Below are positions 1 through 64,000 of a stretch of 64,000 nucleotides of DNA, in pieces (position 1 is the stretch's first letter; each line of letters begins with the position of its first letter). The DNA comes from Levilactobacillus mulengensis (GTDB taxonomy: Bacteria > Bacillota > Bacilli > Lactobacillales > Lactobacillaceae), in NCBI RefSeq assembly GCF_003946045.1, contig NZ_RHNW01000002.1, forward strand, positions 62,001 through 126,000. The letters run 5' to 3'. The translations under genes and the position numbers were made by a program. The notes beneath the pieces were generated by a model, which was given only the letters and a program-made list of their open reading frames with translations, did no database searches and was not told where the DNA came from.

Positions 1-273
1 TTTACCCGTTTTTTCACGAGATTTTTAAGGTACGCGCTGAAATGTTAGGCAATTCTCATTTCCCGGCGAAATTCCACGCTTGCTCGCAAGAGTTACTTAC
101 CTTTTGTCCTTAGAATACAAGCTGAATTATCTTAACTACCCTCCGCGAGCGCAATCATTTTCATCCCCACTCTTCAGGCCGCATAATAACGGTATGCTGA
201 GTTAGTGAAGAAGAACCGTCATTGTGCGCGCCAACTTTGCTGAAGCAGCAATTCGTTTTTGGGGGAGGATTTT

Positions 274-870
274 ATGATGAAAAACGAAGATAGAGTATTC
301 GAGACGTTTCTACGGCAATATCGGTCAATCTTTCGGGTGTTGATCAATGCGGCCGAACAGATTACCAGTCAGTATTCAGTGAGTTTCGAACAATATTTAC
401 TGTTGAAACAGATTCATGAACAACGCAACATTACGTTGAGTGAACTGGCGGATTCCACCCGGACCACCCGTTCCGCAGCGGCGCGGAAGTTACGGGCTTT
501 ACTGTTAGATGGCTTCGTGGAACAAGAAGCCAAGATGGACGATCGGCGGGTCAAGTACCTGCGCCTGACCGCCAAGGGGGCTAACGTAGAGCATGACATC
601 CGGCAAGCCTTTCTGCAGAGCGCTACGACCTGGGAAGAAATTCCTAGCAACTTGACCGGCGAAGACATTAACCAGTTCTTTACGCAGTATCAGCAGAACA
701 TTGCGATTTGGGACCGGACGCGGCCTAAGTTCCGGCGCCCCGTTTTTACTTTGGTTGCACCTCAGCCAAGACCATCGACACAGCCGGACACCTTGGCGCG
801 ACCCTGGTCACTCCCACGACTGGCCCATTTTCACCAGCCCTGCGGCTCACACTTGTTTAACCCGGGTTAG
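274..870 (+). CDS. MarR-family transcriptional regulator with a repeat-derived C-terminal tail
   Basis: Winged-helix DNA-binding regulator of the MarR family. Residues about 25-110 hold the helix-turn-helix region (LSELADSTRTTRSAAARKL) and the wing with the DDRR signature (KMDDRRVKYLRLT). The start is placed at 274 (or the next codon, 277) because GGGGGAGG at 261-268 sits at proper spacing. An in-frame TTG at 259 lies upstream of this site and is unlikely. MarR proteins are usually about 140-160 residues. Here the family-like part ends near residue 155, and the last 40 or so residues (from about 743) are translated from a minus-strand copy of the structured repeat, which also supplies the stop codon. 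The target is unknown. The gene stands alone upstream of pepO. Confidence 0.85.
   Translation: MMKNEDRVFETFLRQYRSIFRVLINAAEQITSQYSVSFEQYLLLKQIHEQRNITLSELADSTRTTRSAAARKLRALLLDGFVEQEAKMDDRRVKYLRLTAKGANVEHDIRQAFLQSATTWEEIPSNLTGEDINQFFTQYQQNIAIWDRTRPKFRRPVFTLVAPQPRPSTQPDTLARPWSLPRLAHFHQPCGSHLFNPG
743..862 (-). repeat. Structured repeat, class B, truncated (copy 1)
   Basis: Read on the minus strand it begins with the family end (GGGTTAAACAAGTGTGAGCC), continues with GCAGGGCTGGTGAAAATGGG, GTGACCAG and CTGTGTCGATGG, then breaks off at GAGGTGCAACC. The right half of the element is missing. It overlaps the 3' end of the MarR gene and encodes its last residues. Confidence 0.8.
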
Positions 871-924
871 TCGTTGGCATCAGCGATTGCTGGTTGTGTC
901 TCTGCTTGGTTGATTGCCATTTTC

Positions 925-1040
925 ACTTTGGTTGCACCTTAGCCAAGACTACACACAGCTAAACATTCTGCCACAATTATGATTATTTTCATGACCGACC
1001 CAGTTTTTCCAGCCCTGCGGCTTACACTTGTTTAACCCGA
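925..1040 (-). repeat. Structured repeat, class B, decayed tandem duplicate (copy 2)
   Basis: Minus-strand fragment with the same left end (GCCGCAGGGCTGG), a damaged middle, and the same breakpoint sequence GGTGCAACCAAAGT as copy 1. The shared breakpoint and shared flank (GCCAACGACTAAC) show that copies 1 and 2 arose by tandem duplication after the truncation. The rest of the gap up to pepO (1041-1424) shows no gene or family element that I can recognise. Confidence 0.7.
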
Positions 1041-1424
1041 GTTAGTCGTTGGCATCGCAGATTGTCGTTTATGTTTCTGACTCGTGGTTTCTGGGGGCAA
1101 CTGAGATTCAACCCAAACCACCAGCCAAAGTCAACAATCGCCAGAACACTCGTTGGCATTGGTCATTTTCCACCTAGCCCTTTTCGGCTACTGACATTTT
1201 CACCGTAATTGTTTCAAGCTTCGACTATTTTCACCCACTGACGGTCTTCATCGTCGGTCCGTTTTACACCCAGTTTTACTTAAGTCTGGGAGACCTTTTA
1301 TCGCTCTCAGGCTTATTTTTATGGGTTTCTTAGCCATTATGAGAAATTCATGATAAAACAGTTTCCTTTTGTGCGTGAAAGGGTTAACCTGTTCATAACA
1401 AATAGTTTTAAGGAGGATTTCTGT

Positions 1425-3383
1425 ATGCGACTTGATAATTATTCGTCCAACCAAACCCTGCCAACCATGGCTAGTGGCTTCCCGGTGGATACTGCTAAAC
1501 TGACTGACGACCTGTACGACGCGGTCAACGGCAAGTGGGCCGAACAGGCGACCATTCCTGGGGACCACTCCTCGACTGGTGGCTTCATGGACCTGGTCGA
1601 CAACATTGAACACACCCTGATGAGCGACTTCGACGACCTGTTGGCTGGCAAGCTCACCCCGGCTAACCCTGAGATGGCTGAGTTCAAGAAGCTATACACC
1701 TTGGCCCTGGATGCCGACCGTCGCAACAAAGACGGCGTGACCCCGCTCAAGCCTTACCTGGCTAAGATCGAGGGTCTCAAGGACTTCGCTGACCTGAACG
1801 CCCACCTGGTTGAATGGTTCCAAACCGACCTGCCAACCCCCGTCGACATCAGCGTTGACGCCGACATGAAGGACACCAGCAACTACGCCCTTTATTTGGA
1901 CGCCCCAAGCCTGATTCTCCCTGATAAAACTTACTACGAAAAGGATAACCCCGCTGCTAAGCAATTGATGCCCGTCTTCACGACGACCGCCGTCAAGGTC
2001 TTGGCTTTGGCTGGCTATACCGAAGACCGTGCCAAAGAAATCGTGGAACAAGCTAAGGCCTTCGATGCCCAGATTGCGCCACACGTGAAGTCCGCGGAAG
2101 AATCTGCCGACTACGTTAAGATGTACAACCCATTCCCACTGGCCGACGTGGATGCCAAGATCGACAACCTCGATTTGACCAGCACCATCAAGGGCTTGAT
2201 CAACGACGTGCCTGCCCAAGTCATCCTGCCACAACCGACCTACTTTGATGCCGTTAACGACCTCCTGACACCAGCCAACTTTGACAACTTAAAGAGCTGG
2301 ATGTTGGTCAACACGGTTCTCGGCGCCACGGGGGCTTTGACCGAAGACTTCCGTCAAGTCGGTGGCACTTACCGGCGGGCCCTGTCCGGTCAAAAGGAAG
2401 CGCGCTCACCTAAGAAGGCCGCTTACTACCTGGCAACCGGCACATTTGGTCAAGTCGTCGGTGACTACTACGGTCGCAAATACTTTGGTGAAGCTGCCAA
2501 GGCCGACGTCCGTGAAATGGTCCTGAAGATGGCACGCGTTTACCAGAAACGGCTCAAGTCCAACGACTGGCTGAGCACCGCCACCAGTGAAAAAGCCATC
2601 GTCAAGCTGCAGAAGTTAACCATCAAGGTCGGCTACCCAGACGAAATCGACCCACTCTACAGCAAGTTTACGATTGACGAGAACGCCTCACTCTTTGAAA
2701 ACTTGCAAAACATTACCGAAATCATTATCAAAGACCACTTTGGCCACTGGGGTCAACCCGTTGACCGGAAGCGTTGGGACATGAGCGCCAACACCGTCAA
2801 CGCCTACTACTCCCCATCGAACAACGAAATCGTCTTCCCCGCTGCCATCCTGCAGAAGCCATTCTACAGTTTGGACCAACCAAGTAGCGCGAACTACGGG
2901 GGTATCGGGGCCGTCATTGCCCACGAAATTTCTCACGCGTTCGATAACAACGGCTCACAATTCGATGAGTTTGGGAACCTGAACAACTGGTGGACTGACC
3001 AAGATTTGGCCCACTTCAAGGACTTGGCCCAAGCCATGATCGATGAGTTTGACGGCATCGAATTCGCTGGTCAAAAGGTCAACGGGAAGCTGACCGTCTC
3101 CGAAAACATCGCCGACGCCGGTGGGCTGAGCTGTGCCTTAGAGGCCGCCAAATCTTCCAGTGAAATCGACCTGAAAGCGTTCTTCATCAACTGGGCTAAC
3201 GTTTGGCGGATGAAGGCCACGACCGAATACATGCAACTGTTGCTGTCGATTGACGTCCACGCCCCAGCTAAACTGCGGGCTAACGTCCAGGTCAAGAACC
3301 TCGACGACTTCTTCAAGACGTTCGACGTCAAGCCAACGGACAACATGTACCTGGCACCAGACAAACGGGTTAAGATCTGGTAG
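1425..3383 (+). CDS. pepO: M13-family zinc endopeptidase PepO
   Basis: Cytoplasmic oligoendopeptidase of the neprilysin family, 652 residues, which cuts oligopeptides taken up from casein-like sources. The zinc site HEISH is at about residues 500-504. The third ligand and stabilising Asp are in ENIADAGG (Glu about 560). The substrate-binding NAYY motif lies about 40 residues before the zinc site, and there is no signal peptide. The start at 1425 follows AGGAGG (1411-1416). An upstream in-frame start at 1350 lacks a ribosome binding site. The C-terminal end (KRVKIW) is typical of PepO. The stop codon lies a few bases from a structured repeat. It appears monocistronic. Confidence 0.95.
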   Translation: MRLDNYSSNQTLPTMASGFPVDTAKLTDDLYDAVNGKWAEQATIPGDHSSTGGFMDLVDNIEHTLMSDFDDLLAGKLTPANPEMAEFKKLYTLALDADRRNKDGVTPLKPYLAKIEGLKDFADLNAHLVEWFQTDLPTPVDISVDADMKDTSNYALYLDAPSLILPDKTYYEKDNPAAKQLMPVFTTTAVKVLALAGYTEDRAKEIVEQAKAFDAQIAPHVKSAEESADYVKMYNPFPLADVDAKIDNLDLTSTIKGLINDVPAQVILPQPTYFDAVNDLLTPANFDNLKSWMLVNTVLGATGALTEDFRQVGGTYRRALSGQKEARSPKKAAYYLATGTFGQVVGDYYGRKYFGEAAKADVREMVLKMARVYQKRLKSNDWLSTATSEKAIVKLQKLTIKVGYPDEIDPLYSKFTIDENASLFENLQNITEIIIKDHFGHWGQPVDRKRWDMSANTVNAYYSPSNNEIVFPAAILQKPFYSLDQPSSANYGGIGAVIAHEISHAFDNNGSQFDEFGNLNNWWTDQDLAHFKDLAQAMIDEFDGIEFAGQKVNGKLTVSENIADAGGLSCALEAAKSSSEIDLKAFFINWANVWRMKATTEYMQLLLSIDVHAPAKLRANVQVKNLDDFFKTFDVKPTDNMYLAPDKRVKIW

Positions 3384-3389
3384 TCTAAA

Positions 3390-3590
3390 CTAGTCCCTGT
3401 CAGCGCCTGCCGGGCGGTCAAAATAGGACCGGTCCGCTGTGGGCAGGACGGTCGAAGCCAAAGAGCGGTCTTCAACCTTGCTTTGAGCCGCCAAGAACGC
3501 GTCTCAAAGTCACCATTTTCTGAGCAAACCACTCAGAAAATCCCACGGCTAGGCCTATTTTGACCGCCCTCTCGGCTGATACTAGTTTTA
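3390..3590 (-). repeat. Structured repeat, class A variant (copy 3)
   Basis: Minus-strand element. The basal stem is GGGCGGTCAAAATAGG paired with CCTATTTTGACCGCCC, a full replacement of the usual GGGCTGGTGAAAATGGG stem with pairing kept. Hairpin 1 is ATTTTCTGAG/CTCAGAAAAT. CTTTGAGACGCG/CTCAAAG and the AGACCGC hairpin follow. The outer ends include AAACTAGT on the left and ACTAGTTTTA on the right as an inverted repeat. It lies between pepO and the convergent adenosyltransferase gene. Confidence 0.9.
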
Positions 3591-3631
3591 CTCAGCAACT
3601 TACCTCTGTTTTCTAAATCAGTATCAATTAC

Positions 3632-3670
3632 AAAAACTCTCGTAACCATTATCGGCTACGAGAGTTTTTT
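3632..3670. terminator. Bidirectional rho-independent terminator
   Basis: AAAACTCTCGTA and TACGAGAGTTTT form a stem flanked by A and T runs on both sides. It can end pduO on the minus strand and anything reading out of the pepO side. Confidence 0.85.
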
Positions 3671-3680
3671 CGTGTGCTTC

Positions 3681-4268
3681 TTATTCTAAATTCTTTTTGG
3701 CCAGCCGCTTAGCAGCGCGTTCAGCCTTCAGCTCGGCCTTCTCCTTGTTACTAGGCACTTCCTGATACCCATCCAAATGGTTCACGTACCGGGCCATCGC
3801 GTAAAGGTAATCCGATAAGCGGTTAAGGTACTTCAAAATAGCCGGTTCCAATGGTTGTTCGAGGTTTAACGCCACGGCTGACCGTTCGGCACGCCGCGCC
3901 ACCGTGCGGGCGTACTGCAGCCGTGCCCCGGACTCAGAACCACCGGGTAAAATGAACTCCCGTAATTCAGGCGTGTTATCCATGAAGAAGTCGACCCGTT
4001 CCTCCAGTGCCGTCGTATCCGCCAAGATTATCTCCTGATGGCGTTTTACACTGATGTCAGCTTCCAACTGATACAGCTTGCGTTGCACTTCACTGAGCTC
4101 AGCCACCAGGTCAGGGTGCGCCCCCAAGCTGGCCACTACGACACCTAGATAGGACTGAAACTCATCAATGTCACCCAGGGTCACAATCTGAGCATCGGTC
4201 TTCGACACCATCTTGCCACTAACCTGTTTGGTCATCCCCTGATCACCCACACGCGTGTAAATTTTCAT
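3681..4268 (-). CDS. pduO: Cob(I)alamin adenosyltransferase, PduO type
   Basis: Transfers the adenosyl group of ATP to cob(I)alamin to make adenosylcobalamin. The 195 residues match the PduO/MMAB family: the N-terminal phosphate-binding loop TRVGDQGMTK (residues 5-14), the ARRAERSAVAL helix, and the LNRLSDYLYAMAR helix near residue 170. The Lys/Ala-rich tail is a lineage feature. It lies downstream of, and in the same direction as, the AdoCbl-dependent ribonucleotide reductase, separated only by a class C structured repeat. The natural inference is that it makes or repairs the cofactor for that enzyme. No other cobalamin gene is in the window, so corrinoid is probably scavenged. A strong terminator follows at 3632-3670. 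Confidence 0.93.
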   Translation of the reverse strand: MKIYTRVGDQGMTKQVSGKMVSKTDAQIVTLGDIDEFQSYLGVVVASLGAHPDLVAELSEVQRKLYQLEADISVKRHQEIILADTTALEERVDFFMDNTPELREFILPGGSESGARLQYARTVARRAERSAVALNLEQPLEPAILKYLNRLSDYLYAMARYVNHLDGYQEVPSNKEKAELKAERAAKRLAKKNLE

Positions 4269-4460
4269 GTTTAACCCACCATTTCATTAGTTTTCGGTTC
4301 ATGTAATATTGAAAAACAACTCATTGATTACGTCTGCGACAAGTCTGAATACGTCACAAAAACGCTTATACAACAAGAAGCGTTGATTGAAAACAACCAA
4401 CGCCTCAAGCATACACATATTTAATTAAAAACACCAAACGTTAGGGTTAACACCTTTCCT

Positions 4461-4637
4461 AGCCGGAGGTAGCCAGACAGAGCCCCGTGTCGGTGGCCTT
4501 AGCCGAGTGATTTTCTCGGGTTAGGCCACGGCCGAGCTTTGAAACTCACGGTTTGGGTGAGGTTCAAAGTCGCCCTGAAGACCGCTCTTCGGCTTCAGGT
4601 CTGCCCACGGGAGCGGCGTCTGGCTACCGCAGGCGGC
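4461..4637 (+). repeat. Structured repeat, class C (copy 4)
   Basis: Ends are GCCGGAGG and CCGCAGGC. The outer stem is GTAGCCAGAC/GTCTGGCTAC. Inside are CGTGTCGGTGG, a hairpin with a CCGAGTGATTTTCTCGG core, a TTTGAAACTCAC/GTGAGGTTCAAA hairpin, and CTGAAGACCGCTCTTCGGCTTCAG. The TTTGAA/TTCAAA stem is a compensated version of the usual TTTGAG/CTCAAA. Confidence 0.9.
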
Positions 4638-4654
4638 AGGGCAAGGCGTTGAAC

Positions 4655-6907
4655 CTAACGGATTGGGCAGGCACCGCTGGCACAATCGGATTGGTCCACC
4701 AGCTCAATATCCTTCTGATCATGGTTCCCGGTCATGGCCGCAAAGGTTTCTGCCACGTCGGCCGTGATTTCCGCACACTTTTCCGTGTAGGTGTTGGCGT
4801 CGATGGGTTCCTTAGGCGCTTGCTTGAAGTCGGCGCCGCTGTATGGCAACAGGGACGTGGACTTGATGGTATTCCGGTACTGCATCAACAGGTCGCTGAT
4901 TTGGTCGCCCTCTTCGGGTTGGAACGTCACGGTACAACTGACCGCGTTGTCGGACCAGTACGTCTGTAAGAAGGCCTGGGTCGCAAATTGTTCGGCGATG
5001 GAGACCTCACCAGCGGACGCAAAAGCAGCTTGGTCGGCGTGAGCGGCCTTCACTGGGAATTCCACGCACATCGTATTTTGACTGTACACGTCGGGTTCAA
5101 CCTTGTAGCCACTCGCCTTCAGTGCTGGCAGTAACGGGTCGCTGTCCTGGAACCGAATCCGTTGAATCAGGTAGCGGGCGTAGTGGAAGTGCATCCCCTC
5201 GGAAACACCGGCTAATTTGGCCACCGTTCCGGAAGGCTTGACCGTCGTGTGTTTAATAGAAGGTTGGCACCCCAACGTCTCGGAGTAATCCTTGTCCGCC
5301 TGGACCACGGCCGCGTACAGGTCACTGAAGCGTTTAACGGCCGTCTGATTGTAAATGGGGGCCATGAACGTTTTGCCAGTCTCCGCATCGCGCTTGGCTT
5401 CAAAACCGGTGACGACGCGTTGCTTGAAGGTCTTTAAGATCCAGTCTTGAATCCCGGACATGGAGACCCCAATCCGTCGGTTCTTCTGGATGGCCTTGCG
5501 AGAAACTTCCCAGTCATAGTGACTGAACGTGACCCGCTTGGTGTACCGGGCACCTAACCCAAAGGCGTCCTCAAGCTGCCAGCCCTGTTCTTCGGCAACA
5601 CTGGGGAAGACTTCAAACAGGTTGCAAGGTTCCCCGTTGCTCAGGGAAATTTCGCCACAAGGGTTGGTCCCCTCAACGGCTCCGTCAATGCCTTCCTGGC
5701 GGCCATCAATCAAGCGACCGTAGTTACGCGACAGGCCGAGGTTCACGATGCCGGGTTCCCCGTTGTGTTGAATGGAGTCGGCGATGGGCTGGTAATCGGT
5801 GAAGTCGCTATCCACGGCCACACTGTTGTTGGAGGCCCACCGGTGATGGTAAAGTTTGTCCTTGTCCTGCTTCATGGTGATAAAGTCATCGTCTTCGGCG
5901 CCACCTAAGGCCAATTCAGCCGAACGCCGGACGTTCCCGGCGACGACGGTCTTGCCGATCATGTTGCCCATGTCGGTGCAGTCGACGGCGGTTAGCTTGC
6001 GGCCAACGGCGTCGTTTAAAATCGTATTGCTATCAAATAACATTTCCACTAATGGCATGGGACCAGAGGCCGTCCCGCCAAAACCATGAATCGGTGCGTC
6101 CTTGGGCCGGATGTCGCTAATGTCCAGGACGACCTTGGTCTTGCCGTCGGGGTTGGTGCCGTTGAAGTGGGCATCGATCATGTTGGCGTTGGCTAAGACC
6201 CAGCCTTCACGCGTGTCTGGCAAGCGGTAGTAACGGGTGTCGGCCAAGGAATGCGTGTGCATCCAGTCGGTCTTGTCCACGGCCCCCAGCTTCAATGAGG
6301 CGTCGTAGGAGGCGCTCTCGCTGTCAATGACGACGGTCAGGTCCACGTGATTGTCGACCTTAGGCATCTGCCGGACGTTGTTAGGCGTCACGGAGAAGCC
6401 CACACCGCCGCCCTTCATCAGTTGGTCAAACATGAAGGAAAAGGGCATCGAGGCGGCGACTTGTTCCGGCTTCAGGTAACTGGGAATAATGTGGCTGTCC
6501 CCGTAGGCTTGCGGTCGCACGGCGATGAACCAACAGTTGTTCAGGGCATCCCCGTTGCGGTGTTGATAGTCGGTCCCGGAGATCCACAGGTTCCGGCCAG
6601 AAGGCGTTGCGGCCAGGCCGTAGATCAGTTTAAACAGTTCCTGGGCTTCGGTGGTCAGTTCGGCGATCACTTGGGAATCAACGTGGTCGGCCTGCAGCCG
6701 GGGATCGAGGTTAATGTTACCTTCGACCACCCGTTGGACCGTTTCTGGCCACTCTTCGTTGCGTTGTTGGTCCGGCAGCCAGCGAGCGTAGGTCCGCTTG
6801 TAGGTTACCCAGCCGAGTTCACCCCAATGTGGTGTTACTTCGTTTTCTGTTTTGGCGATAAATTCGGGCGTCAGGCGTACTGGCGCAGCGGTTTCTACGT
6901 TCATCAT
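4655..6907 (-). CDS. rtpR: Adenosylcobalamin-dependent ribonucleoside-triphosphate reductase (class II)
   Basis: Monomeric class II ribonucleotide reductase that reduces NTPs to dNTPs using a thiyl radical made by adenosylcobalamin. At 750 residues it is close to the well-studied Lactobacillus leichmannii enzyme (739). The visible cysteines fit that enzyme: NCWF (Cys about 125), NPCGEI and NGEPC (eleven residues apart, the radical and reducing cysteines), and the C-terminal swinging pair in CASGACPIR (Cys 742 and 747). The start is one of two adjacent ATG codons after GGGAGAG. Two NrdR boxes lie just upstream, so repression by NrdR when dNTPs are high is likely. The cobalamin adenosyltransferase gene follows downstream. 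Confidence 0.96.
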   Translation of the reverse strand: MMNVETAAPVRLTPEFIAKTENEVTPHWGELGWVTYKRTYARWLPDQQRNEEWPETVQRVVEGNINLDPRLQADHVDSQVIAELTTEAQELFKLIYGLAATPSGRNLWISGTDYQHRNGDALNNCWFIAVRPQAYGDSHIIPSYLKPEQVAASMPFSFMFDQLMKGGGVGFSVTPNNVRQMPKVDNHVDLTVVIDSESASYDASLKLGAVDKTDWMHTHSLADTRYYRLPDTREGWVLANANMIDAHFNGTNPDGKTKVVLDISDIRPKDAPIHGFGGTASGPMPLVEMLFDSNTILNDAVGRKLTAVDCTDMGNMIGKTVVAGNVRRSAELALGGAEDDDFITMKQDKDKLYHHRWASNNSVAVDSDFTDYQPIADSIQHNGEPGIVNLGLSRNYGRLIDGRQEGIDGAVEGTNPCGEISLSNGEPCNLFEVFPSVAEEQGWQLEDAFGLGARYTKRVTFSHYDWEVSRKAIQKNRRIGVSMSGIQDWILKTFKQRVVTGFEAKRDAETGKTFMAPIYNQTAVKRFSDLYAAVVQADKDYSETLGCQPSIKHTTVKPSGTVAKLAGVSEGMHFHYARYLIQRIRFQDSDPLLPALKASGYKVEPDVYSQNTMCVEFPVKAAHADQAAFASAGEVSIAEQFATQAFLQTYWSDNAVSCTVTFQPEEGDQISDLLMQYRNTIKSTSLLPYSGADFKQAPKEPIDANTYTEKCAEITADVAETFAAMTGNHDQKDIELVDQSDCASGACPIR

Positions 6908-6933
6908 AACAATCTCTCCCGTTCTTTAAGTCT

Positions 6934-6949
6934 ATACCAGATATAGTAT
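6934..6949. promoter_or_regulatory. NrdR box, proximal
   Basis: ATACCAGATATAGTAT; on the minus strand this reads ATACTATATCTGGTAT, close to the NrdR consensus ACACTATATNTAGTGT. It lies 27 bp from the rtpR start. Confidence 0.75.
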
Positions 6950-6964
6950 CGCACTCGCCGAGTA

Positions 6965-6980
6965 AATACAATATATGGAT
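6965..6980. promoter_or_regulatory. NrdR box, distal
   Basis: AATACAATATATGGAT, a second match to the NrdR consensus. Its start is 31 bp from the start of the first box, the three-turn spacing normally seen for NrdR box pairs. Confidence 0.7.
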
Positions 6981-6999
6981 ATATTTAACTGTCCCCTGG

Positions 7000-7519
7000 A
7001 CATTTCCCCTTGAGACGCTACTACCAAAAATACCCGGAAAAGCAACCCTTTTCGTCCGCCCAGTTAATTGTAATTGGACAAACAAACTGCCCCCTACAAG
7101 AACCCCAAATCCAGCAAAGGTGAACGGCCAACACCCGACGCAGTAAACTAACTGTTTAGGACGCAATTTAATTTCAGAATCATTGCCGCGCCAAAACAAA
7201 AAAATTTAAATTTTTTTCGAGCACCCAATTAGCGGTCACTTTGCCAACTCCATCCCCATATCTTGGGGTATCCTTGTGACCTGCCCCACCCCCACGCTAT
7301 TTTCCTTAAGATTGGGCAAAGCGCTTTACCTCCGCGCTTGCACCAACTATGATGGGGTTAACTAACGCCCTGCCACCCCCTGAAGACACCGTCTAATCCC
7401 GTTAGCCGGCTCACAACTCAGGGGTAGCCTCGTTACCCAAACAGCCAGTTGTCACCGTGTGCGCGGTACCTCACGGCCAGTGACGACCACCTAACCAGCA
7501 CAACTGGTATAGAAATGAG
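7000..7519. other. Long intergenic region, no gene recognised
   Basis: About 500 bp between the rtpR control region and the LURP-one gene. It holds an A/T run at 7198-7220 and a palindromic AAAGCGCTTT near 7318, a weak cre-like core. I see no structured repeat, RNA gene or credible ORF here. Confidence 0.4.
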
Positions 7520-8026
7520 ATGAAACGAATGCACAAGTTATATGTAACCCAGCAACAATGGGCGCTGCAAGAACGGTTCAGCGTGCGCGACGACCACAAT
7601 GCCCCCGTGTACCAGGTCGTCGGCAGTAAATTTCAAATGCCCAAGTTTTTTGAAATTTTAGACTTAAATAATCAGGTCGTGGCGACCGTCACGAAGAAGC
7701 CCCTGAGCCTAGTGGCGACCTACTACCTGCAGATTGGTGGCAAGACGGTGGCCACGATTCAAAGACGTCCCACCTTCCTGCGGCCTAGCTACGATCTAAC
7801 GGCGGTCGGACTGACGGTCACCGGCGCCCTCTGGGATTTGAATTTTGAAATCAAGCGCCAAGACAAAGTCGTCGGTCGCGTCAGAAGGGCCGGCTTGAGT
7901 CTGAATAACAAGTATGAAATCGTAGTCCTAGATGATGACATCCAACTGATTCTGGTCGGCCTGGTACTGGCCATCGACTACGGCAGACACGCGGCAGCCG
8001 CAGCGGCTGTGAGCACCACCTTTTAA
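7520..8026 (+). CDS. LURP-one-related (tubby-like fold) protein
   Basis: A 168-residue protein of the LURP-one-related/YxjI type, a beta-barrel fold related to tubby. Supporting features are the alternating beta-strand pattern, YQVVGSKFQ near residue 30, the mid-protein repeat of strand pairs ending in Q/K-V-V-x-V, and a final hydrophobic helix (LVLAIDYGRHAAAAAAV). These features are typical of the family. The molecular role is unknown; members are thought to bind membranes or phosphoinositides, which I cannot test here. The start could also be the second Met codon at 7529, and the ribosome binding site is weak (GAAATGAG). It is single and followed by a clear terminator. Confidence 0.75.
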   Translation: MKRMHKLYVTQQQWALQERFSVRDDHNAPVYQVVGSKFQMPKFFEILDLNNQVVATVTKKPLSLVATYYLQIGGKTVATIQRRPTFLRPSYDLTAVGLTVTGALWDLNFEIKRQDKVVGRVRRAGLSLNNKYEIVVLDDDIQLILVGLVLAIDYGRHAAAAAAVSTTF

Positions 8027-8037
8027 AATGAACACGT

Positions 8038-8070
8038 AAAGGGACTTGGGCAATCGCTCAAGTCCCTTTT
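8038..8070 (+). terminator. Rho-independent terminator
   Basis: AAAGGGACTTG...CAAGTCCCTTTT stem followed by T-rich sequence, 12 bp after the stop codon of the LURP-one gene. Confidence 0.85.
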
Positions 8071-8179
8071 GTTTGCTTGTAGATCTCGTGGTAAAGAAAA
8101 AACCGGGCAACAAAAATATCAGCCCGACTAGAAAACAATGTTCAATTAAAATACAACTTAACCCAACACCCACGAAACC

Positions 8180-8447
8180 CGGGTTAAGCTAGTGTCAGCC
8201 GCAGGGCTGGAAAAACTGGGTCGGTCGTGGGAGTGACCAGAGGCGCGCCAAGGTGACCAGCTGTGTCGATGGTCTTAGTAGAGTGATTTTCTCTGCTTAG
8301 AGCATGGGACAACCTTTGAGACCGCCCCTCAGGCTCAAAGTTGAGGTGGAAGCTCGCTTCTCAGGCTGGAACCGGCCCCACAGCAGGGCACCTTGAGCGC
8401 ACCGCCAGGAACGACCAGCACCACGCCACGGCCCGGCTTTCACAGTC
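8180..8447 (+). repeat. Structured repeat, class B, right end damaged (copy 5)
   Basis: Begins GGGTTAAGCTAGTGTCAGCC, then GCAGGGCTGG, GTGACCAGAGGCGCGCC, CTGTGTCGATGG, a TAGAG...CTCT hairpin, CTTTGAGACCG/CTCAAAG, CCCCACAG and GGCACCTTGAGCGC. The closing arm of the basal stem is missing or scrambled (CCCGGCTTTCACAG). A complete class A copy follows directly. Confidence 0.88.
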
Positions 8448-8460
8448 CAATACTACATCT

Positions 8461-9697
<1,237 letters not shown>

Positions 9698-9731
9698 TTA
9701 TCATTAAACTAATGCTGCGTGGTAACTGATT

Positions 9732-9922
9732 CCGCCTACGGTAGATTAGGGACGCTTCACCCTGTGGGACCCGGCTAAAGCCTGAGGTGCGGTCTTTAGC
9801 CTCGGTTTGAAGCCTAGCCAAAACCGCTAGTCTCCAAACACGGTCCGTGCTGTAAGGCTGGGAAAAGTTCACCCAGTCTAACACCACTATCACAGGGTTC
9901 GGTCCCTATCTACCTCCGGCTC
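9732..9922 (-). repeat. Structured repeat, class C (copy 7)
   Basis: On the minus strand it begins GCCGGAGGTAGATAGGGAC and ends with a GTCCCTAATCTACC arm and CGTAGGC. The core carries a CTGTGATAGTGGTGTTAGAC variant, a CTGGG/CCCAG hairpin, TTTGGAGACTAGCGG with its TTCAAA partner, and AAAGACCGCACCTCAGGCTTT. Confidence 0.85.
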
Positions 9923-10311
9923 CGTCAGCGAACCCAGGCTTCAGTTACCACGGCAACGTTTCCTTCTACAATTATTCAGTGGTTGCTGGCAATCCATAAG
10001 ACATTTCATGATAGTTTTTTCTACCATAAAGATAGACTACATGATGTCAGCACCTACACAACAACGTATGTACCAGCTAAAACAGCAGTCGCGGTTCAAA
10101 TAAACATATTAATAACCAACCAATTACCGCAACCACTAGTTCAACCAGTGAATTCTTTTGAAACGTCACATGGGGTTGAGCCGTCCAGCATGGCCAAAAC
10201 CACACCGAACCACAACAACCCCATGGTTTGATTATTTAATTGATAGGAACTATTACACAGCTTAGCAGGCCACAGTACGTGGCATCCAGATCTCAGATAC
10301 CACCACAACCA
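9923..10311. other. Intergenic stretch between repeats, no gene recognised
   Basis: About 390 bp rich in CAACC/ACCAC runs between the copy 7 element and the duplicated flank of copies 8 and 9. I see no ORF with a ribosome binding site, no RNA gene and no family core. Confidence 0.35.
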
Positions 10312-10360
10312 ACCCAGCAGCCAAGGCCAACAGCTCAGACCAATTACCCGCAAATCTACG

Positions 10361-10431
10361 GGCTAAACCAGTATGAGCCGCAGGGCTGGGAAAACTGGGC
10401 CGGTCGTGGAAGTGACCAGAGGCGAGCCAAG
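10361..10431 (+). repeat. Structured repeat, class B left fragment (copy 8)
   Basis: Only the left part is present: GGGCTAAACCAGTATGAGCC, GCAGGGCTGGGAAAACTGGG, GTGACCAGAGGCGAGCCAAG, then unrelated sequence. The 5' flank (10312-10360) is repeated nearly exactly before copy 9. Confidence 0.88.
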
Positions 10432-10523
10432 AATAAACGCTCGTCAGTCTAACAACCAGCGGCTTAACCACAGCCACCCAGCAGCCAAGGCCAACAGCTC
10501 AGACCAGTTACCCGCAAATCTAC

Positions 10524-10724
10524 GGGCTAAACCAGTGTGAGCCGCAGGGCTGGTGAAAATGGGCTCAGCCGTGGGAGTTGCCTTAGCGGGTTTCCCGCTT
10601 AGGCAACTGCTATCTTTGAGACGTGGTTTTCCGGCTCAAAGTAAGTCTGGAGACCGCCTTTCGGCTCCAGACGTGCGCCCACAGCGCCACGGCCCATTTT
10701 CACCAGCCCGGAGGCGCTGTCAAC
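10524..10724 (+). repeat. Structured repeat, class A, complete (copy 9)
   Basis: Complete class A element ending GGAGGCGCTGTC. Its 5' flank from 10476 duplicates 10312-10380 at a shift of about 164 bp. Hairpin 1 is GTTGCCTTAGCGGG/CCCGCTTAGGCAAC, and the third hairpin is TCTGGAGACCGCCTTTCGGC with its CTCCAGA partner. It ends 15 bp before the galT stop. Confidence 0.92.
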
Positions 10725-10738
10725 ACACAATGAAGCCA

Positions 10739-12202
10739 CTAGATTTGCGCGATAAATGCGTCCAGGGCTGCTTGGCCCTTGGCGTCGCGCTTGAAGACGC
10801 CGGCGTCCGCCAGCACCCGAGCAAACACATCACCAATTGCTTGGTGCAAAACAGCCGTAACGTTCTCTGGCGTCACTTTGTTGTTTTGCTTGATGTCATC
10901 GGCCCAGGCCTTGTGCATGTCGACCATCTCATTGGGTTGATCCAGCAAGTACTTCGTGACTTCCGCCATTTCGTCCTTGAGCCGTGCTGGCAGGATGGCC
11001 CGCCCCATGACTTCGATCAACCCAATATTTTCCTTCTTGATGTGTTGGACATCCTGATGTGGGTGGAAAATGCCGTCAGGATACTGGTCTGACGTTTGGT
11101 TGTCTCGCAGGACTAAATCCAAAACGTAGTCGGCACCGTCACGGTACGCGATTGGCGTAATCGTGTGGTGGCGCGTATCCCCAGTGTAAGCCCGGACATC
11201 GACAGATTCATCTGAGTAACCGATCCAGCTGTTCAGCACCTTGGTAGCGGCGTTGATCAGCGGCTCTGGCTGACTCCCGGTCAACCGGATATCGGTCATG
11301 GGCCAGTTAACGACCCCAGCCTTGACCCCGGCGACACCGAGATCAATTTCACGGTCGATGCCAGCCTTCATCATTGGGAAGGTGTGCTTCCCACCTTGGT
11401 AGTGGTCATGCGTCAACATGGAGCCCCCAACGATTGGCAAATCGGCGTTACTGCCGACAAAGTAGGTTGGCAGCGTCCGAACGATTTCCAACAGGTTGGT
11501 AAACGTGTGTTGATTGATGACCATTGGCCGGTGTTCCTTGGCCAAGAAGATGGCGTGTTCTGAGAAGTAGGCGTATGGGGAGTACTGGAAGCCCCAGGTT
11601 TCGCCACCCAGCATCATCCGGATGATTCGGTGATTGCTACGAGCGGGATAGCCTAAACGGCCCAAGTACCCTTCGTTGGTCATGCACAGTTGATCCAGTG
11701 GGTAGCTGGTACTCTTCTGGGTCAGAGCTGCGGCGATGGCCTTCGGGTCCTTTTCCGGCTTCGACAGGTTGATGGTGATTTCTAATTCACCAGCGGGTGT
11801 CTTGGCTGGGAAGACCACATTTTTCGCAATGTTACGCGTCTTAATGTAGTTATTGGCTTGGCTTAACTGGTAGAACCAGTCGGTCGCCTTGCTAGGACTC
11901 TCCTGATACCGGTCCCAGAAACCGCGGTTGAGCGCGGATGGAAGTGGTGTCATGAAGTCCATTAATTGCGATTCCAAGATTTCCTTGGGACTTGGTGAGT
12001 CTTCAATTTTACCGTTGGCGATGGCCGTTTCGATCATGGCGTTAACCAGGTCGATGGGCTCGTCGGAAGCAGCCGCGCGGGCCACGCCGTCACCAATCAA
12101 GGCGAAGATGCGGTTCGTCACGTACTGCCGGTCCAGTTCCGTGTAAGGCGCTGGGGAGGAAACAATGTGATCAATGAACGTTTGAATTGTGTCTTTAGCC
12201 AT
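10739..12202 (-). CDS. galT: UDP-glucose--hexose-1-phosphate uridylyltransferase (Firmicutes type)
   Basis: Leloir pathway enzyme that exchanges UMP between UDP-glucose and galactose-1-phosphate. At 487 residues it is the long class II GalT of Firmicutes, not the about 350-residue E. coli type. The family signature GSMLTHDHYQGGKH, with the histidine cluster, is near residue 265. It follows galE with only two bases between the galE stop and this start, so the two are translationally close. GGGAGACGAAG inside the end of galE is the likely ribosome binding site. Transcription comes from the galK side. Repeats separate it from the downstream regulator. Confidence 0.96.
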   Translation of the reverse strand: MAKDTIQTFIDHIVSSPAPYTELDRQYVTNRIFALIGDGVARAAASDEPIDLVNAMIETAIANGKIEDSPSPKEILESQLMDFMTPLPSALNRGFWDRYQESPSKATDWFYQLSQANNYIKTRNIAKNVVFPAKTPAGELEITINLSKPEKDPKAIAAALTQKSTSYPLDQLCMTNEGYLGRLGYPARSNHRIIRMMLGGETWGFQYSPYAYFSEHAIFLAKEHRPMVINQHTFTNLLEIVRTLPTYFVGSNADLPIVGGSMLTHDHYQGGKHTFPMMKAGIDREIDLGVAGVKAGVVNWPMTDIRLTGSQPEPLINAATKVLNSWIGYSDESVDVRAYTGDTRHHTITPIAYRDGADYVLDLVLRDNQTSDQYPDGIFHPHQDVQHIKKENIGLIEVMGRAILPARLKDEMAEVTKYLLDQPNEMVDMHKAWADDIKQNNKVTPENVTAVLHQAIGDVFARVLADAGVFKRDAKGQAALDAFIAQI

Positions 12203-12204
12203 AA

Positions 12205-13206
12205 TTACTTCGTCTCCCGGTCGTTGTAGCCTTGTGGATGCGTTTGCTTCCAGTTCCAGGCCGTCCGAATGATGTCCTCAACGTTGTCAAATTGCGGCTT
12301 CCAGTTCAAGACTTCACGGGCCTTGTCACTAGCGGCAATCAACGTACTTGGGTCACCGGCACGACGAGGAGCCATCTTAGCAGGAATTTCCTTACCCGTC
12401 ACTTTACGAGCGGCTTCCAGCATTTCCTTGTTGGAGAACCCAGTTGAAGAACCGAGGTTAAAGGCATTGCTGTCGTGACCGGCCTTCAGGTATTCCAGGG
12501 CTAAAATGTGGGCGTCGGCTAAATCAACGACGTGCACGTAGTCCCGAACGTTGGTGCCGTCCTTGGTTGGGTAATCGCTACCGAAGATGGATAATTCCTT
12601 ACGTTCGCCAGCGGCAACCTGCAAGATGATTGGTACCAAATGGGTTTCTGGATGGTGGTCTTCACCAATGCTGCCGTCTTCCTTAGCACCGGCAACGTTG
12701 AAGTAGCGTAAAGCCACGAACTTGATGCCGTAAGCCTTGTCGGACCAGCCCATGATCTTTTCCATCATCAGCTTGCTTTCACCATAAGGATTGGTTGGGA
12801 TTTGCGGATCCGTTTCCTTGATTGGAATCTGCTTGGGTTCACCGTAAGTTGCGGCGGTTGAAGAGAAGACAATGCGCTTCACGTTGTGCTTGTTCATGAC
12901 TTCCAGTAAGGAAACCATGCCGGCCGTGTTGTTGTCAAAGTACTTCAATGGCTTTTCCATGGATTCTGGGACCACGGAGAAGGCGGCAAAGTGAATAACC
13001 CCTTCGATGTCTTCCTTATCAAAGACGTCGTTCAGGAATTTTTGATCCCGCACGTCCCCTTCGTAGAAGCGTGCCTTGCTGTTAACTGCGGCACGGTGGC
13101 CCGTAACCAAGTTATCAACTACGGCGACATCGTAACCCTTTTCTACTAAACGATCTACGGCGTGGGAGCCGATGTAACCGGCACCACCTAAGACTAAAAC
13201 TGTCAT
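12205..13206 (-). CDS. galE: UDP-glucose 4-epimerase
   Basis: Interconverts UDP-galactose and UDP-glucose with bound NAD. The protein has 333 residues and the extended SDR fold: GGAGYIGSH dinucleotide loop at residues 7-15, the Ser/Thr of FSSTAATYG, the catalytic YGESK motif (Tyr and Lys four apart), and the [11 protein letters not shown] segment. The start is preceded by GAGGAGGAATTTG. It lies between galK and galT on the minus strand. A class C structured repeat and about 220 bp of unassigned sequence lie between galK and galE, so a polycistronic gal transcript would carry the repeat as RNA. Confidence 0.97.
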
Positions 13207-13254
13207 TGATCAAATTCCTCCTCAATTATGTAGCTTCGTGGTTAACGCCTTTTG

Positions 13255-13403
13255 CGCCTGCGGTTGTTAGGTATTCCGCTCCTGTGGGGTGTCCCACCGA
13301 AGCCTGAGGTGCGGTCTTCAGTGGCGGTTCAAAGCCTGACCAAGTTCGTCAGTCTTTAAACGCCACCGACACAGGTGCTCCGTACCTAACAACCTCCGGC
13401 TCT
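13255..13403 (-). repeat. Structured repeat, class C (copy 10)
   Basis: Outer stem GGTTGTTAGGTA/TACCTAACAACC, perfect over 12 bp, with ends CCGGAGG and CCGCAGGC on the minus strand. The core has CACCTGTGTCGGTGGCG, AAAGACTGACG/TCAGGCTTT, and CTGAAGACCGCACCTCAGGC. It lies inside the gal operon between galK and galE. The following 13404-13656 shows no gene I can recognise. Confidence 0.9.
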
Positions 13404-13656
13404 GGCAACAACCACTAACCTGCACGCACTCTTTCCATTGCCTGTCTTGGTCAGCCGTTGCGGTTGCCTCGTCGTTAACCATAAAGTTTTGGTGACATGT
13501 GTTTATTTTAAACTTGTTTGTTTTGGGTGTTAAGCTGTTTCGGTTCCTTGGCGGTTGGTAGCCGCAACTATTTCTAGTTTGGCCTTCCCTGCCTCGTTGC
13601 CGAAACGTGGCACTACCGGGCAGCTTGCTAACCGCCCTTCGTATCACTCTTATTTC

Positions 13657-14826
13657 CTACTTTTCTAATTCCTTAGGGCCGTCTGCAATTTCTGCGACGT
13701 AGAATTCTGCCTTGTGGCCGATGGTGTCTTCGTAGACCTTACCGACCTTTTCTTCGAAGTCCTTGACGTTGGCCTTCTTGACGATGGCAATGGCACAGCC
13801 ACCGAAGCCGGCACCGGTCATCCGGGCACCTAAGACGCCTGGTTGCTTCCAAGCCGTTTCAACTAACGTGTCGAGTTCCTTACCGGTTACGGCAAAGTCG
13901 TAGTGCAAGGAAATGTGAGAGGCGTTGACCAAGTGGCCGAAGCTTTCCAAGTCGTTGTCTTGCAATGCCTTGAAGGCCTTCAACGTCCGTTGGTTTTCAA
14001 AGACGGCGTGACGGGCCCGCTTGATCAAGGTTTCATCGTTGATCAGGTAAGCGTTTTGGTCGAATTCATCTTCGGTCAAGTCACCCAACGTCTTGATGTC
14101 GAGCTTCGTTTGCAAACGACGCAGCGCTTCTTCACATTGGGCACGGCGTTCGTTGTACTTGGAGTCCGTTAACTCACGGCGCTTCTTGGTGTTCATGATG
14201 ACAACCACGTTATCACCCAAGGCAAGTGGTGCGTATTCGTAGTCCATGGTGTTGGTGTCCAAGAGAATGGCTTGGTCCTTCTTACCCATGCCGATAGCAA
14301 ATTGGTCCATGATCCCGGTGTTCAAACCGAAGTAATCATTTTCAACTTGTTGGCCAACCTTAACCATTTCAACTTCGTCTAACTTCATGCCATAAGCGGC
14401 GTGAAGAATCTCGCCCATCAACATTTCCATTGATGCGGATGAAGACAAGCCGGAAGCATCTGGTAAGTTCCCGTGAACAAAGAGGTCAAAGCCATGGTCG
14501 ATGGTTAAGTTTTGCTTAGCCAGCTCGAACAGCATACCCTTCAGGTAGTTGGCCCAGTTGTCAGCCTTGTTAAAGGCAAGATCGTCCAGTGAGAACGTTA
14601 ACATCCCAGCGTCTGGCACATTGGCCGAGTAAACGCGGAATTGCTTGTCATCACGGGCTGAGTAAGCGGCGTAGGTTCCCATGCTGATGGCAGCTGGGAA
14701 GACGTGCCCACCGTTGAAGTCGGTGTATTCACCGATTAAGTTGATTCGGCCGGGGGAGAAGAACACCCGTTGTGGTGCGACATCAAATTTTTCTTGGTAT
14801 TCAGTTGCTAAGCTGGCGAAATCCAT
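13657..14826 (-). CDS. galK: Galactokinase
   Basis: Phosphorylates alpha-D-galactose to galactose-1-phosphate. The 389 residues are typical of the GHMP kinase family: galactokinase signature GRINLIGEYTDFNGG (residues 26-40), the ATP loop DASGLSSSASME near 125, and the C-terminal MTGAGFGGCAI motif near 345. The start follows AAGGAG. The promoter region carries a perfect palindrome AGTAAA-AC-TTTACT (14853-14866) and a cre-like GAAGCGCTTTC (14911-14921), so it is probably controlled by the GalR-type regulator and by catabolite repression. Confidence 0.97.
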   Translation of the reverse strand: MDFASLATEYQEKFDVAPQRVFFSPGRINLIGEYTDFNGGHVFPAAISMGTYAAYSARDDKQFRVYSANVPDAGMLTFSLDDLAFNKADNWANYLKGMLFELAKQNLTIDHGFDLFVHGNLPDASGLSSSASMEMLMGEILHAAYGMKLDEVEMVKVGQQVENDYFGLNTGIMDQFAIGMGKKDQAILLDTNTMDYEYAPLALGDNVVVIMNTKKRRELTDSKYNERRAQCEEALRRLQTKLDIKTLGDLTEDEFDQNAYLINDETLIKRARHAVFENQRTLKAFKALQDNDLESFGHLVNASHISLHYDFAVTGKELDTLVETAWKQPGVLGARMTGAGFGGCAIAIVKKANVKDFEEKVGKVYEDTIGHKAEFYVAEIADGPKELEK

Positions 14827-14852
14827 GGCTATTAACTCCTTAATAAATTTTT

Positions 14853-14866
14853 AGTAAAACTTTACT
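14853..14866. promoter_or_regulatory. Candidate GalR operator in the galK promoter
   Basis: AGTAAAACTTTACT, an inverted repeat with a two-base centre. The half-site TTTACTA recurs upstream of galM and in the permease control region. Confidence 0.5.
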
Positions 14867-14907
14867 GTAATTATCATAGTCGCTTTTACTGCTAATGTCA
14901 ACGATTT

Positions 14908-14922
14908 TATGAAGCGCTTTCT
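14908..14922. promoter_or_regulatory. cre-like site upstream of galK
   Basis: TATGAAGCGCTTTCT holds the AAGCGCTT core of CcpA sites but misses consensus positions at one side. Position upstream of galK supports it. Confidence 0.35.
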
Positions 14923-14946
14923 TTATTGATACGTAGTTCTCCATGT

Positions 14947-15198
14947 CGCCTTACCGGGCGGTCAAAATGAACGTGGTCGCCGCCGTTCCCGGCGGTGAGC
15001 TCAAGGTGCCCTGCTGTGGGGTCGGTTCCAGCCTGAGGTTCGGGCTTCCACCTCAACTTTGAGCCAAAGGGCGGTCTCAAAGTTTGCCCCATGCTCTAAG
15101 TAGAGAAAACCACTCTACTAAGACCATCGACACAGCTGGGCACCTTGGCTCACCTCTGGTCACTGACACAACTGGTTTATTTTCACTGGCCCTGCAGC
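14947..15198 (-). repeat. Structured repeat, class B (copy 11)
   Basis: Minus-strand element with core CTGTGTCGATGGTCTTAGTA, a GTAGAG/CTCTAC hairpin, CTTTGAGACCGCC/CTCAAAG, and CCCCACAGCAGGGCACCTTG pairing with CAAGGTGCCCAGCTGTG. The far end is GCCTTACCGGGCGGTCAAAA, the class A variant type end, so the outer stem looks mosaic. It lies between the galactose permease and galK. Confidence 0.88.
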
Positions 15199-15367
15199 TA
15201 CCATTGCTGTACGTGGCAACAAGATTACTTCACTATTCATTGATCACTTTGATTCTAGAGACACGTAATCCATGCACTAATATTACTGGTATCAATATCA
15301 GTCATCAAACAGAATCAGCTAAACCAATCGCCGATGCCATTTAACAATCCCAGACAATCTAAGTGGG

Positions 15368-15553
15368 AGCCGGAGGTAGCTGATAGCGAATTCTGTGTCA
15401 GTGTTCTTGAAACGAGCACCTTTCTTGGTTCTAGAACACGGGACATGTTGGGAGACTGACGTTCTTTGTCTGGCTCCTAACCGCCTGGACAGACCGCTTC
15501 TCAGGCTTGAGACGGGCCCCACCAGGTGAAGCGGCCCTAACGACCGCAGGCGG
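15368..15553 (+). repeat. Structured repeat, class C, worn outer stem (copy 12)
   Basis: Ends GCCGGAGG and CCGCAGGC are kept, but the outer stem (TAGCTGATAG against CCCTAACGA) no longer pairs. CTGTGTCAGTGTTCTTG, a TTCTAGAACACGGGACA segment and GACAGACCGCTTCTCAGGCT are present. Confidence 0.8.
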
Positions 15554-15639
15554 GAACGCCCAGCAACCTCCCTCCCCCCACGCACACTGGCTAAAAGAAA
15601 AGCCCTAGGAGATTAATCCCCCAGGACTCACATTTAGTC

Positions 15640-17073
15640 TTAGTTTTCAGCCTTTTCTTCGGCTTCTTCTTCAACTTTTTCAGTTTCTAGTTTAGATTCC
15701 AGTTCCTTAACGATTTCAGCATGCTTCTTTTCTGACAAGGTGACCTTGAATTGGTAAATCAGGGCAGCCACAACCAGCAAGATCATTGGCATGTAGAAGA
15801 TGAAGGAGTGGAAGATGAACATCCCGTGAGCGGTAATGTCGCTAGGCTTAGCGTTACCGGTCATGCCGGCATGTACAGCGGCCAGCACAACGATCCCCGT
15901 TGAGAAGGCCCCAGCTAATTTATCGATCAAAGGACGAACAGACAAGGTAACGGATTCGTTCCGCGTGCCGTTCTTCCATTGCCCGTATTCCACACTATCG
16001 GTGATAGTCATCAAGGCAGCTAAGAAGATCATTGGGTATGGGAAGAAGAAGATGGCGTCGGCAATGTACATCATGATGGCACTGCTACCGGCAAGGTTAA
16101 ACAGAATGTAACCAACCAGCATCATGCAGATACCGCCGATGTAAACACCCTTACGCGTAATCTTGGAAACGATGATTGGGAACAGTGGCACGGAGAGAAT
16201 CCCCAGAATAGCGGTGACAATCCCGATAACACTGTAAGCAGCGGCATTCCCGATAACGTAACGGAAGTAGTAGATCAACAGTGAGTTGGTAACCACGTAA
16301 CTTAAGGCAAACAACAGGTATGAGAAACCTAACCACATCAATTGGTCATTTTCACCAATAACCTTGAAGACGTCGCGGAACCGTGTCCGTTCAGTGTTTT
16401 CCCGAATCAAGCTGGTAGTTTCCTTAGTCCCAAAGAAGGTTGCCAAGGCACCTAACAGTGAAACTAACCCGATAACAATCGCAAATCCTAACCAACCGGC
16501 ACGGGTTTGGGTACTACCGTGTGTCCCTGAGAATTTTTGTGAGAAATAGATAACCAATGGGGTAACCACAATGATAACCCCTTGAGAACCCAAGGTAGAA
16601 CCGAAACGGCCAACCGTCCCGAACTTGTTACGAACCTTGGTATCAACACTCAAAGCAGGTAACATGGACCAGAAGGAAATGTCTTTGAATGAATAGAAGA
16701 TATCCATGATGACGAAGACAATCCCAAAGAGCATGAAGTACATGGATGAGTTGGAGTCCGCTAACCCAAACAGGCTAGAGAACATCAGGATCAACCCAGC
16801 GGAACTGACGATGGCCCCGGCAAGCAGCCAAGGTTTAAACTTACCCATTTTGGTATTGGTATTATCAACCATCCCACCAATCATGGGGTCAAAAGCAATT
16901 TCAATTAAACGAATAATAACAACCATCGAGGTAACGATTCCGGCTTCAGCAGCGGAACCCTTGCCGACGAACAGAGCACTGGTAACAAAAATGGCAAAAT
17001 AAGTATTTAGGGTTGCGTAGAAGGCATCGTGACCGAACGCCCCCAAAGCATATGAGACATATTGCTTAATCAT
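15640..17073 (-). CDS. GPH-family galactoside/galactose:cation symporter
   Basis: Integral membrane sugar:cation symporter of the glycoside-pentoside-hexuronide family, about 477 residues with twelve predicted membrane spans. Support: MIKQYVSYALGAFGHDAFYA start, the DPMIGGMVDNTNTKMGKFKPW-type loop after helix 2, and the late EYGQWKNGTRNESV segment, all typical of LacS/GalP/MelB relatives. It lacks the C-terminal EIIA domain of LacS and ends in an acidic/lysine-rich tail (VEEEAEEKAEN). The start is set at 17073, since the upstream in-frame extension (to 17115) is not family-like. It is preceded by a small ORF in the same direction. Its position in the Leloir cluster points to galactose or a galactoside as substrate. 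Confidence 0.9.
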   Translation of the reverse strand: MIKQYVSYALGAFGHDAFYATLNTYFAIFVTSALFVGKGSAAEAGIVTSMVVIIRLIEIAFDPMIGGMVDNTNTKMGKFKPWLLAGAIVSSAGLILMFSSLFGLADSNSSMYFMLFGIVFVIMDIFYSFKDISFWSMLPALSVDTKVRNKFGTVGRFGSTLGSQGVIIVVTPLVIYFSQKFSGTHGSTQTRAGWLGFAIVIGLVSLLGALATFFGTKETTSLIRENTERTRFRDVFKVIGENDQLMWLGFSYLLFALSYVVTNSLLIYYFRYVIGNAAAYSVIGIVTAILGILSVPLFPIIVSKITRKGVYIGGICMMLVGYILFNLAGSSAIMMYIADAIFFFPYPMIFLAALMTITDSVEYGQWKNGTRNESVTLSVRPLIDKLAGAFSTGIVVLAAVHAGMTGNAKPSDITAHGMFIFHSFIFYMPMILLVVAALIYQFKVTLSEKKHAEIVKELESKLETEKVEEEAEEKAEN

Positions 17074-17135
17074 TTTCTGTTTCACACCTTTCAACGGGAG
17101 AAATGTTGCAGACAATTAACGGCGACCACTTAGTC

Positions 17136-17381
17136 TTAGTGGTACCGGTGTTCGATGATTTTGGAAAGAACTTCTTCCCGTTGTTGGGCCTTCGCCATAT
17201 CGAACTGGGATTCTTCCAGCCGGTTAAAGTCTTGGGCCAATAACGTTGCTTCCAGGTAAAGGGTCAGTTGCCGTTTGATGTACAACTTGTTTTCTTCATC
17301 TGGATGTTGTGCGTTCCCGCCCAATACCGCAGCAGCGAACTCTGCTGGGTTCAACGTAATCTTGTCATCCTTCTTAGCCAT
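17136..17381 (-). CDS. Small hypothetical protein ahead of the sugar symporter
   Basis: 81 residues, soluble, charged and helical, with no cysteine. I do not recognise a family. It starts after AGAGGTG and ends 62 bp before the symporter start, so it is very likely in the same transcript. Its control region carries a cre-like palindrome and TAGTAAA half-sites, which fits co-regulation with galactose use. A role linked to the symporter is possible, but that is inference from position only. Confidence 0.7.
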   Translation of the reverse strand: MAKKDDKITLNPAEFAAAVLGGNAQHPDEENKLYIKRQLTLYLEATLLAQDFNRLEESQFDMAKAQQREEVLSKIIEHRYH

Positions 17382-17455
17382 TTTGAAACACCTCTGTTTT
17401 CTAAAATAAAGTTTAGCTAAATCTGGTAAAACCGGCGCTGACGGTTTAAGTAAAA

Positions 17456-17470
17456 TGTAAGCGCTTTACA
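17456..17470. promoter_or_regulatory. cre-like palindrome upstream of the symporter operon
   Basis: TGTAAGCGCTTTACA, a near-perfect palindrome one base longer than the usual CcpA site and 75 bp upstream of the small ORF. Confidence 0.55.
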
Positions 17471-17595
17471 ATCATTATTCTAAGGACATGTCCGGATAAA
17501 TGCAACCACTTTCATTGTGTAAAAATATACTAACTATTGGTGAATCATGCAATTGTAAGCGATTGCAACCGGTTGCTTTTTCTTGATAAAAAATT

Positions 17596-17614
17596 TAGTA
17601 AAGCACGTAGTAAA
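17596..17614. promoter_or_regulatory. Two TAGTAAA half-sites
   Basis: TAGTAAA occurs at 17596-17602 and 17608-17614, the same heptamer as in the galK palindrome and galM promoter. Possible GalR binding. Confidence 0.35.
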
Positions 17615-17917
17615 TATCATAAATCCCTCGTTTTTCACGAAAACGGCCAATCGACCGTTCTGAAAGTTTGTGAAAATGAACAGACGGCCACGAAAATGTC
17701 GGCAACAACCGGTTGTCCTTTCCTCACCGCAATCGTTCCAACCATCATCCCCCACTTCCCCAGCACCAACCGAGTTACTAGCCACGACCAATAACTTCCC
17801 CCAAAGAAAAACAGCCCGCGCCGGCCCCCTCACAGAAGGACCAGTCACAGACTGTTCATGGACAAAGTTATTGAGTTAAATACTCCGACACGGAGAAGTT
17901 AAAGAGCTGATCCGTGT

Positions 17918-18101
17918 GAGTGACCAGAGGCGGGCCAAGTTGGCCAGCTGTGTCGGTGGCCTTGGCTGAGGTTCTTACTCAGCCTAGCCCACGGGACAAC
18001 CTTTGAGACCGACCCTCAGGCTCAAAGTTGAGGTGGAAGACCGCCCCTCAGTCTGAAACCGGCCCCATAGCAGGCCAACTTGAGCCCGCCGCCGGGAACG
18101 G
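17918..18101 (+). repeat. Structured repeat, inner B form (copy 13)
   Basis: Lacks the outer stem and begins GTGACCAGAGGCGGGCCAAG. The inner stem GGGCCAAGTTGGCC pairs with GGCCAACTTGAGCCC. The core has CTGTGTCGGTGGCC, GGCTGAG/CTCAGCC, CTTTGAGACCGACC/CTCAAAG and GAAGACCGCCCC. It ends GCCGCCGGGAACGG, 12 bp from the pgm stop. Confidence 0.9.
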
Positions 18102-18112
18102 AATCGAATCCG

Positions 18113-19846
18113 CTATTTAACGGAATCGACGTATTGCTTTAGAGCGGACTCGTACCCAGCCAACCGCTTTTGTGCAGCGGCATCGGTCGTGTCACTGGTC
18201 CCGACGTAGAACTTGACCTTAGGTTCGGTCCCTGAAGGCCGGATGCAGATCCAGGTGCCGTCGCTCAACCAGTACTTCAAGACGTTAGACTGTGGCAGAT
18301 CAATCGTGCTGGTCGTGCCATCGGCTTCGGTCTTGGTGCTCGTCGAGAAGTCTTCCACCGTGTCAATCGTACTGTCGGCAAAGGACTTCGGTGCATTTTC
18401 ACGGAACTCACTCATCAAGTGGGCCATTTGGTCAGCCCCATCGACGCCAGGGAATTCCTCAAACGTGGTCTTTTCAGCAAAGTAGCCGTAGGTCGCGTAG
18501 AGTTCTTCGATGCCGTCGTAAAGAGTCATCCCCCGCTGCTTGTAGTCGGCAGCGACTTCGGCCAAGAGGACCGTCGATTGGATGGCGTCCTTGTCCCGAA
18601 CGAATGGCTTGATCAGGTAGCCGTAACTTTCCTCGAAGCCAAACAGGAAGGTATGTTCATGGGTCGTTTCGTATTCGTGAATCTGTTCGGCGATAAACTT
18701 AAAGCCGGTCAGCACGTTCTTCATTTCAACGCCGTAAGCGGCCGCAATCTTGGTGGCCAATTCGGTGGAAACGATGGACTTCACGACGCGACTGTTAGCT
18801 GGCAACTGACCCGCTGCTTTGCGGGCTTTTAAAATGTAAGCCAACAAAATCGACGCAATCTGGTTCCCGGATAACAGTTGGTATTCCCCGTCTGGTTGGC
18901 GCACGGCGGCCCCTAACCGGTCGGCATCGGGGTCGGTGGCAACTAACAGGTCGGCGCCTTCCTTTTTCCCGAGGGCAATCGCCATGTCAAAGGCCTGGGC
19001 GAACTCAGGATTTGGAAATGGGACGGTTGGAAATTCAGGGTCGGCAATGGCTTGTTCGGGCACCATGGTAAAGTTTTCAAAACCAGCACCACGCAAGGCC
19101 CGCTCGCCAATCACTTTACCAGTCCCGTGGAGTGGCGTGTAGATCAGCTTCATGGTCTTCCCCACTGAGTGGACCAGATCAGCGTTGATGGTGACGCTCT
19201 CGACGTTCTTCAGGTAAGGTTGGTCGACGTTTTCACCGATGATCTGTAAGGTCTTAGCGGCCCGCAGTTCTTGTTCGTCGGCCACGGCAATCGCAAAGAC
19301 ATCCTTGGCGGAGCGCACGAAATCGGTGATCATGTCAGAGGCCTTGGGTGGCATTTGCCCACCGTCTGGGCCGTAGATCTTAAACCCGTTGTATTGCTTC
19401 GGGTTGTGGCTGGCCGTGATCATGATGCCCATGGCCGTGTTTAAATGCCGCACCGCAAAGGACAGTTCGGGCGTGGGCCGCATATCATCGAAAACGAAGC
19501 TAGGAATGTGGTGCGCACCCAAGACGTGAGCGGCCTCGTGGGCAAACTCACGGGAGTGGTACCGGGAATCAAAACTGATGGCGACCCCGCGTTGCTTGGT
19601 GGCGTCATCCAGGGTGTCCAGGTAACGGGCGACCCCTTCGGTAGCTTGACGAACCGTGTAAACGTTCATCTGCCCGATACCGGGTCCCATCACGCCCCGC
19701 ATCCCAGCGGTCCCAAAGCTCATGGGTGCCGTGAATGCGGCTTTCTTAGCGGCGCCATCAGTGGCGATGGCGTCCAGTTCATGCTTAATGTAAGGGATCA
19801 TCGTTTGCTGTTGTTGCCAAACTTGATAATTATCTTGCCAACTCAT
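18113..19846 (-). CDS. pgm: Phosphoglucomutase (alpha-D-phosphohexomutase family)
   Basis: Interconverts glucose-1-phosphate and glucose-6-phosphate, linking the Leloir pathway to central metabolism. About 577 residues, the usual length for Firmicutes PgcA-type enzymes. The catalytic phosphoserine loop is TASHNPKQYNGFKIY, the metal loop DPDADRLG, the sugar loop GFEESYGY, and the phosphate loop RPSGTEPKVKFY near the C-terminus. The start is the ATG at 19846 after AAGGAGAG; an in-frame TTG two codons upstream is less likely. It is co-directional with the gal genes and flanked on both sides by structured repeats. Confidence 0.96.
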   Translation of the reverse strand: MSWQDNYQVWQQQQTMIPYIKHELDAIATDGAAKKAAFTAPMSFGTAGMRGVMGPGIGQMNVYTVRQATEGVARYLDTLDDATKQRGVAISFDSRYHSREFAHEAAHVLGAHHIPSFVFDDMRPTPELSFAVRHLNTAMGIMITASHNPKQYNGFKIYGPDGGQMPPKASDMITDFVRSAKDVFAIAVADEQELRAAKTLQIIGENVDQPYLKNVESVTINADLVHSVGKTMKLIYTPLHGTGKVIGERALRGAGFENFTMVPEQAIADPEFPTVPFPNPEFAQAFDMAIALGKKEGADLLVATDPDADRLGAAVRQPDGEYQLLSGNQIASILLAYILKARKAAGQLPANSRVVKSIVSTELATKIAAAYGVEMKNVLTGFKFIAEQIHEYETTHEHTFLFGFEESYGYLIKPFVRDKDAIQSTVLLAEVAADYKQRGMTLYDGIEELYATYGYFAEKTTFEEFPGVDGADQMAHLMSEFRENAPKSFADSTIDTVEDFSTSTKTEADGTTSTIDLPQSNVLKYWLSDGTWICIRPSGTEPKVKFYVGTSDTTDAAAQKRLAGYESALKQYVDSVK

Positions 19847-19882
19847 GTTCAAATCTCTCCTTATGTTTTATACCTTGCACTT

Positions 19883-20185
19883 GGGTTAAACTTTGTCGTT
19901 GTCATGGCCTCCGGGATGGTGAAAACTGGGCCGTGACGGTCGCTGTCCGTTCCCGGCGGCGGGCTCAAAACGCCCTGCTGTGGGGTCGGTTCCAGCCTGA
20001 GAAGCTGGCTTCCACCTCGACTTTGAGCCACAGAACGGTCTCAAAGGTCGTCCCATGGACTAAACTGAGAAAACCACTCAGTTAAGACCATCGACACAGC
20101 TGTGCATTTTGCCCCGCCTCTGGTCACTAACACCCACCAAGCCAGGCCATTTTCACCATCCCTGCGGCTGACACGTGTTTAACCC
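19883..20185 (-). repeat. Structured repeat, class B, complete (copy 14)
   Basis: Outer inverted ends GGGTTAAAC and GTTTAACCC. The basal stem is GGGATGGTGAAAA/TTTTCACCATCCC, a compensated C-G to A-T change from the consensus GGGCTGGTGAAAA. The core includes CTGTGTCGATGGTC, CTGAG/CTCAG, CTTTGAGACCG and CCCCACAGCAGGGCG. Confidence 0.92.
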
Positions 20186-20472
20186 GCAGCAATGTGTCTA
20201 TTTCTATTCATGCATGGGCTAATTAGTCCATGGTATTTAAACTGGCTTCACCTAACGGATGACCGCAATAACAACCGCAATCATCCCCTAGCTTTCACCA
20301 GTAGGAATTACTCTCCAAATATATCATCAAACGCAATTATCCGACGTAATCATGTCCTGACTAACGCAAAAAGTTAATCGGACAGTTACAACTACACCCA
20401 ACAAGAATGTAGCCACACCACTGCCACCAACGAATCCTACGAATACCAGCGTCAGTAACTTGCGCTAACTTT

Positions 20473-20656
20473 AGCCGGAGGTGAACAGGTGCGGATGCCT
20501 GTGTCGAGGTTCTTAGGTCGAGCGGCTTCCTTGGCCTTAGAACCTGGGACGCCTTGGAGACTCACGGTCTAGGTGAGGCTCCAAGCGCCCCGGAAGACCG
20601 CACTTCGGCTTCCGGGGTCGCCCCACAGGCAGGAGTCACCTGTTCACCGCAGGCGG
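20473..20656 (+). repeat. Structured repeat, class C, complete (copy 15)
   Basis: Ends GCCGGAGG and CCGCAGGC. The outer stem GGTGAACAGGTG/CACCTGTTCACC is perfect over 12 bp. The core has GCCTGTGTCGAGG, a GTTCTTAGG/CCTTAGAAC hairpin, CTTGGAGACTCAC/CTCCAAG (compensated) and CCGGAAGACCGCACTTCGGC with CTTCCGG. It ends 19 bp before the galM stop. Confidence 0.93.
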
Positions 20657-20674
20657 ACAAGCTTACCGCAACCG

Positions 20675-21697
20675 TTACTTACGCGTGTATTGGTAGCTGA
20701 TGAAGTGGGTGACAGGTTGGTTGGCTGGCAGGATGACGTCGCCGAAGCCGTCATGGTGAATCGCATCCGGCAAAGTCTGCGCTTCCATCGCCAAGGCATT
20801 GTAGTCCCGGGCATCGGCGCGTTTAGCATCGGTTGGGTTAGCCGTGAAGACAACCAAGGCGTTCCGGTCGGAGTAAACTTCGACCTCACGATGGCCAGCA
20901 GCGTCACCGACCGTGGCAATTGGTGTGTCCTTGCTAGGTTCAACGACAAAGGCATCGTCGTATTCGACTTGGCCCGTTTGGTGTAATTGATCCAAGCCAT
21001 CCTTGATGGTCCGGGGCTTACTGAAGTCGTAGCCGGTCCCAGCCGTTTTGCTCATTTCACCGGTTGGAATCTTTTCACCATTTAAGACCAGGCGCTTGTC
21101 CCCACTCAACTTCAACCATTGATCGTCCAAGCTGTGTTGATCATCGGTCACGTTAAAGTAGGTGTGAACCGTTGGGTTGAACAACGTGGCGGCGTCACTC
21201 TTGGCATCAAAGGTGATGTCCAGGCGGTTTTCTTCCGTCAACGTGTAGGTAATGGTCGTGTTCATGGTGCCGGGGTACTTGTCGTCGGCTTCCGTGGACG
21301 TGTGGGTCAGCACAACACTGGCCGTGTCGGCCGTTTCCGTCGTCGTGGCGTCCCAGTTGGCAAAGGTAAAGCCGTGGGGACCACCGTGACTAGCGTTAGG
21401 CTTTTCATTTTGGTCGAGGTGGACCGTCTTGCCATCGAGGTCAAATTGGGCCCCGGCGATACGACCGGCGACCCGGCCTAAAGCTTGGCATAAGTAGTAC
21501 GGGTTGTGATCGTAACCCTTTAAGTCGGGCAGGTTCACAATCAGGTCGTGCTTCTGGCCGTCTTCGACCACGCTAAATTCCTGTAAGGTCGCGCCCCAAG
21601 TCAGGATGGCCACGCGGGTCCCCTGTTGGTTCGTGAGTAAGTATTTCGTAACAGCTTGTTCATGCAATGTTCCAGCTGAGCTCTTCGTAATCTTCAT
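20675..21697 (-). CDS. galM: Aldose 1-epimerase (galactose mutarotase)
   Basis: Converts beta-D-galactose to the alpha form used by galactokinase. The 340 residues have the galactose mutarotase beta-sandwich motifs: NASHGGPHGF (first catalytic His), VHTYFNV (second catalytic His), and the late glutamate in LAMEAQTLPDA, followed by the typical FGDVILPA segment. The start follows GAGGTGCC. It has its own promoter region with two TTTACTA half-sites and a cre-like AGAATCCGTTTTCA. It completes the Leloir set in this window. Confidence 0.96.
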   Translation of the reverse strand: MKITKSSAGTLHEQAVTKYLLTNQQGTRVAILTWGATLQEFSVVEDGQKHDLIVNLPDLKGYDHNPYYLCQALGRVAGRIAGAQFDLDGKTVHLDQNEKPNASHGGPHGFTFANWDATTTETADTASVVLTHTSTEADDKYPGTMNTTITYTLTEENRLDITFDAKSDAATLFNPTVHTYFNVTDDQHSLDDQWLKLSGDKRLVLNGEKIPTGEMSKTAGTGYDFSKPRTIKDGLDQLHQTGQVEYDDAFVVEPSKDTPIATVGDAAGHREVEVYSDRNALVVFTANPTDAKRADARDYNALAMEAQTLPDAIHHDGFGDVILPANQPVTHFISYQYTRK

Positions 21698-21719
21698 AAT
21701 AAATTGGCACCTCCATAAA

Positions 21720-21733
21720 AGAATCCGTTTTCA
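21720..21733. promoter_or_regulatory. cre-like site in the galM leader
   Basis: AGAATCCGTTTTCA matches the CcpA consensus TGWAANCGNTNWCA at 12 of 14 positions and lies 23 bp upstream of galM. Confidence 0.4.
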
Positions 21734-21766
21734 TTGTACTCTAACCGGGCGGTAAGTACCAATTTA

Positions 21767-21795
21767 TTTACTAAATTTTTCTAGAACTTTTACTA
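21767..21795. promoter_or_regulatory. Two TTTACTA half-sites upstream of galM
   Basis: TTTACTA at 21767-21773 and 21789-21795, 22 bp apart, share the galK operator half-site. Candidate GalR binding region. Confidence 0.4.
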
Positions 21796-21951
21796 ACGGC
21801 CACGTAATTCAGGAATCTGTTTTATTCCTATTAGGAATGACGAATATTCAATAATCGCAGACTTTCACTGGACTTATCAAATGATTATTCGCTATACTGG
21901 CCTCAATCGTTCAGAACTACACAATTTGTGCTTGATAAGGAGGAAATATTT

Positions 21952-23073
21952 ATGCCAGCTACAACTGCTGCCGCTGCGAAACTGTTACTACAAATGGTCG
22001 ACGACTACACCCAACGGGAAATTAGTCCCTACGACATGTCCATGGACGCTGCTCAGGACTTCCCAAAAGGCTTCGTCGATAAGCTCACCAAGACCGGTTT
22101 CTTAGGCATCATGCTCCCCCAAGAATTCGGTGGTGCCGGCTTCGGCCCCGAGGTTACGGCCACGGTGCTGAACCACATTGCCCGGGGGAACGCCAGCACG
22201 GCTGTCACCCTTGAAGGCCATTTCAAAACGATTGACCAAATCCTAAAATACGGGACGCCCGCCTTACAACAGGCACTACTCCCCACCGCTAACGACCGCA
22301 TCTTCGCCTTTTCCATGACCGAAGCCTCCGGGGGATCGAACCCCATGGGTATCAGTTCCACGGCCACTCGTGAAGGTGATCACTGGGTCATCAACGGCGA
22401 TAAAATCATGATTACCAACGGTGGCCTGGCCCAGGTCTACTGCGTGCTGGTCAAAACCGCGCCGGATGAATTATCCGTCTTCGTGGTCGACCAGGACATG
22501 CCCGGCTTTTCATTTGGGAAGCGCGAGGACTTCATCGGCCTGCGCGGCACCCCAGTCGGTGAAATCGTCATGGACCACATCGTTGTCGACAACGACCACC
22601 TGCTGGGCAAGCTCGGCGACGGTGGCGTGATCGGTGACTCTGCCCACGATGACGCCCGGATCCTGATGGGCGCCGTGCTGACCGGCATCATGGAACACGA
22701 ATTGAAGATTTCCACCGACTACGCCAAGGAACGGAAGGCCGGCAACACACCGCTGACCGACCTGCAAGTCACCCACCGCAAAGTTGCGGACATGGCGATG
22801 CGTAAGGAAACCACGAAGCTCCTGTACCAACGGGCCGCGCAATTAAAGGCTGCGGGCCAACCGTATAGCGAGGAAGCCGCGATGGCCAAGGCCCACGGTT
22901 CCCGGGCCGCCGTGAGCGCCGGTGACGACGCCCTGCAAATCTTAGCGGGTTACGGCTACAGTCGTGAATACCCCGTGGAACACCTGATCCGCGACGCCCG
23001 GGCCATGGAAATTGCCGAAGGGACCGTCGAGAAGATGCGTTCCGCCATTGCCAAAGCTGAATTTACTAAATAG
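21952..23073 (+). CDS. Acyl-CoA dehydrogenase
   Basis: FAD-dependent enzyme of the acyl-CoA dehydrogenase family, 373 residues, close to the about 380 of short-chain/butyryl-CoA types. The FAD/substrate segment FSMTEASGGSNPMGI is near residue 125, the ITNGGLAQVY strand follows, and the C-terminal motif YGYSREYPVEHLIRDARAM leads into EIAEGT, where the glutamate is at the position of the catalytic base. The start is the ATG after AAGGAGG. It is the first gene of a tight operon with etfB and etfA, so electrons pass to or from ETF. The substrate is unknown; no thiolase, crotonase or CoA-transferase gene is nearby. Confidence 0.93.
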   Translation: MPATTAAAAKLLLQMVDDYTQREISPYDMSMDAAQDFPKGFVDKLTKTGFLGIMLPQEFGGAGFGPEVTATVLNHIARGNASTAVTLEGHFKTIDQILKYGTPALQQALLPTANDRIFAFSMTEASGGSNPMGISSTATREGDHWVINGDKIMITNGGLAQVYCVLVKTAPDELSVFVVDQDMPGFSFGKREDFIGLRGTPVGEIVMDHIVVDNDHLLGKLGDGGVIGDSAHDDARILMGAVLTGIMEHELKISTDYAKERKAGNTPLTDLQVTHRKVADMAMRKETTKLLYQRAAQLKAAGQPYSEEAAMAKAHGSRAAVSAGDDALQILAGYGYSREYPVEHLIRDARAMEIAEGTVEKMRSAIAKAEFTK

Positions 23074-23083
23074 GAGGTTCCCC

Positions 23084-23875
23084 ATGAAAATTGTGGTTTG
23101 TCTCAAACAAGTCCCAGAAACCAACGACGTGACCATCGACCCCGTCACCCATAACCTGGACCGGCGTGGATTGGCCGGCGTCATGAATCCATTTGATAAG
23201 AACGCGATTGAACTCGCCCTAAACTTAAAGGACAGTCGCGACGATGTTCAAGTCGTCCTCCTCACCATGGGCCCCGACGACTACGCCGAATCCCTGCGTG
23301 AAGGCATGGCCATGGGCGCCGATGAAGGGGTCCTCCTGTCCGACCGCGCCTTTGCTGGCGCTGACACTCTGGCAACCGGCTACGTCTTGGCACAGGCCGT
23401 GAAGAAGATTGGCGACGCCGACCTGATTTTATTTGGTCGTCAAGCCGTCGATGCCGATACCGGTCAGGTTGGACCGATTGTCGCTGAATTCTTACACCAA
23501 CCCCAAATCACCTACGCCGCCAACTTACGACTGAGTGGCGCCAACGAGGTCACGGCCGAACGCCTGCTGGAAGACACCAAGCAGACGCTGGTCGCCCAAC
23601 TTCCCGCCGTCGTCAGTGTCCGTAGCGAGCTGAATACGCCGCGCTACCCCACGCCCCGAAACATTCAATTGAGCTTTAACAAGCCGTTGACCACTTGGCA
23701 TCACGACGACCTCGACCTGGACGATTCCCGTTTGGGCCAGGCCGGTTCACCCACCATCGTGACCAAGGTCTACGCGCCAGAACCCGTTAAACGGGAACTC
23801 ACCCCGCTGACCGGTACGCCGAGCGAGGCTGCCAGTCAACTGATCACCGCGCTGAAGCAACGTCAATTAATCTAA
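23084..23875 (+). CDS. etfB: Electron transfer flavoprotein beta subunit
   Basis: 263-residue beta subunit of ETF. The N-terminal MKIVVCLKQVPETND and the central LLFGRQAVDADTGQVGP-type segment (here LILFGRQAVDADTGQVGP) are hallmarks. The AMP/FAD-binding region AMGADEGVLLSDRAFAGADT is present. The start at 23084 follows GGAGG in the gap after the acyl-CoA dehydrogenase stop. Partner of EtfA, encoded next. Whether this ETF bifurcates electrons with NADH, as in butyryl-CoA dehydrogenase complexes, cannot be settled by eye. Confidence 0.95.
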   Translation: MKIVVCLKQVPETNDVTIDPVTHNLDRRGLAGVMNPFDKNAIELALNLKDSRDDVQVVLLTMGPDDYAESLREGMAMGADEGVLLSDRAFAGADTLATGYVLAQAVKKIGDADLILFGRQAVDADTGQVGPIVAEFLHQPQITYAANLRLSGANEVTAERLLEDTKQTLVAQLPAVVSVRSELNTPRYPTPRNIQLSFNKPLTTWHHDDLDLDDSRLGQAGSPTIVTKVYAPEPVKRELTPLTGTPSEAASQLITALKQRQLI

Positions 23876-23888
23876 GGAGGAAGCTGCT

Positions 23889-24854
23889 ATGTCAAAACCA
23901 GAACTATGGGTCATCGCGGAACGCCGCTTAGATCACATTGAACCCACGACCCAACAACTCATTACCAAGGCCAAGGGATTAGCCGGCGACCAATTTAGTG
24001 TCGTGGCTATCTTGCTGGAAGCCACCAACGACCATTTGGAAAATGAACTCACCGCTTACGGGCCCGACGAGATTCGCGTTGTCCGAGACGACCGGTTCCC
24101 CACGGCGACCGACGCGGAACACGCCGACGCCCTGCAACAGCTGGTTACCGCTTACCAGCCCAACTCGATCCTATTTGGCGCCACGATTACTGGCCGCTCA
24201 ATTGCGCCCCGGCTACAGGCCAAGCTCCAAACCGGCCTGACCGCCGACTGCCTGGACCTGCGCTTTGACGACGAGACCCTCGTTGCCACCAAGCCATCCT
24301 ACGGCGATAACATCATGTGCGAAATTATTTGTCCCGACCACCGGCCACAAATGGCGACGGTCCGGCCCAACACCTTCGTGGCAGCCCCCACAACCGGTGA
24401 CGCAACTGTCACCACGGCCACGGTGACCTTCCACCCCGTTGACCGCCTGCAAGTGAAAGCCGCTACCCCCGTAGTCAATACGGCCACGACGGTCGGCGAT
24501 GCCAGCCGCGTCGTAGCGTTAGGTCGTGGCGCCGCTAGTTCAGCCACCATCGACAGTGCCACCAAGCTCGCCGAAAAGCTCGGCGGTCGTATCGGCGTTT
24601 CCCGGCCATTAACGGACCAGGACCGCTTCACCCACGACGACCAGATCGGTCAGAGTGGTAACACGATTCACCCAGAACTGATTATTAACTTCGGGATTAG
24701 TGGTGCCGTGCAATACCTCGTGGGGATGCAAGATTCCCAGACAATCGTCGCCGTCAACGCGGACGAAAATGCCCCTATCTTTGACGTGGCTGATTACGGT
24801 TACGTTGGGGATGCCCAGGCCTTTATGACGGCATTGTTGGGCCAATTCAACTAA
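23889..24854 (+). CDS. etfA: Electron transfer flavoprotein alpha subunit
   Basis: 321-residue alpha subunit. The C-terminal FAD domain shows GRGAASS, GVSRPLTDQ, the flavin-site QIGQSGNTIHPEL and the family signature NFGISGAVQYLVGMQDSQTI followed by NADENAPIFDVADYG. It follows etfB by 13 bp with AAGGAGG. A class C structured repeat follows its stop. The alpha subunit carries the FAD that contacts the dehydrogenase. A dedicated electron partner such as an ETF:quinone oxidoreductase is not visible in the window. Confidence 0.96.
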   Translation: MSKPELWVIAERRLDHIEPTTQQLITKAKGLAGDQFSVVAILLEATNDHLENELTAYGPDEIRVVRDDRFPTATDAEHADALQQLVTAYQPNSILFGATITGRSIAPRLQAKLQTGLTADCLDLRFDDETLVATKPSYGDNIMCEIICPDHRPQMATVRPNTFVAAPTTGDATVTTATVTFHPVDRLQVKAATPVVNTATTVGDASRVVALGRGAASSATIDSATKLAEKLGGRIGVSRPLTDQDRFTHDDQIGQSGNTIHPELIINFGISGAVQYLVGMQDSQTIVAVNADENAPIFDVADYGYVGDAQAFMTALLGQFN

Positions 24855-24870
24855 AAATCTGAACACCAGC

Positions 24871-25059
24871 CCGCCTGTGGCTTCCATGGACTACAGCTGC
24901 TGGGGGGAACGGTTCCGGACTGAGGGGCAGTCCTGCACCTCGCTTAGAAACCTCGCCAAAACCGCGAGTTTCCCAAGTCGTCCCGTGGGATAAGGCCGAG
25001 AAAAACGCTCGGTCTAACGCCACCGACACAGCTGCCTCCGTCCCTGACTTCCTCCGGCT
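24871..25059 (-). repeat. Structured repeat, class C (copy 16)
   Basis: Minus-strand ends GCCGGAGG and CCACAGGC, so one base of the usual CCGCAGGC is changed. The core has CAGCTGTGTCGGTGGCG, a GACCGAG...CTCGG hairpin, a CCACGGGACGAC segment, and a GCAGGACTGCCCC in place of AGACCGC. The outer stem is partly worn. Confidence 0.85.
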
Positions 25060-25117
25060 ACGATTGCTGGTCAATCTTAGTTGAAGAGCCTGTTTGCACG
25101 CTCTTCGATAACTAACT

Positions 25118-25170
25118 CTTTGCAACTCAAAAATCGTGTCACACCATTTAGCGGTGTGGCACGATTTTTA
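25118..25170. repeat. 53-bp direct repeat DR1 (terminator hairpin)
   Basis: Contains AAAAATCGTGTCACACC and GGTGTGGCACGATTTTT, a 17-bp stem with one G-T pair and T/A runs. It repeats at 28049-28101 with 51 of 53 bases identical and brackets the two-gene ABC cassette. Confidence 0.9.
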
Positions 25171-25373
25171 TCTTACAGTTATTTCAGCTTGAACTATTAA
25201 TAATTTTTTATTGTCGTCCGCCATCTTCAGGCTTCCATTGAATTAAGCGCGGCACATCAGCAAGCACGTTATTAATCAAATTATATAGCACTCACCATAT
25301 AAGGTTAATAGGGTTGTGTATCTCCCGAAATAAGGCTATCCTACCTTTAGCAGTAAATCCTGGGGGGCGCTAC

Positions 25374-27380
25374 ATGAAGATCATTAAGAATTCAATTCTA
25401 GTTGTCATTTCATTATGTTTTGGCCTCTTACTCTGGGGCCTCAGTCAATCAGCTAGCTCCACAGGGCTTTCAACTCTAGAACAACCGTACAACATCACGA
25501 GTACATCTAAGAAATTTACACCTAACGAGATTAATCAACGACTAGAAGACTTCGCCAATCACCACCAGGTCAATCTGGTGAAGGCTTTCTGGATTCCCAC
25601 GACGAATGACCACGCTCATCAGAGTTTTTACGTCTTAGGGACGGCTAAGCAATTTTCACAAAATCAGATTCCAAAATCAAGTCTCGCTTCACGTTCTGAA
25701 TTTTTAACCAGCGACCTGCGTTACCCCCTATACGTTTTTGGCCGCATCAATCCGCAATCCATGCAACAAGAGCTAAAGTCCCTTGGACTTGGGTTTTCGC
25801 GCTCTTCGGAAAACTGGCTTTCACGGATTATGGACTTTCTTTTCGAGAATGACGGCAGTATCTTCTTAGCTTTGACCTTGCTACTACTATTCCTAACTTT
25901 AGTGATTCGCAACTTTAAAGCGTTAAGAGCCGCTAACATTCAGCTACTTCAGGGACTAACAAAATGGACTATTTTCAAGCGTACCCTAGTTCGCGACCAG
26001 AGCTTCTTCCTTGCCTGTTATACGCTGGTTTGTGGCCTTCTGACTATCAGTCTGTTCTGGACACACCATCTAGGAACTTTCTGGCTAACCGCTTTTTTCG
26101 CCCTGCTTTTGTACCTTACCCAACTACTTGTGTCTCTCACTGCTGGTTTAATTTGGACCTGGTCCTATCGCCCCGCAACTATTCTGCCAACCATCAAAGG
26201 CCACGCCAAAAGTAAATTGACCTTGATGATTGTTCTGGTAGTAAAAGTTGTCACGGAATTAATCGTCCTATTTACGCTACTGTCACTAGGTCAACAGCTC
26301 CTAACAAATCAGGCTATCAAGAAGCAGGTTGGCACTTGGTCCAGCCTACCAACCCGCTACTCCCCGAGTCTCGCCCTGAATATTACCGCTCAGGAACAAG
26401 CAAACGAAGACAAGCAAACTTACCAGCTGGTGACCTGGGCAGCACACCATCACGGCCTTATCTCGAACTACGCTGGCTACAATGCAGCTGACGAGCGGCC
26501 TACGTTAGACTTCAACGATTACTCAGATGTCTATAACGGTGGTAACGTCCTGATTGTCAATGCCGAGTACCTGCGACGCAATTCGGTGAAGAGTCAGTCC
26601 GGTCAGCACCTCCACTTTGCCAACAACGATCCCACCACCCATATCCTGCTACCAGAAAAGCTAGCCCGTCAACAACAAAAATTAACTCATGCCTACATTG
26701 ATCAACTAGGGTTACAACACATGTCGGCAAAGGTTCGAACGCAAACCCACCTGCTCCAGGACCACCAGCACCAGCTGACTTACAATCCAGACGGCTTAGA
26801 TTTAGGCTACTATGATGCCAGTGTTCCCGATCCAGTGATTGTGGTGGTTTCACCCCAATCACTGGGCGGCGATAATGAAAATGCCGACCGCCTTTGGAAT
26901 TCCATGCTCTCACAAGGGGCGTTCAGCCTCAGCGATTATCACCAACTGAATCGCCAATTAACGACACTGGGGCTGTACAAGAATATTGGTGGCTACACGA
27001 ACATCAAGAGCTATGCCGGGAAACTTTACCAAGCACAACGCGAAAAGGTCTTTCGGTTAACCAGCATTCTCGCCTTGCTAATTGCTTTATTCCTATTTGA
27101 ATGCGTTCTGACCTGTGCCCTTTACTTAGGTATCTACCAACAGGCCCATGCCATTCGCCTATTGGCTGGTCAGTCACTCTTAAAGGTCCACTACAAGTTT
27201 GCAACGCTTTTAATAGGATTGATTGCCGGCGAACTTGCACTGACGCTGTTAGTCACGAGCAATTATCGCGTTGTTCTAAGCTATTATCTGGTAGCTGGTG
27301 TCCTGACACTCCTCACACTTTTCCTCAAAGCTAAGCGTAGCGTGAGCCATCTCAAGTCTAATCTCAAGGGGGACAGCTAA
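25374..27380 (+). CDS. Bacteriocin-associated integral membrane protein (DUF1430-like ABC permease)
   Basis: A 668-residue membrane protein of the type that accompanies lactococcin-972-like bacteriocins. One N-terminal span (ILVVISLCFGLLLWGLSQ), a long extracytoplasmic part, a cluster of spans at about residues 165-320, a second large extracytoplasmic region, and three terminal spans follow the usual layout. The next gene, overlapping by one base, is its ATPase. The family is thought to export or give immunity to a small bacteriocin. No bacteriocin gene is visible upstream or downstream, so here it may act only in immunity, or on another peptide. The ORF could start further upstream, but only 25374 has a G-rich site (GGGGGG) before it. 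The cassette looks less GC-rich than its neighbours. Confidence 0.8.
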   Translation: MKIIKNSILVVISLCFGLLLWGLSQSASSTGLSTLEQPYNITSTSKKFTPNEINQRLEDFANHHQVNLVKAFWIPTTNDHAHQSFYVLGTAKQFSQNQIPKSSLASRSEFLTSDLRYPLYVFGRINPQSMQQELKSLGLGFSRSSENWLSRIMDFLFENDGSIFLALTLLLLFLTLVIRNFKALRAANIQLLQGLTKWTIFKRTLVRDQSFFLACYTLVCGLLTISLFWTHHLGTFWLTAFFALLLYLTQLLVSLTAGLIWTWSYRPATILPTIKGHAKSKLTLMIVLVVKVVTELIVLFTLLSLGQQLLTNQAIKKQVGTWSSLPTRYSPSLALNITAQEQANEDKQTYQLVTWAAHHHGLISNYAGYNAADERPTLDFNDYSDVYNGGNVLIVNAEYLRRNSVKSQSGQHLHFANNDPTTHILLPEKLARQQQKLTHAYIDQLGLQHMSAKVRTQTHLLQDHQHQLTYNPDGLDLGYYDASVPDPVIVVVSPQSLGGDNENADRLWNSMLSQGAFSLSDYHQLNRQLTTLGLYKNIGGYTNIKSYAGKLYQAQREKVFRLTSILALLIALFLFECVLTCALYLGIYQQAHAIRLLAGQSLLKVHYKFATLLIGLIAGELALTLLVTSNYRVVLSYYLVAGVLTLLTLFLKAKRSVSHLKSNLKGDS

Positions 27381-27991
27381 TGTTAACCATTTCAGCAGCG
27401 ACTAAAGCCTTTGATCAACATGTCATTTTTACGGAATTGACGTATCTTTTTCACCCCGGCAAAATCTACGCATTATCGGGGCCCTCAGGCTCTGGCAAAT
27501 CAACACTCCTCAACTGCATCGCAACATTAGACACCTTAGATGCCGGAACCATCAGTTTTCAGGAAAAAGACATCACCCACATCGCCAACCACATTTACTT
27601 CCGTGACTATCTGGGCTACCTCTTTCAAAACTATGCATTAATTGACGATGAGACAGTGAAAGCCAATTTAACTCTAACCAAACGCTACCCGCGCTCACAA
27701 CTGATTAACGCCTTGGCCCAGTTCGGCTTGGACGCTACCTACCTCACTCGTAAAATTTACACGCTATCTGGTGGGGAGTGTCAACGGGTAGCCTTAACGA
27801 GATTATTGCTAAAGGATCCGCCAATCATTTTAGCTGATGAACCAACTGGCGCATTAGACACGATGAACGAAACATTGGTGTTAAATAGCCTCGCTGACTT
27901 TGCCAAAATGGGTAAGATTGTGATAGTTGCTACCCACTCACAGACCGTTCTAGACTGTGCGGATGAAATCATCCATTTAGACGCTATCTAA
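27380..27991 (+). CDS. ABC transporter ATP-binding protein (bacteriocin export type)
   Basis: 203-residue ATPase, the short form seen with lactococcin-972-group exporters. Walker A is GPSGSGKST (residues 34-42), the Q-loop is in YLFQNYALID, the signature is LSGGECQRVALTR, Walker B is IILADEPTGAL, and the switch His is in ATHSQTV. Start and stop overlap (TAATG) with the upstream permease-like gene, so the two are translationally coupled and form one transporter. A repeat terminator follows at 28049. Confidence 0.93.
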   Translation: MLTISAATKAFDQHVIFTELTYLFHPGKIYALSGPSGSGKSTLLNCIATLDTLDAGTISFQEKDITHIANHIYFRDYLGYLFQNYALIDDETVKANLTLTKRYPRSQLINALAQFGLDATYLTRKIYTLSGGECQRVALTRLLLKDPPIILADEPTGALDTMNETLVLNSLADFAKMGKIVIVATHSQTVLDCADEIIHLDAI

Positions 27992-28048
27992 CCCCGTAGA
28001 CACTCGAAAAGAGCGTGACCCACCACAACGGATGAGTCACGCTTAACC

Positions 28049-28101
28049 CTTTGCAACTTAAAAATCGTGTCACACCATTTAGCGGTGTGACACGATTTTT
28101 A
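28049..28101. repeat. 53-bp direct repeat DR2 (terminator hairpin)
   Basis: Second copy of DR1. The stem AAAAATCGTGTCACACC/GGTGTGACACGATTTTT is perfect here. It serves as the terminator of the ABC cassette. Confidence 0.9.
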
Positions 28102-28196
28102 AGTACGGTTCTTTTAGTTAACGTTAATGACAGATTGACTTGCGGTAAAGAGCTTTCTCCAACCACAAACCTAGTGAACATGATAGCTCAATATCA

Positions 28197-28376
28197 GTGA
28201 CCAGAGGCGGATCAAAGCGACCGGCTGTGTCGGTGACCTTGGCTGGAGTCGTTTTCCAGCCTAGTTCGCGGGACGACTTTTGAGACCGGTCTTTGGCTCA
28301 AAATCGAGGTGTAAGCCCGATTCTTAGGCTGGAACCGACCCCATAGCAGGGCGCTTTGAATCCGCCGGCGGGAACG
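28197..28376 (+). repeat. Structured repeat, inner B form (copy 17)
   Basis: GTGACCAGAGGCGG start, CTGTGTCGGTGACC, GGCTGGA/TCCAGCC hairpin, TTTGAGACCGG/CTCAAA, CCCCATAGCAGGGCGC, end CCGGCGGGAACG. No outer stem. It lies just after the pckA stop. Confidence 0.88.
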
Positions 28377-28395
28377 AACCTTATCGACAAACTGG

Positions 28396-30114
28396 TTACA
28401 TTTTCAATAAGACCTGCAACAGTTCGCGAGCAGACTCGTTCAGCTTGTCTTGGGACTTGTCATTACCCAGGTGGGTGAAGATTTCACCGACGTAGACGTC
28501 GTCCGTGAACAAGCGGTCAAAGACAGCGTCGATCACTGGCTTAGTGGCGGCTTGTTCCTGAACGGGGCCAAATGGGTTGGCGAAGAAGGTCGTACTCATC
28601 CCCACTTCATCGGTAGTACCGAGCGCCTTACGCTTCCCGGCAACGAAGGTCGCCTTGGCAGACTCCTGGTCTTCGAACCGGTGAATCCCGATGGCGTCAT
28701 CGTAGTTGTTGGCGTAGACCCACATATCAATTTCATGGTGGGCAACGACGCGTGGCCAGGTGTTGGCTGGGATGATGACCCGCGCGTTCTTTTGTTCAGG
28801 GTTCATGTAAACCCCACGGTCCATGTTGTTGAAGGCCACTTCACTACTCAAATCATCAAGACGGACAAAGGCCCCCGTCTCAGTCCCTTGGGCGTACAGT
28901 TTCCCGTCAGCCAAGGTGAAGCTTCCCATGTCGTCGAAAATCGTTTCGATGTTCACAATTTCCTCGTCGGCCACGTTTTGCAGGGCTTCGATGGATTCGG
29001 ACTTGCCGGCACCGGAGTCCCCGAAGAAGACCACCGTCTTGGTTTTCCCGTTGGCAAAGGTAATCTTGACCATCGAGCCGTGGATTGGCAGCTTCTTTTC
29101 CGCAATCATGTGCAGATTGTGCAGCGTCAGGCACATCTTCTTCATGTAGCCAAAGTACGTGGTCTGGTCGTTGTAAGGCACCTGCCCCACGTAGATGCCG
29201 TTGGCTTCATCATAGAAGTAATGACCGTTCTCAGGTTGTTCGTCACTGGCAACCCCCGGCGTCCCAAATAACAGGACCAGGTCGGGCTTCTTGCCGGCAA
29301 TTTCCTTGCTGTCAGCCAGTTGGAACAGGTTGGCTAAGGCAATCCCTGAGGCTAAATAGTCACGGTGGAAGTAGATGTAGGCCAAGCTCTCCCCAATTTT
29401 AGCGGGGTAGCAGAACCAGTCATCCTCGGTCCCCTTGAAGTTTTCCAGCGGGTTGACCTTGGTCGCGGTAAATAGGCCCTTACGCTTGTTGCTCTTGGTG
29501 TGAAGCATCATTGGTGGCCGCAGCATTAAGCGACTAATGAACCGGATGTCGGCTAACTTTTCGTAGCCAGCGGGTTCGGGCCACTGGACCTGTTCCAACA
29601 GGACGCAGGCACTTGACCCGGCGCTAATTTGCCGATAAACGTGGTTCGTGTGGCCTTGAAGTTTTTCTTCAATTGTCCGGTAAAGGCGAATAACTAAGTC
29701 GTTAAAATGTTGGTCAATCGTCATAAATTCACTGGTGACCACGTCGTTTTGACGGACGGTCATCGTGGCGACCCGCAAGTACGTCCGGTAGTAAGAGTAC
29801 AAGTCTTCAATGCTGGCCAAGATTTCGGCTGGCTTGAATTGACTGTAAGCGTCCGGATGATCGGTCAAAATGGCCTTGACCGTGTTCAAATACGTTTCGG
29901 GTGAGACCAAGTTGAAAGTGGCGGTTGGGTCAGCATCCAACGGCACCTTGTCCCGTTGTTCATCCAAGAATAGCCGAACAAAACTGGCCAGTTCCTGGCT
30001 GTTCACTAAATCAAAAATACTGGTAATAAAGCGGGCGTTATAGTTGAGAACCGCCACGCTCCGGTCTGGATTGGCATAAAAGGCTGCCAAATCAATCGGT
30101 TCTGGTGTTAGCAT
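28396..30114 (-). CDS. pckA: Phosphoenolpyruvate carboxykinase-like protein
   Basis: 572 residues. The P-loop is VVFFGDSGAGKSES near residue 355, followed by acidic metal-site residues (IFDDMGSF) and a segment MWVYANNYDD. Proteins of this type are annotated as ATP-dependent PEP carboxykinase in lactobacilli; PEP carboxykinase and HPr kinase share this nucleotide-binding fold. The N-terminal 200 residues do not resemble the classical enzyme. The expected reaction is interconversion of oxaloacetate + ATP and PEP + CO2 + ADP. The loop differs from the GLSGTGKTT of classical ATP enzymes, so the call rests partly on family memory. The start follows GAAAGGGG. It is monocistronic and flanked by structured repeats. 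Confidence 0.72.
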   Translation of the reverse strand: MLTPEPIDLAAFYANPDRSVAVLNYNARFITSIFDLVNSQELASFVRLFLDEQRDKVPLDADPTATFNLVSPETYLNTVKAILTDHPDAYSQFKPAEILASIEDLYSYYRTYLRVATMTVRQNDVVTSEFMTIDQHFNDLVIRLYRTIEEKLQGHTNHVYRQISAGSSACVLLEQVQWPEPAGYEKLADIRFISRLMLRPPMMLHTKSNKRKGLFTATKVNPLENFKGTEDDWFCYPAKIGESLAYIYFHRDYLASGIALANLFQLADSKEIAGKKPDLVLLFGTPGVASDEQPENGHYFYDEANGIYVGQVPYNDQTTYFGYMKKMCLTLHNLHMIAEKKLPIHGSMVKITFANGKTKTVVFFGDSGAGKSESIEALQNVADEEIVNIETIFDDMGSFTLADGKLYAQGTETGAFVRLDDLSSEVAFNNMDRGVYMNPEQKNARVIIPANTWPRVVAHHEIDMWVYANNYDDAIGIHRFEDQESAKATFVAGKRKALGTTDEVGMSTTFFANPFGPVQEQAATKPVIDAVFDRLFTDDVYVGEIFTHLGNDKSQDKLNESARELLQVLLKM

Positions 30115-30153
30115 GCAAAAACCCCTTTCAAATATATGTAACCTAATCTTTAT

Positions 30154-30364
30154 GGGTTGAACCAGCCCTATTGCGCCTTACCGGGCGACGAAAATAGACT
30201 GGAACGCGGTGGGGAGGACGCCCGAAGCCTGAGGTACGGTCTTCGAGCTTGCTTTGAGCCTAAAAAACAAGTCTCAAAGTCACCATTTTCTAAGCAAAAC
30301 ACTTAGAAAATCCCACGGCTGAGTCTATTTTCGTCGCCCTCACGGCTCACACTGGCTTAACCCG
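30154..30364 (-). repeat. Structured repeat, class A variant (copy 18)
   Basis: Outer ends GGGTTGAACCAG and CTGGCTTAACCC. The basal stem is GGGCGACGAAAATAGACT/AGTCTATTTTCGTCGCCC, a third fully re-paired version of the class A stem. Hairpin 1 is ATTTTCTAAG/CTTAGAAAAT, with TTTGAGACTTG/CTCAAA and TCGAAGACCGTACCTCAGGC following. Confidence 0.92.
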
Positions 30365-30558
30365 TTTTTCTGGCTTGTTGTTGCCTATTTAAGCTTACTT
30401 GGTTAATTTGATAGCTGGTTGGGTACTTGGTTATTTCATGACCAATCTAATCAGCCCAAGGCAATCCATTAACACAAATAATCACTTCACGACTTATATA
30501 CGACTACTTTCTGAAATTTCCAATGGCCAGACAGATACTATTGGGATTCGCCAACCTT

Positions 30559-30739
30559 AGCTGAAGGCGGGGAGACTCGGAGTTCTATGTCGGGGCTGTT
30601 GGTCGGCGGTCTTCCGGCCTTACAGCCCGGGACGACTTTGAAATCGGGTGATTTTCCCGAGTTCAAAGCGAGGTGAAAGACCGCTTCTCCGGCTTCCACC
30701 GGTCCCCATAGAAACGGAGAGTCTCCCCGCCGAAGCGGT
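30559..30739 (+). repeat. Structured repeat, class C variant (copy 19)
   Basis: Outer stem GGCGGGGAGACTC/GAGTCTCCCCGCC. Ends are GCTGAAGG and CCGAAGC instead of GCCGGAGG/CCGCAGGC. The core has TCTATGTCGGGGCTG, a CCGACCAACAG-type hairpin, CTTTGAAATCGGG/CCCGAGTTCAAAG, and GAAAGACCGCTTCTCCGGC. Confidence 0.88.
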
Positions 30740-30813
30740 CCAGTTTGCGAGTCCCAGCAAGGTATCTTAATAGGTAATTCTAGCCTAAATTTGGGCCCGT
30801 GGGAAGTGACTTC

Positions 30814-31698
30814 TCAGTCCGCCGCCGATTTAAATAATTGAAACAACTGACGCAACGTGTCGTGCTGGGGATTATCCGCGCGGTACATGGCGTAGATCAC
30901 CCGTAAGTCCTCGGGCACGTTGACGGGAATTTTTACCAAGTTAAAGGCCTCTAAGTACAGCGTATCCGCCACCAGGCCGACCGCTAGCGATGATTGAACC
31001 ATCCCCGCAATGGAAATTTCATCGGGGTAATCCGCCTTAACCGTGAGCTGATCGATGACCCCCTGCCGCTTGAGCGTTCGCTGAACCTTTTGCCCAATCA
31101 ATAGCTCTGGTGTATAGGTCAACACGTCGTAGCCAGCAAGGTCGCTCAGTTCCAACTGCTCGCGCCCGGCCAGCGGATGGTCTGGGCTCACCACAACAAT
31201 GAACGCCTGCTTCAGTAGTGGCTGGTACAGGACCCCTGCCTCGCGACTGTCCGTGGCGGCAATGCCCAGATCATATTGTTTCACTGCCAACCCCGTCTGA
31301 ATTTTCTCGGTGGGCACGCTGTGGAGTTCAAAGCTGATTTGCTTGGTGTGCGCCTGTTCAAACTGATGCAAGACCTTCGGCAAATAGGTACCAATCACCG
31401 TGGGAATGCAGCCGACCCGAATCGTGACGGGCCGCGTGGCGGTAGCTGCCTGGATAGTCGCCACCCCATCGTCCAAAGTTTGCAGGCTCTTTTGAACCAC
31501 CTGTAGGAGCTGGCTGCCTGTGCGGGTCAACACAATGTGACGTCCCTGCTTCGCAAAGAGCGTCAGGTCCAATTCACCTTCCAGCTTGTGAATGGCATTT
31601 GTCAAGCTCGGCTGACTAACGTGCAACTCCCGGGCAGCCTGCGTATAGTTCTCCAACCGGCCAACGCATTCGAAGTAACGTAACTGATTTAAATTCAT
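30814..31698 (-). CDS. LysR-family transcriptional regulator
   Basis: 294 residues with an N-terminal winged helix (LRYFECVGRLENYTQAAREL, then HVSQPSLTNAIHKLE) and a two-lobed effector domain, the usual length for LysR. It starts after AGGAGGCG and is divergent from the OFA-family transporter gene at 32180, the classic arrangement for a LysR protein and its target. A near-perfect palindrome AGAAAACGTTTTCT and a class A repeat lie in the shared gap. The effector may be the substrate of the transporter or the AroE-like enzyme (inference). Confidence 0.92.
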   Translation of the reverse strand: MNLNQLRYFECVGRLENYTQAARELHVSQPSLTNAIHKLEGELDLTLFAKQGRHIVLTRTGSQLLQVVQKSLQTLDDGVATIQAATATRPVTIRVGCIPTVIGTYLPKVLHQFEQAHTKQISFELHSVPTEKIQTGLAVKQYDLGIAATDSREAGVLYQPLLKQAFIVVVSPDHPLAGREQLELSDLAGYDVLTYTPELLIGQKVQRTLKRQGVIDQLTVKADYPDEISIAGMVQSSLAVGLVADTLYLEAFNLVKIPVNVPEDLRVIYAMYRADNPQHDTLRQLFQLFKSAAD

Positions 31699-31802
31699 AG
31701 GCGCCTCCTGTTCTATGATTCACAATCTATAGTCGCTGACTATCAATCCCCGACCAATCGGTATTGGTATTTTCTCCCCTTCAACCTTAACATAAAGGGC
31801 GT

Positions 31803-31816
31803 AGAAAACGTTTTCT
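31803..31816. promoter_or_regulatory. cre-like perfect palindrome
   Basis: AGAAAACGTTTTCT fits the CcpA consensus at positions 2-13 and is fully palindromic. It sits between the LysR gene and the divergent transporter gene. Confidence 0.5.
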
Positions 31817-31949
31817 AATTCGAACTTATTCCCATTCATCCCCACATTTACAATCCCGTCAGGCTCACGCAGTTTTTAAAATCAAAGACACCCCCAACTC
31901 ATAATAAAACGCCACCTTAAACGGGCGACCACAATTATGGCTTGCGACA

Positions 31950-32136
31950 GTGTCAGCCGCAGGGCTGGTGAAAATGGACTCAGCCGTGGGATGACCTGAG
32001 GGCTCCCCCTCAGGTCATGGTGACTTTGAGACGCGCTCTTGGCGGCTCAAAGCAAGTCCCGAGACCGCTTCTCAGGCTCGGGGCGTCCTCCCCACAGCGT
32101 TCCGGTCCATTTTCACCAGTCCGGAGGCACTGACAA
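31950..32136 (+). repeat. Structured repeat, class A, complete (copy 20)
   Basis: GTCAGCCGCAGGGCTGG start and CCGGAGGCACTGAC end. Hairpin 1 is ATGACCTGAGGG/CCCTCAGGTCAT, a different sequence from other A copies yet perfectly paired. The third hairpin CCCGAGACCGC/GGCTCGGG is again compensated. It ends about 45 bp before the transporter start. Confidence 0.93.
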
Positions 32137-32179
32137 AGACAACTAAATGTGGCGACATTCTATTTAAGGCGGTGTTTTT

Positions 32180-33412
32180 ATGGAAGCAACACACACGACG
32201 CAAGTATCCGGCCACCGGCGGCTCATCTTCACCGCGGCCTTCATTATCATCTTCTGCTGTTCCGCATCCGCAGCGTTTTCCGTTTTCGCCGACACACTGG
32301 TTAAAGCAACCAGCGCCACGGCCTCTCAGGTTGCCCTGACGCTGACCATCTATCAATTTTTCATGGCAGCCTTTGGGATTCTCTCCGGTCGGATTATCGA
32401 CCACTCCTCACCGAAAAAACTCATGTACGTGGGTGGCTTCATCTTCGGCCTCGGCTGGTTCTTAGGGGCCTTCGCCCACAACATCTGGTTCCTGTACTTC
32501 TCCATTGGGATTCTCGCCGGTAGTGGGAACGGGTTGCTCTACAACCCTTCCCTGCTGACCACGCTGAAATGGTTCCCCGAAAAGCGTGGGACCATCTCGG
32601 GCTTGCTGCTGGGGGCTGCTTCTCTCGGGCCGCTGGTCTTAGCGAAGGTCGGGGCTTGGCTCTGTGACACCATGGGCGCCAACGGCTTGATGCCGATTGG
32701 GATTGCCTACTTAGCCCTGATCTGGTTAGTCGGTTGGTTAATGGCGTCACCCGAAACGCCGAAGTCCGATGACAACCAACCCGCTCCCGCAACCACTGGG
32801 AAGTCGCCTAAAGAAATGATGGGTTCCTTAAACTTCTGGCTGTTACTCTTACTCTTTGCGATTGCTTGTACGGCCGGCATCATGTTGATTGGGTCCCTGT
32901 CCTCTATCGCTCAGATTCAATTACAACTGACACCAATCGTTGCCGCTAACTTCGTCGTGGTCAACACCTTAGCCAACTTCTTTGGTCGGATGATCACGGG
33001 TCGGGCGGTTGATAAATTAGGGGAAACCCAGACGTTACTGATTATCCTGTGTCTCACCATTATTGGTTTGGCAGGCTTACGCTACGCCGAAAACATTGCC
33101 GTCTTTACCCTGTTCTTAATCATCCTCGGCGCCTCATTTGGCGGTGTGCTGGTCGTCTTCCCAACCTTAACGGGTAAGACGTTCGGCCAAAAGTTCTCCG
33201 GCACAAACTACGGCATCATGTTCTTCGGTTACGCCATTGGCGCGCTGATTGGCCCACAAATTGCGACGCTGTCCATGAACGCTTCCGCCGGCACCAAGGC
33301 CTACTATGGTTCTTACCTGGTTGCCATTGGCGTGGCTGTCGTGGGGATTCTGATTGACCTGTACCTGATCCACCGCGGCATCGGCAAACACGTCAACGCC
33401 GAAACGACCTAA
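32180..33412 (+). CDS. MFS transporter, oxalate/formate antiporter (OFA) family
   Basis: 410-residue major facilitator with twelve spans. OFA-type marks include the N-terminal ASAAFSVFADTLVKA helix, GSGNGLLYNPSLLTTLKWFP with EKRGTISGLLLGAASLGPL, and the late GASFGGVLVVFPTLTGKTFG. These proteins exchange or symport carboxylates. The start follows AAGGCGGTG. It is transcribed away from a LysR regulator and towards an AroE-like dehydrogenase and an SDR, so a hydroaromatic or related carboxylic acid is a reasonable substrate guess. A structured repeat in each orientation lies between it and the AroE-like gene. Confidence 0.88.
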   Translation: MEATHTTQVSGHRRLIFTAAFIIIFCCSASAAFSVFADTLVKATSATASQVALTLTIYQFFMAAFGILSGRIIDHSSPKKLMYVGGFIFGLGWFLGAFAHNIWFLYFSIGILAGSGNGLLYNPSLLTTLKWFPEKRGTISGLLLGAASLGPLVLAKVGAWLCDTMGANGLMPIGIAYLALIWLVGWLMASPETPKSDDNQPAPATTGKSPKEMMGSLNFWLLLLLFAIACTAGIMLIGSLSSIAQIQLQLTPIVAANFVVVNTLANFFGRMITGRAVDKLGETQTLLIILCLTIIGLAGLRYAENIAVFTLFLIILGASFGGVLVVFPTLTGKTFGQKFSGTNYGIMFFGYAIGALIGPQIATLSMNASAGTKAYYGSYLVAIGVAVVGILIDLYLIHRGIGKHVNAETT

Positions 33413-33438
33413 CTGCTGGTCATTGGCTGTCACCTGGC

Positions 33439-33620
33439 CGCCAACTCCGGGCAGGTGTTCCCACCCTCTGAGGCACGTCCGAAGCCTGTGAAACGGTCTT
33501 CGAACTTAGGTTTAAGCCTCACAAGAACCGTGAGTCTTAAACCTATCCCCTGCTGTAAGGCCGGAAAAATCACCGGTCTAACACCAGCGACACAGGGTTC
33601 CGCACCTGCCCGGAGTTGGC
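33439..33620 (-). repeat. Structured repeat, class C variant with an 18-bp perfect outer stem (copy 21)
   Basis: Outer arms GCCAACTCCGGGCAGGTG and CACCTGCCCGGAGTTGGC are perfect complements. The core has ACCCTGTGTCGCTGGTG, a GACCGG/CCGG hairpin, AGGTTTAAGACTCACGG with its CTTAAACCT partner (compensated), and CGAAGACCGTTTCACAGGC. The segment from 33640 to 33880 is AT-rich and holds nothing I recognise. Confidence 0.88.
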
Positions 33621-33882
33621 TTAGACTAGGCGATACCAACGACAAAGATTAATCGTTTCACATTAACAATCAACCAGATAGTACAGATTGACAACTAGAC
33701 TTAATTTACGATTCATCTATTCAGTGTGAAATTGACTTAACGATTACCACAATAATTGTAATAAATTGATGCGCTTAAACTCATGTAAGCCGTTTAGACT
33801 GTGTAAATTGTGTGTACACGGAACCAATCGCATAAACACTATCCAGCATTGATTGAAATTGACTTGTTCCAGTCAAAACAAG

Positions 33883-34070
33883 GTTAGCCGCAGGGATGGT
33901 GAAAATGAGCTCAGCCGTGGGAGTTGTCTTAGCGGTTTACCGCTTAGACAACTGATATCTTTGAAACGTGCTCCTCAGCGGTTCAAAGTAAGCTCGGAGA
34001 CCGCTCTTTGGCTCCGGGCGTTCGCCCACAGCGTCACGGCTCAGTTTTCACCATCCCGGAGGCGCTGATA
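33883..34070 (+). repeat. Structured repeat, class A, complete (copy 22)
   Basis: Basal stem GGGATGGTGAAAATGAGC against GCTCAGTTTTCACCATCCC, with compensated changes at two places compared with copy 6. Hairpin 1 is GTTGTCTTAGCGG/CCGCTTAGACAAC, also compensated. It ends 30 bp before the AroE-like ribosome binding site. Confidence 0.93.
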
Positions 34071-34112
34071 AAAACCGTTTAACCCGCTCAAAATCATTTG
34101 GAGGTCTCATTT

Positions 34113-34919
34113 ATGGAAATTGATGGACATACAAAATTAGTTGGCTTGATCGCGCATCCCGCTGGACACTCCAAGTCCCCCGCCATGCACAACGCAGCCT
34201 TTGACCAAGATGAAATTAACGCGCGCTTCCTCGCCTTTGACGTTGAACCCGACCAGCTCCCCGCTGCGGTCAACGCGTTACGTGCCTTTAAAATGCTGGG
34301 GGCCAGCGTCTCCATGCCGTTCAAGCAGGCCGTGATTCCCCTGTTGGACCACCTCGACAAGACGGCCGAACTGGTCGGCGCCGTGAACACCGTCGTCAAC
34401 CATGATGGCGAGCTGACCGGTTACACGACCGATGGCATTGGCTTTGTGGAGGCCTTAAAGGACAACGGGGTCAGCCTTTCCGGACAAACCATGACGCTGG
34501 CGGGCGTCGGTGGTGCCGGGACACCCATCGCGATTCAGGCCGCACTTTCTGGGCTGAAAACGTTGAACGTCTTTAACGTCAACGAACAGACCGACTGCCA
34601 CGCCACCTTCTATCCCCTAGAGGACCGCGACCAGTTTAAGCAAAGCATCAGTGAGAGCGACGTTTACACCGATGCCACTGGCTTGGGGATGGGCAAGCTC
34701 ATCGACAAAACGTTGGTAGACGACCCAGGTTGGTTCCATCAAGACATGACGGTCTTTGATACCGTCTACGCCCCCAGCGTGACGAAACTCATGGGCGTGG
34801 CTAACCAGGCCCACGTGGCGCACGTCATCAATGGTCAGGGCATGCTGCTCAATCAGGGGGCCGCAGCCTTTAAACTGTGGACCGGGCAAGAGATGCCGCT
34901 GAAAGACCTGTCACTTTAG
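34113..34919 (+). CDS. Shikimate/quinate dehydrogenase-like protein (AroE family)
   Basis: 268 residues of the shikimate dehydrogenase family. Substrate site SKSPAMHNAAF, catalytic lysine in SVSMPFKQA, GAVNTVVN, the conserved Asp in GYTTDGIGF, and the nucleotide loop AGVGGAGTPIAIQ are in order. The usual NVTxPxK is SVSMPFK here, which suggests a catabolic or side-branch paralogue, not the biosynthetic AroE. The start is the ATG at 34113 after GGAGG. The SDR gene follows by 14 bp, so the two form an operon. Together with the OFA transporter and LysR gene this resembles a hydroaromatic-acid utilisation set (inference). Confidence 0.88.
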   Translation: MEIDGHTKLVGLIAHPAGHSKSPAMHNAAFDQDEINARFLAFDVEPDQLPAAVNALRAFKMLGASVSMPFKQAVIPLLDHLDKTAELVGAVNTVVNHDGELTGYTTDGIGFVEALKDNGVSLSGQTMTLAGVGGAGTPIAIQAALSGLKTLNVFNVNEQTDCHATFYPLEDRDQFKQSISESDVYTDATGLGMGKLIDKTLVDDPGWFHQDMTVFDTVYAPSVTKLMGVANQAHVAHVINGQGMLLNQGAAAFKLWTGQEMPLKDLSL

Positions 34920-34933
34920 AGGAGGAAATTCAC

Positions 34934-35752
34934 ATGACAGAATGGTTAGACTTAGAAGAGAAAGTTTGCGTCGTCACCGGTGCCGTCGGTGGCATGGGCG
35001 CTAAAATCTGTGAGGCGTTGGCCGGGCAACACGCCACGGTGGTCGCCCTGGATATGGATCAAGATAAAACGGCTGACCTGATCACCAATCTGATCAACAC
35101 GTACCACATCGCTGGACTGGCGGTCACCTGTGACGTCACCAAGGAAGCTAGCGTCCAGCGCGCCGTTGACCAAGTCAAGGACACCTTTGGCCACGTTGAC
35201 GTCGTCATCAATACCGCGGGAATTTTAAAGTTCGACCCGCTGGAAGACCTGGACTACGCCACCTGGAAACAAGTGTTGGACGTTAACCTCAATGGCTACT
35301 ACTTAGTCACCCACGAATTTGGTAAATTAATGATTGAACAGAAACATGGGACCTTCGTCCACATTTCCACGGTTGCCAGCGACATCCCCGAAACTTATAG
35401 TGGCGCTTACAGTACCAGTAAGGCCGGCGTCAACATGCTGTCGAAGCAGGTCGCCGCTGAATGGGGGATGTTCGGTATCCGCAGTAACGTCCTCGAACCC
35501 TGCCTGGTCAAAACGCCAATGTCGGCGGCCTTCTATGCAGACCCCGAAGTCGAAAAGGGCCGGAAGACGTTGACCGCTAGCAAACGCATCGGGACGACCG
35601 ACGACATCGCTAACGCCATCCTCTTCCTGGCTAGCGACCGTTCCAGTTACATCAACGCAGCCGGCCTCGCCATCGATGGCGGCTTCAGCGTCATGATGCA
35701 GAATCAGATTCCCAAGCCCGGCGGCCGCCGCGGCTTTGCAGAGACTCACTAA
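34934..35752 (+). CDS. Short-chain dehydrogenase/reductase
   Basis: 272-residue classical SDR. The cofactor loop is TGAVGGMG (residues about 15-22), NTAG strand motif near 98, catalytic Ser in HISTVAS, and Tyr/Lys in YSTSKAG near 157-161. The C-terminus IDGGFSVMMQ is typical, with an extra 15-residue basic tail. The substrate is unknown. It is co-transcribed with the AroE-like gene (AGAGGAGG in the gap) and is probably another step on the same hydroxy-acid. A strong terminator follows. Confidence 0.9.
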   Translation: MTEWLDLEEKVCVVTGAVGGMGAKICEALAGQHATVVALDMDQDKTADLITNLINTYHIAGLAVTCDVTKEASVQRAVDQVKDTFGHVDVVINTAGILKFDPLEDLDYATWKQVLDVNLNGYYLVTHEFGKLMIEQKHGTFVHISTVASDIPETYSGAYSTSKAGVNMLSKQVAAEWGMFGIRSNVLEPCLVKTPMSAAFYADPEVEKGRKTLTASKRIGTTDDIANAILFLASDRSSYINAAGLAIDGGFSVMMQNQIPKPGGRRGFAETH

Positions 35753-35766
35753 TATTTAACTAGACT

Positions 35767-35814
35767 AAAAGCACCGTTTCATTTCCCACTACCGGGAGAC
35801 GAAACGGTGCTTTC
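35767..35814 (+). terminator. Rho-independent terminator
   Basis: AAAGCACCGTTTC...GAAACGGTGCTTT stem with T-rich tail after the SDR stop. It may also end the convergent SMR operon. Confidence 0.88.
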
Positions 35815-35829
35815 TCTGTTTTAATTTAA

Positions 35830-36213
35830 TTAATGACTCGAGGTCCGTGAACGTAAGCGTTGGACCCACGGATTAACTGGCCGCGGACTGCTCGCCTTGA
35901 CGGGTTGATTTAACAAAACCACGCCAATAATAATGGCAATAAAACCCACAACTTTAAATCCGGTCAAGACTTCACCAAACGCCCAGACGCCAATCAGGCC
36001 AGTAATGGCCGTACCGACGCCGGCCCAGACCGCATAGCCCACACTGAGGGGGAGCTGCCGTAAGGCTAACGAGAAACTAAAGATTGCTAGTCCGTAGAGA
36101 AACATCCCCGCAATCCCAATCCACCGATGAGTGAACCCATCTGAGAATTTCAACAAGCTTGTTCCGACAATTTCGACACCGATTGCGAATACCAATTGTA
36201 ACCATGCCCGCAT
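35830..36213 (-). CDS. SMR-family multidrug/cation exporter subunit
   Basis: 127 residues with four membrane helices. The catalytic Glu is in helix 1 (FAIGVEIVGTSLLKFSDGF) and the family motif YAVWAGVGTAITGLIG is in helix 3. A basic 20-residue tail follows helix 4. It is the second gene of a pair, starting 15 bp after the other SMR gene. Paired SMR genes usually form heterodimers (as in YkkCD and EbrAB) with opposite membrane orientation. No guanidine riboswitch motif is visible upstream. Confidence 0.92.
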   Translation of the reverse strand: MRAWLQLVFAIGVEIVGTSLLKFSDGFTHRWIGIAGMFLYGLAIFSFSLALRQLPLSVGYAVWAGVGTAITGLIGVWAFGEVLTGFKVVGFIAIIIGVVLLNQPVKASSPRPVNPWVQRLRSRTSSH

Positions 36214-36228
36214 CGTACAGACCCCCTT

Positions 36229-36537
36229 TTAACTATTTAATAGAATCACGCCAACAACAATGGCCAATAAGCCACTGATCCGGCTGAGACTGAGCCGTTC
36301 CCGGTACACCACAACGGCCAAAATAACCGTCGCCACTGTGCCGAGACCTGCCCACATGGCATACGTCACCCCTAATGGAAGCTTTTGCATGGCGAGTGTC
36401 ACCAAAATCAAGGAACTAAAGTACCCCACCAACACCATGATCGAGGGGATTAAATTCCGAAACCCGTTTGCTTGCTTCAAGAAAAAGCTCCCAACAACTT
36501 CCATAAAAATACCACCGAACAATAATACGTATGCCAT
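36229..36537 (-). CDS. SMR-family multidrug/cation exporter subunit
   Basis: 102 residues, four helices. Helix 1 holds the conserved Glu (GGIFMEVVGSFFLKQANGF) and helix 3 the YAMWAGLGTVATVIL motif. The start is set at 36537, where GCGAGGTGATAG precedes the ATG. An in-frame extension to 36702 would add 55 non-membrane residues and is rejected. It is the upstream partner of the 127-residue SMR protein. Both proteins are small and would work as a dimer exporting cationic compounds. Confidence 0.92.
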   Translation of the reverse strand: MAYVLLFGGIFMEVVGSFFLKQANGFRNLIPSIMVLVGYFSSLILVTLAMQKLPLGVTYAMWAGLGTVATVILAVVVYRERLSLSRISGLLAIVVGVILLNS

Positions 36538-36818
36538 ATCTATCACCTCGCTAAAATTTTCGCTGTGGTCCCATTCTAAAGAAACTTTAAGCAAAAGGCA
36601 ATGAAAAGATACGCCTGGCTGATTACAGTTTTGTGACAAACAGATAGCGATCTTTAGCCATTTAGCGAAGTACCGCGCCAGCTTAAATTTGAAAACAGCC
36701 ACCCTAAGATTGGCCTAGGCCATCCACCACTTTGCCGTCATCGCTAACCAAAGTCTCCTAGACTAACCTCCTCAGATGGCGTACAGTAATCCCAATACCA
36801 ATTTAGGAGGTCTATCCC

Positions 36819-37262
36819 ATGGACGTTGAAACTTTTTGGCAACACTTCAAAGCTGCCCACCCCGAAATTACCACGACTCACCACGATACCTATGCCTTTG
36901 GCGCAACCGACGAATCCGCCGACCTGCTGGCGCACCTGGTCAAAATTGGCCAGAAGACCGCTACGACCTCGGCGCTCGACCTCTACGAAGCCGACGAGCC
37001 GCTTCCCTTTGTGGGCGAATACAACATCATCTTAGACGCCCACGACCAGCCCGTTTGCATCACGCAGACCAAGGTCACCGAGGTCGTGCCCTTTGACCAA
37101 GTCACCCAAGAGCACGCCTATCACGAAGGCGAGGACGACCGGACGCTGACCACCTGGCGGCGAGAACACCGCGCCTTCTTCACCGCTGCCTACCACGAGA
37201 TGGGTCGCACCTTTAATGAGCAGATTCCTTGCTTCTGCGAAGTCTTTGAACGCGTGGATTAA
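36819..37262 (+). CDS. ASCH domain-containing protein
   Basis: 147 residues. The sequence fits the ASCH (YqfB-like) beta-barrel domain: early TYAFG, KTATTSALDLYE, PFVGEYNIILDAHDQPVCI and the ITQTKVTEVVPFDQV strand, ending with a C-terminal helix that holds WRREHRAFF. ASCH proteins are thought to bind RNA or act on modified nucleosides; no specific substrate can be read here. The start follows AGGAGG. It is a single gene with its own terminator, in a convergent pair with the DHA2 exporter. Confidence 0.85.
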   Translation: MDVETFWQHFKAAHPEITTTHHDTYAFGATDESADLLAHLVKIGQKTATTSALDLYEADEPLPFVGEYNIILDAHDQPVCITQTKVTEVVPFDQVTQEHAYHEGEDDRTLTTWRREHRAFFTAAYHEMGRTFNEQIPCFCEVFERVD

Positions 37263-37274
37263 GCCACGAAAAAT

Positions 37275-37317
37275 GGAGCCGCCTCACACGAAAATGTGTG
37301 GGACGACTCCTCTTTTA
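37275..37317. terminator. Terminator between convergent genes
   Basis: GGAGCCGCCTCACAC...GTGTGGGACGACTCC stem followed by TCTTTTATTT, between the ASCH gene and the DHA2 exporter. Confidence 0.8.
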
Positions 37318-37326
37318 TTTCAAAAA

Positions 37327-38745
37327 TTAAGCAGCGGCCTTAGTCTTACGACCGTCACGCAACATAGCTGCGAAGATCCAACCGACCACGGCGACCGCCA
37401 GGAAGGTGACGAAGACCGCGTGATAGCCGGCAAGGTTCGCCGCCACGTGACCCGCCGTCTTCAAATGCGTGGCCGTAACGGTGGCGAGAATCAAGGTAGC
37501 CACGGCAACCCCGGTCGACCCCAGAATCTGCCGCACGGTGGTAATGACCGCCGTCCCGTGCGAGATCAACTGGTCAGGCAAGGAGTTGGCTCCCAAGGTG
37601 ACCGCGGGCATCATGACGAAGGCGTTGCCCCCTTCAATCAGGGTGGCCGTTAAGATCATCGCCAGCAGCGACTGTTGACCACCGACCAGCGTCAACCACA
37701 GCCAGCCCAGCACGATCATGCTCATCCCGGTCAGCATCGTGGCCTTAAAGCCAATTTTATCCGCCAATTTCCCGGTAACGGGGTTTAACAGGCTCAGCAC
37801 CACGGCCCCAGGGACCAGCGCCATCCCCGAAGCAAATGGCGAGATGCCCAGCACTTCTTGGTAGTACAGCGGAAAGACAATCGTGACCACAATCAAGGCG
37901 ATGTAAGACGCCCCGGTCAAGAGCACGGCCAGGTCAAAATTAAACGTCTTCAGCACGCGTAAATCCAGGAGCGGTGCGTCGACGTGAAATTGCCGGTAAA
38001 CGAAGTAGGCCACCGCCAGTAAGCTGATGACCAACAGTGCGCCCATGGCCGTCCAGTTGACCGCCGTCTTCCCAATTTGGTTAACGACGTATAGGATGCC
38101 AATGAAGCCGACACTGCTCAGCACGGACCAGTAATCCAGCTTGGCTTTGTGTTGCGGCATGACGTCCTTGATAGTCTTCAACGCGACCAGGAACACAATC
38201 GTGATGATGACCATGAAGACGACGAACAGCCCCTGCCAGGTGGTGTAACGCAACACGATTCCGGAGATGATTGGGCCGACCGCTAACGCTGACCCCATGA
38301 CCAACCCGGCGAAGCCCATGACACCGCCCCGCTGGGCTTCCGGCGTGATCCGCAACATGACCGTCTGGTAGGACGGGAACATGATGCCGACCGCCATGGC
38401 CTCCATCACCCGGCCCAGCATCATCAATGGAAAGCTGGTCGCCAAATAAATGATGAACGTCCCGACGTCAAATAGTGCCAGCACGCTGACAAATAAGACC
38501 GGAAAGCGGATGTTATTTAACAGCCACGGACTGACGGGCATCATGACCACCATCACCAGCATGAATCCGGTCGTGAGCCATTGGACCGTTGACGCCGGCA
38601 CGTTGAAATATTTCATCAGCGTGGGGTACGCCGTGGATAGCGACGACTGACTGATGGACATGGTGAAGGTTCCCGCCAACAGCGTCCAGATAAATGCTAA
38701 ATGGCTGTACGCTCTTCCCTGTAAATCGATTGCCTTTTCCTGCAC
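37327..38745 (-). CDS. DHA2-family (EmrB/QacA-like) MFS exporter
   Basis: About 472 residues with fourteen predicted spans, the DHA2 drug:proton antiporter layout. Marks are LSTAYPTLMKYFNVPASTVQW in helix 1, LGRVMEAMAVGIMFPSYQTVML, the motif C-like GLVMGSALAVGPIISGIVLRY in helix 5, and the later GMALVPGAVVLSLLNPVTGKLADK. The start is the GTG at 38745, spaced correctly from AAGAGGAG; a GTG three codons earlier overlaps that site. Substrate unknown. A small divergent gene lies upstream. Confidence 0.9.
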   Translation of the reverse strand: MQEKAIDLQGRAYSHLAFIWTLLAGTFTMSISQSSLSTAYPTLMKYFNVPASTVQWLTTGFMLVMVVMMPVSPWLLNNIRFPVLFVSVLALFDVGTFIIYLATSFPLMMLGRVMEAMAVGIMFPSYQTVMLRITPEAQRGGVMGFAGLVMGSALAVGPIISGIVLRYTTWQGLFVVFMVIITIVFLVALKTIKDVMPQHKAKLDYWSVLSSVGFIGILYVVNQIGKTAVNWTAMGALLVISLLAVAYFVYRQFHVDAPLLDLRVLKTFNFDLAVLLTGASYIALIVVTIVFPLYYQEVLGISPFASGMALVPGAVVLSLLNPVTGKLADKIGFKATMLTGMSMIVLGWLWLTLVGGQQSLLAMILTATLIEGGNAFVMMPAVTLGANSLPDQLISHGTAVITTVRQILGSTGVAVATLILATVTATHLKTAGHVAANLAGYHAVFVTFLAVAVVGWIFAAMLRDGRKTKAAA

Positions 38746-38849
38746 TTCTCTCACTCCTCTTGCTACTTTAGAAACATTATTAACTGACTTCTATCCTAGT
38801 CCTTTTCCCGCGCGCTGTAAACCAAACCCGCGACCCTTGTTGAACGAAG

Positions 38850-38877
38850 TTACTTATTGGGTAATTTTTGGTACAAT
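38850..38877 (+). promoter_or_regulatory. Candidate promoter of the 57-residue gene
   Basis: TTACTT and TACAAT separated by 16 bp, 57 bp before the start at 38934. The -35 match is weak. Confidence 0.4.
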
Positions 38878-38933
38878 GGGACTATTGAACGGGATGACCC
38901 GTTGCGGACTACGCAAAGAATTGAGGGCAAATA

Positions 38934-39107
38934 ATGGACTTAGTAGCATATTTAACCGATGAAATTGATTTTCTAACGGAACAAATGAACCGGGCTAAGG
39001 ATGAAAAGGACAACGCCATGAACTTCTTGTGCGATGCCCGAATCACCGAAGCCAAACGCATCTTGGAACAGGTCAACACTGGTAAGATTACCAGCTTGAA
39101 GGCCTAG
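38934..39107 (+). CDS. Small hypothetical protein, 57 residues
   Basis: Short ORF with a GAGGG ribosome binding site at 38923-38927, beginning MDLVAYLTDEIDFLTEQMNR and ending KITSLKA. It is acidic at the start, helical throughout and has one cysteine. A promoter-like TACAAT precedes it and a clear terminator follows within 10 bp, so it looks like a genuine one-gene transcript. I do not recognise a family. Confidence 0.72.
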   Translation: MDLVAYLTDEIDFLTEQMNRAKDEKDNAMNFLCDARITEAKRILEQVNTGKITSLKA

Positions 39108-39114
39108 TTGCTGT

Positions 39115-39143
39115 AACCGGACACGCCCAGCGTCCGGTTTTTC
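39115..39143 (+). terminator. Rho-independent terminator
   Basis: AACCGGAC...GTCCGGTTTTT stem-loop and T run, 8 bp after the 57-residue gene. Confidence 0.88.
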
Positions 39144-39173
39144 TTTTGGTTTTGAAAACGGGTTCACATATGC

Positions 39174-39358
39174 CCGTTCCCGGCGGCGGGCTCAAACTGC
39201 CCTGCTATGGGGCCGGTTCCAGCCAAAGTTCTGGCTTCCACCTCAACTTTGAGCCTGAGAAGCGGTCTCAAAGGTTGTCCCGTGGGCTAGGCTGGAAAAG
39301 AACTCCAGCCAAGACCACCGACACAGCTGGTCAGTTTGGCCCGCCTCTGGTCACTCAC
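39174..39358 (-). repeat. Structured repeat, inner B form (copy 23)
   Basis: Minus-strand element from GTGACCAGAGGCGGGCC to GCCGCCGGGAACG. GGCTGGAG/CTCCAGCC hairpin, CTTTGAGACCGCTT/CTCAAAG, and a CCCCATAGCAGGGC closing arm. No outer stem. Confidence 0.88.
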
Positions 39359-39715
39359 GATTGCGAACCCATTTTCAACCGCGCTTACCACCTCATCCCC
39401 CTCACATAAGTCCATCACGATAAATGACTTATTGTCGACACCTTATTGCGGATCAATAATTAAACAACTGATACCTTTGGACTGTAAATTCCGAGTCACC
39501 GGGACTGCCCGCCTCCGGTTCCAACAGATTGTCCGCTGACCTAGCATGCGCTAAAAGATTTGGTCGTTGACAGTTTGATTGGCGGTAAGGCAACACTGGC
39601 AACTCAAAGCTCCCGGCCTCAACTTATGGTCATTACACAGCTATCGCATTGGAACCATCACCGACCGCGGTAAAAATCTTATTGCCAACACATGGTTGCG
39701 GATTAACTGCAAAAT
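39359..39715. other. Intergenic stretch between repeats, no gene recognised
   Basis: Part of a gene-free kilobase between the 57-residue gene and map. The last 60 bp (ACCGACCGCGGTAAAAATCT onward, from about 39660) are duplicated before copy 25. Nothing else recognised. Confidence 0.35.
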
Positions 39716-39800
39716 TAGTCGGAGGGCTGGGAAAACTGGGCCGGTTGTGGGAGTGACCAGAGGCGGCCAAGGTGCCCGGCTGTGTCGATGGACTTGGCGC
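39716..39800 (+). repeat. Structured repeat, class B left fragment (copy 24)
   Basis: GGAGGGCTGGGAAAACTGGG, GTGACCAGAGGCGGCC, CTGTGTCGATGGACTTGG, then lost. Followed by a degenerate duplicate of its own 5' flank and a full class A copy. Confidence 0.85.
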
Positions 39801-39892
39801 TCATGAGATAACCCTTCACACCAGCTCATCACATTGACAACCCCACCGACAGCAATAAAAATCTGATTGCCACCTCATTGATTAACTGCCAC

Positions 39893-40077
39893 GTTAGCCG
39901 CAGGGCTGGTGAAAATGGGCTCAGCCGTGGGAGTTGCCTTAGCGGGTTCCCCGCTTAGGCAACTGCTATCTTTGAGACGTGACCTTCGGCTCAAAGTAAG
40001 TCCGAAGACCGCTCCCCAGGCTTCGGACGTGCGCCCACAGCGCCACGGCCCATTTTCACCAGCCCGGAGGCGATGAC
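39893..40077 (+). repeat. Structured repeat, class A, complete (copy 25)
   Basis: Basal stem GGGCTGGTGAAAATGGG/CCCATTTTCACCAGCCC. Hairpin 1 is GTTGCCTTAGCGGG/CCCGCTTAGGCAAC, and the third hairpin is TCCGAAGACCGC with CTTCGGA. It lies 115 bp upstream of the map start. Confidence 0.92.
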
Positions 40078-40191
40078 AAAGACAAGTTCTAAGAACCAAA
40101 CCAATTCCAAAAAGATTTTAACCGCATAATTCGCTGAAAAGGTGAAATTGGTGTACATTAGAAGTAGATACAAATTTTAGGAGGTAACACG

Positions 40192-40986
40192 TTGATAACC
40201 ATTAAATCAGACCGTGAAATTGAGAAAATGGCCGAATCCGGTGCCGTTTTAGCTGGTGTCCACAAGGGCTTACGGGACATCATCAAGCCAGGTATTTCTA
40301 GCTGGGAAATTGAACGTTTTGCCAACAAGTACATTGAAGAACATGGGGCCAAGCCTTCCGAAAAGGGTTTTGAAGGCTACAAGTACGCCACCTGTGTCAG
40401 TGTGAACGATGAAGTCGCCCACGCCATCCCCCGCAAGGAATTGTTGCTTAAGGAAGGCGACATTGTGGCCGTGGACATGACCGTCAACCTGGACGGCTTT
40501 GAAAGTGACTCTTGCTGGACTTACGCTGTCGGCAAGATCAGTCCTGAAGCCCAACACCTAATGGACGTCACCAAGAAGTCCCTCTACTTGGGTATCGACC
40601 AAGCCGTCGTCGGCAACCGGATCGGTGACATTGGTCACGCCATCCAAGCCTACACGGAAGGTCAAGAACACATGGGTGACGTCCGTGAGTTGATTGGCCA
40701 CGGGATTCAACCAACCATGCACGAACAACCAAACGTCCCTAACTACGGGGAAGCTGGCAAGGGCCTGCGGTTACGTGCCGGCATGACCATCACCATCGAA
40801 CCCATGATCAACTTGGGCACCTGGGAAATCGCCACGCGCCAAACGGCTGACAAGTCATGGGACTACTACGTCACGGCTGACGGCTCCCTGTCCGCGCAAT
40901 ACGAACACACCCTGGTCATCACTGACGATGGTCCTAAGATCTTAACGTCACAAGACGACGCCATCGACGAAAAATACCGGCTCTAA
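40192..40986 (+). CDS. map: Type I methionine aminopeptidase
   Basis: Removes the N-terminal Met from new proteins. 264 residues with the metal ligands in order: His in NDEVAHAIP, Asp pair in VAVDMTVNLDGFESDSCW, His in IGHGIQPTMHEQPNVPNYG, Glu in TIEPMINLG, and Glu in YEHTLVITDDG. The start codon is TTG (MITIKSDREI) at good distance from GGAGG at 40180-40184. It is a single gene with its own terminator. A class A repeat sits upstream, outside a plausible core promoter. Confidence 0.96.
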   Translation: MITIKSDREIEKMAESGAVLAGVHKGLRDIIKPGISSWEIERFANKYIEEHGAKPSEKGFEGYKYATCVSVNDEVAHAIPRKELLLKEGDIVAVDMTVNLDGFESDSCWTYAVGKISPEAQHLMDVTKKSLYLGIDQAVVGNRIGDIGHAIQAYTEGQEHMGDVRELIGHGIQPTMHEQPNVPNYGEAGKGLRLRAGMTITIEPMINLGTWEIATRQTADKSWDYYVTADGSLSAQYEHTLVITDDGPKILTSQDDAIDEKYRL

Positions 40987-41019
40987 TCAGCTAGGTTTGA
41001 CCGATTAAGCTAAAAAGCG

Positions 41020-41046
41020 AGAGTGAGGATTGGTTTCCTCACTCTT
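41020..41046 (+). terminator. Rho-independent terminator
   Basis: AGAGTGAGGA...TCCTCACTCTTTTG after map. Confidence 0.88.
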
Positions 41047-41203
41047 TTGTTTTACACTAAGGTCATTGGTAATGTGTATAACAAGAATAAAATTATTAAG
41101 AACTCAATTGCATGATGGATGTTATGGAGACGCTTGACCCACTTGCTTAGATAACGTGATCAAGTAAGCCACTACAAGCCAAGGCAACCAATCGGATAAT
41201 AAT

Positions 41204-41306
41204 CGGGCTAAACCAGTGTCAGCCGCAGGGCTGGGAAAACTGGGTCGGTCGTGGAAGTGACCAGAGGCGAGCCAAGGTGACTGGCTGTGTCGATGGCCTT
41301 GCATGT
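41204..41306 (+). repeat. Structured repeat, class B left fragment (copy 26)
   Basis: GGGCTAAACCAGTGTCAGCC start, GTGACCAGAGGCGAGCC, CTGTGTCGATGGCCTTG, then broken off. The flank CTACAAGCCAAGG recurs, diverged, as CTACCACAAGCCAAGCGG before copy 27. Confidence 0.88.
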
Positions 41307-41387
41307 TTACTTAGCTTACGTAGCCGGATAAACTACCACAAGCCAAGCGGAAATCAAGACCAATTAGATAAATAATCATCTATGTCA

Positions 41388-41685
41388 CGGGTTAAACTAG
41401 TGTCAGCCGCAGGGCTGGGAAAACTGGACCGGTCGTGGGAGTGACCAGAGGGGCGCCAAGGTGCCCGGCTGTGTCGATGGCCTTGGCTGGGGTATTTTCC
41501 CAGCCTAGCCCATGGGGCAACCTTTGAGACCGTACCTCAGGCTCAAAGTTGAGGTGGAAGCCCGCTTCTCAGGCTGGAACCGACCCCACAGCAGGGCACC
41601 TTGAGCGCACCGCCGGGAACGGACGCGACCAGGCCCAGTTTTCACCAGCCCGGAGGCGCTGCCAAAAACACTCATTTAACCCAAA
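41388..41685 (+). repeat. Structured repeat, class B, complete (copy 27)
   Basis: One of the fullest class B copies. GGGTTAAACTAGTGTCAGCC start, basal stem GGGCTGGGAAAACTGG against CCCAGTTTTCACCAGCCC, inner stem CCAAGGTGCCCGGCTGTG against CACAGCAGGGCACCTTG, GGCTGGG/CCCAGCC hairpin, CTTTGAGACCG/CTCAAAG. It ends ATTTAACCC, about 10 bp before the menG ribosome binding site. Confidence 0.93.
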
Positions 41686-41708
41686 TATTAATTAGGAGGT
41701 TGGCTTGT

Positions 41709-42443
41709 ATGGCTTTAACCAATCAGACACCCGAAGACCAGGTGCAAGACATCTTCAACCGCATCGCCCCACAGTACGACCAAATGAACAGTGTGATCAG
41801 TCTGGGAACCCACCGCATCTGGCGGCAACAGGTGATGAACGCCATGACGCTGCGGCCCGGCGACTTTGCGCTCGACCTCTGTTGCGGCACGGGCGACTGG
41901 ACCCTCTCCTTGGCACAAGCCGTGGGTCCGGCCGGCCAGGTCGTGGGCTTAGACTTTAGCGACGTCATGCTGCAAGAGGCCAGCCGCAAGGTTCGTGCGG
42001 CCCACTTGAGCGACCGCATCACGCTGCGTCAGGGTGATGCCATGCACCTGCCCTACCCGGACAACAGCTTCAACGTGGTCACGATTGGCTTTGGCCTGCG
42101 CAACGTGCCGGATGCCAACCAGGTCCTCCGGGAAATGGCGCGCGTCGTCAAGCCCGGCGGCCAGGTCGTTTGCCTGGAAACGTCGCAACCCACCAATCCC
42201 GTGATTCACGCGGGGTGGCAACTGTACTTTGGCCACGTGGTCCCGTTGATGGGCCGCTTTGCCCATCACTATCAGGCCTACAACTACCTGCAACGCTCGA
42301 CACACAAATTCGTCACGGTGACGGAATTGGCCACCATGTTCCGCACGGCTGGCCTCCAACAGGTCCACTACCGCCAGTTCAATCTAGGCGCGGCGGCGGT
42401 CCATTTAGGGACGAAGCCCTACCTTATTTGTTTTACTGCCTAA
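41709..42443 (+). CDS. menG: Demethylmenaquinone/ubiquinone-type C-methyltransferase
   Basis: SAM-dependent methyltransferase of the UbiE/MenG family, 244 residues, which methylates demethylmenaquinone. The family signature begins FNRIAPQYDQMNSVISLGTH, SAM loop LDLCCGTGDWTL, VGLDFSDVML, and TIGFGLRNVPD follow in order, with a C-terminal GGAAVHLGTKP-like end (GAAAVHLGTKP). The start follows TTAGGAGGTTGG. No other menaquinone gene is in the window. It is either a remnant of a pathway encoded elsewhere or supports respiration with imported quinone. A complete class B repeat sits directly upstream. Confidence 0.93.
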   Translation: MALTNQTPEDQVQDIFNRIAPQYDQMNSVISLGTHRIWRQQVMNAMTLRPGDFALDLCCGTGDWTLSLAQAVGPAGQVVGLDFSDVMLQEASRKVRAAHLSDRITLRQGDAMHLPYPDNSFNVVTIGFGLRNVPDANQVLREMARVVKPGGQVVCLETSQPTNPVIHAGWQLYFGHVVPLMGRFAHHYQAYNYLQRSTHKFVTVTELATMFRTAGLQQVHYRQFNLGAAAVHLGTKPYLICFTA

Positions 42444-42463
42444 GCGTTCACGGTAAAAATAAC

Positions 42464-43312
42464 TTAGATATCAAACTTCGCAATCAGCTTCAAGAGTTTC
42501 TCGTTGCTGTTCAACCGGGCAAAGGCCGCGGCATCCTGCAAGTCTTGCTTGATGGCCGCCACATCCCCGTTTTGGGCCCGTACATTGACGGCGCGTTGGT
42601 ACAGGATGCGGGCCAGGTAATAGGTCACGTGGTACCGGGCGCAGACCTGAACGCCGTAATTTAACAGCTCATCGCTGGCCTTGAGGTCCCCCGTTTGGCC
42701 GTAGAACTGGCCCGTGTAGTAGATGATATTCAGGGAACGCCAAATACTGTGGTTGTTTTTAAAGGTTAGATTGTGAATCTCGCTGGCGACCTTGTTGAAG
42801 TAGAATTCGGCGCGGGTCGTGTCGCCATCCCGATCGTAGGCCACCCCCATCCCGGTATACGCCAACAGCGAGTACATCGAGTGGTGGCCTTCGTCAAAGC
42901 GGTTTAAAATTTGTGAGAAATCGTACAGGGCGTCCGCGATACTCCCGCCGTTGAGGGCCGTCACGTAGCCGCGGATAAAGTAAAAGCGCATTTGAAAGTT
43001 CAGGGTGCCGCTGGCCGGATCGCCCAACTTGGCCAGGCTCTCCTGGGCAGCATCGTATTCCCCGACCAACAACTGGAATTCTGCCTGTTCCAACGCTTGG
43101 GAACGGACAGAGTCCTCATCGTGGTTGAGCGGGAAGAGGTCATTTAACGTCAGCTCGAGCCGGTCACAGAGTTGAAGCAAAATCTTGAGTGACGGCACCT
43201 TGCCGTTGCGTTCGAACTTACTGAGCGTGGCTTGGGTACAGATGCCCTGCGCCAGTTGGTCCTGGGAAAGGTGGAGCCGTTTACGCGTTTCGATAAATAT
43301 ATCAATATTCAT
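42464..43312 (-). CDS. Rgg/PlcR-like helix-turn-helix regulator with TPR-like repeats
   Basis: About 282 residues. The N-terminal XRE-type helix-turn-helix is FIETRKRLHLSQDQLAQGIC then TQATLSKFERNGKVPSLKIL, and the remaining 200 residues are helical repeats of the type that bind signal peptides in the RRNPP group. The start is set at 43312 (MNIDIFIE), with 43324 (MAQVM) as an alternative; neither has an ideal ribosome binding site. No short peptide gene is obvious next to it. It converges on menG, with 20 bp between the stops. Confidence 0.82.
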   Translation of the reverse strand: MNIDIFIETRKRLHLSQDQLAQGICTQATLSKFERNGKVPSLKILLQLCDRLELTLNDLFPLNHDEDSVRSQALEQAEFQLLVGEYDAAQESLAKLGDPASGTLNFQMRFYFIRGYVTALNGGSIADALYDFSQILNRFDEGHHSMYSLLAYTGMGVAYDRDGDTTRAEFYFNKVASEIHNLTFKNNHSIWRSLNIIYYTGQFYGQTGDLKASDELLNYGVQVCARYHVTYYLARILYQRAVNVRAQNGDVAAIKQDLQDAAAFARLNSNEKLLKLIAKFDI

Positions 43313-43371
43313 TACTTGTGCCATCCCTTAAAACGTTATGGACCTATTATAACAACAAATGGCCCTAACGC

Positions 43372-44001
43372 CTAGCTCTGCCAGCCATGATTTTCGCGAT
43401 CCCAATCCCGTTTACGACTGCCGGAAACAAAGGGATTGCCCGCCACGATGTAGCGCAGAGGCCGGTCGTGCCAGCTCCCATCGCTGACGCCGACCCGCGA
43501 CGTGGCGGTCACGTTGCGCGGCTGGCGGGTAATTGTCGGGGTAATCGTTAAATTGTTGGCGCCCAACATCGTGCGATTCAGGTCCTTGGATTGCAGGCCC
43601 AGCGCCGCCGTCAGCTTGCCCGGACCATTGGTCACATCCGGAATCGGCTTATCACGGTGTTGTTGCATCAGGTCCAGGCCCTGGTGGGGTTCGATGCCCC
43701 GAATCAGGATTCCTTGGGGCGTGCCGGCCGCTTGAGTCGCCACGTCCAGCATGTAGTAGCCCCGCAGAATGTAAATGTAAATAGTTCCCGGCGCATCATA
43801 CAACGCTGCGTTAGCCGCCGTGTAGCGGCCATTAAACGCATGTGCGGCCGTATCCTGTTCTCCGAGATAGGCCTCGGCTTCAACGATCCAGCCGCTCATG
43901 GTGCCCGCCGGCGTTTGATAAATTAATTCATGGCCCAGTAACTCTTGGGCAATCTGGGCCGTGGACCGCCCCGTATAGAAGTCGCCTAACGAATCTGTCA
44001 T
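43372..44001 (-). CDS. 3-methyladenine DNA glycosylase (AAG/MPG family)
   Basis: 209 residues that remove alkylated purines from DNA. Family marks are LLGHELIYQTPAGTMSGWIV, EAEAYLGEQDTAAHAFNGR (the catalytic Glu lies here), the YIYILRGYYMLDVAT segment, PQGILIRGIEPHQG, and NGPGKLTAALG. The start follows AGAGAAGCG. It is a single gene, divergent from the DUF488 gene and ending near the Rgg-like gene start. Confidence 0.94.
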   Translation of the reverse strand: MTDSLGDFYTGRSTAQIAQELLGHELIYQTPAGTMSGWIVEAEAYLGEQDTAAHAFNGRYTAANAALYDAPGTIYIYILRGYYMLDVATQAAGTPQGILIRGIEPHQGLDLMQQHRDKPIPDVTNGPGKLTAALGLQSKDLNRTMLGANNLTITPTITRQPRNVTATSRVGVSDGSWHDRPLRYIVAGNPFVSGSRKRDWDRENHGWQS

Positions 44002-44056
44002 GTTTTATCTCGCTTCTCTTCACTATGGTAGAATTGACCCATGGAGATGGTCAAAT

Positions 44057-44449
44057 ATGGCAATTAAATTGGAACGAATTTACACCAAGCCCGCTGACTT
44101 AGCCGGCTACCGGATGCTGGTCGATCGACTCTGGCCCCGCGGCATTTCAAAGGTCAACGCCCAACTCGCGTCCTGGGAAAAGGAAATGGGCCCATCGACC
44201 GAGCTGCGCAAATGGTTCAACCATGAACCGGAAAAATTTCCGGCCTTTCAGGAAAAATACCTCGCGGAACTCGAAGCCAACGCTGCGTTGCCCGACTTCT
44301 TAGACCTCGTTGCCAGCCAACTGGCCACGCAGGACGTGATTTTTCTGTACGGCGCCAAGGACGAAACGCACAACCAGGCCGTCATTCTCAAGGCCTTCGT
44401 GCTTAAGCGTCTGGCTGACCGAGTGCCTGCAGCACGGCTGGCAGACTAA
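44057..44449 (+). CDS. DUF488 family protein
   Basis: 130 residues matching the DUF488 (YeaO-like) family: RIYTKPADLAGYRMLVDRLW followed by PRGISKVNAQL, then W-x-K-E-M-G-P-S-x-E-L-R-K-W-F and the late VIFLYGAKDETHNQAVILK. Function is unknown. The start is the ATG at 44057. It overlaps the convergent HAD gene tail-to-tail by about 47 bp, so no terminator separates them. Confidence 0.9.
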   Translation: MAIKLERIYTKPADLAGYRMLVDRLWPRGISKVNAQLASWEKEMGPSTELRKWFNHEPEKFPAFQEKYLAELEANAALPDFLDLVASQLATQDVIFLYGAKDETHNQAVILKAFVLKRLADRVPAARLAD

Positions 44450-45074
44450 GCGCCGCCGTACTGGGAAGCTGGGCATCGGCGCCGGGCAACGGATCGGCGT
44501 TGATTGCCACCGTTAAGCACCCCGCCCGCTTGGCCGACTGCACCCCGGTCACGGTGTCTTCAAACGCGACACAGGCTGTGGCCGGTAAATCTAGCAACCG
44601 GGCCGCTGCCAAATACACGTCGGGGGCCGGTTTGCTGGCCTTGAGGCTACCTGCCGGAACGATGTGCTGAAAGATGTGCGTCAACTGGAGCCGTTCGATT
44701 TCGGCTGGCGCGTTGGTCGAGGCTGAGGCTAAGGCCAGCGGATACCCGGCCGCGACGAGTTCGTTGAGAAACGCCGTGACCCCGGGTAGCCGATTGGCTG
44801 GTGTCATGGCCGCCACGTACTGCCGGTATAGGTCGTTTTCGTGATCCGTAATCGTCTGCATTTCCGCCGGCGTGAACGCGCCTTGCCGGTTGGCCGAGGC
44901 CAGAATCGTTTGCAGGGAACCCAGGCGACTCATGCCGGGCAACACCTCGGCCAAGTTGGTCGTCCACGGAATGTCCAGTTCACCCGCAATAGCCTGCCAG
45001 GACGCCAAATGATACTGCCAAGAATCGGCAATCACGCCGTGGAGGTCGAAAAGAAATCCTTGAATTTTCGCCAT
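44403..45074 (-). CDS. HAD-superfamily hydrolase, beta-phosphoglucomutase-like, with altered DxD motif
   Basis: 223 residues of the beta-phosphoglucomutase subfamily. The N-terminal motif is FLFDLHGVIADS where active enzymes have FDLDGVI. The first Asp (nucleophile) is kept but the second, the general acid/base, is His (codon CAC). Other parts look intact: substrate loop PGVTAFLNELVAAGYPLALA, ASASTN, KASKPAPDVYLAAA and VAFEDTVTGVQSAKRAG. Mutase activity should therefore be impaired or changed. No maltose phosphorylase gene is nearby. The 3' end overlaps the convergent DUF488 gene. Confidence 0.88.
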   Translation of the reverse strand: MAKIQGFLFDLHGVIADSWQYHLASWQAIAGELDIPWTTNLAEVLPGMSRLGSLQTILASANRQGAFTPAEMQTITDHENDLYRQYVAAMTPANRLPGVTAFLNELVAAGYPLALASASTNAPAEIERLQLTHIFQHIVPAGSLKASKPAPDVYLAAARLLDLPATACVAFEDTVTGVQSAKRAGCLTVAINADPLPGADAQLPSTAALSLPAVLQALGQPDA

Positions 45075-45271
45075 GCTCGTTCCCCCTATTTAGCCAAGTG
45101 GTTGGACGTTCCTGGCGCCTTACCGGGCGGCTCTGATACGCTCAACCACACTTTTGGTCTTTGATTTAACCTTTAAGATATTTCAATTATACACCATCAC
45201 TTCACTCTTATTCCTTGGCAATTGCCGTGACAGTGACATGATTTAACTGTCCATTTAGACAGCCATAAAAT

Positions 45272-45321
45272 CAATAGAGACGTAGACCTATCATTCACGA
45301 TAGTCATCTACGTCTCTATTT
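45272..45321. terminator. Inverted repeat, possible terminator
   Basis: AATAGAGACGTAGA and TCTACGTCTCTATT are perfect 14-bp arms around a loop that itself can pair (CTATC...GATAG). Confidence 0.75.
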
Positions 45322-45337
45322 AATTGCCAAACCAAAA

Positions 45338-45369
45338 GAAGGTCAGCCACCAAATAGCAGCCAACCTTC
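45338..45369 (-). terminator. Probable terminator of the Usp gene
   Basis: GAAGGTTGGCTG...GGCTGACCTTC followed by TTTTGG on the minus strand, just after the Usp stop. Confidence 0.65.
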
Positions 45370-45384
45370 ATCGATTTGTTTAAA

Positions 45385-45843
45385 CTAACGAATGACAATC
45401 ACCGACACATCGGCCTTCTTCGTCAACCGTAGCCCAATGGCACCGGGCTTGCCGTGACTAGCAAAGTCCACGTCGGCACCGGAGACAATCAGGTCTGGCT
45501 GGAAGTCCGGCACGATCTTTTGCAAGATCACATCGTCCACGTCGCCACCTTCAGCGATGATGGCCCGGACTTCTTCGACACCAAAGGCCGTGGCCTTCTT
45601 GGCGTACTCCTGAACAACGCGGCGCAAGTGTTCACGCTTTTCGTTCAGCTTATCCGGCATCAAAGATTCATAAATACTAATGTCATTACTTTCCAGAACG
45701 GAAGCAATTCCCAGGTGAGCACCGTAGTCCTTCGCCATGGTCATCGCAAACCGAAACGCCCGACTAGTCGATGGACGATCATCCTCATCGATTGTAATCA
45801 AAATGCGTCGGAAAAACAGCGGATCATTACTTTCATCTGCCAT
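45385..45843 (-). CDS. Universal stress protein (UspA family)
   Basis: 152 residues with the Usp fold: RRILITIDEDDRPSTSRAFRFAM at the N-terminus, GAHLGIASVLE strand, and a C-terminal DLIVSGADVDFASHGKP and ADVSVIVIR. The ATP-binding motif G-x2-G-x9-G-S/T is not seen, so this is probably a non-ATP-binding type. The start follows GGAGGG at some distance. It is monocistronic. Two inverted repeats downstream can terminate it. Confidence 0.92.
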   Translation of the reverse strand: MADESNDPLFFRRILITIDEDDRPSTSRAFRFAMTMAKDYGAHLGIASVLESNDISIYESLMPDKLNEKREHLRRVVQEYAKKATAFGVEEVRAIIAEGGDVDDVILQKIVPDFQPDLIVSGADVDFASHGKPGAIGLRLTKKADVSVIVIR

Positions 45844-46097
45844 AATCAGTTAATTCCCTCCAAATGAATGATTCGGCCCCCATTGTATCATATCTGGCAA
45901 TGAAACTGGGACTTAATCTTTTCATTTCATATCATATTCGTGTAGTCGTGTTACTGAAACTGGTCCTCATGGGTTCTATCGGTGAGCCGTCTAGAGACGA
46001 TAAAAGGCCAGGACACTAGGTCCCAGCCTCATGAAACAAATTCAATTAAATTTACGTCGACTCAAACCGACCAATGATAACTACTCACCGACCAGCG

Positions 46098-46378
46098 ACC
46101 CAAACTAGTGTCAGCCGCAGGGCTGGGAAAACTGGGCCGGTCGTGGGAGTGACCAGAGGCGCGCCAAGGTGCCCGGCTGTGTCGATGTTCTTAGCTGAGC
46201 ATTTTTCTCAGCTTAGAACATGGGACACCTTTGAGACCGCACTTCGGCTCAAAGTTGAGGTGGAAGCCCGCCCTTTGGCTGGAACCGGCCCCACAGCAGG
46301 GCGCCTTGAGCGCGCCGCCGGGAACGGACACGACCAGGCCCAGTTTTCACCAGCCCGGAGGCAATCAAAAAACTAGTT
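46098..46378 (+). repeat. Structured repeat, class B, complete (copy 28)
   Basis: Outer ends AAACTAGTGTCAGCC and AAAACTAGTT. Basal stem GGCTGGGAAAACTGGGCC against GGCCCAGTTTTCACCAGCC, inner stem CAAGGTGCCCGGCTGTG/CACAGCAGGGCGCCTTG, hairpin GCTGAG/CTCAGC, CTTTGAGACCG/CTCAAAG. The right end holds the TAG stop codon of the BCCT gene. Confidence 0.94.
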
Positions 46379-47986
46379 AGCGTGGTCTGGTGATAAGATC
46401 ATTGGGCCGCGGACGGCGCGTGGCAATTCAACCGTAATCCGCCGAACAACAACGGGTTGTGGCACCACCACAGGAGCGACCTTAGGCTTAGCTGCCAGCA
46501 TATGCCAAATGGAATGCAACAACAGGATGCAGACGAACATCAGTGGGAAACCGGCAATCGTTGACACGGTTTGCACGGTCTTGAAGCCCCCGACCATCAC
46601 AATCCCGAAGGAGAAGATGATGAAGACGATTACCCAGATCATCCGGTTCCAGCGACTAGGTTCCTGGCCGTCATCCAAGTGTAAACTCGTGAAGGATGAC
46701 ACGATGAACGCGGACGATGAAATCGTCGTGGCCAAGAAGATAAAGCAGGAAATACAGTACAATGCCAGAATGATCATCTTAAATGGCAACGTCGCAATCA
46801 CCGTGGCAACCACGGCGGCTTGACCCTGCGTGTTTAAAATGTGGACCAAGTTAACAGCCCCGGTCCGTTGAAGCCACAAGGAGTACCCACCAAAGATGGC
46901 GTAGAAACTCATGCACCCTAAGGCCCCGTAGGTTAACATGCCGACTAAGACCTGACGAATCGTCCGGCCCTTAGAGATCCGGGCAATGAACAGCCCCATA
47001 ACGGGCATGTAAGACAACCACCAGCCCCAGTAGAAAATAGTTTCCTGCTGCGCAGTGGCGTCCCCACCGTTAGGTAACGTGTTGGTCGACATCGCCACAA
47101 ACTTTTGCGCCATCAACCCAATACTGTTGGTTTCAGAATTTAAAATGTAAACCGTTGGTCCGATAATTAAAATAATGGCTAAGAGGCCCAGCGCCGTCCA
47201 GATGTGGGCGGAACTTAACCGGTTGATCCCACCGTTTAACCCGTGGAATACCGTCACGGCAAATAAAATAAACAGGATAATGAAGAGCTCAATTTTTAGC
47301 ATCAAGTTGTCTTGAACACCTGTAAGCCGGCTCAGAACTTTGGAAATAATCGGAATTTCCATCCCGACGGACGAGCCGATCCCGCCCATGATTCCAAAGA
47401 CGACCAGGAAGTCAACGACGTGGCGAGCCACGACCTTGCCCTTACTGTCCCCTTGCAAACTGGTGATAGCGGCACTGACCCGTTGGACCTTACCGTGCTT
47501 CACGTACAGCACGTAAGCAATCGCAATCGTGGCCGGCGCGAACATCATCCACGCCATGGGCCCCCAGTTGAATTGCCCCAACATGTGCGCTGCGCTGTAG
47601 GCGTTGCTTGAGAATGGCTTGAAGCCAAACGCCGGGTGCTGCAGGTAGCGCAGTGGATCAACGATGGACAGCATCAAGATACTGGCATCGATTGCCGTTG
47701 CGAAGACCATGCTCCCCCACTGGAAGTTGCTGTAGTGGGGCTTGTCCTCAGGGTCACCTAATTTTACCTTACCAAACTTACCAAATGCCAAATACATAAA
47801 AAATAAAAAGTTGACCACGTACACCATCATATAAGCCCATGACATGCGAGTATCAATCCAATTCAAGATTGAGCTAAGGGTAGCCTGTAACTGGCCGCCA
47901 CCTAAAATAAATAGCAATGACGCGAGAATAAATAAAACGATGGTTGGTACGAATACTAACTTATCAATATTTTTACGCGCTAAAAT
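46373..47986 (-). CDS. BCCT-family transporter (betaine/carnitine/choline type), probable ATT start
   Basis: About 537 residues with twelve spans, BCCT family. The hallmark tryptophan-rich segment is YWGWWLSYMPVMGLFIARIS in the middle, with FPLMFVCILLLHSIWHM near the end. Likely substrate is an osmolyte such as betaine or carnitine. A GAGGAGG site at 47994-48000 is followed at 7 bases by ATT (47986), and the frame from there is open and family-like (ARKNIDKLVFVPTIVLF). No ATG, GTG or TTG exists between that site and a TTG at 47917, which would remove the first helix. I therefore favour an ATT start or an undetected change. The stop lies in the end of a structured repeat. Confidence 0.88.
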   Translation of the reverse strand: MLARKNIDKLVFVPTIVLFILASLLFILGGGQLQATLSSILNWIDTRMSWAYMMVYVVNFLFFMYLAFGKFGKVKLGDPEDKPHYSNFQWGSMVFATAIDASILMLSIVDPLRYLQHPAFGFKPFSSNAYSAAHMLGQFNWGPMAWMMFAPATIAIAYVLYVKHGKVQRVSAAITSLQGDSKGKVVARHVVDFLVVFGIMGGIGSSVGMEIPIISKVLSRLTGVQDNLMLKIELFIILFILFAVTVFHGLNGGINRLSSAHIWTALGLLAIILIIGPTVYILNSETNSIGLMAQKFVAMSTNTLPNGGDATAQQETIFYWGWWLSYMPVMGLFIARISKGRTIRQVLVGMLTYGALGCMSFYAIFGGYSLWLQRTGAVNLVHILNTQGQAAVVATVIATLPFKMIILALYCISCFIFLATTISSSAFIVSSFTSLHLDDGQEPSRWNRMIWVIVFIIFSFGIVMVGGFKTVQTVSTIAGFPLMFVCILLLHSIWHMLAAKPKVAPVVVPQPVVVRRITVELPRAVRGPMILSPDHAN

Positions 47987-48295
47987 AAATAATCCTCCTC
48001 ATTTGTTTCCTGCGAGCCAAGCTCCCAGCGGATGGTGCCTCAATTAGATTGTACGAAAAAAGCGCGGTTCCAGGGTCGTTATCCGAGCTACCTGTACAGC
48101 GCGCTACCGTTGAATACAAATTGCTTTCGAAAATCTTCTTAAAGCGATATCCAAAGTCTATTATACGCGGTCGAATTAATTAGTAAAATCTTGCTGGACG
48201 ATAAGTTTTTTCTGCGGCAAATAAACCGGTTACATGCCACGTCATGTTAGGAATCTAAGAATTTGATTAGAATTTCTAGATTTCTGAAAATGGCC

Positions 48296-48904
48296 CTACT
48301 TTTGCAACTTATCGGGCCATTCTTGCAAAGCCTTGGCATTACCAGTTTCACTGTTGTCAATTTCCTTGATGACGCGGGCAGGGTTGCCGGCAATCACCAC
48401 GTTATCCCCGAAGGATTTGGTGACCACGGAACCGGCGCCAACGACCACGTTGTCCCCCAACGTCACGCCGGGCAGAATCGTGACCCGGCCACCGAGCCAG
48501 GCGTTATCGCCAATGGTAATCGGCGCACCCATTTCAACATCGTGGGTCCGCGCCATCGCGTTCAACGGGTGAACCGGCGTGTAGAGACCAATGTTGGGGC
48601 CGAAGTAACAGTTGCGGCCAATCGTGATTGGACAGGTGTCCAGGAAGGTCATGTCGTAGTTACCATAGAAGTGGTCGCCGATGTGAATGTTCCAGCCGTA
48701 GTCAAACGTAAAGCTGGCTTCGACAAAGAAATCATCCCCGGTATCGCTGATCAGTTGCTTGTAAGCAGCATTGCGTTGCTGATTGTCTGGTAATTGGTTC
48801 GCAGCCTGTAAGGTCTTGCGAGCCAGCACCCGCCGGTCGATCAGTTCCTTATCAAATTGGTCATAGGGTTGTCCCGCCGTCATTTTTTCGCGTTCAGTTG
48901 CCAT
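48296..48904 (-). CDS. Sugar O-acetyltransferase (maltose/galactoside type)
   Basis: 202-residue acetyl-CoA-dependent acetyltransferase of the Maa/LacA family with left-handed beta-helix repeats. N-terminal MATEREKMTAGQPYDQFDKE and RRVLARKTLQ form the Mac domain. The catalytic His is in YTPVHPLN, followed by ITIGDNAWLGGRVTILPGV and VVVGAGSVVTKSF. The physiological acceptor is unknown, probably a sugar. Start follows GGAGTG. It is single, with the BCCT gene downstream. Confidence 0.94.
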   Translation of the reverse strand: MATEREKMTAGQPYDQFDKELIDRRVLARKTLQAANQLPDNQQRNAAYKQLISDTGDDFFVEASFTFDYGWNIHIGDHFYGNYDMTFLDTCPITIGRNCYFGPNIGLYTPVHPLNAMARTHDVEMGAPITIGDNAWLGGRVTILPGVTLGDNVVVGAGSVVTKSFGDNVVIAGNPARVIKEIDNSETGNAKALQEWPDKLQK

Positions 48905-49003
48905 AATTCAAATCACTCCTCTGTTTCCATGATAACACTCTGCTTCTTTTGGTGTTTGGGTTCGAGGCATAAGGGTCAAGGTCAAGAGCAGTGCAGAAGC
49001 GTT

Positions 49004-49181
49004 CCGCCTGCGGCTGGCAGGGACCGCACACCTCTGGGGCACGGGGCAAGCCAAAGCACGGTCTTGCCCCTCGCTGGGTGCCTCGTAACCCCCGAGTCAC
49101 CCAGACGTCCCGTGCCCTAGGCTGAGAAAGAACCTCAGCCAATGCCACCGACACAGGCAGTGATTCCTGCCAGCCTCCGAC
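49004..49181 (-). repeat. Structured repeat, class C (copy 29)
   Basis: Outer stem GGCTGGCAGG/CCTGCCAGCC with CCGCAGGC at one end and CGGAGG at the other. Core GCCTGTGTCGGTGGCA, GGCTGAGG/CCTCAGCC-like hairpin, CTGGGTGACTCGGGGG, and GGCAAGACCGTGCTTTGGC. Confidence 0.9.
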
Positions 49182-49348
49182 TCCACAGGTTGTGCGCTGA
49201 TGCTGACTTGGGATGAGCCCGTCGAAGCGGCGTGTGGTGGGTCCAACTATTATTGATGCGTCGAGTCTTGAGTGGTTACAAACCGTGATGTCAGTTTAAT
49301 CATTGTCTCTGCATCTCTGCCAAATCCATTGTAAAAAATGTTGTAAAC

Positions 49349-49472
49349 AAAAAGGTCGTCCACCAGCATAAACTGACAGACGACCAACAAAACATCTAAA
49401 AATTTCAATTAACGACTGCCGCACCCACGGCAACACCACACCCAGAAACTAACGCGTAACGGGCTAAACCAG
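49349..49472. repeat. Flank direct repeat, first copy
   Basis: About 120 bp beginning AAAAAGGTCGTCCACCAGC and ending GGGCTAAACCAGT. It is repeated at 49703-49808 with one small internal deletion. Each copy runs directly into the left end of a structured repeat. Confidence 0.88.
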
Positions 49473-49683
49473 TGTCAGCCGCAGGGCTGGGAAAACTGGG
49501 CCAGTCGTGGGAGTGACCAGAGGTGAGCCAAGGTGCCCGGCTGTGTCGATGGACTTGGCTGGGGTTCTTTCCCAGCCTAGTTCCATGGGACAACCTTTGA
49601 GACCGTTTCTCAGGCTCAAAGTTGAGGTGGAAGCCCGATTCACAAGCTGGAACCGGCCCCACTTGAGCTCACCACCGGGAACG
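49461..49683 (+). repeat. Structured repeat, class B lacking the right arm (copy 30)
   Basis: Left arm and core are intact (GTGACCAGAGGTGAGCC, CTGTGTCGATGGAC, GGCTGGGG/CCCAGCC, CTTTGAGACCG/CTCAAAG) up to CTCACCACCGGGAACGG. CCCCACAG is damaged and the closing basal arm is absent. Confidence 0.88.
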
Positions 49684-49702
49684 GTAACAATCAGCTTTAT
49701 AT

Positions 49703-49808
49703 AAAAAGTCGTCCACCAGCGTAACCTGACAGACGACCAATAAAACATCAAAAATTTCAACCAACGACTGCCGCACCCAGGAACTAACGCGTAACGGGCT
49801 AAACCAGT
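49703..49808. repeat. Flank direct repeat, second copy
   Basis: Second copy of the 49349-49472 sequence, beginning AAAAAGTCGTCCACCAGC, leading into the complete class A copy. Confidence 0.88.
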
Positions 49809-50010
49809 ATCAGCCGCAGGGCTGGTGAAAATGGACTCAGCCGTGGGAGTTACCTTAGCGGGTTTCCCGCTTAGGTAACTGCTATCTTTGAGACGCGTTC
49901 TTCGGCTCAAAGTAAGTCTGGAGACCGCCTTTCGGCTCCAGACGTGCGCCCACAGCGTCACGGCCCATTTTCACCAGCCCGGAGGCACTGACAACGACCC
50001 ATTTAACCAG
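49796..50010 (+). repeat. Structured repeat, class A, complete (copy 31)
   Basis: Basal stem GGGCTGGTGAAAATGG/CCATTTTCACCAGCCC. Hairpin 1 GTTACCTTAGCGGG/CCCGCTTAGGTAAC is a compensated G-C to A-T change from other A copies. Ends GGAGGCACTGAC...TTTAAC. Confidence 0.93.
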
Positions 50011-50019
50011 CCCCAAGCG

Positions 50020-50490
50020 TTATTCCGCAGTGCCGGTAGGCGTGGTGGCGACGGGCATGTCTTGTTCGCTGAGAATCCAAGTAATCCCGTAAGCATCCAC
50101 AATCTGTCCCATCTTGCCACCCAACGATTGCTTGGCAAACGGACTGATGACCTTAACATCAGACTTCACCAATCGCTGGTACAGTGCATCCAACGCTTTC
50201 ACACTGGCACTGTCGTCCTCGTTGACCGCTAACATCAGTGAAATCAATGTGGACGATGTTGGTTGCCCCATTAACGCATCGGCACATTGAATATCTAACC
50301 CCATGATTTGAAAGCCACCGCGCATCGTCATTTTTTCCAGGTCGACCGCTGGATCTAGGCCGAACCGTTCTGCTTCCGCCACCGTTGGACTGACCCGGTA
50401 GGCATTGGTTGCGCCGAATACACTCTGATAATACGCAATGGCGTCTTTGGCATTTTCAAACTCCAAGTATGGAATTAATTTTGCTTGCAT
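50020..50490 (-). CDS. VOC-superfamily PhnB-like protein
   Basis: 156 residues of the PhnB/glyoxalase-like group. MQAKLIPYLEFENAKDAIAYYQSVFGA is the usual beginning, followed by MRGGFQIMGLDIQ and the late PFAKQSLGGKMGQIVDAYGITWIL, where many members read FWG...DPFGV. No enzyme activity can be assigned. The start at 50490 follows ATGGGGTA. The 12 residues after the last strand are low complexity (TTPTGTAE). Confidence 0.87.
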   Translation of the reverse strand: MQAKLIPYLEFENAKDAIAYYQSVFGATNAYRVSPTVAEAERFGLDPAVDLEKMTMRGGFQIMGLDIQCADALMGQPTSSTLISLMLAVNEDDSASVKALDALYQRLVKSDVKVISPFAKQSLGGKMGQIVDAYGITWILSEQDMPVATTPTGTAE

Positions 50491-50607
50491 CGTCGGTACC
50501 CCATTCAATACTAAATTTTTGGTAAATCCAGGCTAGTCCCTGGATTCTCGGGTCCTAGTTCCCCCAATTAGATAACCCGCACAAACTTTCTAGGTCTCAT
50601 TATACCC

Positions 50608-51522
50608 TTAATTATCTCCAAACGGTAGGTTCCGCAAACTTTCGGCAATGTCCGCCACCGATTGCGCCGTCGTCTGGTGCGACTGTGTGGCCGCACTAGA
50701 CTGCGCTGGCTTCGCTGCCGATGCTGGTTTGGCCGCCACCGGCTTAGTCGTCGTAGCTGGTTGCGCCTTGGCCACCGCTTCATGCCGGTGCGTGACCGGT
50801 TGTTTCTCAGCGTCACGGCGCATGCCATCCATCGTTTCGTTTAATAAATGATCGACGAACACGTTCCCTTGATTAGTCGCGTGCCCCTTGGTCCAGCGAT
50901 AGTTGAGATTGCTAAATTGTGGCAACAGGCGATCCACGTCTTGCCAGAGCTCCGCGTTGACCAGTGGTCCGGCACTGCGCTTCCAGCCGCGGCGTTTCCA
51001 CCCGGCGAGCCAGCCCTTGTTGACAGCATTCAAAACGTACTGAGAATCCAACACAAATAGGATGCTTTCAGCCGTCTGACCTAAGTCGACCAGCTTCTGC
51101 AGGGCATTACGAAAGGCCATGATTTCCATTCGGTTGTTGGTCGCGCCAAACTCACCGGCGGAACCGGTCTCGATGGCATCGGGCAATTCGATGCGGTAGG
51201 CCCAGGCCGCCTTGTCAACGTCCTTCACGTGCCCGCCAGCGACGTTCCCGGTGTTTCGCGAGCCACCATCGGTATAGACCGTGATTGTGGCTGAGACGGG
51301 AGCTGAGGCCGATTTACTGGTGGCTGCCCGGCTCGTTTTGGCTGAGCGATGGGCAGGTGTTTTCACTGCGCTACCCTGCATAAAGGCCTTGGCCTCAGCC
51401 TCGGTGGTAAAACTTTTGTACTGTGCGCCGGAAAATCCGTTGACTTGCTTCTGCGTTTCCGGCCACGTGCGGTAGATGCCTGGCTGCTTGCCGCGTCTGA
51501 CCGCATAGTATTTTTGTGCCAA
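50608..51522 (-). CDS. Ribonuclease H with N-terminal viroplasmin-like domain
   Basis: 304 residues. The N-terminal 50 residues (KYYAVRRGKQPGIYRTWPE, then FSGAQYKSF) are the caulimovirus viroplasmin-type RNA/DNA hybrid-binding domain. After an Ala/Ser/Lys linker comes an RNase H1 domain with the acidic residues in VYTDGGSRN (Asp 85), NRMEIMAF, LDSQYVLN and NVFVDHLLN. The C-terminal 70 residues are Ala/Pro/Gln-rich linker with a short conserved-looking end (VADIAESLRNLPFGD). It degrades RNA in RNA-DNA hybrids. Single gene. Confidence 0.94.
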   Translation of the reverse strand: MAQKYYAVRRGKQPGIYRTWPETQKQVNGFSGAQYKSFTTEAEAKAFMQGSAVKTPAHRSAKTSRAATSKSASAPVSATITVYTDGGSRNTGNVAGGHVKDVDKAAWAYRIELPDAIETGSAGEFGATNNRMEIMAFRNALQKLVDLGQTAESILFVLDSQYVLNAVNKGWLAGWKRRGWKRSAGPLVNAELWQDVDRLLPQFSNLNYRWTKGHATNQGNVFVDHLLNETMDGMRRDAEKQPVTHRHEAVAKAQPATTTKPVAAKPASAAKPAQSSAATQSHQTTAQSVADIAESLRNLPFGDN

Positions 51523-51797
51523 ATGTATCCCTACTTTCGAACTAATTCTTAGCTAGTTTACCATACTTTTCCCCGTGATTATTGAAATCCGCTATTACCA
51601 AATTTATGGACGCGGCACCATCGACCGCCCCTCACCTAAAACTTTTTTGCGTAAACCTTAATAATCCGGAAAAACTCGTGAATTTAGAGCGTAAATTGTT
51701 TTCATAACTTTTAGATTATGCTAATCTAGAAGGTGTGAAATAATGACCGGAGAACGACCATTTTTACGATGTTTTTATTATTTTGAGGGGGTTTTTC

Positions 51798-52268
51798 ATG
51801 AAGAATCCGATCCGTGCGACCATCATAACCGTCGACCAAGCTCGTGCCATGCTGAAGGACCAGCGTGAACAGCGCGATGAACGTTTTCCGCAACTAGCAG
51901 TCTCCGGTCAATACATCTTACCAGACTATCGGTTAACCCGTAAGCGGGAAGCCTTTAAGATTCGGCGTCACACATTTTTGAAGAAGCATTTCCGCTCCTA
52001 CGTGGCGTTCGATTCCGACAACGGCCAGACCCTGTGGATTCACAACTTCCCCAGCCTGTCTGAAGCTTGCTTCTGGTTAAACACCGGCTTAAAGCCTGGC
52101 GACACCGACTCGACCAGCTCCTATCAGGAATGGAAGACCGAACACACTGCTGAAATTGAGGTTCTGAAGGAACAACTCAGAACGCAACACCACGAAAAGA
52201 AAAAGCCCGTTGCGACGCCGAAACCAGCGACCGTAACCGTCAAAAAGACCAAGCACGTGAAGAAATAA
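51798..52268 (+). CDS. Hypothetical basic protein, 156 residues
   Basis: I do not recognise a family. Residues 1-100 look folded (RATIITVDQARAMLKDQREQ, YVAFDSDNGQTLWIHNFPSL, EACFWLNTGLKPGD). The last 25 are Lys/Pro/Thr-rich and probably disordered. The start at 51798 is preceded by GAGGGGG; an in-frame TTG upstream overlaps that site. The upstream region has a gene-free stretch of 275 bp, AT-rich, with no structured repeat. Two terminator hairpins follow. Confidence 0.78.
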   Translation: MKNPIRATIITVDQARAMLKDQREQRDERFPQLAVSGQYILPDYRLTRKREAFKIRRHTFLKKHFRSYVAFDSDNGQTLWIHNFPSLSEACFWLNTGLKPGDTDSTSSYQEWKTEHTAEIEVLKEQLRTQHHEKKKPVATPKPATVTVKKTKHVKK

Positions 52269-52283
52269 ACGCGCGTGGCAGCT

Positions 52284-52323
52284 AAAACGTCATCCCCAGC
52301 AATCGCTAGGAATGGCGTTTTTG
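52284..52323 (+). terminator. Terminator hairpin
   Basis: AAAACGTCAT...ATGGCGTTTTTG, 16 bp after the hypothetical gene. Confidence 0.75.
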
Positions 52324-52338
52324 TTTACCTGAAATTAA

Positions 52339-52384
52339 AAGACCCGTTCACCCAACCACGATGGCTGAGGTGAACGGGTCTTGT
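52339..52384. terminator. Second terminator hairpin
   Basis: AAGACCCGTTCACC...GGTGAACGGGTCTT, perfect 14-bp arms, T-rich on one side. Confidence 0.8.
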
Positions 52385-52497
52385 TGTCTTTGTTAGGTTA
52401 ATTATTCGTAAGACACAACGATGACTGTCCCGCAGATAGTCCCCTTGCCCATGATAGACAAGTACAACAGTGAAGACAGTCCCCGCAAGTCCACGAA

Positions 52498-52783
52498 CTA
52501 AACCAGTGTCAGCCGCAGGGCTGGGAAAACTGGGCCGGTCGTGGAAGTGACCAGAGGCGAGCCAAGGTGCCCGGCTGTGTCGATGGTCTTAATAGAGTGA
52601 TTTTCTCTATTTAGAGCATGGGACAACCTTTGAGACCGCACTTTGGCTCAAAGTTGAGGTGTAAGCCCGCTCTTCGGCTGGAACCGGCCCCACAGCAGGG
52701 CTCCTTGAGCTCGCCGGCGGGAACGGACGCGACCAGGCCCAGTTTTCACCAGCCCGGAGGCGCTGTACCAACACCTAGTTTAG
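52498..52783 (+). repeat. Structured repeat, class B, complete (copy 32)
   Basis: CTAAACCAGTGTCAGCC start, CTAGTTTAG end. Basal stem GGCTGGGAAAACTGGGCC/GGCCCAGTTTTCACCAGCC. Hairpin AATAGAG/CTCTATT is a further compensated version. CTTTGAGACCGC/CTCAAAG, AGCCCGCTCTTCGGCT. The right end supplies the TAA stop codon of the cytosine deaminase gene. Confidence 0.94.
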
Positions 52784-54015
52784 AGATCTAAGTGAACTTG
52801 CTTGGGGTCGGTCTTGACGATGATCTTGCCGTGGTGGATGGAGTAAAGCACTTCTGACCGTTGGTTCAAAGCGTTGTAGAAGTTATCATTATTCATCACA
52901 ACCAGGTTAGCTGGCTTGCCGACTTCGATGCCGTAGTGGTCGGTCACGTGCATGGCCTTGGCCCCATGGGTCGTCACAAATTGGTAAGAGTTCATGATGT
53001 CGTCGTAACCCATCATTTGCGTGACGTGAATCCCCATGTGTAGGGAATCCAGCATGTTGCCGTCGCCCATTGGGTACCATGGGTCCTTGATGTCATCTTC
53101 ACCGAAAGCCACGTTGACACCGGCTTCGTTCAATTCCTTAACCCGGGTTAAGCCACGACGCTTGGGATACGTGTCAAACCGTCCGCCCAAGTGGGTGTTG
53201 ATCAATGGGTTAGAAATCATGTTGATGTGTGACATTTGTAAGAGACGCATTAATTTGTAAGCATAAGCGTTGTTGTAAGACCCCATGGCCGTGGTGTGGC
53301 TGGCCGTCACTTGATCACCCAAGCCGGTTTCGAGGGCTAAGGTCGCCAACGTTTCCAACCCACGGGAAGCGGGGTCGTCGATTTCGTCACAGTGGGCGTC
53401 GACTAACTTGCCGTATTTTTGCGCCAATTCAACGGCGAAGTGTAGGGATTCGACACTGTATTCACGCGTGAATTCGAAATGAGGAATGGCCCCAATGACG
53501 TCGACGCCTAATTTGGCGGCCTGTTCCATCAATTCCTTACCATGAGGGAATGAGAGAATCCCTTCTTGGGGGAAGGCAACCAATTGGAGTTCGATGAAGT
53601 CTTTGACCTCGTCGCGCACTTCAATCAGGGCCTTCAAAGCGGTCAGGCTAGGGTCGGTGACGTCCACGTGGGAACGCACGAACTGAATCCCGTTGGCAGC
53701 TTGCCGTTCCAAAGCCTGGCGAGAACGGTTCTTGACGTCTTCGATGCTCAACGTCTTCTTCCGTTCTGACCAGATGCGAATTCCATCGAAGAGGGTCCCG
53801 GATTGGTTCCATTCGGGGTCCCCCGCCGTCATCGTACTGTCCAAATGGACGTGTGGATCAACGAATGGTGGCAATACCAATTTACCCTTGGCATCAATCA
53901 CCTGTTCATTATCTTTTGGTTCTAAATGGTCAGCGATGGCGGTAAACTTCCCGTCCTCGATGCGAATATCTTGTGGCTGCTTTGCGTTTTCGATGTGCCC
54001 TTGTTGAATTAACAT
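52780..54015 (-). CDS. codA: Cytosine deaminase
   Basis: 411-residue amidohydrolase, similar in plan to E. coli CodA. It converts cytosine to uracil and ammonia. Metal ligands: FVDPHVHLDSTMTAG with the WNQSGTLFDGI stretch that follows it, the His in VDAHCDEIDD (with Glu of the proton shuttle), HTTAMGSYNNAYAYK, and the Asp in GEDDIKDPWYPMGDGN. E. coli has GHDDVFDPWYPLG at that last site, so His is Glu here. The start is the ATG at 54015 after AGGAGG. No codB permease gene is adjacent. Its stop codon lies in a structured-repeat end. Confidence 0.93.
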   Translation of the reverse strand: MLIQQGHIENAKQPQDIRIEDGKFTAIADHLEPKDNEQVIDAKGKLVLPPFVDPHVHLDSTMTAGDPEWNQSGTLFDGIRIWSERKKTLSIEDVKNRSRQALERQAANGIQFVRSHVDVTDPSLTALKALIEVRDEVKDFIELQLVAFPQEGILSFPHGKELMEQAAKLGVDVIGAIPHFEFTREYSVESLHFAVELAQKYGKLVDAHCDEIDDPASRGLETLATLALETGLGDQVTASHTTAMGSYNNAYAYKLMRLLQMSHINMISNPLINTHLGGRFDTYPKRRGLTRVKELNEAGVNVAFGEDDIKDPWYPMGDGNMLDSLHMGIHVTQMMGYDDIMNSYQFVTTHGAKAMHVTDHYGIEVGKPANLVVMNNDNFYNALNQRSEVLYSIHHGKIIVKTDPKQVHLDL

Positions 54016-54046
54016 GCGCGTTAACCTGCCTCCTAAATTTCAATCT

Positions 54047-54352
54047 TTAATAAAATCCCGGAATGGTCAAGCCCAACGCTAACAGGGAGCCGTCCGTGAC
54101 AATGCCCGCAATAACGGCAATAATGACTACCGTCGCCGGTATCAGTGCCCATCGTGGCCCCCGTCGTGCCGAGTGAACCAACCCATACAAGCTTATCACA
54201 GTTAGTCCCAATCCGAGCGTTAAAGTCAGTGGTTCGTTGGGAATTACCAAATAAAGCTGGTCAAAGGCTCCGGCAATGGCCACCCAACTCGCCACCGCCC
54301 CAATGAAACTCCATTCTAAAACCAGTCGCGCCCCGAATGTCATGTCCCCCAT
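54047..54352 (-). CDS. Small integral membrane protein
   Basis: About 101 residues with four hydrophobic segments (VLEWSFIGAVASWVAIAGAF, LTLTLGLGLTVISLYGLVH, WALIPATVVIIAVIAGIV, LLALGLTIPGFY) and a short basic loop SARRGPR. No family recognised. The start is uncertain: 54352 (ATGGGGGAC) or 54343, both next to a run of Gs. It lies 31 bp upstream of codA in the same direction, so co-transcription with the deaminase is likely. Confidence 0.65.
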   Translation of the reverse strand: MGDMTFGARLVLEWSFIGAVASWVAIAGAFDQLYLVIPNEPLTLTLGLGLTVISLYGLVHSARRGPRWALIPATVVIIAVIAGIVTDGSLLALGLTIPGFY

Positions 54353-54461
54353 CCCCCTTTTGCTTGTTGCTGAACTATCTGTAGTGTTTAGTAGCAATTT
54401 TTCTACATTCTATGCTATCCTAAATCTAATCAATTTATGAAAACGGAGGTCTGATTACATT

Positions 54462-55277
54462 ATGCTAAATTCTTATCCCCAAGCTCTCACCATCGCCGGG
54501 TCCGATAGCGATGGTAGCGCCGGCATGCAGGCTGATCTGCACACCTTCTTCGCCCGTCACGTCTATGGTGCGTCCGTCATTACCGCCTGTGTGGCGGGGA
54601 ATTCTTACGGGATCCACGCGAGCGTGCCGATGCCAACCGACTTTATTGATCAAGAGTTCGCTGACCTAGCTGACGACTACCACATTCGTGCCGCCAAGAC
54701 GGGGATGCTCGCCGATTCCGAACTGATCGAAGATGTGGTCAAGAATTATCAGGCCGCCGATTTTGGCCCCTTAGTGGTCGACCCCGTCATCATGACGAAG
54801 CACGGTAACCAGTTGTTAGAGGAAAGTGCCTTTAACACCCTGCGGACAAAATTAATTCCGCTGGCAACCGTCCTGACACCAAACTTTTACGAAGTCCAAA
54901 AAATTGCTGAAATGACGATCAACAGCGACGCCGACATGATTGCCGCCGCCAAGAAAATGCAGGCCATGGGTGCCAAAAACGTGGTCGCCAAGGGCAGTCA
55001 CGCCGACACTAACCAACAAGCCGTCCGGGACTATGTGCTCCTCGAGTCCGGCGAAGGCTTCTGGCTCAGCGAACCCTACCACGAAACAGACCGGGTCAAC
55101 GGTACCGGCGACTCACTGTCCGCCTGCATCACGGCCGAGTTGGCCAAGGGCACGCCGATGAAGACCGCCATTGCCATTGCCAAGCAGTTCGTGAACACCG
55201 CCATCGGGAGTCCGATTGAGGTGGGCCACAAGTTCGGCCCCATCAACCACTGGGCCGCCCAGCAACGCGAATACTAA
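54462..55277 (+). CDS. thiD: Hydroxymethylpyrimidine/pyridoxine kinase (ThiD/PdxK family)
   Basis: 271-residue ribokinase-fold kinase. ALTIAGSDSDGSAGMQADLHT at the N-terminus, TGMLADSELI, VVDPVIMTKHGNQLL, LTPNFYEV, and the catalytic Asp in DRVNGTGDSLSACITAEL are the family marks. The substrate is either hydroxymethylpyrimidine phosphate (thiamin) or pyridoxine/pyridoxal (B6). Many lactobacilli keep such a gene for B6 salvage, and no thiamin genes are nearby, so pyridoxal kinase is the better guess. The start follows CGGAGG. A strong terminator follows. Confidence 0.9.
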   Translation: MLNSYPQALTIAGSDSDGSAGMQADLHTFFARHVYGASVITACVAGNSYGIHASVPMPTDFIDQEFADLADDYHIRAAKTGMLADSELIEDVVKNYQAADFGPLVVDPVIMTKHGNQLLEESAFNTLRTKLIPLATVLTPNFYEVQKIAEMTINSDADMIAAAKKMQAMGAKNVVAKGSHADTNQQAVRDYVLLESGEGFWLSEPYHETDRVNGTGDSLSACITAELAKGTPMKTAIAIAKQFVNTAIGSPIEVGHKFGPINHWAAQQREY

Positions 55278-55285
55278 TTGGTTCC

Positions 55286-55313
55286 AAGCCCAGCCCATTT
55301 CGGCTGGGCTTTT
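55286..55313 (+). terminator. Rho-independent terminator
   Basis: AAGCCCAGCC...GGCTGGGCTTTT directly after the thiD-like gene. Confidence 0.92.
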
Positions 55314-55349
55314 CGTTTACCCTTTTACATTGCCCGTTGTCATCACTTC

Positions 55350-55537
55350 GCCTGCGGCTGCCAGATAGCTCCGCTCCTGTGGGGCAACCTCCGAAGCCTG
55401 AGAAGCGGTCTTCGGAGGCGCCTTGAAATCTCGCAGAGTCCACGAGCTTCCAAGGTCGTCCCGTGCTGTAAGGCCGAGAAAATTCACTCGGTCTAACACC
55501 ACCGACACAGGGCTACGTATCTGTCCTCCTCCGGCTC
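55350..55537 (-). repeat. Structured repeat, class C (copy 33)
   Basis: Minus strand: GCCGGAGGAGGACAGATACG start, CCGCAGGC end. Core CCCTGTGTCGGTGGTG, GACCGAG...CTCGG hairpin, CCTTGGAAGCTCG, TCCGAAGACCGCTTCTCAGGC with CTTCGGA. The outer stem (ACAGATA against TATCTGG) is partly worn. Confidence 0.88.
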
Positions 55538-55654
55538 CGTTAACAAAACGACCAATGTAAAAGTATCCGCTTCGTGGTCGTATCGTGACCACTAGTCATT
55601 GGTATTCGTGTCTCGACGTCAACTATCAAACATCCATCGGTAAAAGTAATCCTG

Positions 55655-55848
55655 TCCGTTCCCGGCGGCGGATTCAAGACGCTCTGCTGTGGGGACCGGC
55701 GCCAGCCTGAGAAGCGGTCTGGCGCCTCGCCTTGAAACCTCGCAAAGACCGCGAGTTTCCAAGGTCGTCCCGTGCTCTAAACTGAGAAAAGCACTCAGTT
55801 AAGACCACCGACACAGCTGCCCGTATTGATCCGCCTCTGATCACTCAC
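55655..55848 (-). repeat. Structured repeat, inner B form (copy 34)
   Basis: Minus strand from GTGATCAGAGGCGGATC to GCCGCCGGGAACGG. Core CAGCTGTGTCGGTGGTC, ACTGAG/CTCAGT, CTTGGAAACTCGCGG with GAGGTTTCAAG, and GCGCCAGACCGCTTCTCAGGC. No outer stem. Confidence 0.88.
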
Positions 55849-56035
55849 AACGACCATGACATCTTCACAGTCGTGGAGCCAAACATTAGCCGCCAAATAT
55901 GCGGTTGTCACAAATGTATCCGCCTTGCTTGGCAGTCCTCTTCCATAATCTTATGCATATCACAATGTTAAGTTCAAAACCAAGCCACTGACATTGGTTT
56001 AGCCAATCCAAACTAAACTGGTGCTAGGTGGCTGT

Positions 56036-56098
56036 TGCCGCGGAGCCGGAGGTGGTCAGATACGAAGGCTGTGTCAGTGGTGTTTGCTGAGATGAGGC
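56036..56098 (+). repeat. Structured repeat, class C left fragment (copy 35)
   Basis: GCCGCGGAGCCGGAGGTGG, GGCTGTGTCAGTGGTG, then broken at TTTGCTGAGA. Nearly identical to the left part of copy 37. Confidence 0.88.
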
Positions 56099-56164
56099 CA
56101 ACAATTATAGTTACCGAAATATCCTTTAAAATTCAAAAACAAGCCACCGGTATTGGTTTAACCA

Positions 56165-56375
56165 ATGTCAGTGGAGCTGGGGGCTGGTGGGGTGGCGAGG
56201 CCTGTGTCGGTGGTGTTGGCTGAGGTTCTTTCTCAGCCTACAGCACGGATGACCTTTGAGACTTGCGCCTTTCAAGGCTCAAAGGCAAGATACAAGACCG
56301 CTTCTCAGGCTTGTATCGGTCCCCTCAGGTGCTGTCCACCCCACCAACCGCAAGCGCAACAACCATTCCATAACA
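56165..56375 (+). repeat. Structured repeat, class C variant (copy 36)
   Basis: Outer stem GGTGGGGTGG/CCACCCCACC. Core CCTGTGTCGGTGGTG, GGCTGAGG...CTCAGCC, CCTTTGAGACTTGCG with GGCTCAAAGG, and AAGACCGCTTCTCAGGCTT. The ends are GGGGGCTGG and AACCGCAAGC, not the usual pair. Confidence 0.88.
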
Positions 56376-56424
56376 ACACACTTTAACCAATCCAAGCCAC
56401 ACCGGTGTTAGGCGGTTGTTGCCG

Positions 56425-56608
56425 CGGAGCCGGAGGTGGTCAGATGCGAAGGCTGTGTCGGTGGTGTTGGCTGAGGTTTTTTCTCAGCCTACAGCACGGG
56501 ATGACCTTTAAGACTTGCGCCCCTCAAGGCTTAAAGGCAAGCTGGCAGACCGCCCCCTGGCTGGAAGCGGTCCCCACAGCCTGAAGTGTCTGAACCACCG
56601 CAGGCGAA
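56425..56608 (+). repeat. Structured repeat, class C (copy 37)
   Basis: Ends GCCGGAGG and CCGCAGGC. Outer stem GGTGGTCAGA against TCTGAACCACC with a slipped base. GGCTGTGTCGGTGGTG, GGCTGAGG/CCTCAGCC-type hairpin, CCTTTAAGACTTGCGCC with GGCTTAAAGG (compensated G-C to A-T), and GCAGACCGCCCCCTGGCTGG. Ends 15 bp before the small ORF stop. Confidence 0.92.
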
Positions 56609-56622
56609 GCAAGAAACGCCGC

Positions 56623-56802
56623 CTACCACCGGTCGGGGCGCCAGGTGCGGCCGTCTACCTCGCCGCGCAACTGGTCACTTCGCCGTTCCTGTTCACGTAC
56701 CAATTCGGCCAATGCCAGCCAAAACGCCCGGTCGGTGAACTTCCCCTGCTGTTCGGCTAATTTATCAATTTGAAGTTGGAGCCATTGTGAATGTTCAGTC
56801 AT
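56623..56802 (-). CDS. Small hypothetical protein, 59 residues
   Basis: Begins MTEHSQWLQLQIDKLAEQQG and ends DGRTWRPDRW. Helical and charged, with five tryptophans. The ATG overlaps the last codons of the oxidoreductase gene (8 bp), so translation is probably coupled. I do not recognise the family. The overlap, the length and the coding-like base use make a real gene likely. Confidence 0.7.
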   Translation of the reverse strand: MTEHSQWLQLQIDKLAEQQGKFTDRAFWLALAELVREQERRSDQLRGEVDGRTWRPDRW

Positions 56803-57490
56803 CTTCCTGCTCCTTAATCAGCGACAAGGTGTCCGCCAAAGCGTCGATATCATCTTTTTGTTGGGCAAATTCGGCTTCGATCAGTCGGCCGGTTGCCTGT
56901 TGTTCCGGCGGCAATTGCTTGATCATTTCTGGCAAACGTTCGGCAAACCAGGCCTGGCGGTCGCCCAAACTGTCAGGCTGCTCTTGCGTCAGGTAGCGCT
57001 GGTAGTCCACCACCAATTGGAGTTTTTCGGGCTCTTCAAGGTAGGCAAACTGGTGAATGGCGAAGATGGGCAGCCAGGTCATTTTGGCCCGTTCGGCAAC
57101 TGCGGCTAATGGCGCTAAGGCCGCGTCCAACGTGATTTGCTCGGCACCGCCCCGTTGAAAGGCCTTGCCCGGCATCCCGGTGGTCACCACGATACCCAAT
57201 TCCTTATCGGCCAAGGGGTAGCGGTGGTCGCCATACACGAACGTCCGGGTCAACACGGTGTCCTCCCACTGCTTGAGGCCTGCGGGGGCCGCGTACCAAT
57301 ACAAAGGAAATTGTAAAATAATGCGGTCGGCGTGACGCAATTGATCCTGTTCCTTCGCCACATCTAGGGTTGGTTGACTTTCAATATGCTCCCAAATAAT
57401 GTCCTCATTCGCTGGCAGACTCGCCTTCAAAAATTGTTGGCTGGTCGAATCCGCCAGGTGGGGATGCGAGACTAACACGAGGGTCGTCAT
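56795..57490 (-). CDS. NAD(P)H-dependent oxidoreductase, flavodoxin-like fold
   Basis: 231 residues. N-terminal TLVLVSHPHLADSTSQQFLK flavin loop, then RIILQFPLYWYAAPAGLKQW with DTVLTRTFVYG and GIVVTTGMPGKAF, as in KefF/MdaB/NQO1-type FMN quinone reductases. The enzyme should reduce quinones or similar acceptors with two electrons from NAD(P)H. The C-terminal 50 residues are extra helical sequence. Its stop overlaps the start of the 59-residue ORF. It is divergent from the SDR gene at 57667. Confidence 0.92.
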   Translation of the reverse strand: MTTLVLVSHPHLADSTSQQFLKASLPANEDIIWEHIESQPTLDVAKEQDQLRHADRIILQFPLYWYAAPAGLKQWEDTVLTRTFVYGDHRYPLADKELGIVVTTGMPGKAFQRGGAEQITLDAALAPLAAVAERAKMTWLPIFAIHQFAYLEEPEKLQLVVDYQRYLTQEQPDSLGDRQAWFAERLPEMIKQLPPEQQATGRLIEAEFAQQKDDIDALADTLSLIKEQEDD

Positions 57491-57583
57491 GGCCTCAGCT
57501 CCTTTTCTATTTTCTCTAGAACTACTGTATCACAAAATAGTGAAACGACTGAAACCAACGCCCGGTTAGTTTGACTATTTTTG

Positions 57584-57597
57584 TGAAACCGTTTACA
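57584..57597. promoter_or_regulatory. cre site (CcpA)
   Basis: TGAAACCGTTTACA matches the consensus TGWAANCGNTNWCA at all 14 positions. It covers the -35 region of the SDR promoter, so it should repress. Confidence 0.8.
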
Positions 57598-57620
57598 AAA
57601 ATAATGAACTCCTGTATAAT
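57592..57620 (+). promoter_or_regulatory. Promoter of the SDR gene
   Basis: TTTACA and TATAAT with a 17-bp spacer, 47 bp from the SDR start. The -35 lies inside the cre site. Confidence 0.75.
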
Positions 57621-57666
57621 TGCTCGCTGATCAAACGATTAACTTAATTCAAGGAGGAACACACAT

Positions 57667-58428
57667 ATGGCAATTCAGTGGGACGTACAAGGTAAGAGCG
57701 TCATCATCACCGGTGGTGCGGGCGGCATCGGCTTCGGCATGGCAACGGCCTTCGTTAAGGCGGGCGCGCAGGTTTTAATCGTCGACGTGAACGACGAACA
57801 TCTCCAGGCCGCTGCGAAAAAATTGGCCGCCTTTGGCACAATTGAGACGCTGAACGTGGATATTTCTACATACGAGAATGACCAAAAAATCATTGAAACG
57901 GCCATCACCAAATTTGGCAAGCTGGACGTGTTGATCAACAACGCCCACGCTTCCCGGCAAAAGCCGTTTGACCAGCTGACCGACGATGACTTTGCGTTGT
58001 CCTTTAATACTAGCTTCAACCCAACGCGGCATTTGATGCAATTGGCACATGAACCCTTGAAAGCCACGCAGGGTTGCGTCATCAACTTTGCCTCCGGTGC
58101 CGGCATTCGCGGCCAACAAACGCAGGCGGCCTACGCTGCGGCTAAGGAAGCCATCCGGGGATTGACCCGTGTCGTCGCCCACGAATGGGCCCCCGATGGC
58201 ATTCGCCTGAACATCATTTCCCCCATCGCTGAAACCGAGGGCGTCAAGCAGTGGCATCAGGCTGCGCCGGAACAATACGACCACTTGGTCAACAGCATTC
58301 CGCTGCACCGCCTGGGTGACCCTGAACAAGATATCGGTTCCGTCGCCCTCTTCCTCGCCAGCAGCGCCAGCGCCTACATGACAGGCCAAACGCTGATGGT
58401 CGACGGTGGCGACATTCAAATGTATTAA
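57667..58428 (+). CDS. Short-chain dehydrogenase/reductase
   Basis: 253-residue classical SDR. Cofactor loop TGGAGGIGFG (residues 15-24), NNAHAS in place of NNAG, catalytic Ser in NFASGAG, Tyr/Lys in AYAAAKEA, and the C-terminal MVDGGDIQMY. The acidic residue after strand 2 (VDVND) favours NAD. The substrate cannot be assigned. Start after AAGGAGG. The perfect cre site in the promoter suggests induction when preferred sugar is gone, consistent with use of an alternative alcohol or polyol. Terminator follows. Confidence 0.93.
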   Translation: MAIQWDVQGKSVIITGGAGGIGFGMATAFVKAGAQVLIVDVNDEHLQAAAKKLAAFGTIETLNVDISTYENDQKIIETAITKFGKLDVLINNAHASRQKPFDQLTDDDFALSFNTSFNPTRHLMQLAHEPLKATQGCVINFASGAGIRGQQTQAAYAAAKEAIRGLTRVVAHEWAPDGIRLNIISPIAETEGVKQWHQAAPEQYDHLVNSIPLHRLGDPEQDIGSVALFLASSASAYMTGQTLMVDGGDIQMY

Positions 58429-58453
58429 ATGATTGCTGCTCAACTTAATAGGT

Positions 58454-58492
58454 GGCCGTCACGCTGAGTGTTTTCTGCGTGGCGGCTTTTTG
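58454..58492 (+). terminator. Rho-independent terminator
   Basis: GCCGTCACGC...GCGTGGCGGCTTTTT after the SDR gene. Confidence 0.88.
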
Positions 58493-58611
58493 AGTTGCAT
58501 CCTTAGATTCAGAGAAGCAGACTACCCGGCCTAACCCAATCCGTGACTTGAAAACACCACAGTCACCCACCAGTCAAGCACAAGAATACCGAAAATGGGC
58601 GGCTAGTATCA

Positions 58612-58800
58612 GTGACCAGAGGCGGATCAAGTTGGTCAGCTGTGTCGGTGGTGTTGGTCGGGGGGACTTCCCGACCTAGACCACGGGACGACCTTGGAAA
58701 CTCGCGCACTTCAGCGAGGTTTCAAGGCGAGCTGGAAGACCGCCCCTTAGGCTGGAAGCGGTCCCCACAGCAGGGCAACTTGAATCCGCCGCCGGGAACG
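58612..58800 (+). repeat. Structured repeat, inner B form (copy 38)
   Basis: GTGACCAGAGGCGGATC start, CAGCTGTGTCGGTGGTG, GGTCGGG/CCCGACC hairpin (compensated), CCTTGGAAACTCGCG with GAGGTTTCAAGG, GGAAGACCGCCCC, CCCCACAGCAGGGC, GCCGCCGGGAACG end. Confidence 0.9.
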
Positions 58801-58870
58801 ACCAGCTATCTGCCACCCATTTTCGGCCAAAAGAAAAACGCCTAGCTGAAACACTAGACGTTACCCAAAA

Positions 58871-59020
58871 TTAACTTAACCGACGATTTGAATCGTCATG
58901 GAATTTGTCACGAGTTGCCAGATGCTTGCTCTTCTTACGGAAAGCATTCCGGTTATTCAGGTACAACTGACTAACCCCGGCAATCAAAATAATCATGATA
59001 ATAATAGCTACTGCATGCAT
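58871..59020 (-). CDS. Small single-span membrane protein, 49 residues
   Basis: Begins MHAVAIIIMIILIAGVSQLY, one hydrophobic helix, followed by a basic cytoplasmic tail (NRNAFRKKSKHLATRDKF). A strong GGGGGG site lies 8 bp before the ATG. No family recognised. The positive-inside rule puts the tail in the cytoplasm. It is co-directional with the 105-residue membrane protein upstream, 108 bp apart. Confidence 0.68.
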   Translation of the reverse strand: MHAVAIIIMIILIAGVSQLYLNNRNAFRKKSKHLATRDKFHDDSNRRLS

Positions 59021-59128
59021 CACAATTCCCCCCGTCAACATTAGGTTACAAATATATTATCCTAATGTTACAGGAAGATTGCAAGTTGTGTGAACTAGTC
59101 GTAACGAATTCTTGATAATTTTAGCGAT

Positions 59129-59446
59129 TTACTTACTTTCTGACTGACTCTTTGCGCGACTTGATGATTTCTGTTCGGACTCTTTTTTCTCGGATTCCTT
59201 TTTCTCTTTGTGCTTCTTTTGAACCTTACGAACCTGATCCGAAATCTGGGTTGACGGATTAACCGTCTTTTTCCCGGACAAATTAGACACTGGGTAGGCA
59301 ATGAACAGGACCACGGCAGAGATAATTAAGTAACGAATATTTTTCTTGCGGTCGCCGAGCGCTTGTGTAATTTGGAAGAAATAATAGATTAGTAAAATAG
59401 CCGCGAAAAAGACAATAGCCTCGGCAACGATATGAACGACACCCAA
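59129..59446 (-). CDS. Small membrane protein with charged tail, 105 residues
   Basis: Two hydrophobic helices (AEAIVFFAAILLIYYFF and YLIISAVVLFIAYPVS) and a C-terminal 45-residue Lys/Glu/Ser-rich tail likely to be disordered and cytoplasmic or wall-exposed. The start codon is TTG, six bases after AGGAGGG. I do not recognise the family. It lies between the tRNA-Arg gene and the 49-residue membrane protein. Confidence 0.75.
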   Translation of the reverse strand: MGVVHIVAEAIVFFAAILLIYYFFQITQALGDRKKNIRYLIISAVVLFIAYPVSNLSGKKTVNPSTQISDQVRKVQKKHKEKKESEKKESEQKSSSRAKSQSESK

Positions 59447-59524
59447 GGGAAACCCTCCTTCTATGATTTAGCCTAACTTTACTGGAACGACGGTCCCCTG
59501 TCAACTGACGGTGCAGAACAGTGA

Positions 59525-59553
59525 TTGACACGGCTACGTTGCTTCTCTATAAT
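59525..59553 (+). promoter_or_regulatory. Consensus promoter of tRNA-Arg
   Basis: TTGACA and TATAAT separated by exactly 17 bp, 20 bp upstream of the tRNA. Confidence 0.9.
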
Positions 59554-59573
59554 TAAGGAGTTATTGGGATTTT

Positions 59574-59647
59574 GTCGCAATAGCTCAGCTGGATAGAGCA
59601 ACGGTCTTCTAAACCGTAGGTCGAGGGTTCGAACCTCTCTTGCGACA
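59574..59647 (+). tRNA. tRNA-Arg (anticodon TCT)
   Basis: Full cloverleaf: acceptor GTCGCAA/TTGCGAC, D arm GCTC...GAGC, anticodon stem ACGGT/ACCGT with loop CTTCTAA, T arm GAGGG-TTCGAAC-CTCTC. CCA is not encoded. Strong promoter before it and a terminator 21 bp after it, so it is a single-gene transcript. Confidence 0.97.
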
Positions 59648-59667
59648 TCACAATTAAATGGGTTATC

Positions 59668-59698
59668 AAAAAGGTTGGGACTAGGTCCCAACCTTTTT
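59668..59698 (+). terminator. Rho-independent terminator
   Basis: AAAAAGGTTGGGA...TCCCAACCTTTTT after tRNA-Arg; symmetric, so it may also serve the minus strand. Confidence 0.9.
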
Positions 59699-59721
59699 CG
59701 TATCTCTAAGTGTTCAATTCT

Positions 59722-59964
59722 TTAGTCTTCGTACTTGCCAACAACCGGTAAGTTCTTCAGAACCTTGCGACCGTGAGGCGACTTGCCATCGATCACACTG
59801 GTCAGTTCTTGACCGGCCAAGTTACCGTGGTGCTTGCCACCGGCCCAGGCTTCGACGCCGCTAACGTCGTATACGACGCCCGCAATCGCCACGTAGGCTG
59901 GTTGGCCGTCTTGACCGTTAAACTTCGCTAATTCTGCTTGGTTGAAAACTTTTTCTTCACTCAC
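59722..59964 (-). CDS. Cytochrome b5-like heme-binding domain protein
   Basis: 80 residues, a single small cytochrome b5-like domain: VFNQAELAKFNGQDGQPAYV, then AIAGVVYDVSG, W-x-G-G-K-H-H-G-N-L-A-G and a second His in GKSPHGRKVL. The two histidine regions correspond to the heme ligand loops of the fold, but the classical HPGG is KHHG. The start is the GTG at 59964, correctly spaced from GGCGGTGA; 59973 is a weaker choice. Role unknown. Lactobacilli do not make heme, so any heme would be imported. Confidence 0.87.
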   Translation of the reverse strand: MSEEKVFNQAELAKFNGQDGQPAYVAIAGVVYDVSGVEAWAGGKHHGNLAGQELTSVIDGKSPHGRKVLKNLPVVGKYED

Positions 59965-60073
59965 ACAAATCACCGCCTAATAGATTTACCCTTATCGTAA
60001 ACTGAGTTGCCAAACAATACAAGTAATTCGCTTGTCAGGTGATAACCTTGCTTTCGCTTTTAAATTTGGACGC

Positions 60074-60107
60074 AAAAAAACCACTAACCGAAGTCAGTGG
60101 TTTTTTA
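60074..60107 (-). terminator. Terminator of the cold shock gene
   Basis: AAAACCACT...AGTGGTTTTTT hairpin 27 bp after the csp stop on the minus strand. Confidence 0.85.
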
Positions 60108-60133
60108 CTAAGCACGATTTAGGCTAATGTAAA

Positions 60134-60337
60134 TTAGTCAACTACCGTAACGTTAGCAGCTTGTGGGCCACGGTCGCCTTGTTCTACATCAAGGGATACG
60201 TGTTGGCCTTCTTCAAGAGTCTTGAAGCCTTCGCTGTTGATAGCGGAGAAGTGAACGAAAACGTCTGAGCCGTTTTCCAAAGTGATGAAGCCGTAACCTT
60301 TATCAGCGTTGAACCATTTAACAGTACCTTGTTCCAT
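60134..60337 (-). CDS. cspA: Cold shock protein
   Basis: 67-residue single-domain RNA chaperone. RNP1 KGYGFITL and RNP2 VFVHFSAI are present, after [18 protein letters not shown]. The start follows TGGAGG; an in-frame extension to 60406 is rejected. About 190 bp upstream is gene-free and could form a regulatory leader, as is common for csp genes. Confidence 0.96.
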
Positions 60338-60524
60338 AAGAATGAAACCTCCATGCGCATAGCGCAATAATATTTGCATTTGAAAGCTGGGGTAAAAAGG
60401 AGCCATTCTTATAAGAACGTCGAGCCTTTACTTCCGAACCATAAATACATTAGTCATAGAATAACAGGTATTCCCGAGAATAGCAAATGCAAAGTGTCGA
60501 AATCGGCAAACTTTTTAGCGACCC

Positions 60525-61139
60525 CTATAAAGCATTCACTGTTAACCATGTTTGTGCCGCAAGCACCTCATGCGGCGTCAGCTGGTGAGTTCCGCCCGTT
60601 ATTTCCATCGTCGTTTCCGCCTGAATCTCGTCAAAACTTTTTAAAACTTTTTTTACCGTGGCGACCGTTACCAGCGGATCATGTTCCCCCGCCGACAGCC
60701 AAGCCCGATAACCGGGTCGCTGGACTGGCAATGCCACCGGTAACTGCAACGGATGGAAGAGCAACGCCGCCTGCCCCGGAATTTGCCCCGTTAGGACCCC
60801 GTAGGCAGCCATGGCCGCACCATTTGAATAACCGACCACCACCAGCCGCTCAGCGTCCCAGCGGTGCTCCTGGCAGACCTGTTGGACCTGTTCACCCAGC
60901 CAACTGGCTTCTTCAGCGATTTGTGCCGGGTTCACGGGTCCCGCCGCCGTTTGCGAATAATATTGCCGTTGCGCGCCAACACCCTGCCGGCCCGCAATCG
61001 TGATCAATGGACTCTGCGGAGCCAATCGCCGACCAAACGTCAGCATTTCCTGGTTCGTCCCGCCAGTTCCCTGTAAGAGCAAAAGCGGGGCTGCCGTATT
61101 GGCGCCAGGCATCGTTTCGATTAAATCCGTTTCCGCCAT
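60525..61139 (-). CDS. Alpha/beta hydrolase (carboxylesterase/phospholipase type)
   Basis: 204 residues. The nucleophile elbow is VGYSNGA (Ser near 104), with the Asp in GEHDPLV and the His in GGTHQLT completing the triad. The oxyanion segment is LLQGTGG. This is the short dienelactone-hydrolase-like/carboxylesterase group. Substrate unknown. It follows the 106-residue gene by 11 bp and is likely in the same operon. Confidence 0.92.
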   Translation of the reverse strand: MAETDLIETMPGANTAAPLLLLQGTGGTNQEMLTFGRRLAPQSPLITIAGRQGVGAQRQYYSQTAAGPVNPAQIAEEASWLGEQVQQVCQEHRWDAERLVVVGYSNGAAMAAYGVLTGQIPGQAALLFHPLQLPVALPVQRPGYRAWLSAGEHDPLVTVATVKKVLKSFDEIQAETTMEITGGTHQLTPHEVLAAQTWLTVNAL

Positions 61140-61150
61140 CGGTCAGCCTC

Positions 61151-61471
61151 CTAACGTTGGACGATGATTTCAATCTGGCCCTTCTGGGGCGCAAAATTCA
61201 AGCCTGCACACGTTTCCGTTAAGATCTTGCCGTATTCGCTCAGCACGTCCACGGGTAGCGGCGTGTGGGTTCGTAAGTGTTCAATTAACTCATCGGCCGA
61301 CTCTAAATCCGCCAACGTGACAAACAGTAAGGCGTTATTGATCAAGTCATGCAACAGATCGGTCAACAACCCATTTGGCTTGCCAACTTTATCGGTGATG
61401 ACGACCTGGTTGCTTTCTACTTCCTGGTGATTTACCGAAATATGCTTCAATACATCAAAAATCGTTTGCAT
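61151..61471 (-). CDS. Hypothetical protein, 106 residues
   Basis: No family recognised. Mostly helical with a central hydrophobic patch (LLTDLLHDLINNALLFVTLA) and a beta-like end (GQIEIIVQR). The start follows GGAGTG. Its 3' end is 11 bp before the hydrolase gene, so the two form an operon. Confidence 0.8.
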   Translation of the reverse strand: MQTIFDVLKHISVNHQEVESNQVVITDKVGKPNGLLTDLLHDLINNALLFVTLADLESADELIEHLRTHTPLPVDVLSEYGKILTETCAGLNFAPQKGQIEIIVQR

Positions 61472-61559
61472 GCCCAGTCACTCCTTCGTAGGTTATTCCC
61501 CAAAACGACAGTCTTTTTCTAATTAACTCGATGATACTGCAATTTTGCCCGAACGGAAA

Positions 61560-62699
61560 CTAATTCTTGGGAAATGCCTGCGGATGGCCCTGGTTTTGGT
61601 AGCGCGTCATGATTTTTTCCTGCACCTTAGGCAGTGGCAAGTCCCGAATCTCAGCTGCCGGCACCCATTTACCAGGGTAAAAGGTCAGTGCAGGTGTCGT
61701 CGCCAATTCCGCGACCAGTAACTTAACCTGCCAGCGCTGGTGGGTGTAGGTGTGACTGACCGGCTGCCCACTGACCGGTGTGAGGCTGATAGGGAGCTGA
61801 TAGTCCGTGGCAAATTGCTGTTCCAGTGCCGCAATGTCCGTCTCCAACGTGGGTTCATCCACCGGCACGGTCTCGCGGAGTTCTGCCTGAATCACTAATG
61901 GAAACGTCCAGTAGCCCGTTAACATTTGGTTGGCATCCCGCTGAACCATCAGGTACCCCGCGGGTGAATGGACAATCAGACCATAATACGGCATTAATTT
62001 AGGCCGCGGTGCCTTGGTCTTCACCGGAAAATCCGCCACCCGGCCTTCCCGGTAGGAGGCGTCAAATTCACGGACCGGCGAATGGGCCGGATCAGAATTT
62101 TTCGCCGTCATGTAGCTGGAGCCCAGGTCCATGATGGCTTGGTTAAAGGCGCCAGGCCGTTCCGGGTCGACGATGGGCTGAATCACCTGCTCAAAAATTT
62201 TCCGTGTCTGCGGCTTGGCGATATCATCGTCAATCAGTAACAGCCGTGAGAAGACGCGAAAGGCATTGCCATCGACCGCTGGAACCACTTCGCCAAACGC
62301 AATGCTGGCGATGGCTCCGGCCGTGTAGGGACCGATGCCGACTAAGTCAGCCAGGCCAGCCGCGGCCCGGGGCCATTCCCCGTGATAGTCAGTAACCAAC
62401 TGTTGTGCCGCACGTTGTAGATTCCGGGCGCGCGAGTAGTACCCGAGCCCCTGCCAGGCCTTCAAGAGGTCCGCTTGTTCGGCATTGGCCAACGCCGTGA
62501 CCGTGGGAAAGGTCGCCATAAAATTCTCGTAATACGGAATCACCGTATTGACCTGCGTCTGTTGCAGCATAATCTCGCTGACCCAAACGTGATAGGGCTC
62601 GTGATCCCGCCGCCACGGCAAGTCCCGCCCCTCTTGATCATACCAAGCCAACAACGTCCGGCGAAAATCCCGGATGGTGGCTGCCGACCATTTTTCCAT
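61560..62699 (-). CDS. mutY: A/G-specific adenine glycosylase lacking the iron-sulfur cluster
   Basis: 379-residue MutY, which removes adenine opposite 8-oxoguanine. The catalytic Glu is in WVSEIMLQQTQV, the helix-hairpin-helix and Asp in VGIGPYTAGAIASIAFGEV with VDGN, and the C-terminal Nudix-like 8-oxoG recognition domain covers about residues 225-365 (GLIVHSPAGYLMVQR). All four cysteines of the [4Fe-4S] loop are absent: the segment after MDLGSSYM has Met, Pro, Ser and Asp at the expected places. Clusterless MutY proteins are known in some lactic acid bacteria. Start after AGAAGGGG. It is single. Confidence 0.95.
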   Translation of the reverse strand: MEKWSAATIRDFRRTLLAWYDQEGRDLPWRRDHEPYHVWVSEIMLQQTQVNTVIPYYENFMATFPTVTALANAEQADLLKAWQGLGYYSRARNLQRAAQQLVTDYHGEWPRAAAGLADLVGIGPYTAGAIASIAFGEVVPAVDGNAFRVFSRLLLIDDDIAKPQTRKIFEQVIQPIVDPERPGAFNQAIMDLGSSYMTAKNSDPAHSPVREFDASYREGRVADFPVKTKAPRPKLMPYYGLIVHSPAGYLMVQRDANQMLTGYWTFPLVIQAELRETVPVDEPTLETDIAALEQQFATDYQLPISLTPVSGQPVSHTYTHQRWQVKLLVAELATTPALTFYPGKWVPAAEIRDLPLPKVQEKIMTRYQNQGHPQAFPKN

Positions 62700-63021
62700 C
62701 AGCTGACCCCTTCTTTCGTTCTAATTTGCGAAACCTTTTTCCTATTCTAGCGAATTCGCCCACCCGGAACAAGTAAAGCTTGACGTCCCCCCACGACTCC
62801 CCTATCATCAGTGAAGAATGACAACATAGGTAGAAACCCCGACAAGGTTGACTGCCGAGTGAGGCAATGATTGTTGATTCTCGATAGGTCATCGTCTAAG
62901 ACTTGATTACTTAGTTAAGTCGCAAATTGAAACAATTGATTGCTATACTAATTCAGTTAACTATACCTAAGCCAATTAATAAGGTTCTAAACATTACGAC
63001 AACAAATACACAAAACTGAAC
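62700..63021. other. Intergenic region, no gene recognised
   Basis: AT-rich stretch between mutY and the first repeat fragment. Its last 20 bp (ACACAAAACTGAACGGGC) recur before copy 40. No promoter, RNA gene or credible ORF seen. Confidence 0.35.
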
Positions 63022-63115
63022 GGGCTAACCCCATCTAAGCCGCAGGGCTGGTGAAAATGGGCCAGTCGCGGTCAGTGTTAGTGACCAGCGGCGCGCCAAG
63101 GTGCCCGACTGTGAC
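63022..63115 (+). repeat. Structured repeat, hybrid left fragment (copy 39)
   Basis: Left arm is class A (GCAGGGCTGGTGAAAATGGG) but the inside is class B (GTGACCAGCGGCGCGCCAAG, GGTGCCCGACTGTG). It breaks off after CTGTGACAAGTG. Confidence 0.82.
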
Positions 63116-63202
63116 AAGTGCACCGGCTCTGACTTAGCAGTAACTATCTAAAGGACAAATTGAACCAGCAACCCCCACAGAAAACAAACACACAAAGCTG
63201 AA

Positions 63203-63419
63203 CGGGCTAAACTCGTGTCAGCCGCAGGGCTGGTGAAAATGGGCTCAGCCGTGGGAGTTGCCTTAGCGGGTTCCCCGCTTAGGCAACTGCTATCTTTGAG
63301 ACGTGATCTTCGGCTCAAAGTAAGTCTGGAGACCGCCTTTCGGCTCCAGACGTGCGCCCACAGCGCCACGGCCCATTTTCACCAGCCCGGAGGCGCTGTA
63401 AGACGCGCAGTTTAACCCG
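63203..63419 (+). repeat. Structured repeat, class A, complete (copy 40)
   Basis: GGGCTAAACTCGTGTCAGCC start, GTTTAACCC end. Basal stem GGGCTGGTGAAAATGGG/CCCATTTTCACCAGCCC, hairpin 1 GTTGCCTTAGCGGG/CCCGCTTAGGCAAC, third hairpin TCTGGAGACCGCC with CTCCAGA. It lies 33 bp before the OppA-like start. Confidence 0.93.
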
Positions 63420-63452
63420 TAAAAGAGACTATGACATAACGGAGTGGTAAAC

Positions 63453-64000
63453 GTGAAACGTTGGCGATTCTTTCTAATATTAATCTTGTGTACCAGCTTG
63501 GCCGGCTGCCAGATGGCCAAGGAAACGCACACGACCAGTGACAGCAAGGGCGTCATGACCCGCAAACAGGTCGTCACCCTGGCCACCTCGCGGCCCCTGA
63601 CAACGCTGGATACCGACAAGCTCACCCAATTCGGGCGGCTGAACAACACCATTGAAGGGCTCTACTCAACGACTGGCGAGGGGCAAGCCGAACTGGCGCT
63701 GGCCAAAAAGGTCAAGGTGACCAATCATAAGCAGACCTACACCTTTACCCTCTGGCGCGATTCCCACTGGAGCAACGGCGACCTCATCACGGCCCGGGAC
63801 TTCGTTTATTCCTGGCAACGGGCCCTGTCCCCAACGACCAAGGCGCCGAACGCCGACCTCTTTGTCGGAATGCAAAACGCACGCCAAATTCTCGATGGCA
63901 AGCTACCCGCAACTAAGCTGGGTGTGAGCGCGCCGAGTCGTTTCAAATTAGTCGTTCACCTGGATCACCCAATGGCAGAACTGCCACAACGACTGACGTT
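63453..64000 (+). CDS. oppA: Oligopeptide ABC transporter substrate-binding lipoprotein, 5' part
   Basis: Open to the window end, so only the first about 182 codons are seen. The GTG start follows CGGAGTGG. Residues 1-20 are a lipoprotein signal (KRWRFFLILILCTSLAGC) with lipobox LAGC. The mature part has the OppA-family beginning VVTLATSRPLTTLDTDKLT, FTLWRDSHWSNGDLITARDFV followed by YSWQRALSP, as in family 5 peptide-binding proteins. Function is capture of peptides outside the cell for ABC import. Which peptides, and whether the permease genes follow, is beyond the window. Confidence 0.92.
   Translation, partial: MKRWRFFLILILCTSLAGCQMAKETHTTSDSKGVMTRKQVVTLATSRPLTTLDTDKLTQFGRLNNTIEGLYSTTGEGQAELALAKKVKVTNHKQTYTFTLWRDSHWSNGDLITARDFVYSWQRALSPTTKAPNADLFVGMQNARQILDGKLPATKLGVSAPSRFKLVVHLDHPMAELPQRLT

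Follow-up and report, generated by a model that had tools for sequence, protein, structure and literature searches.

A large structured intergenic repeat family of Levilactobacillus, probably an old mobile element renewed in place

The window analyzed here, a 64,000-nucleotide stretch from a close relative of L. lanxiensis and L. wangkuiensis in the genus Levilactobacillus, carries 38 non-redundant copies of a structured element lying in gene gaps, as identified by profile searches built from the window copies. Together, they occupy 6,781 of the 64,000 bases (10.6%), in good agreement with the first-pass annotation, which had proposed about 40 copies making up more than 10% of the window. This density (0.59 elements per kb) is not typical of the genome, because a 400-kb sample contained 56 elements (0.14 per kb), although the sampled positions, picked blind to matches, lay on contigs already known to carry some. 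By extrapolation, the whole genome holds about 430 copies, with the window about four times denser than the rest. The elements are GC-rich, with a mean GC content of 0.58 vs 0.46 in the spacers of divergent pairs.

Two main subtypes, A and B, and a set of divergent copies, subtype C, were distinguished, which have in common hairpins with CTTAG, CTTTGAG/CTCAAAG, and AGACCGC. Subtype A, of about 250 nt, is found on the plus strand at 8198..8414, 17902..18102 (11 bp from the stop of a minus-strand gene), 28172..28378, 41406..41657, 46114..46362, 49478..49684, 52512..52761, and 58591..58801, and on the minus strand at 14956..15197 (upstream of a galactokinase-like gene), 19907..20168, 39174..39380, and 55639..55868. 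Subtype B, of about 175 nt plus outer repeats, is found on the plus strand at 8478..8652, 10541..10715 (at the galT 3' end), 31956..32128, 33887..34063, 39897..40071, 49813..49986, and 63221..63394, and on the minus strand at 3410..3576 (27 bp after the stop of a plus-strand gene) and 30183..30347. The divergent copies of subtype C lie on the plus strand at 4483..4636, 15391..15558, 20474..20659, 30580..30746, 56194..56390, and 56430..56604, and on the minus strand at 9735..9897 (upstream of a LacI-family regulator gene), 24870..25061, 33446..33603 (forming a divergent pair with the B element at 33887), 49004..49179, and 55349..55536; a further minus-strand copy at 13255..13420, partial or diverged, is recognized by the later part of the C profile only. 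Five of the 38 are 5' partial copies of subtype A, one on the minus strand (757..846) and four on the plus strand (10382..10431, 39723..39798, 41227..41334, and 63044..63120), and the upstream flank of the copy at 10382 repeats that of the 10541 element. Some 3' partial copies are present in relatives. Two tandem pairs consist of an A followed by a B element: in one (8198 and 8478), the second member has the outer repeat GGGTTAAGCTAG/CTAGCTTAACCC, and in the other (49478 and 49813), the second member has a similar upstream flank. The earlier statement that all copies share three hairpins is inexact, given the five 5' partial copies and 13255..13420.

The fold consists of a basal stem and three hairpins, which are enclosed by terminal and basal inverted repeats. 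The outer repeats, CGGGYTAAACYAG / GTTTAACCCG, are terminal inverted repeats; of 120 two-armed copies from all collected loci, some of them included twice, 23 have a recognizable outer-repeat pattern at each end. This fold is not due to chance, because single copies fold with z = -8.3 (one B copy) and -7.6 (one A copy), and because covariation in 145 copies, where 97.6% of cells are paired compared with 79.7% in shuffles, exceeds that in all 500 shuffles and in every slid register. Many pairs covary, and the view of the first-pass annotation that the copies form one large structured intergenic family is supported. Both sides of the pair are changed in 766 of 4,465 cells, and the share of G.U pairs is low, about 4%, except in one of the four reference folds, where it is 13%. 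Such features would be expected if the element had no RNA role and template switching kept DNA hairpins complementary while pushing the outer arms outward into the flanking sequence; the locus-specific arm extension described below points the same way. We nevertheless regard this explanation as quite improbable, given that the unpaired positions of the hairpins are conserved as well and that the two strands are not equivalent: G.U cells outnumber A.C cells 3.6-4.4 to 1 in the four reference folds, and 1.6-2.8 to 1 after leaving out pairs where such cells are common. This asymmetry holds whether the element's minus strand (77:28) or its plus strand (53:17) would be part of the gene's mRNA, which indicates that the plus strand is the constrained one in either situation.

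Comparison with related genomes shows that many sites are shared and some are empty. The same gap contains an element in L. lanxiensis at 19 of 20 resolved sites and in L. wangkuiensis at all 18 resolved sites. More gaps are without the element in L. angrenensis (11 of 14 resolved) and L. brevis CD0817 (8 of 15 resolved), as judged by eye among 20 element-bearing gaps of the window. Empty sites in relatives include the galT-galR gap and, most cleanly, 31699-32179, where the B element at 31956 has no counterpart in two relatives; the gap holding the B element at 33887 measures 54-106 bp and is without an element in three relatives. Where L. brevis or L. angrenensis lacks the element that a gap has here, the gap exceeds theirs by about 190-940 bp; many element-free gaps keep their length, and several differ in length for other reasons. 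The elements therefore account for much of the difference in intergenic length between the compared species.

At shared sites, the subtype itself can differ. The best-scoring subtype is different at 8 of 27 shared sites, a count made by eye in which tandem copies confuse several of the eight. At the clearest of them, 52269-52779, each species has a single copy, the subtypes being A, B, and A; L. lanxiensis has subtype B at this site, as it does at that of the A element at 41406. An automatic filter, applied to 56 orthologous pairs with a 3' flank more than 80% identical, called only 2 of 24 sites replaced; element identity was below 0.75 in four of the pairs, and the subtype differed in two. 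This filter loses A/B pairs, since the basal arm extends past the end of the A profile, and subtypes were therefore counted by eye.

The elements are strongly oriented relative to genes. The 3' end of the element is the end nearer a gene in 121 of 132 copies, and in 69 of the 79 copies without a divergent partner; in two other genera, 16 copies were looked at, and the same polarity was found in all 15 for which both neighbors were called. Oppositely oriented neighboring elements are divergent in 25 cases and arranged otherwise in none. Gene calls were our own ORF picks, with ORFs shorter than 300 codons that overlap an element dropped, so the finding that no element lies inside a gene is partly by construction. 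At gene 3' ends, the element often precedes a predicted terminator: at 62 such ends, a terminator is predicted beyond the element in 38 and between the stop and the element in 10, the stretch beyond the element being much longer than that from stop to element. This location of the terminators suggests that the element is part of the transcript. Such a strict polarity is not predicted by simple insertion and hence counts against reading the family as a mobile element. It would follow if the element were domesticated by the host as a directional UTR element, that is, a one-way device (terminator, attenuator, or ribonuclease block) with its orientation kept by selection, such that transcription would always encounter the element's minus strand on leaving a gene and its plus strand on entering one. 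The exclusively divergent arrangement of opposite neighbors, the terminators beyond the element, and the sites common to close species fit this possibility as well. We consider it doubtful, however, since the fold constraint falls on the plus strand whichever strand the mRNA would carry, many relatives have the same gene without the element, and in the copies read by eye, no U-run follows the stem on either strand.

At part of the loci, an imperfect inverted copy, about 50 bp long, of the gene-side flank lies beyond the element; at 10541..10715, for instance, the far flank looks like the end of galT in inverted form. The number of such loci depends on the test. Under six settings, 18, 11, 11, 8, 0, and 0 of 38 loci exceeded the 99th percentile of swapped pairs, the outer repeats being part of the comparison in the first setting and long arms being used in the last two, and one of 97 did when the arms were begun further out. 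The excess of matching extends over about 60 nt. Of 56 cases compared beyond 30 nt, 13 reach the 95th percentile and only two the 99th, and no excess was found when the flanks were compared without gaps. Inverted gene copies longer than 60 bp were also considered and rejected: in a blast search of flanks of up to 600-700 bp, covering those elements of the loci collected by then that measure 120 nt or more, 25 elements had a match, with the strongest being, judging from their positions, neighboring inverted elements. Where present, the inverted flank is best explained as a product of fold-back repair, in which a broken end would fold on the element's own arms and then copy about 50 nt of the neighboring strand; an event in the other direction would replace the end of the gene and would not persist. 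A more far-reaching proposal, that Levilactobacillus genes bracketed by mirrored element copies (plus strand in, minus strand out) carry genome-wide one-way UTR devices that spread by a mechanism inverting the copy of the gene-side flank, appears unlikely to us.

To what extent the family behaves as a mobile element can be judged from its distribution and from a cousin family in another genus. The search model (R1) matches 34 of 35 Levilactobacillus genomes and, in a family-wide sample, 77 of 301 Lactobacillaceae genomes in 11 of 40 genera; in a sample of the order, 16 of 295 genomes were matched, four of them outside the family, with one to three matches each and a best E value of 2.2e-8. One A and one B copy gave no blastn match to 72,556 plasmid and 50,697 phage records, which is odd for an active mobile element and counts against such a reading. 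The cousin family has terminal repeats of 18-20 bp, and inspection by eye identified 9-bp target duplications in two of its six two-ended copies, L167 (9/9) and L170 (8/9), and no direct repeat in the other four (L169, L172, L173, and L186). Among the 23 Levilactobacillus copies with recognizable outer repeats, none has a direct repeat of at least 5 bp.

No transposase with matching ends was found, and searches for RVT_1, Y1, and PF00872 likewise yielded no partner, as the first-pass annotation had noted for the window. REP/BIME elements, which are associated with RAYT (Y1) transposases, are structured intergenic repeats often located at gene 3' ends; the present element is far larger, and Y1_Tnp, found in 23 of 35 Levilactobacillus genomes, is absent in 12. 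Its presence does not track the element, with three genomes lacking it (G002, G003, and G029) having at least 97 scored element matches each, and a Y1 transposase is not supported as the partner. An IS256-type transposase has no support either, PF00872 being absent from G082, a genome with young copies, and matched once in the source genome; a pattern search of G082 for the cousin end gave 22 places, none recognized as an insertion sequence. The gene inside cousin element L170 is not evidence of an autonomous copy: it carries HTH_38 and rve (the latter just below the cut-off), presumably represents an IS30-type transposase, and looks like a later insertion. Integron attachment sites were discarded because the core-like motifs of the outer repeats are in the wrong order, as assessed by eye.

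A reverse transcriptase is not supported as the partner either, as RVT_1 (PF00078) has no match in the source genome and is matched in only 10 of 35 Levilactobacillus genomes; its absence from the source genome also speaks against a group II intron or other retroelement. This bears on the possibility that the family spreads through RNA, akin to a bacterial SINE, with a reverse transcriptase primed at a gene edge copying the plus-strand RNA from its 3' end and the cDNA then snapping back. Such a process would account for the plus-strand constraint, for the element's 3' end being mostly at the gene side, and, through the snap-back, for an inverted flank copy. In addition to the scarcity of RVT_1, the five partial copies of the window keep the 5' end, whereas truncated reverse transcription should leave the 3' end, an objection softened by the 3' partial copies in relatives, and the 9-bp direct repeats of the two cousin copies fit DNA transposition, so that we hold this route to be very improbable.

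A scan of the window against Rfam at gathering scores returned only cspA and tRNA, and a permissive scan of two stretches with three elements gave matches far below the gathering scores; in these scans, the element corresponds to no Rfam family, as had been surmised. A literature search by title and start of abstract, a scope outside which most subscription papers fall, found no account of the element. It was also claimed to exceed classical repeat elements, which is correct for size and number, but not for kind, given its resemblance to BOX of Streptococcus pneumoniae. According to parts of the BOX study (Croucher et al. 2011, PMC3049150), BOX elements are old insertions with little current movement, probably parasitic and likely to affect co-transcribed genes, and, like the present family, are structured, intergenic, modular, and of high copy number, with paired ends closing both. 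Compared by that description rather than by boxA/B/C sequence, our element differs in its several hundred copies (extrapolated), a different fold with three hairpins, its occurrence in 11 of 40 sampled Lactobacillaceae genera, the 3' end facing a gene, the inverted flank at part of the loci, and in-place subtype exchange. With MITEs, as characterized in portions of PMC10969869 and PMC2229807, it shares short length, lack of coding capacity, terminal inverted repeats, and a stable fold, and 9-bp repeats at the two cousin copies only; it differs in being GC-rich (MITEs are typically AT-rich), in showing no target duplication in Levilactobacillus, and in that no insertion sequence with the same ends was found. 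The Lac-1 stem-loop family of Lactobacillus johnsonii, likewise a repeat family of a lactobacillus, has a 231-nt consensus and the class code G, which, as we read that part of the source (PMC2267715), stands for genic, setting it apart by description, not by sequence. Most of the Lactobacillales motifs in the relevant part of Weinberg 2010 (PMC2864571) have Rfam accessions; Lacto-int has none.

Taken together, these results suggest that the element is probably a non-autonomous, chromosome-borne mobile repeat of the MITE/BOX kind in Lactobacillaceae, with an unusually large and conserved fold, mostly old, located in UTRs, and renewed as copies replace one another. In the past, an enzyme acting in trans would have moved it as DNA, target duplications having been seen only in the cousin family; today, sites would be mostly inherited, and one copy would take the place of another by way of the arms they share. 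The subtypes, the partial copies, the 3'-end-to-gene polarity, the inverted gene-flank copy at part of the loci, and the old sites with exchanged subtypes are new relative to the first-pass annotation. The family would add a large group of structured repeats, with several hundred copies here by extrapolation, to those of food bacteria, and its strict gene-ward orientation and inverted flank copies offer clues, open to testing, to the insertion and persistence of such repeats. In expression studies of these species, the repeat is to be expected inside many UTRs.

The element, as read on its own plus strand from the 5′ end, consists of an outer repeat (CGGGYTAAACYAGTGTCAGCC), a basal stem (GGGCTGGTGAAAATGGGC), hairpin 1 with a T-T mismatch between two CTTAG halves, hairpin 2 (CTTTGAG/CTCAAAG) followed by an A-G mismatch (both mismatches assigned by eye), hairpin 3, which contains AGACCGC and GGCT, the returning basal arm, GGAGGC, and a second outer repeat (GTTTAACCCG). 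In subtype A, the stem between the basal arm and the hairpins is longer. Exact seeds were used first, followed by three profile models that were built on copies in the window and refined by iteration over the window and 400 kb of its own genome (3.11 Mb; window at G000:C12:62001-126000); the profile searches yielded 38 non-redundant elements in the window, amounting to 6,781 bases. Density along the chromosome is strongly uneven: of 40 stretches, each 20 kb long, 10 lack the element altogether (L004, L009, L015, L019, L145, L146, L150, L154, L159, and L161). The window also holds an Rfam match to the cspA thermoregulator (60074-60568, minus strand; 96.5 bits), overlapping a short minus-strand ORF.

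The first-pass annotation had proposed a fold shared by all copies, and covarying pairs are indeed present. Compensated changes occur in 23 of 32 predicted pairs among 53 A/C cores and in 34 of 57 among 31 B copies (both MAFFT alignments). Among 145 copies drawn from 864 kb of sequence of the own genome, 97.6% of cells pair, compared with 79.7% in shuffles, a count biased towards the structure because the rows were fitted to R1, the model used for genome searches; the covariation score of the same set is 0.476 versus 0.163 in shuffles, and all slid registers score far below the true one, with the proviso that these copies are paralogues within one genome and hence their changes are not independent. 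On the plus strand, G.U cells outnumber A.C cells in four reference folds (101:28, 295:71, 87:20, and 76:20, shared ancestry included; 65:28, 69:42, 38:20, and 55:20 once pairs in which such a cell is common are removed). The ratio is similar where the mRNA of a gene would carry the plus strand (53:17) and where it would carry the minus strand (77:28), from which we infer that the constraint on structure applies to the plus strand of the element itself, rather than to an mRNA that happens to contain the element.

Matches to R1 were found in 34 of 35 genomes of the genus, 18 of which contain at least 97 each; in the own genome, all 150 candidates scored, from a total of 1,165, were matches. The search across Lactobacillaceae suggested in the first-pass annotation was run on a sample of the family and placed the element in only part of the genera (11 of 40; 77 of 301 genomes). 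In a sample of the order, 16 of 295 genomes were positive, including four outside the family with one to three matches each (E 8e-4 to 2.2e-8). Among 80 named gal loci, those with matches at E 0.01 or better come from Levilactobacillus, Lactiplantibacillus, Secundilactobacillus, Companilactobacillus, and some metagenome assemblies. Plasmid and phage records gave no match to one A and one B copy.

Placement relative to genes is polar. Among the 132 elements that reach 120 nt and are flanked by called genes on both sides, the 3′ end is closer to a gene than the 5′ end in 121 (median distances, 72 versus 412 bp), facing a gene 3′ end in 70 cases and a gene 5′ end in 51. The polarity is also seen in a fixed-position sample (44/52), among elements without a divergent partner (69/79), and in three genomes of other genera (G082, G130, and G071), where the 3′ end points towards the nearer gene in all 15 copies with both neighbors called, out of 16 inspected, by a margin of just 8 bp at one locus (L165). 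Neighboring elements within 800 bp in opposite orientation are invariably divergent (25/25 in the own genome, 24/24 in the named gal loci, and 28/28 in stretches of five species, the latter two sets partly overlapping); same-orientation neighbors number 19, 5, and 7, respectively. A simple scan for terminators covered 62 gene 3′ ends that have an element no more than 200 bp away. It predicted one beyond the element (within 380 bp) at 38 of them and one between stop codon and element at 10, with predictions on both sides at 2 and none at 16, although the stretches compared are of very unequal length; the background was 29 of 200 shuffled 380-mers, and 161 of 370 element-free genes have a predicted terminator within 120 bp. 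These counts suggest that the order coding sequence, element, predicted terminator occurs often at gene 3′ ends.

At some loci, the gene-side flank appears to recur, inverted, beyond the element. A GalT search assigns the window to Levilactobacillus, the protein being 100% identical in L. lanxiensis and L. wangkuiensis, to which aligned pieces of the gal region show ~90-97% identity. In these two species and L. cerevisiae, ~45 bp of the galT end lie on the far side of the element as an imperfect inverted copy, as judged by eye; the site carries an element in two further loci (L040 and L042) and none in 19 other Levilactobacillus loci, where the next ORF begins 15-114 bp on (comparison exclusive of L047). 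At 31699-32179, also by eye, two empty relatives are directly joined where the window has the element together with the gene-side flank copied in inverse orientation. Over six settings, 18, 11, 11, 8, 0, and 0 of 38 loci exceeded the 99th percentile of swapped pairs, the first setting including the outer repeats and the last two using arms of 120 and 200 nt. In an anchored test with outer repeats, 18 of 56 loci exceeded the 95th percentile and 9 the 99th; with bases 31-90 alone, the numbers were 13 (2.8 expected; 9/25 at gene 3′ ends, 4/29 at 5′ ends) and 2. Excess matching extended over all 10-nt bins between positions 11 and 60 (z 3.0 to 5.1) and was absent from the 61-70 bin. The signal was seen in only 1 of 97 loci when 150-nt arms began 25-40 bp out, and an ungapped 15-base test gave no excess of inverted flank matching. 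We take the inverted flank signal to be real, but limited to part of the loci. Several Levilactobacillus, some having the element and some lacking it, carry a separate inverted repeat, ATGGGGTTG ... CAACCCCAT, in the interval from galT to the following gene (L035-L038, L051, and L052; within 9898-10540 of the window).

For 20 element-bearing window gaps taken from the gene list, with the gaps of relatives counted by eye, an element occupies the same gap in 19 of 20 resolved cases in L. lanxiensis, 18/18 in L. wangkuiensis, 12/15 in L. cerevisiae, 7/15 in L. brevis CD0817, and 3/14 in L. angrenensis. Element-free gaps are often of constant length (460, 460, 460, 460, 450, and 453 bp in one case), and several vary (at 43313-43371, 59, 59, 59, 60, 306, and 655). 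Given this sharing among close relatives, sites are mostly old within this group, but their contents change: of 27 sites common to at least two of three close species, 8 differ in best-scoring subtype. The clearest case is 52269-52779, where each species has a single copy, belonging to subtype A in the window and in L. wangkuiensis but to subtype B in L. lanxiensis; at 40987, the three species have A, A, and B as the copy closest to the gene. At most other such sites, the presence of tandem copies means that gain or loss, instead of exchange, could account for the difference. With a stricter automatic filter, which by design excludes A/B pairs, only 2 of 24 sites were scored as having a replaced interior. 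In tandem pairs, an A copy, either full or 5′ partial, precedes the copy next to the gene, which is usually B; several pairs repeat one locus-specific upstream flank.

Clues to mobility come from G082, which harbors a near-identical two-hairpin cousin family with ends GTTAGTGTAAAGTTTCTC and GAGAAAAAGTTGACACTTAC. Both ends are recognizable in six copies: L167, L170, L173, and L186, and, though the 5′ end is weaker, L169 and L172. L167 is edged by a perfect 9-bp direct repeat and L170 by an 8/9 repeat, its 3′ end lying beyond an inserted gene (1733-2749, minus strand) with HTH_38 and rve domains, a transposase that is presumably IS30-like; no direct repeat was discerned by eye at L169, L172, L173, or L186. 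The repeats at L167 and L170 are the best evidence pointing to DNA transposition. Searches for reverse transcriptase, Y1, PF00872, and the cousin-end pattern did not recover a responsible enzyme. Young copies in G130 and G071 (L174-L178 and L184) have in common an extended upstream region with a TATAAT-like box and additional hairpins, which suggests that they may belong to a larger unit with a putative promoter of its own.

We class the element with structured intergenic repeats of the MITE/BOX kind, as a variant unusual in its polarity, inverted flank, and exchange of subtypes. The element may have a function for the host.
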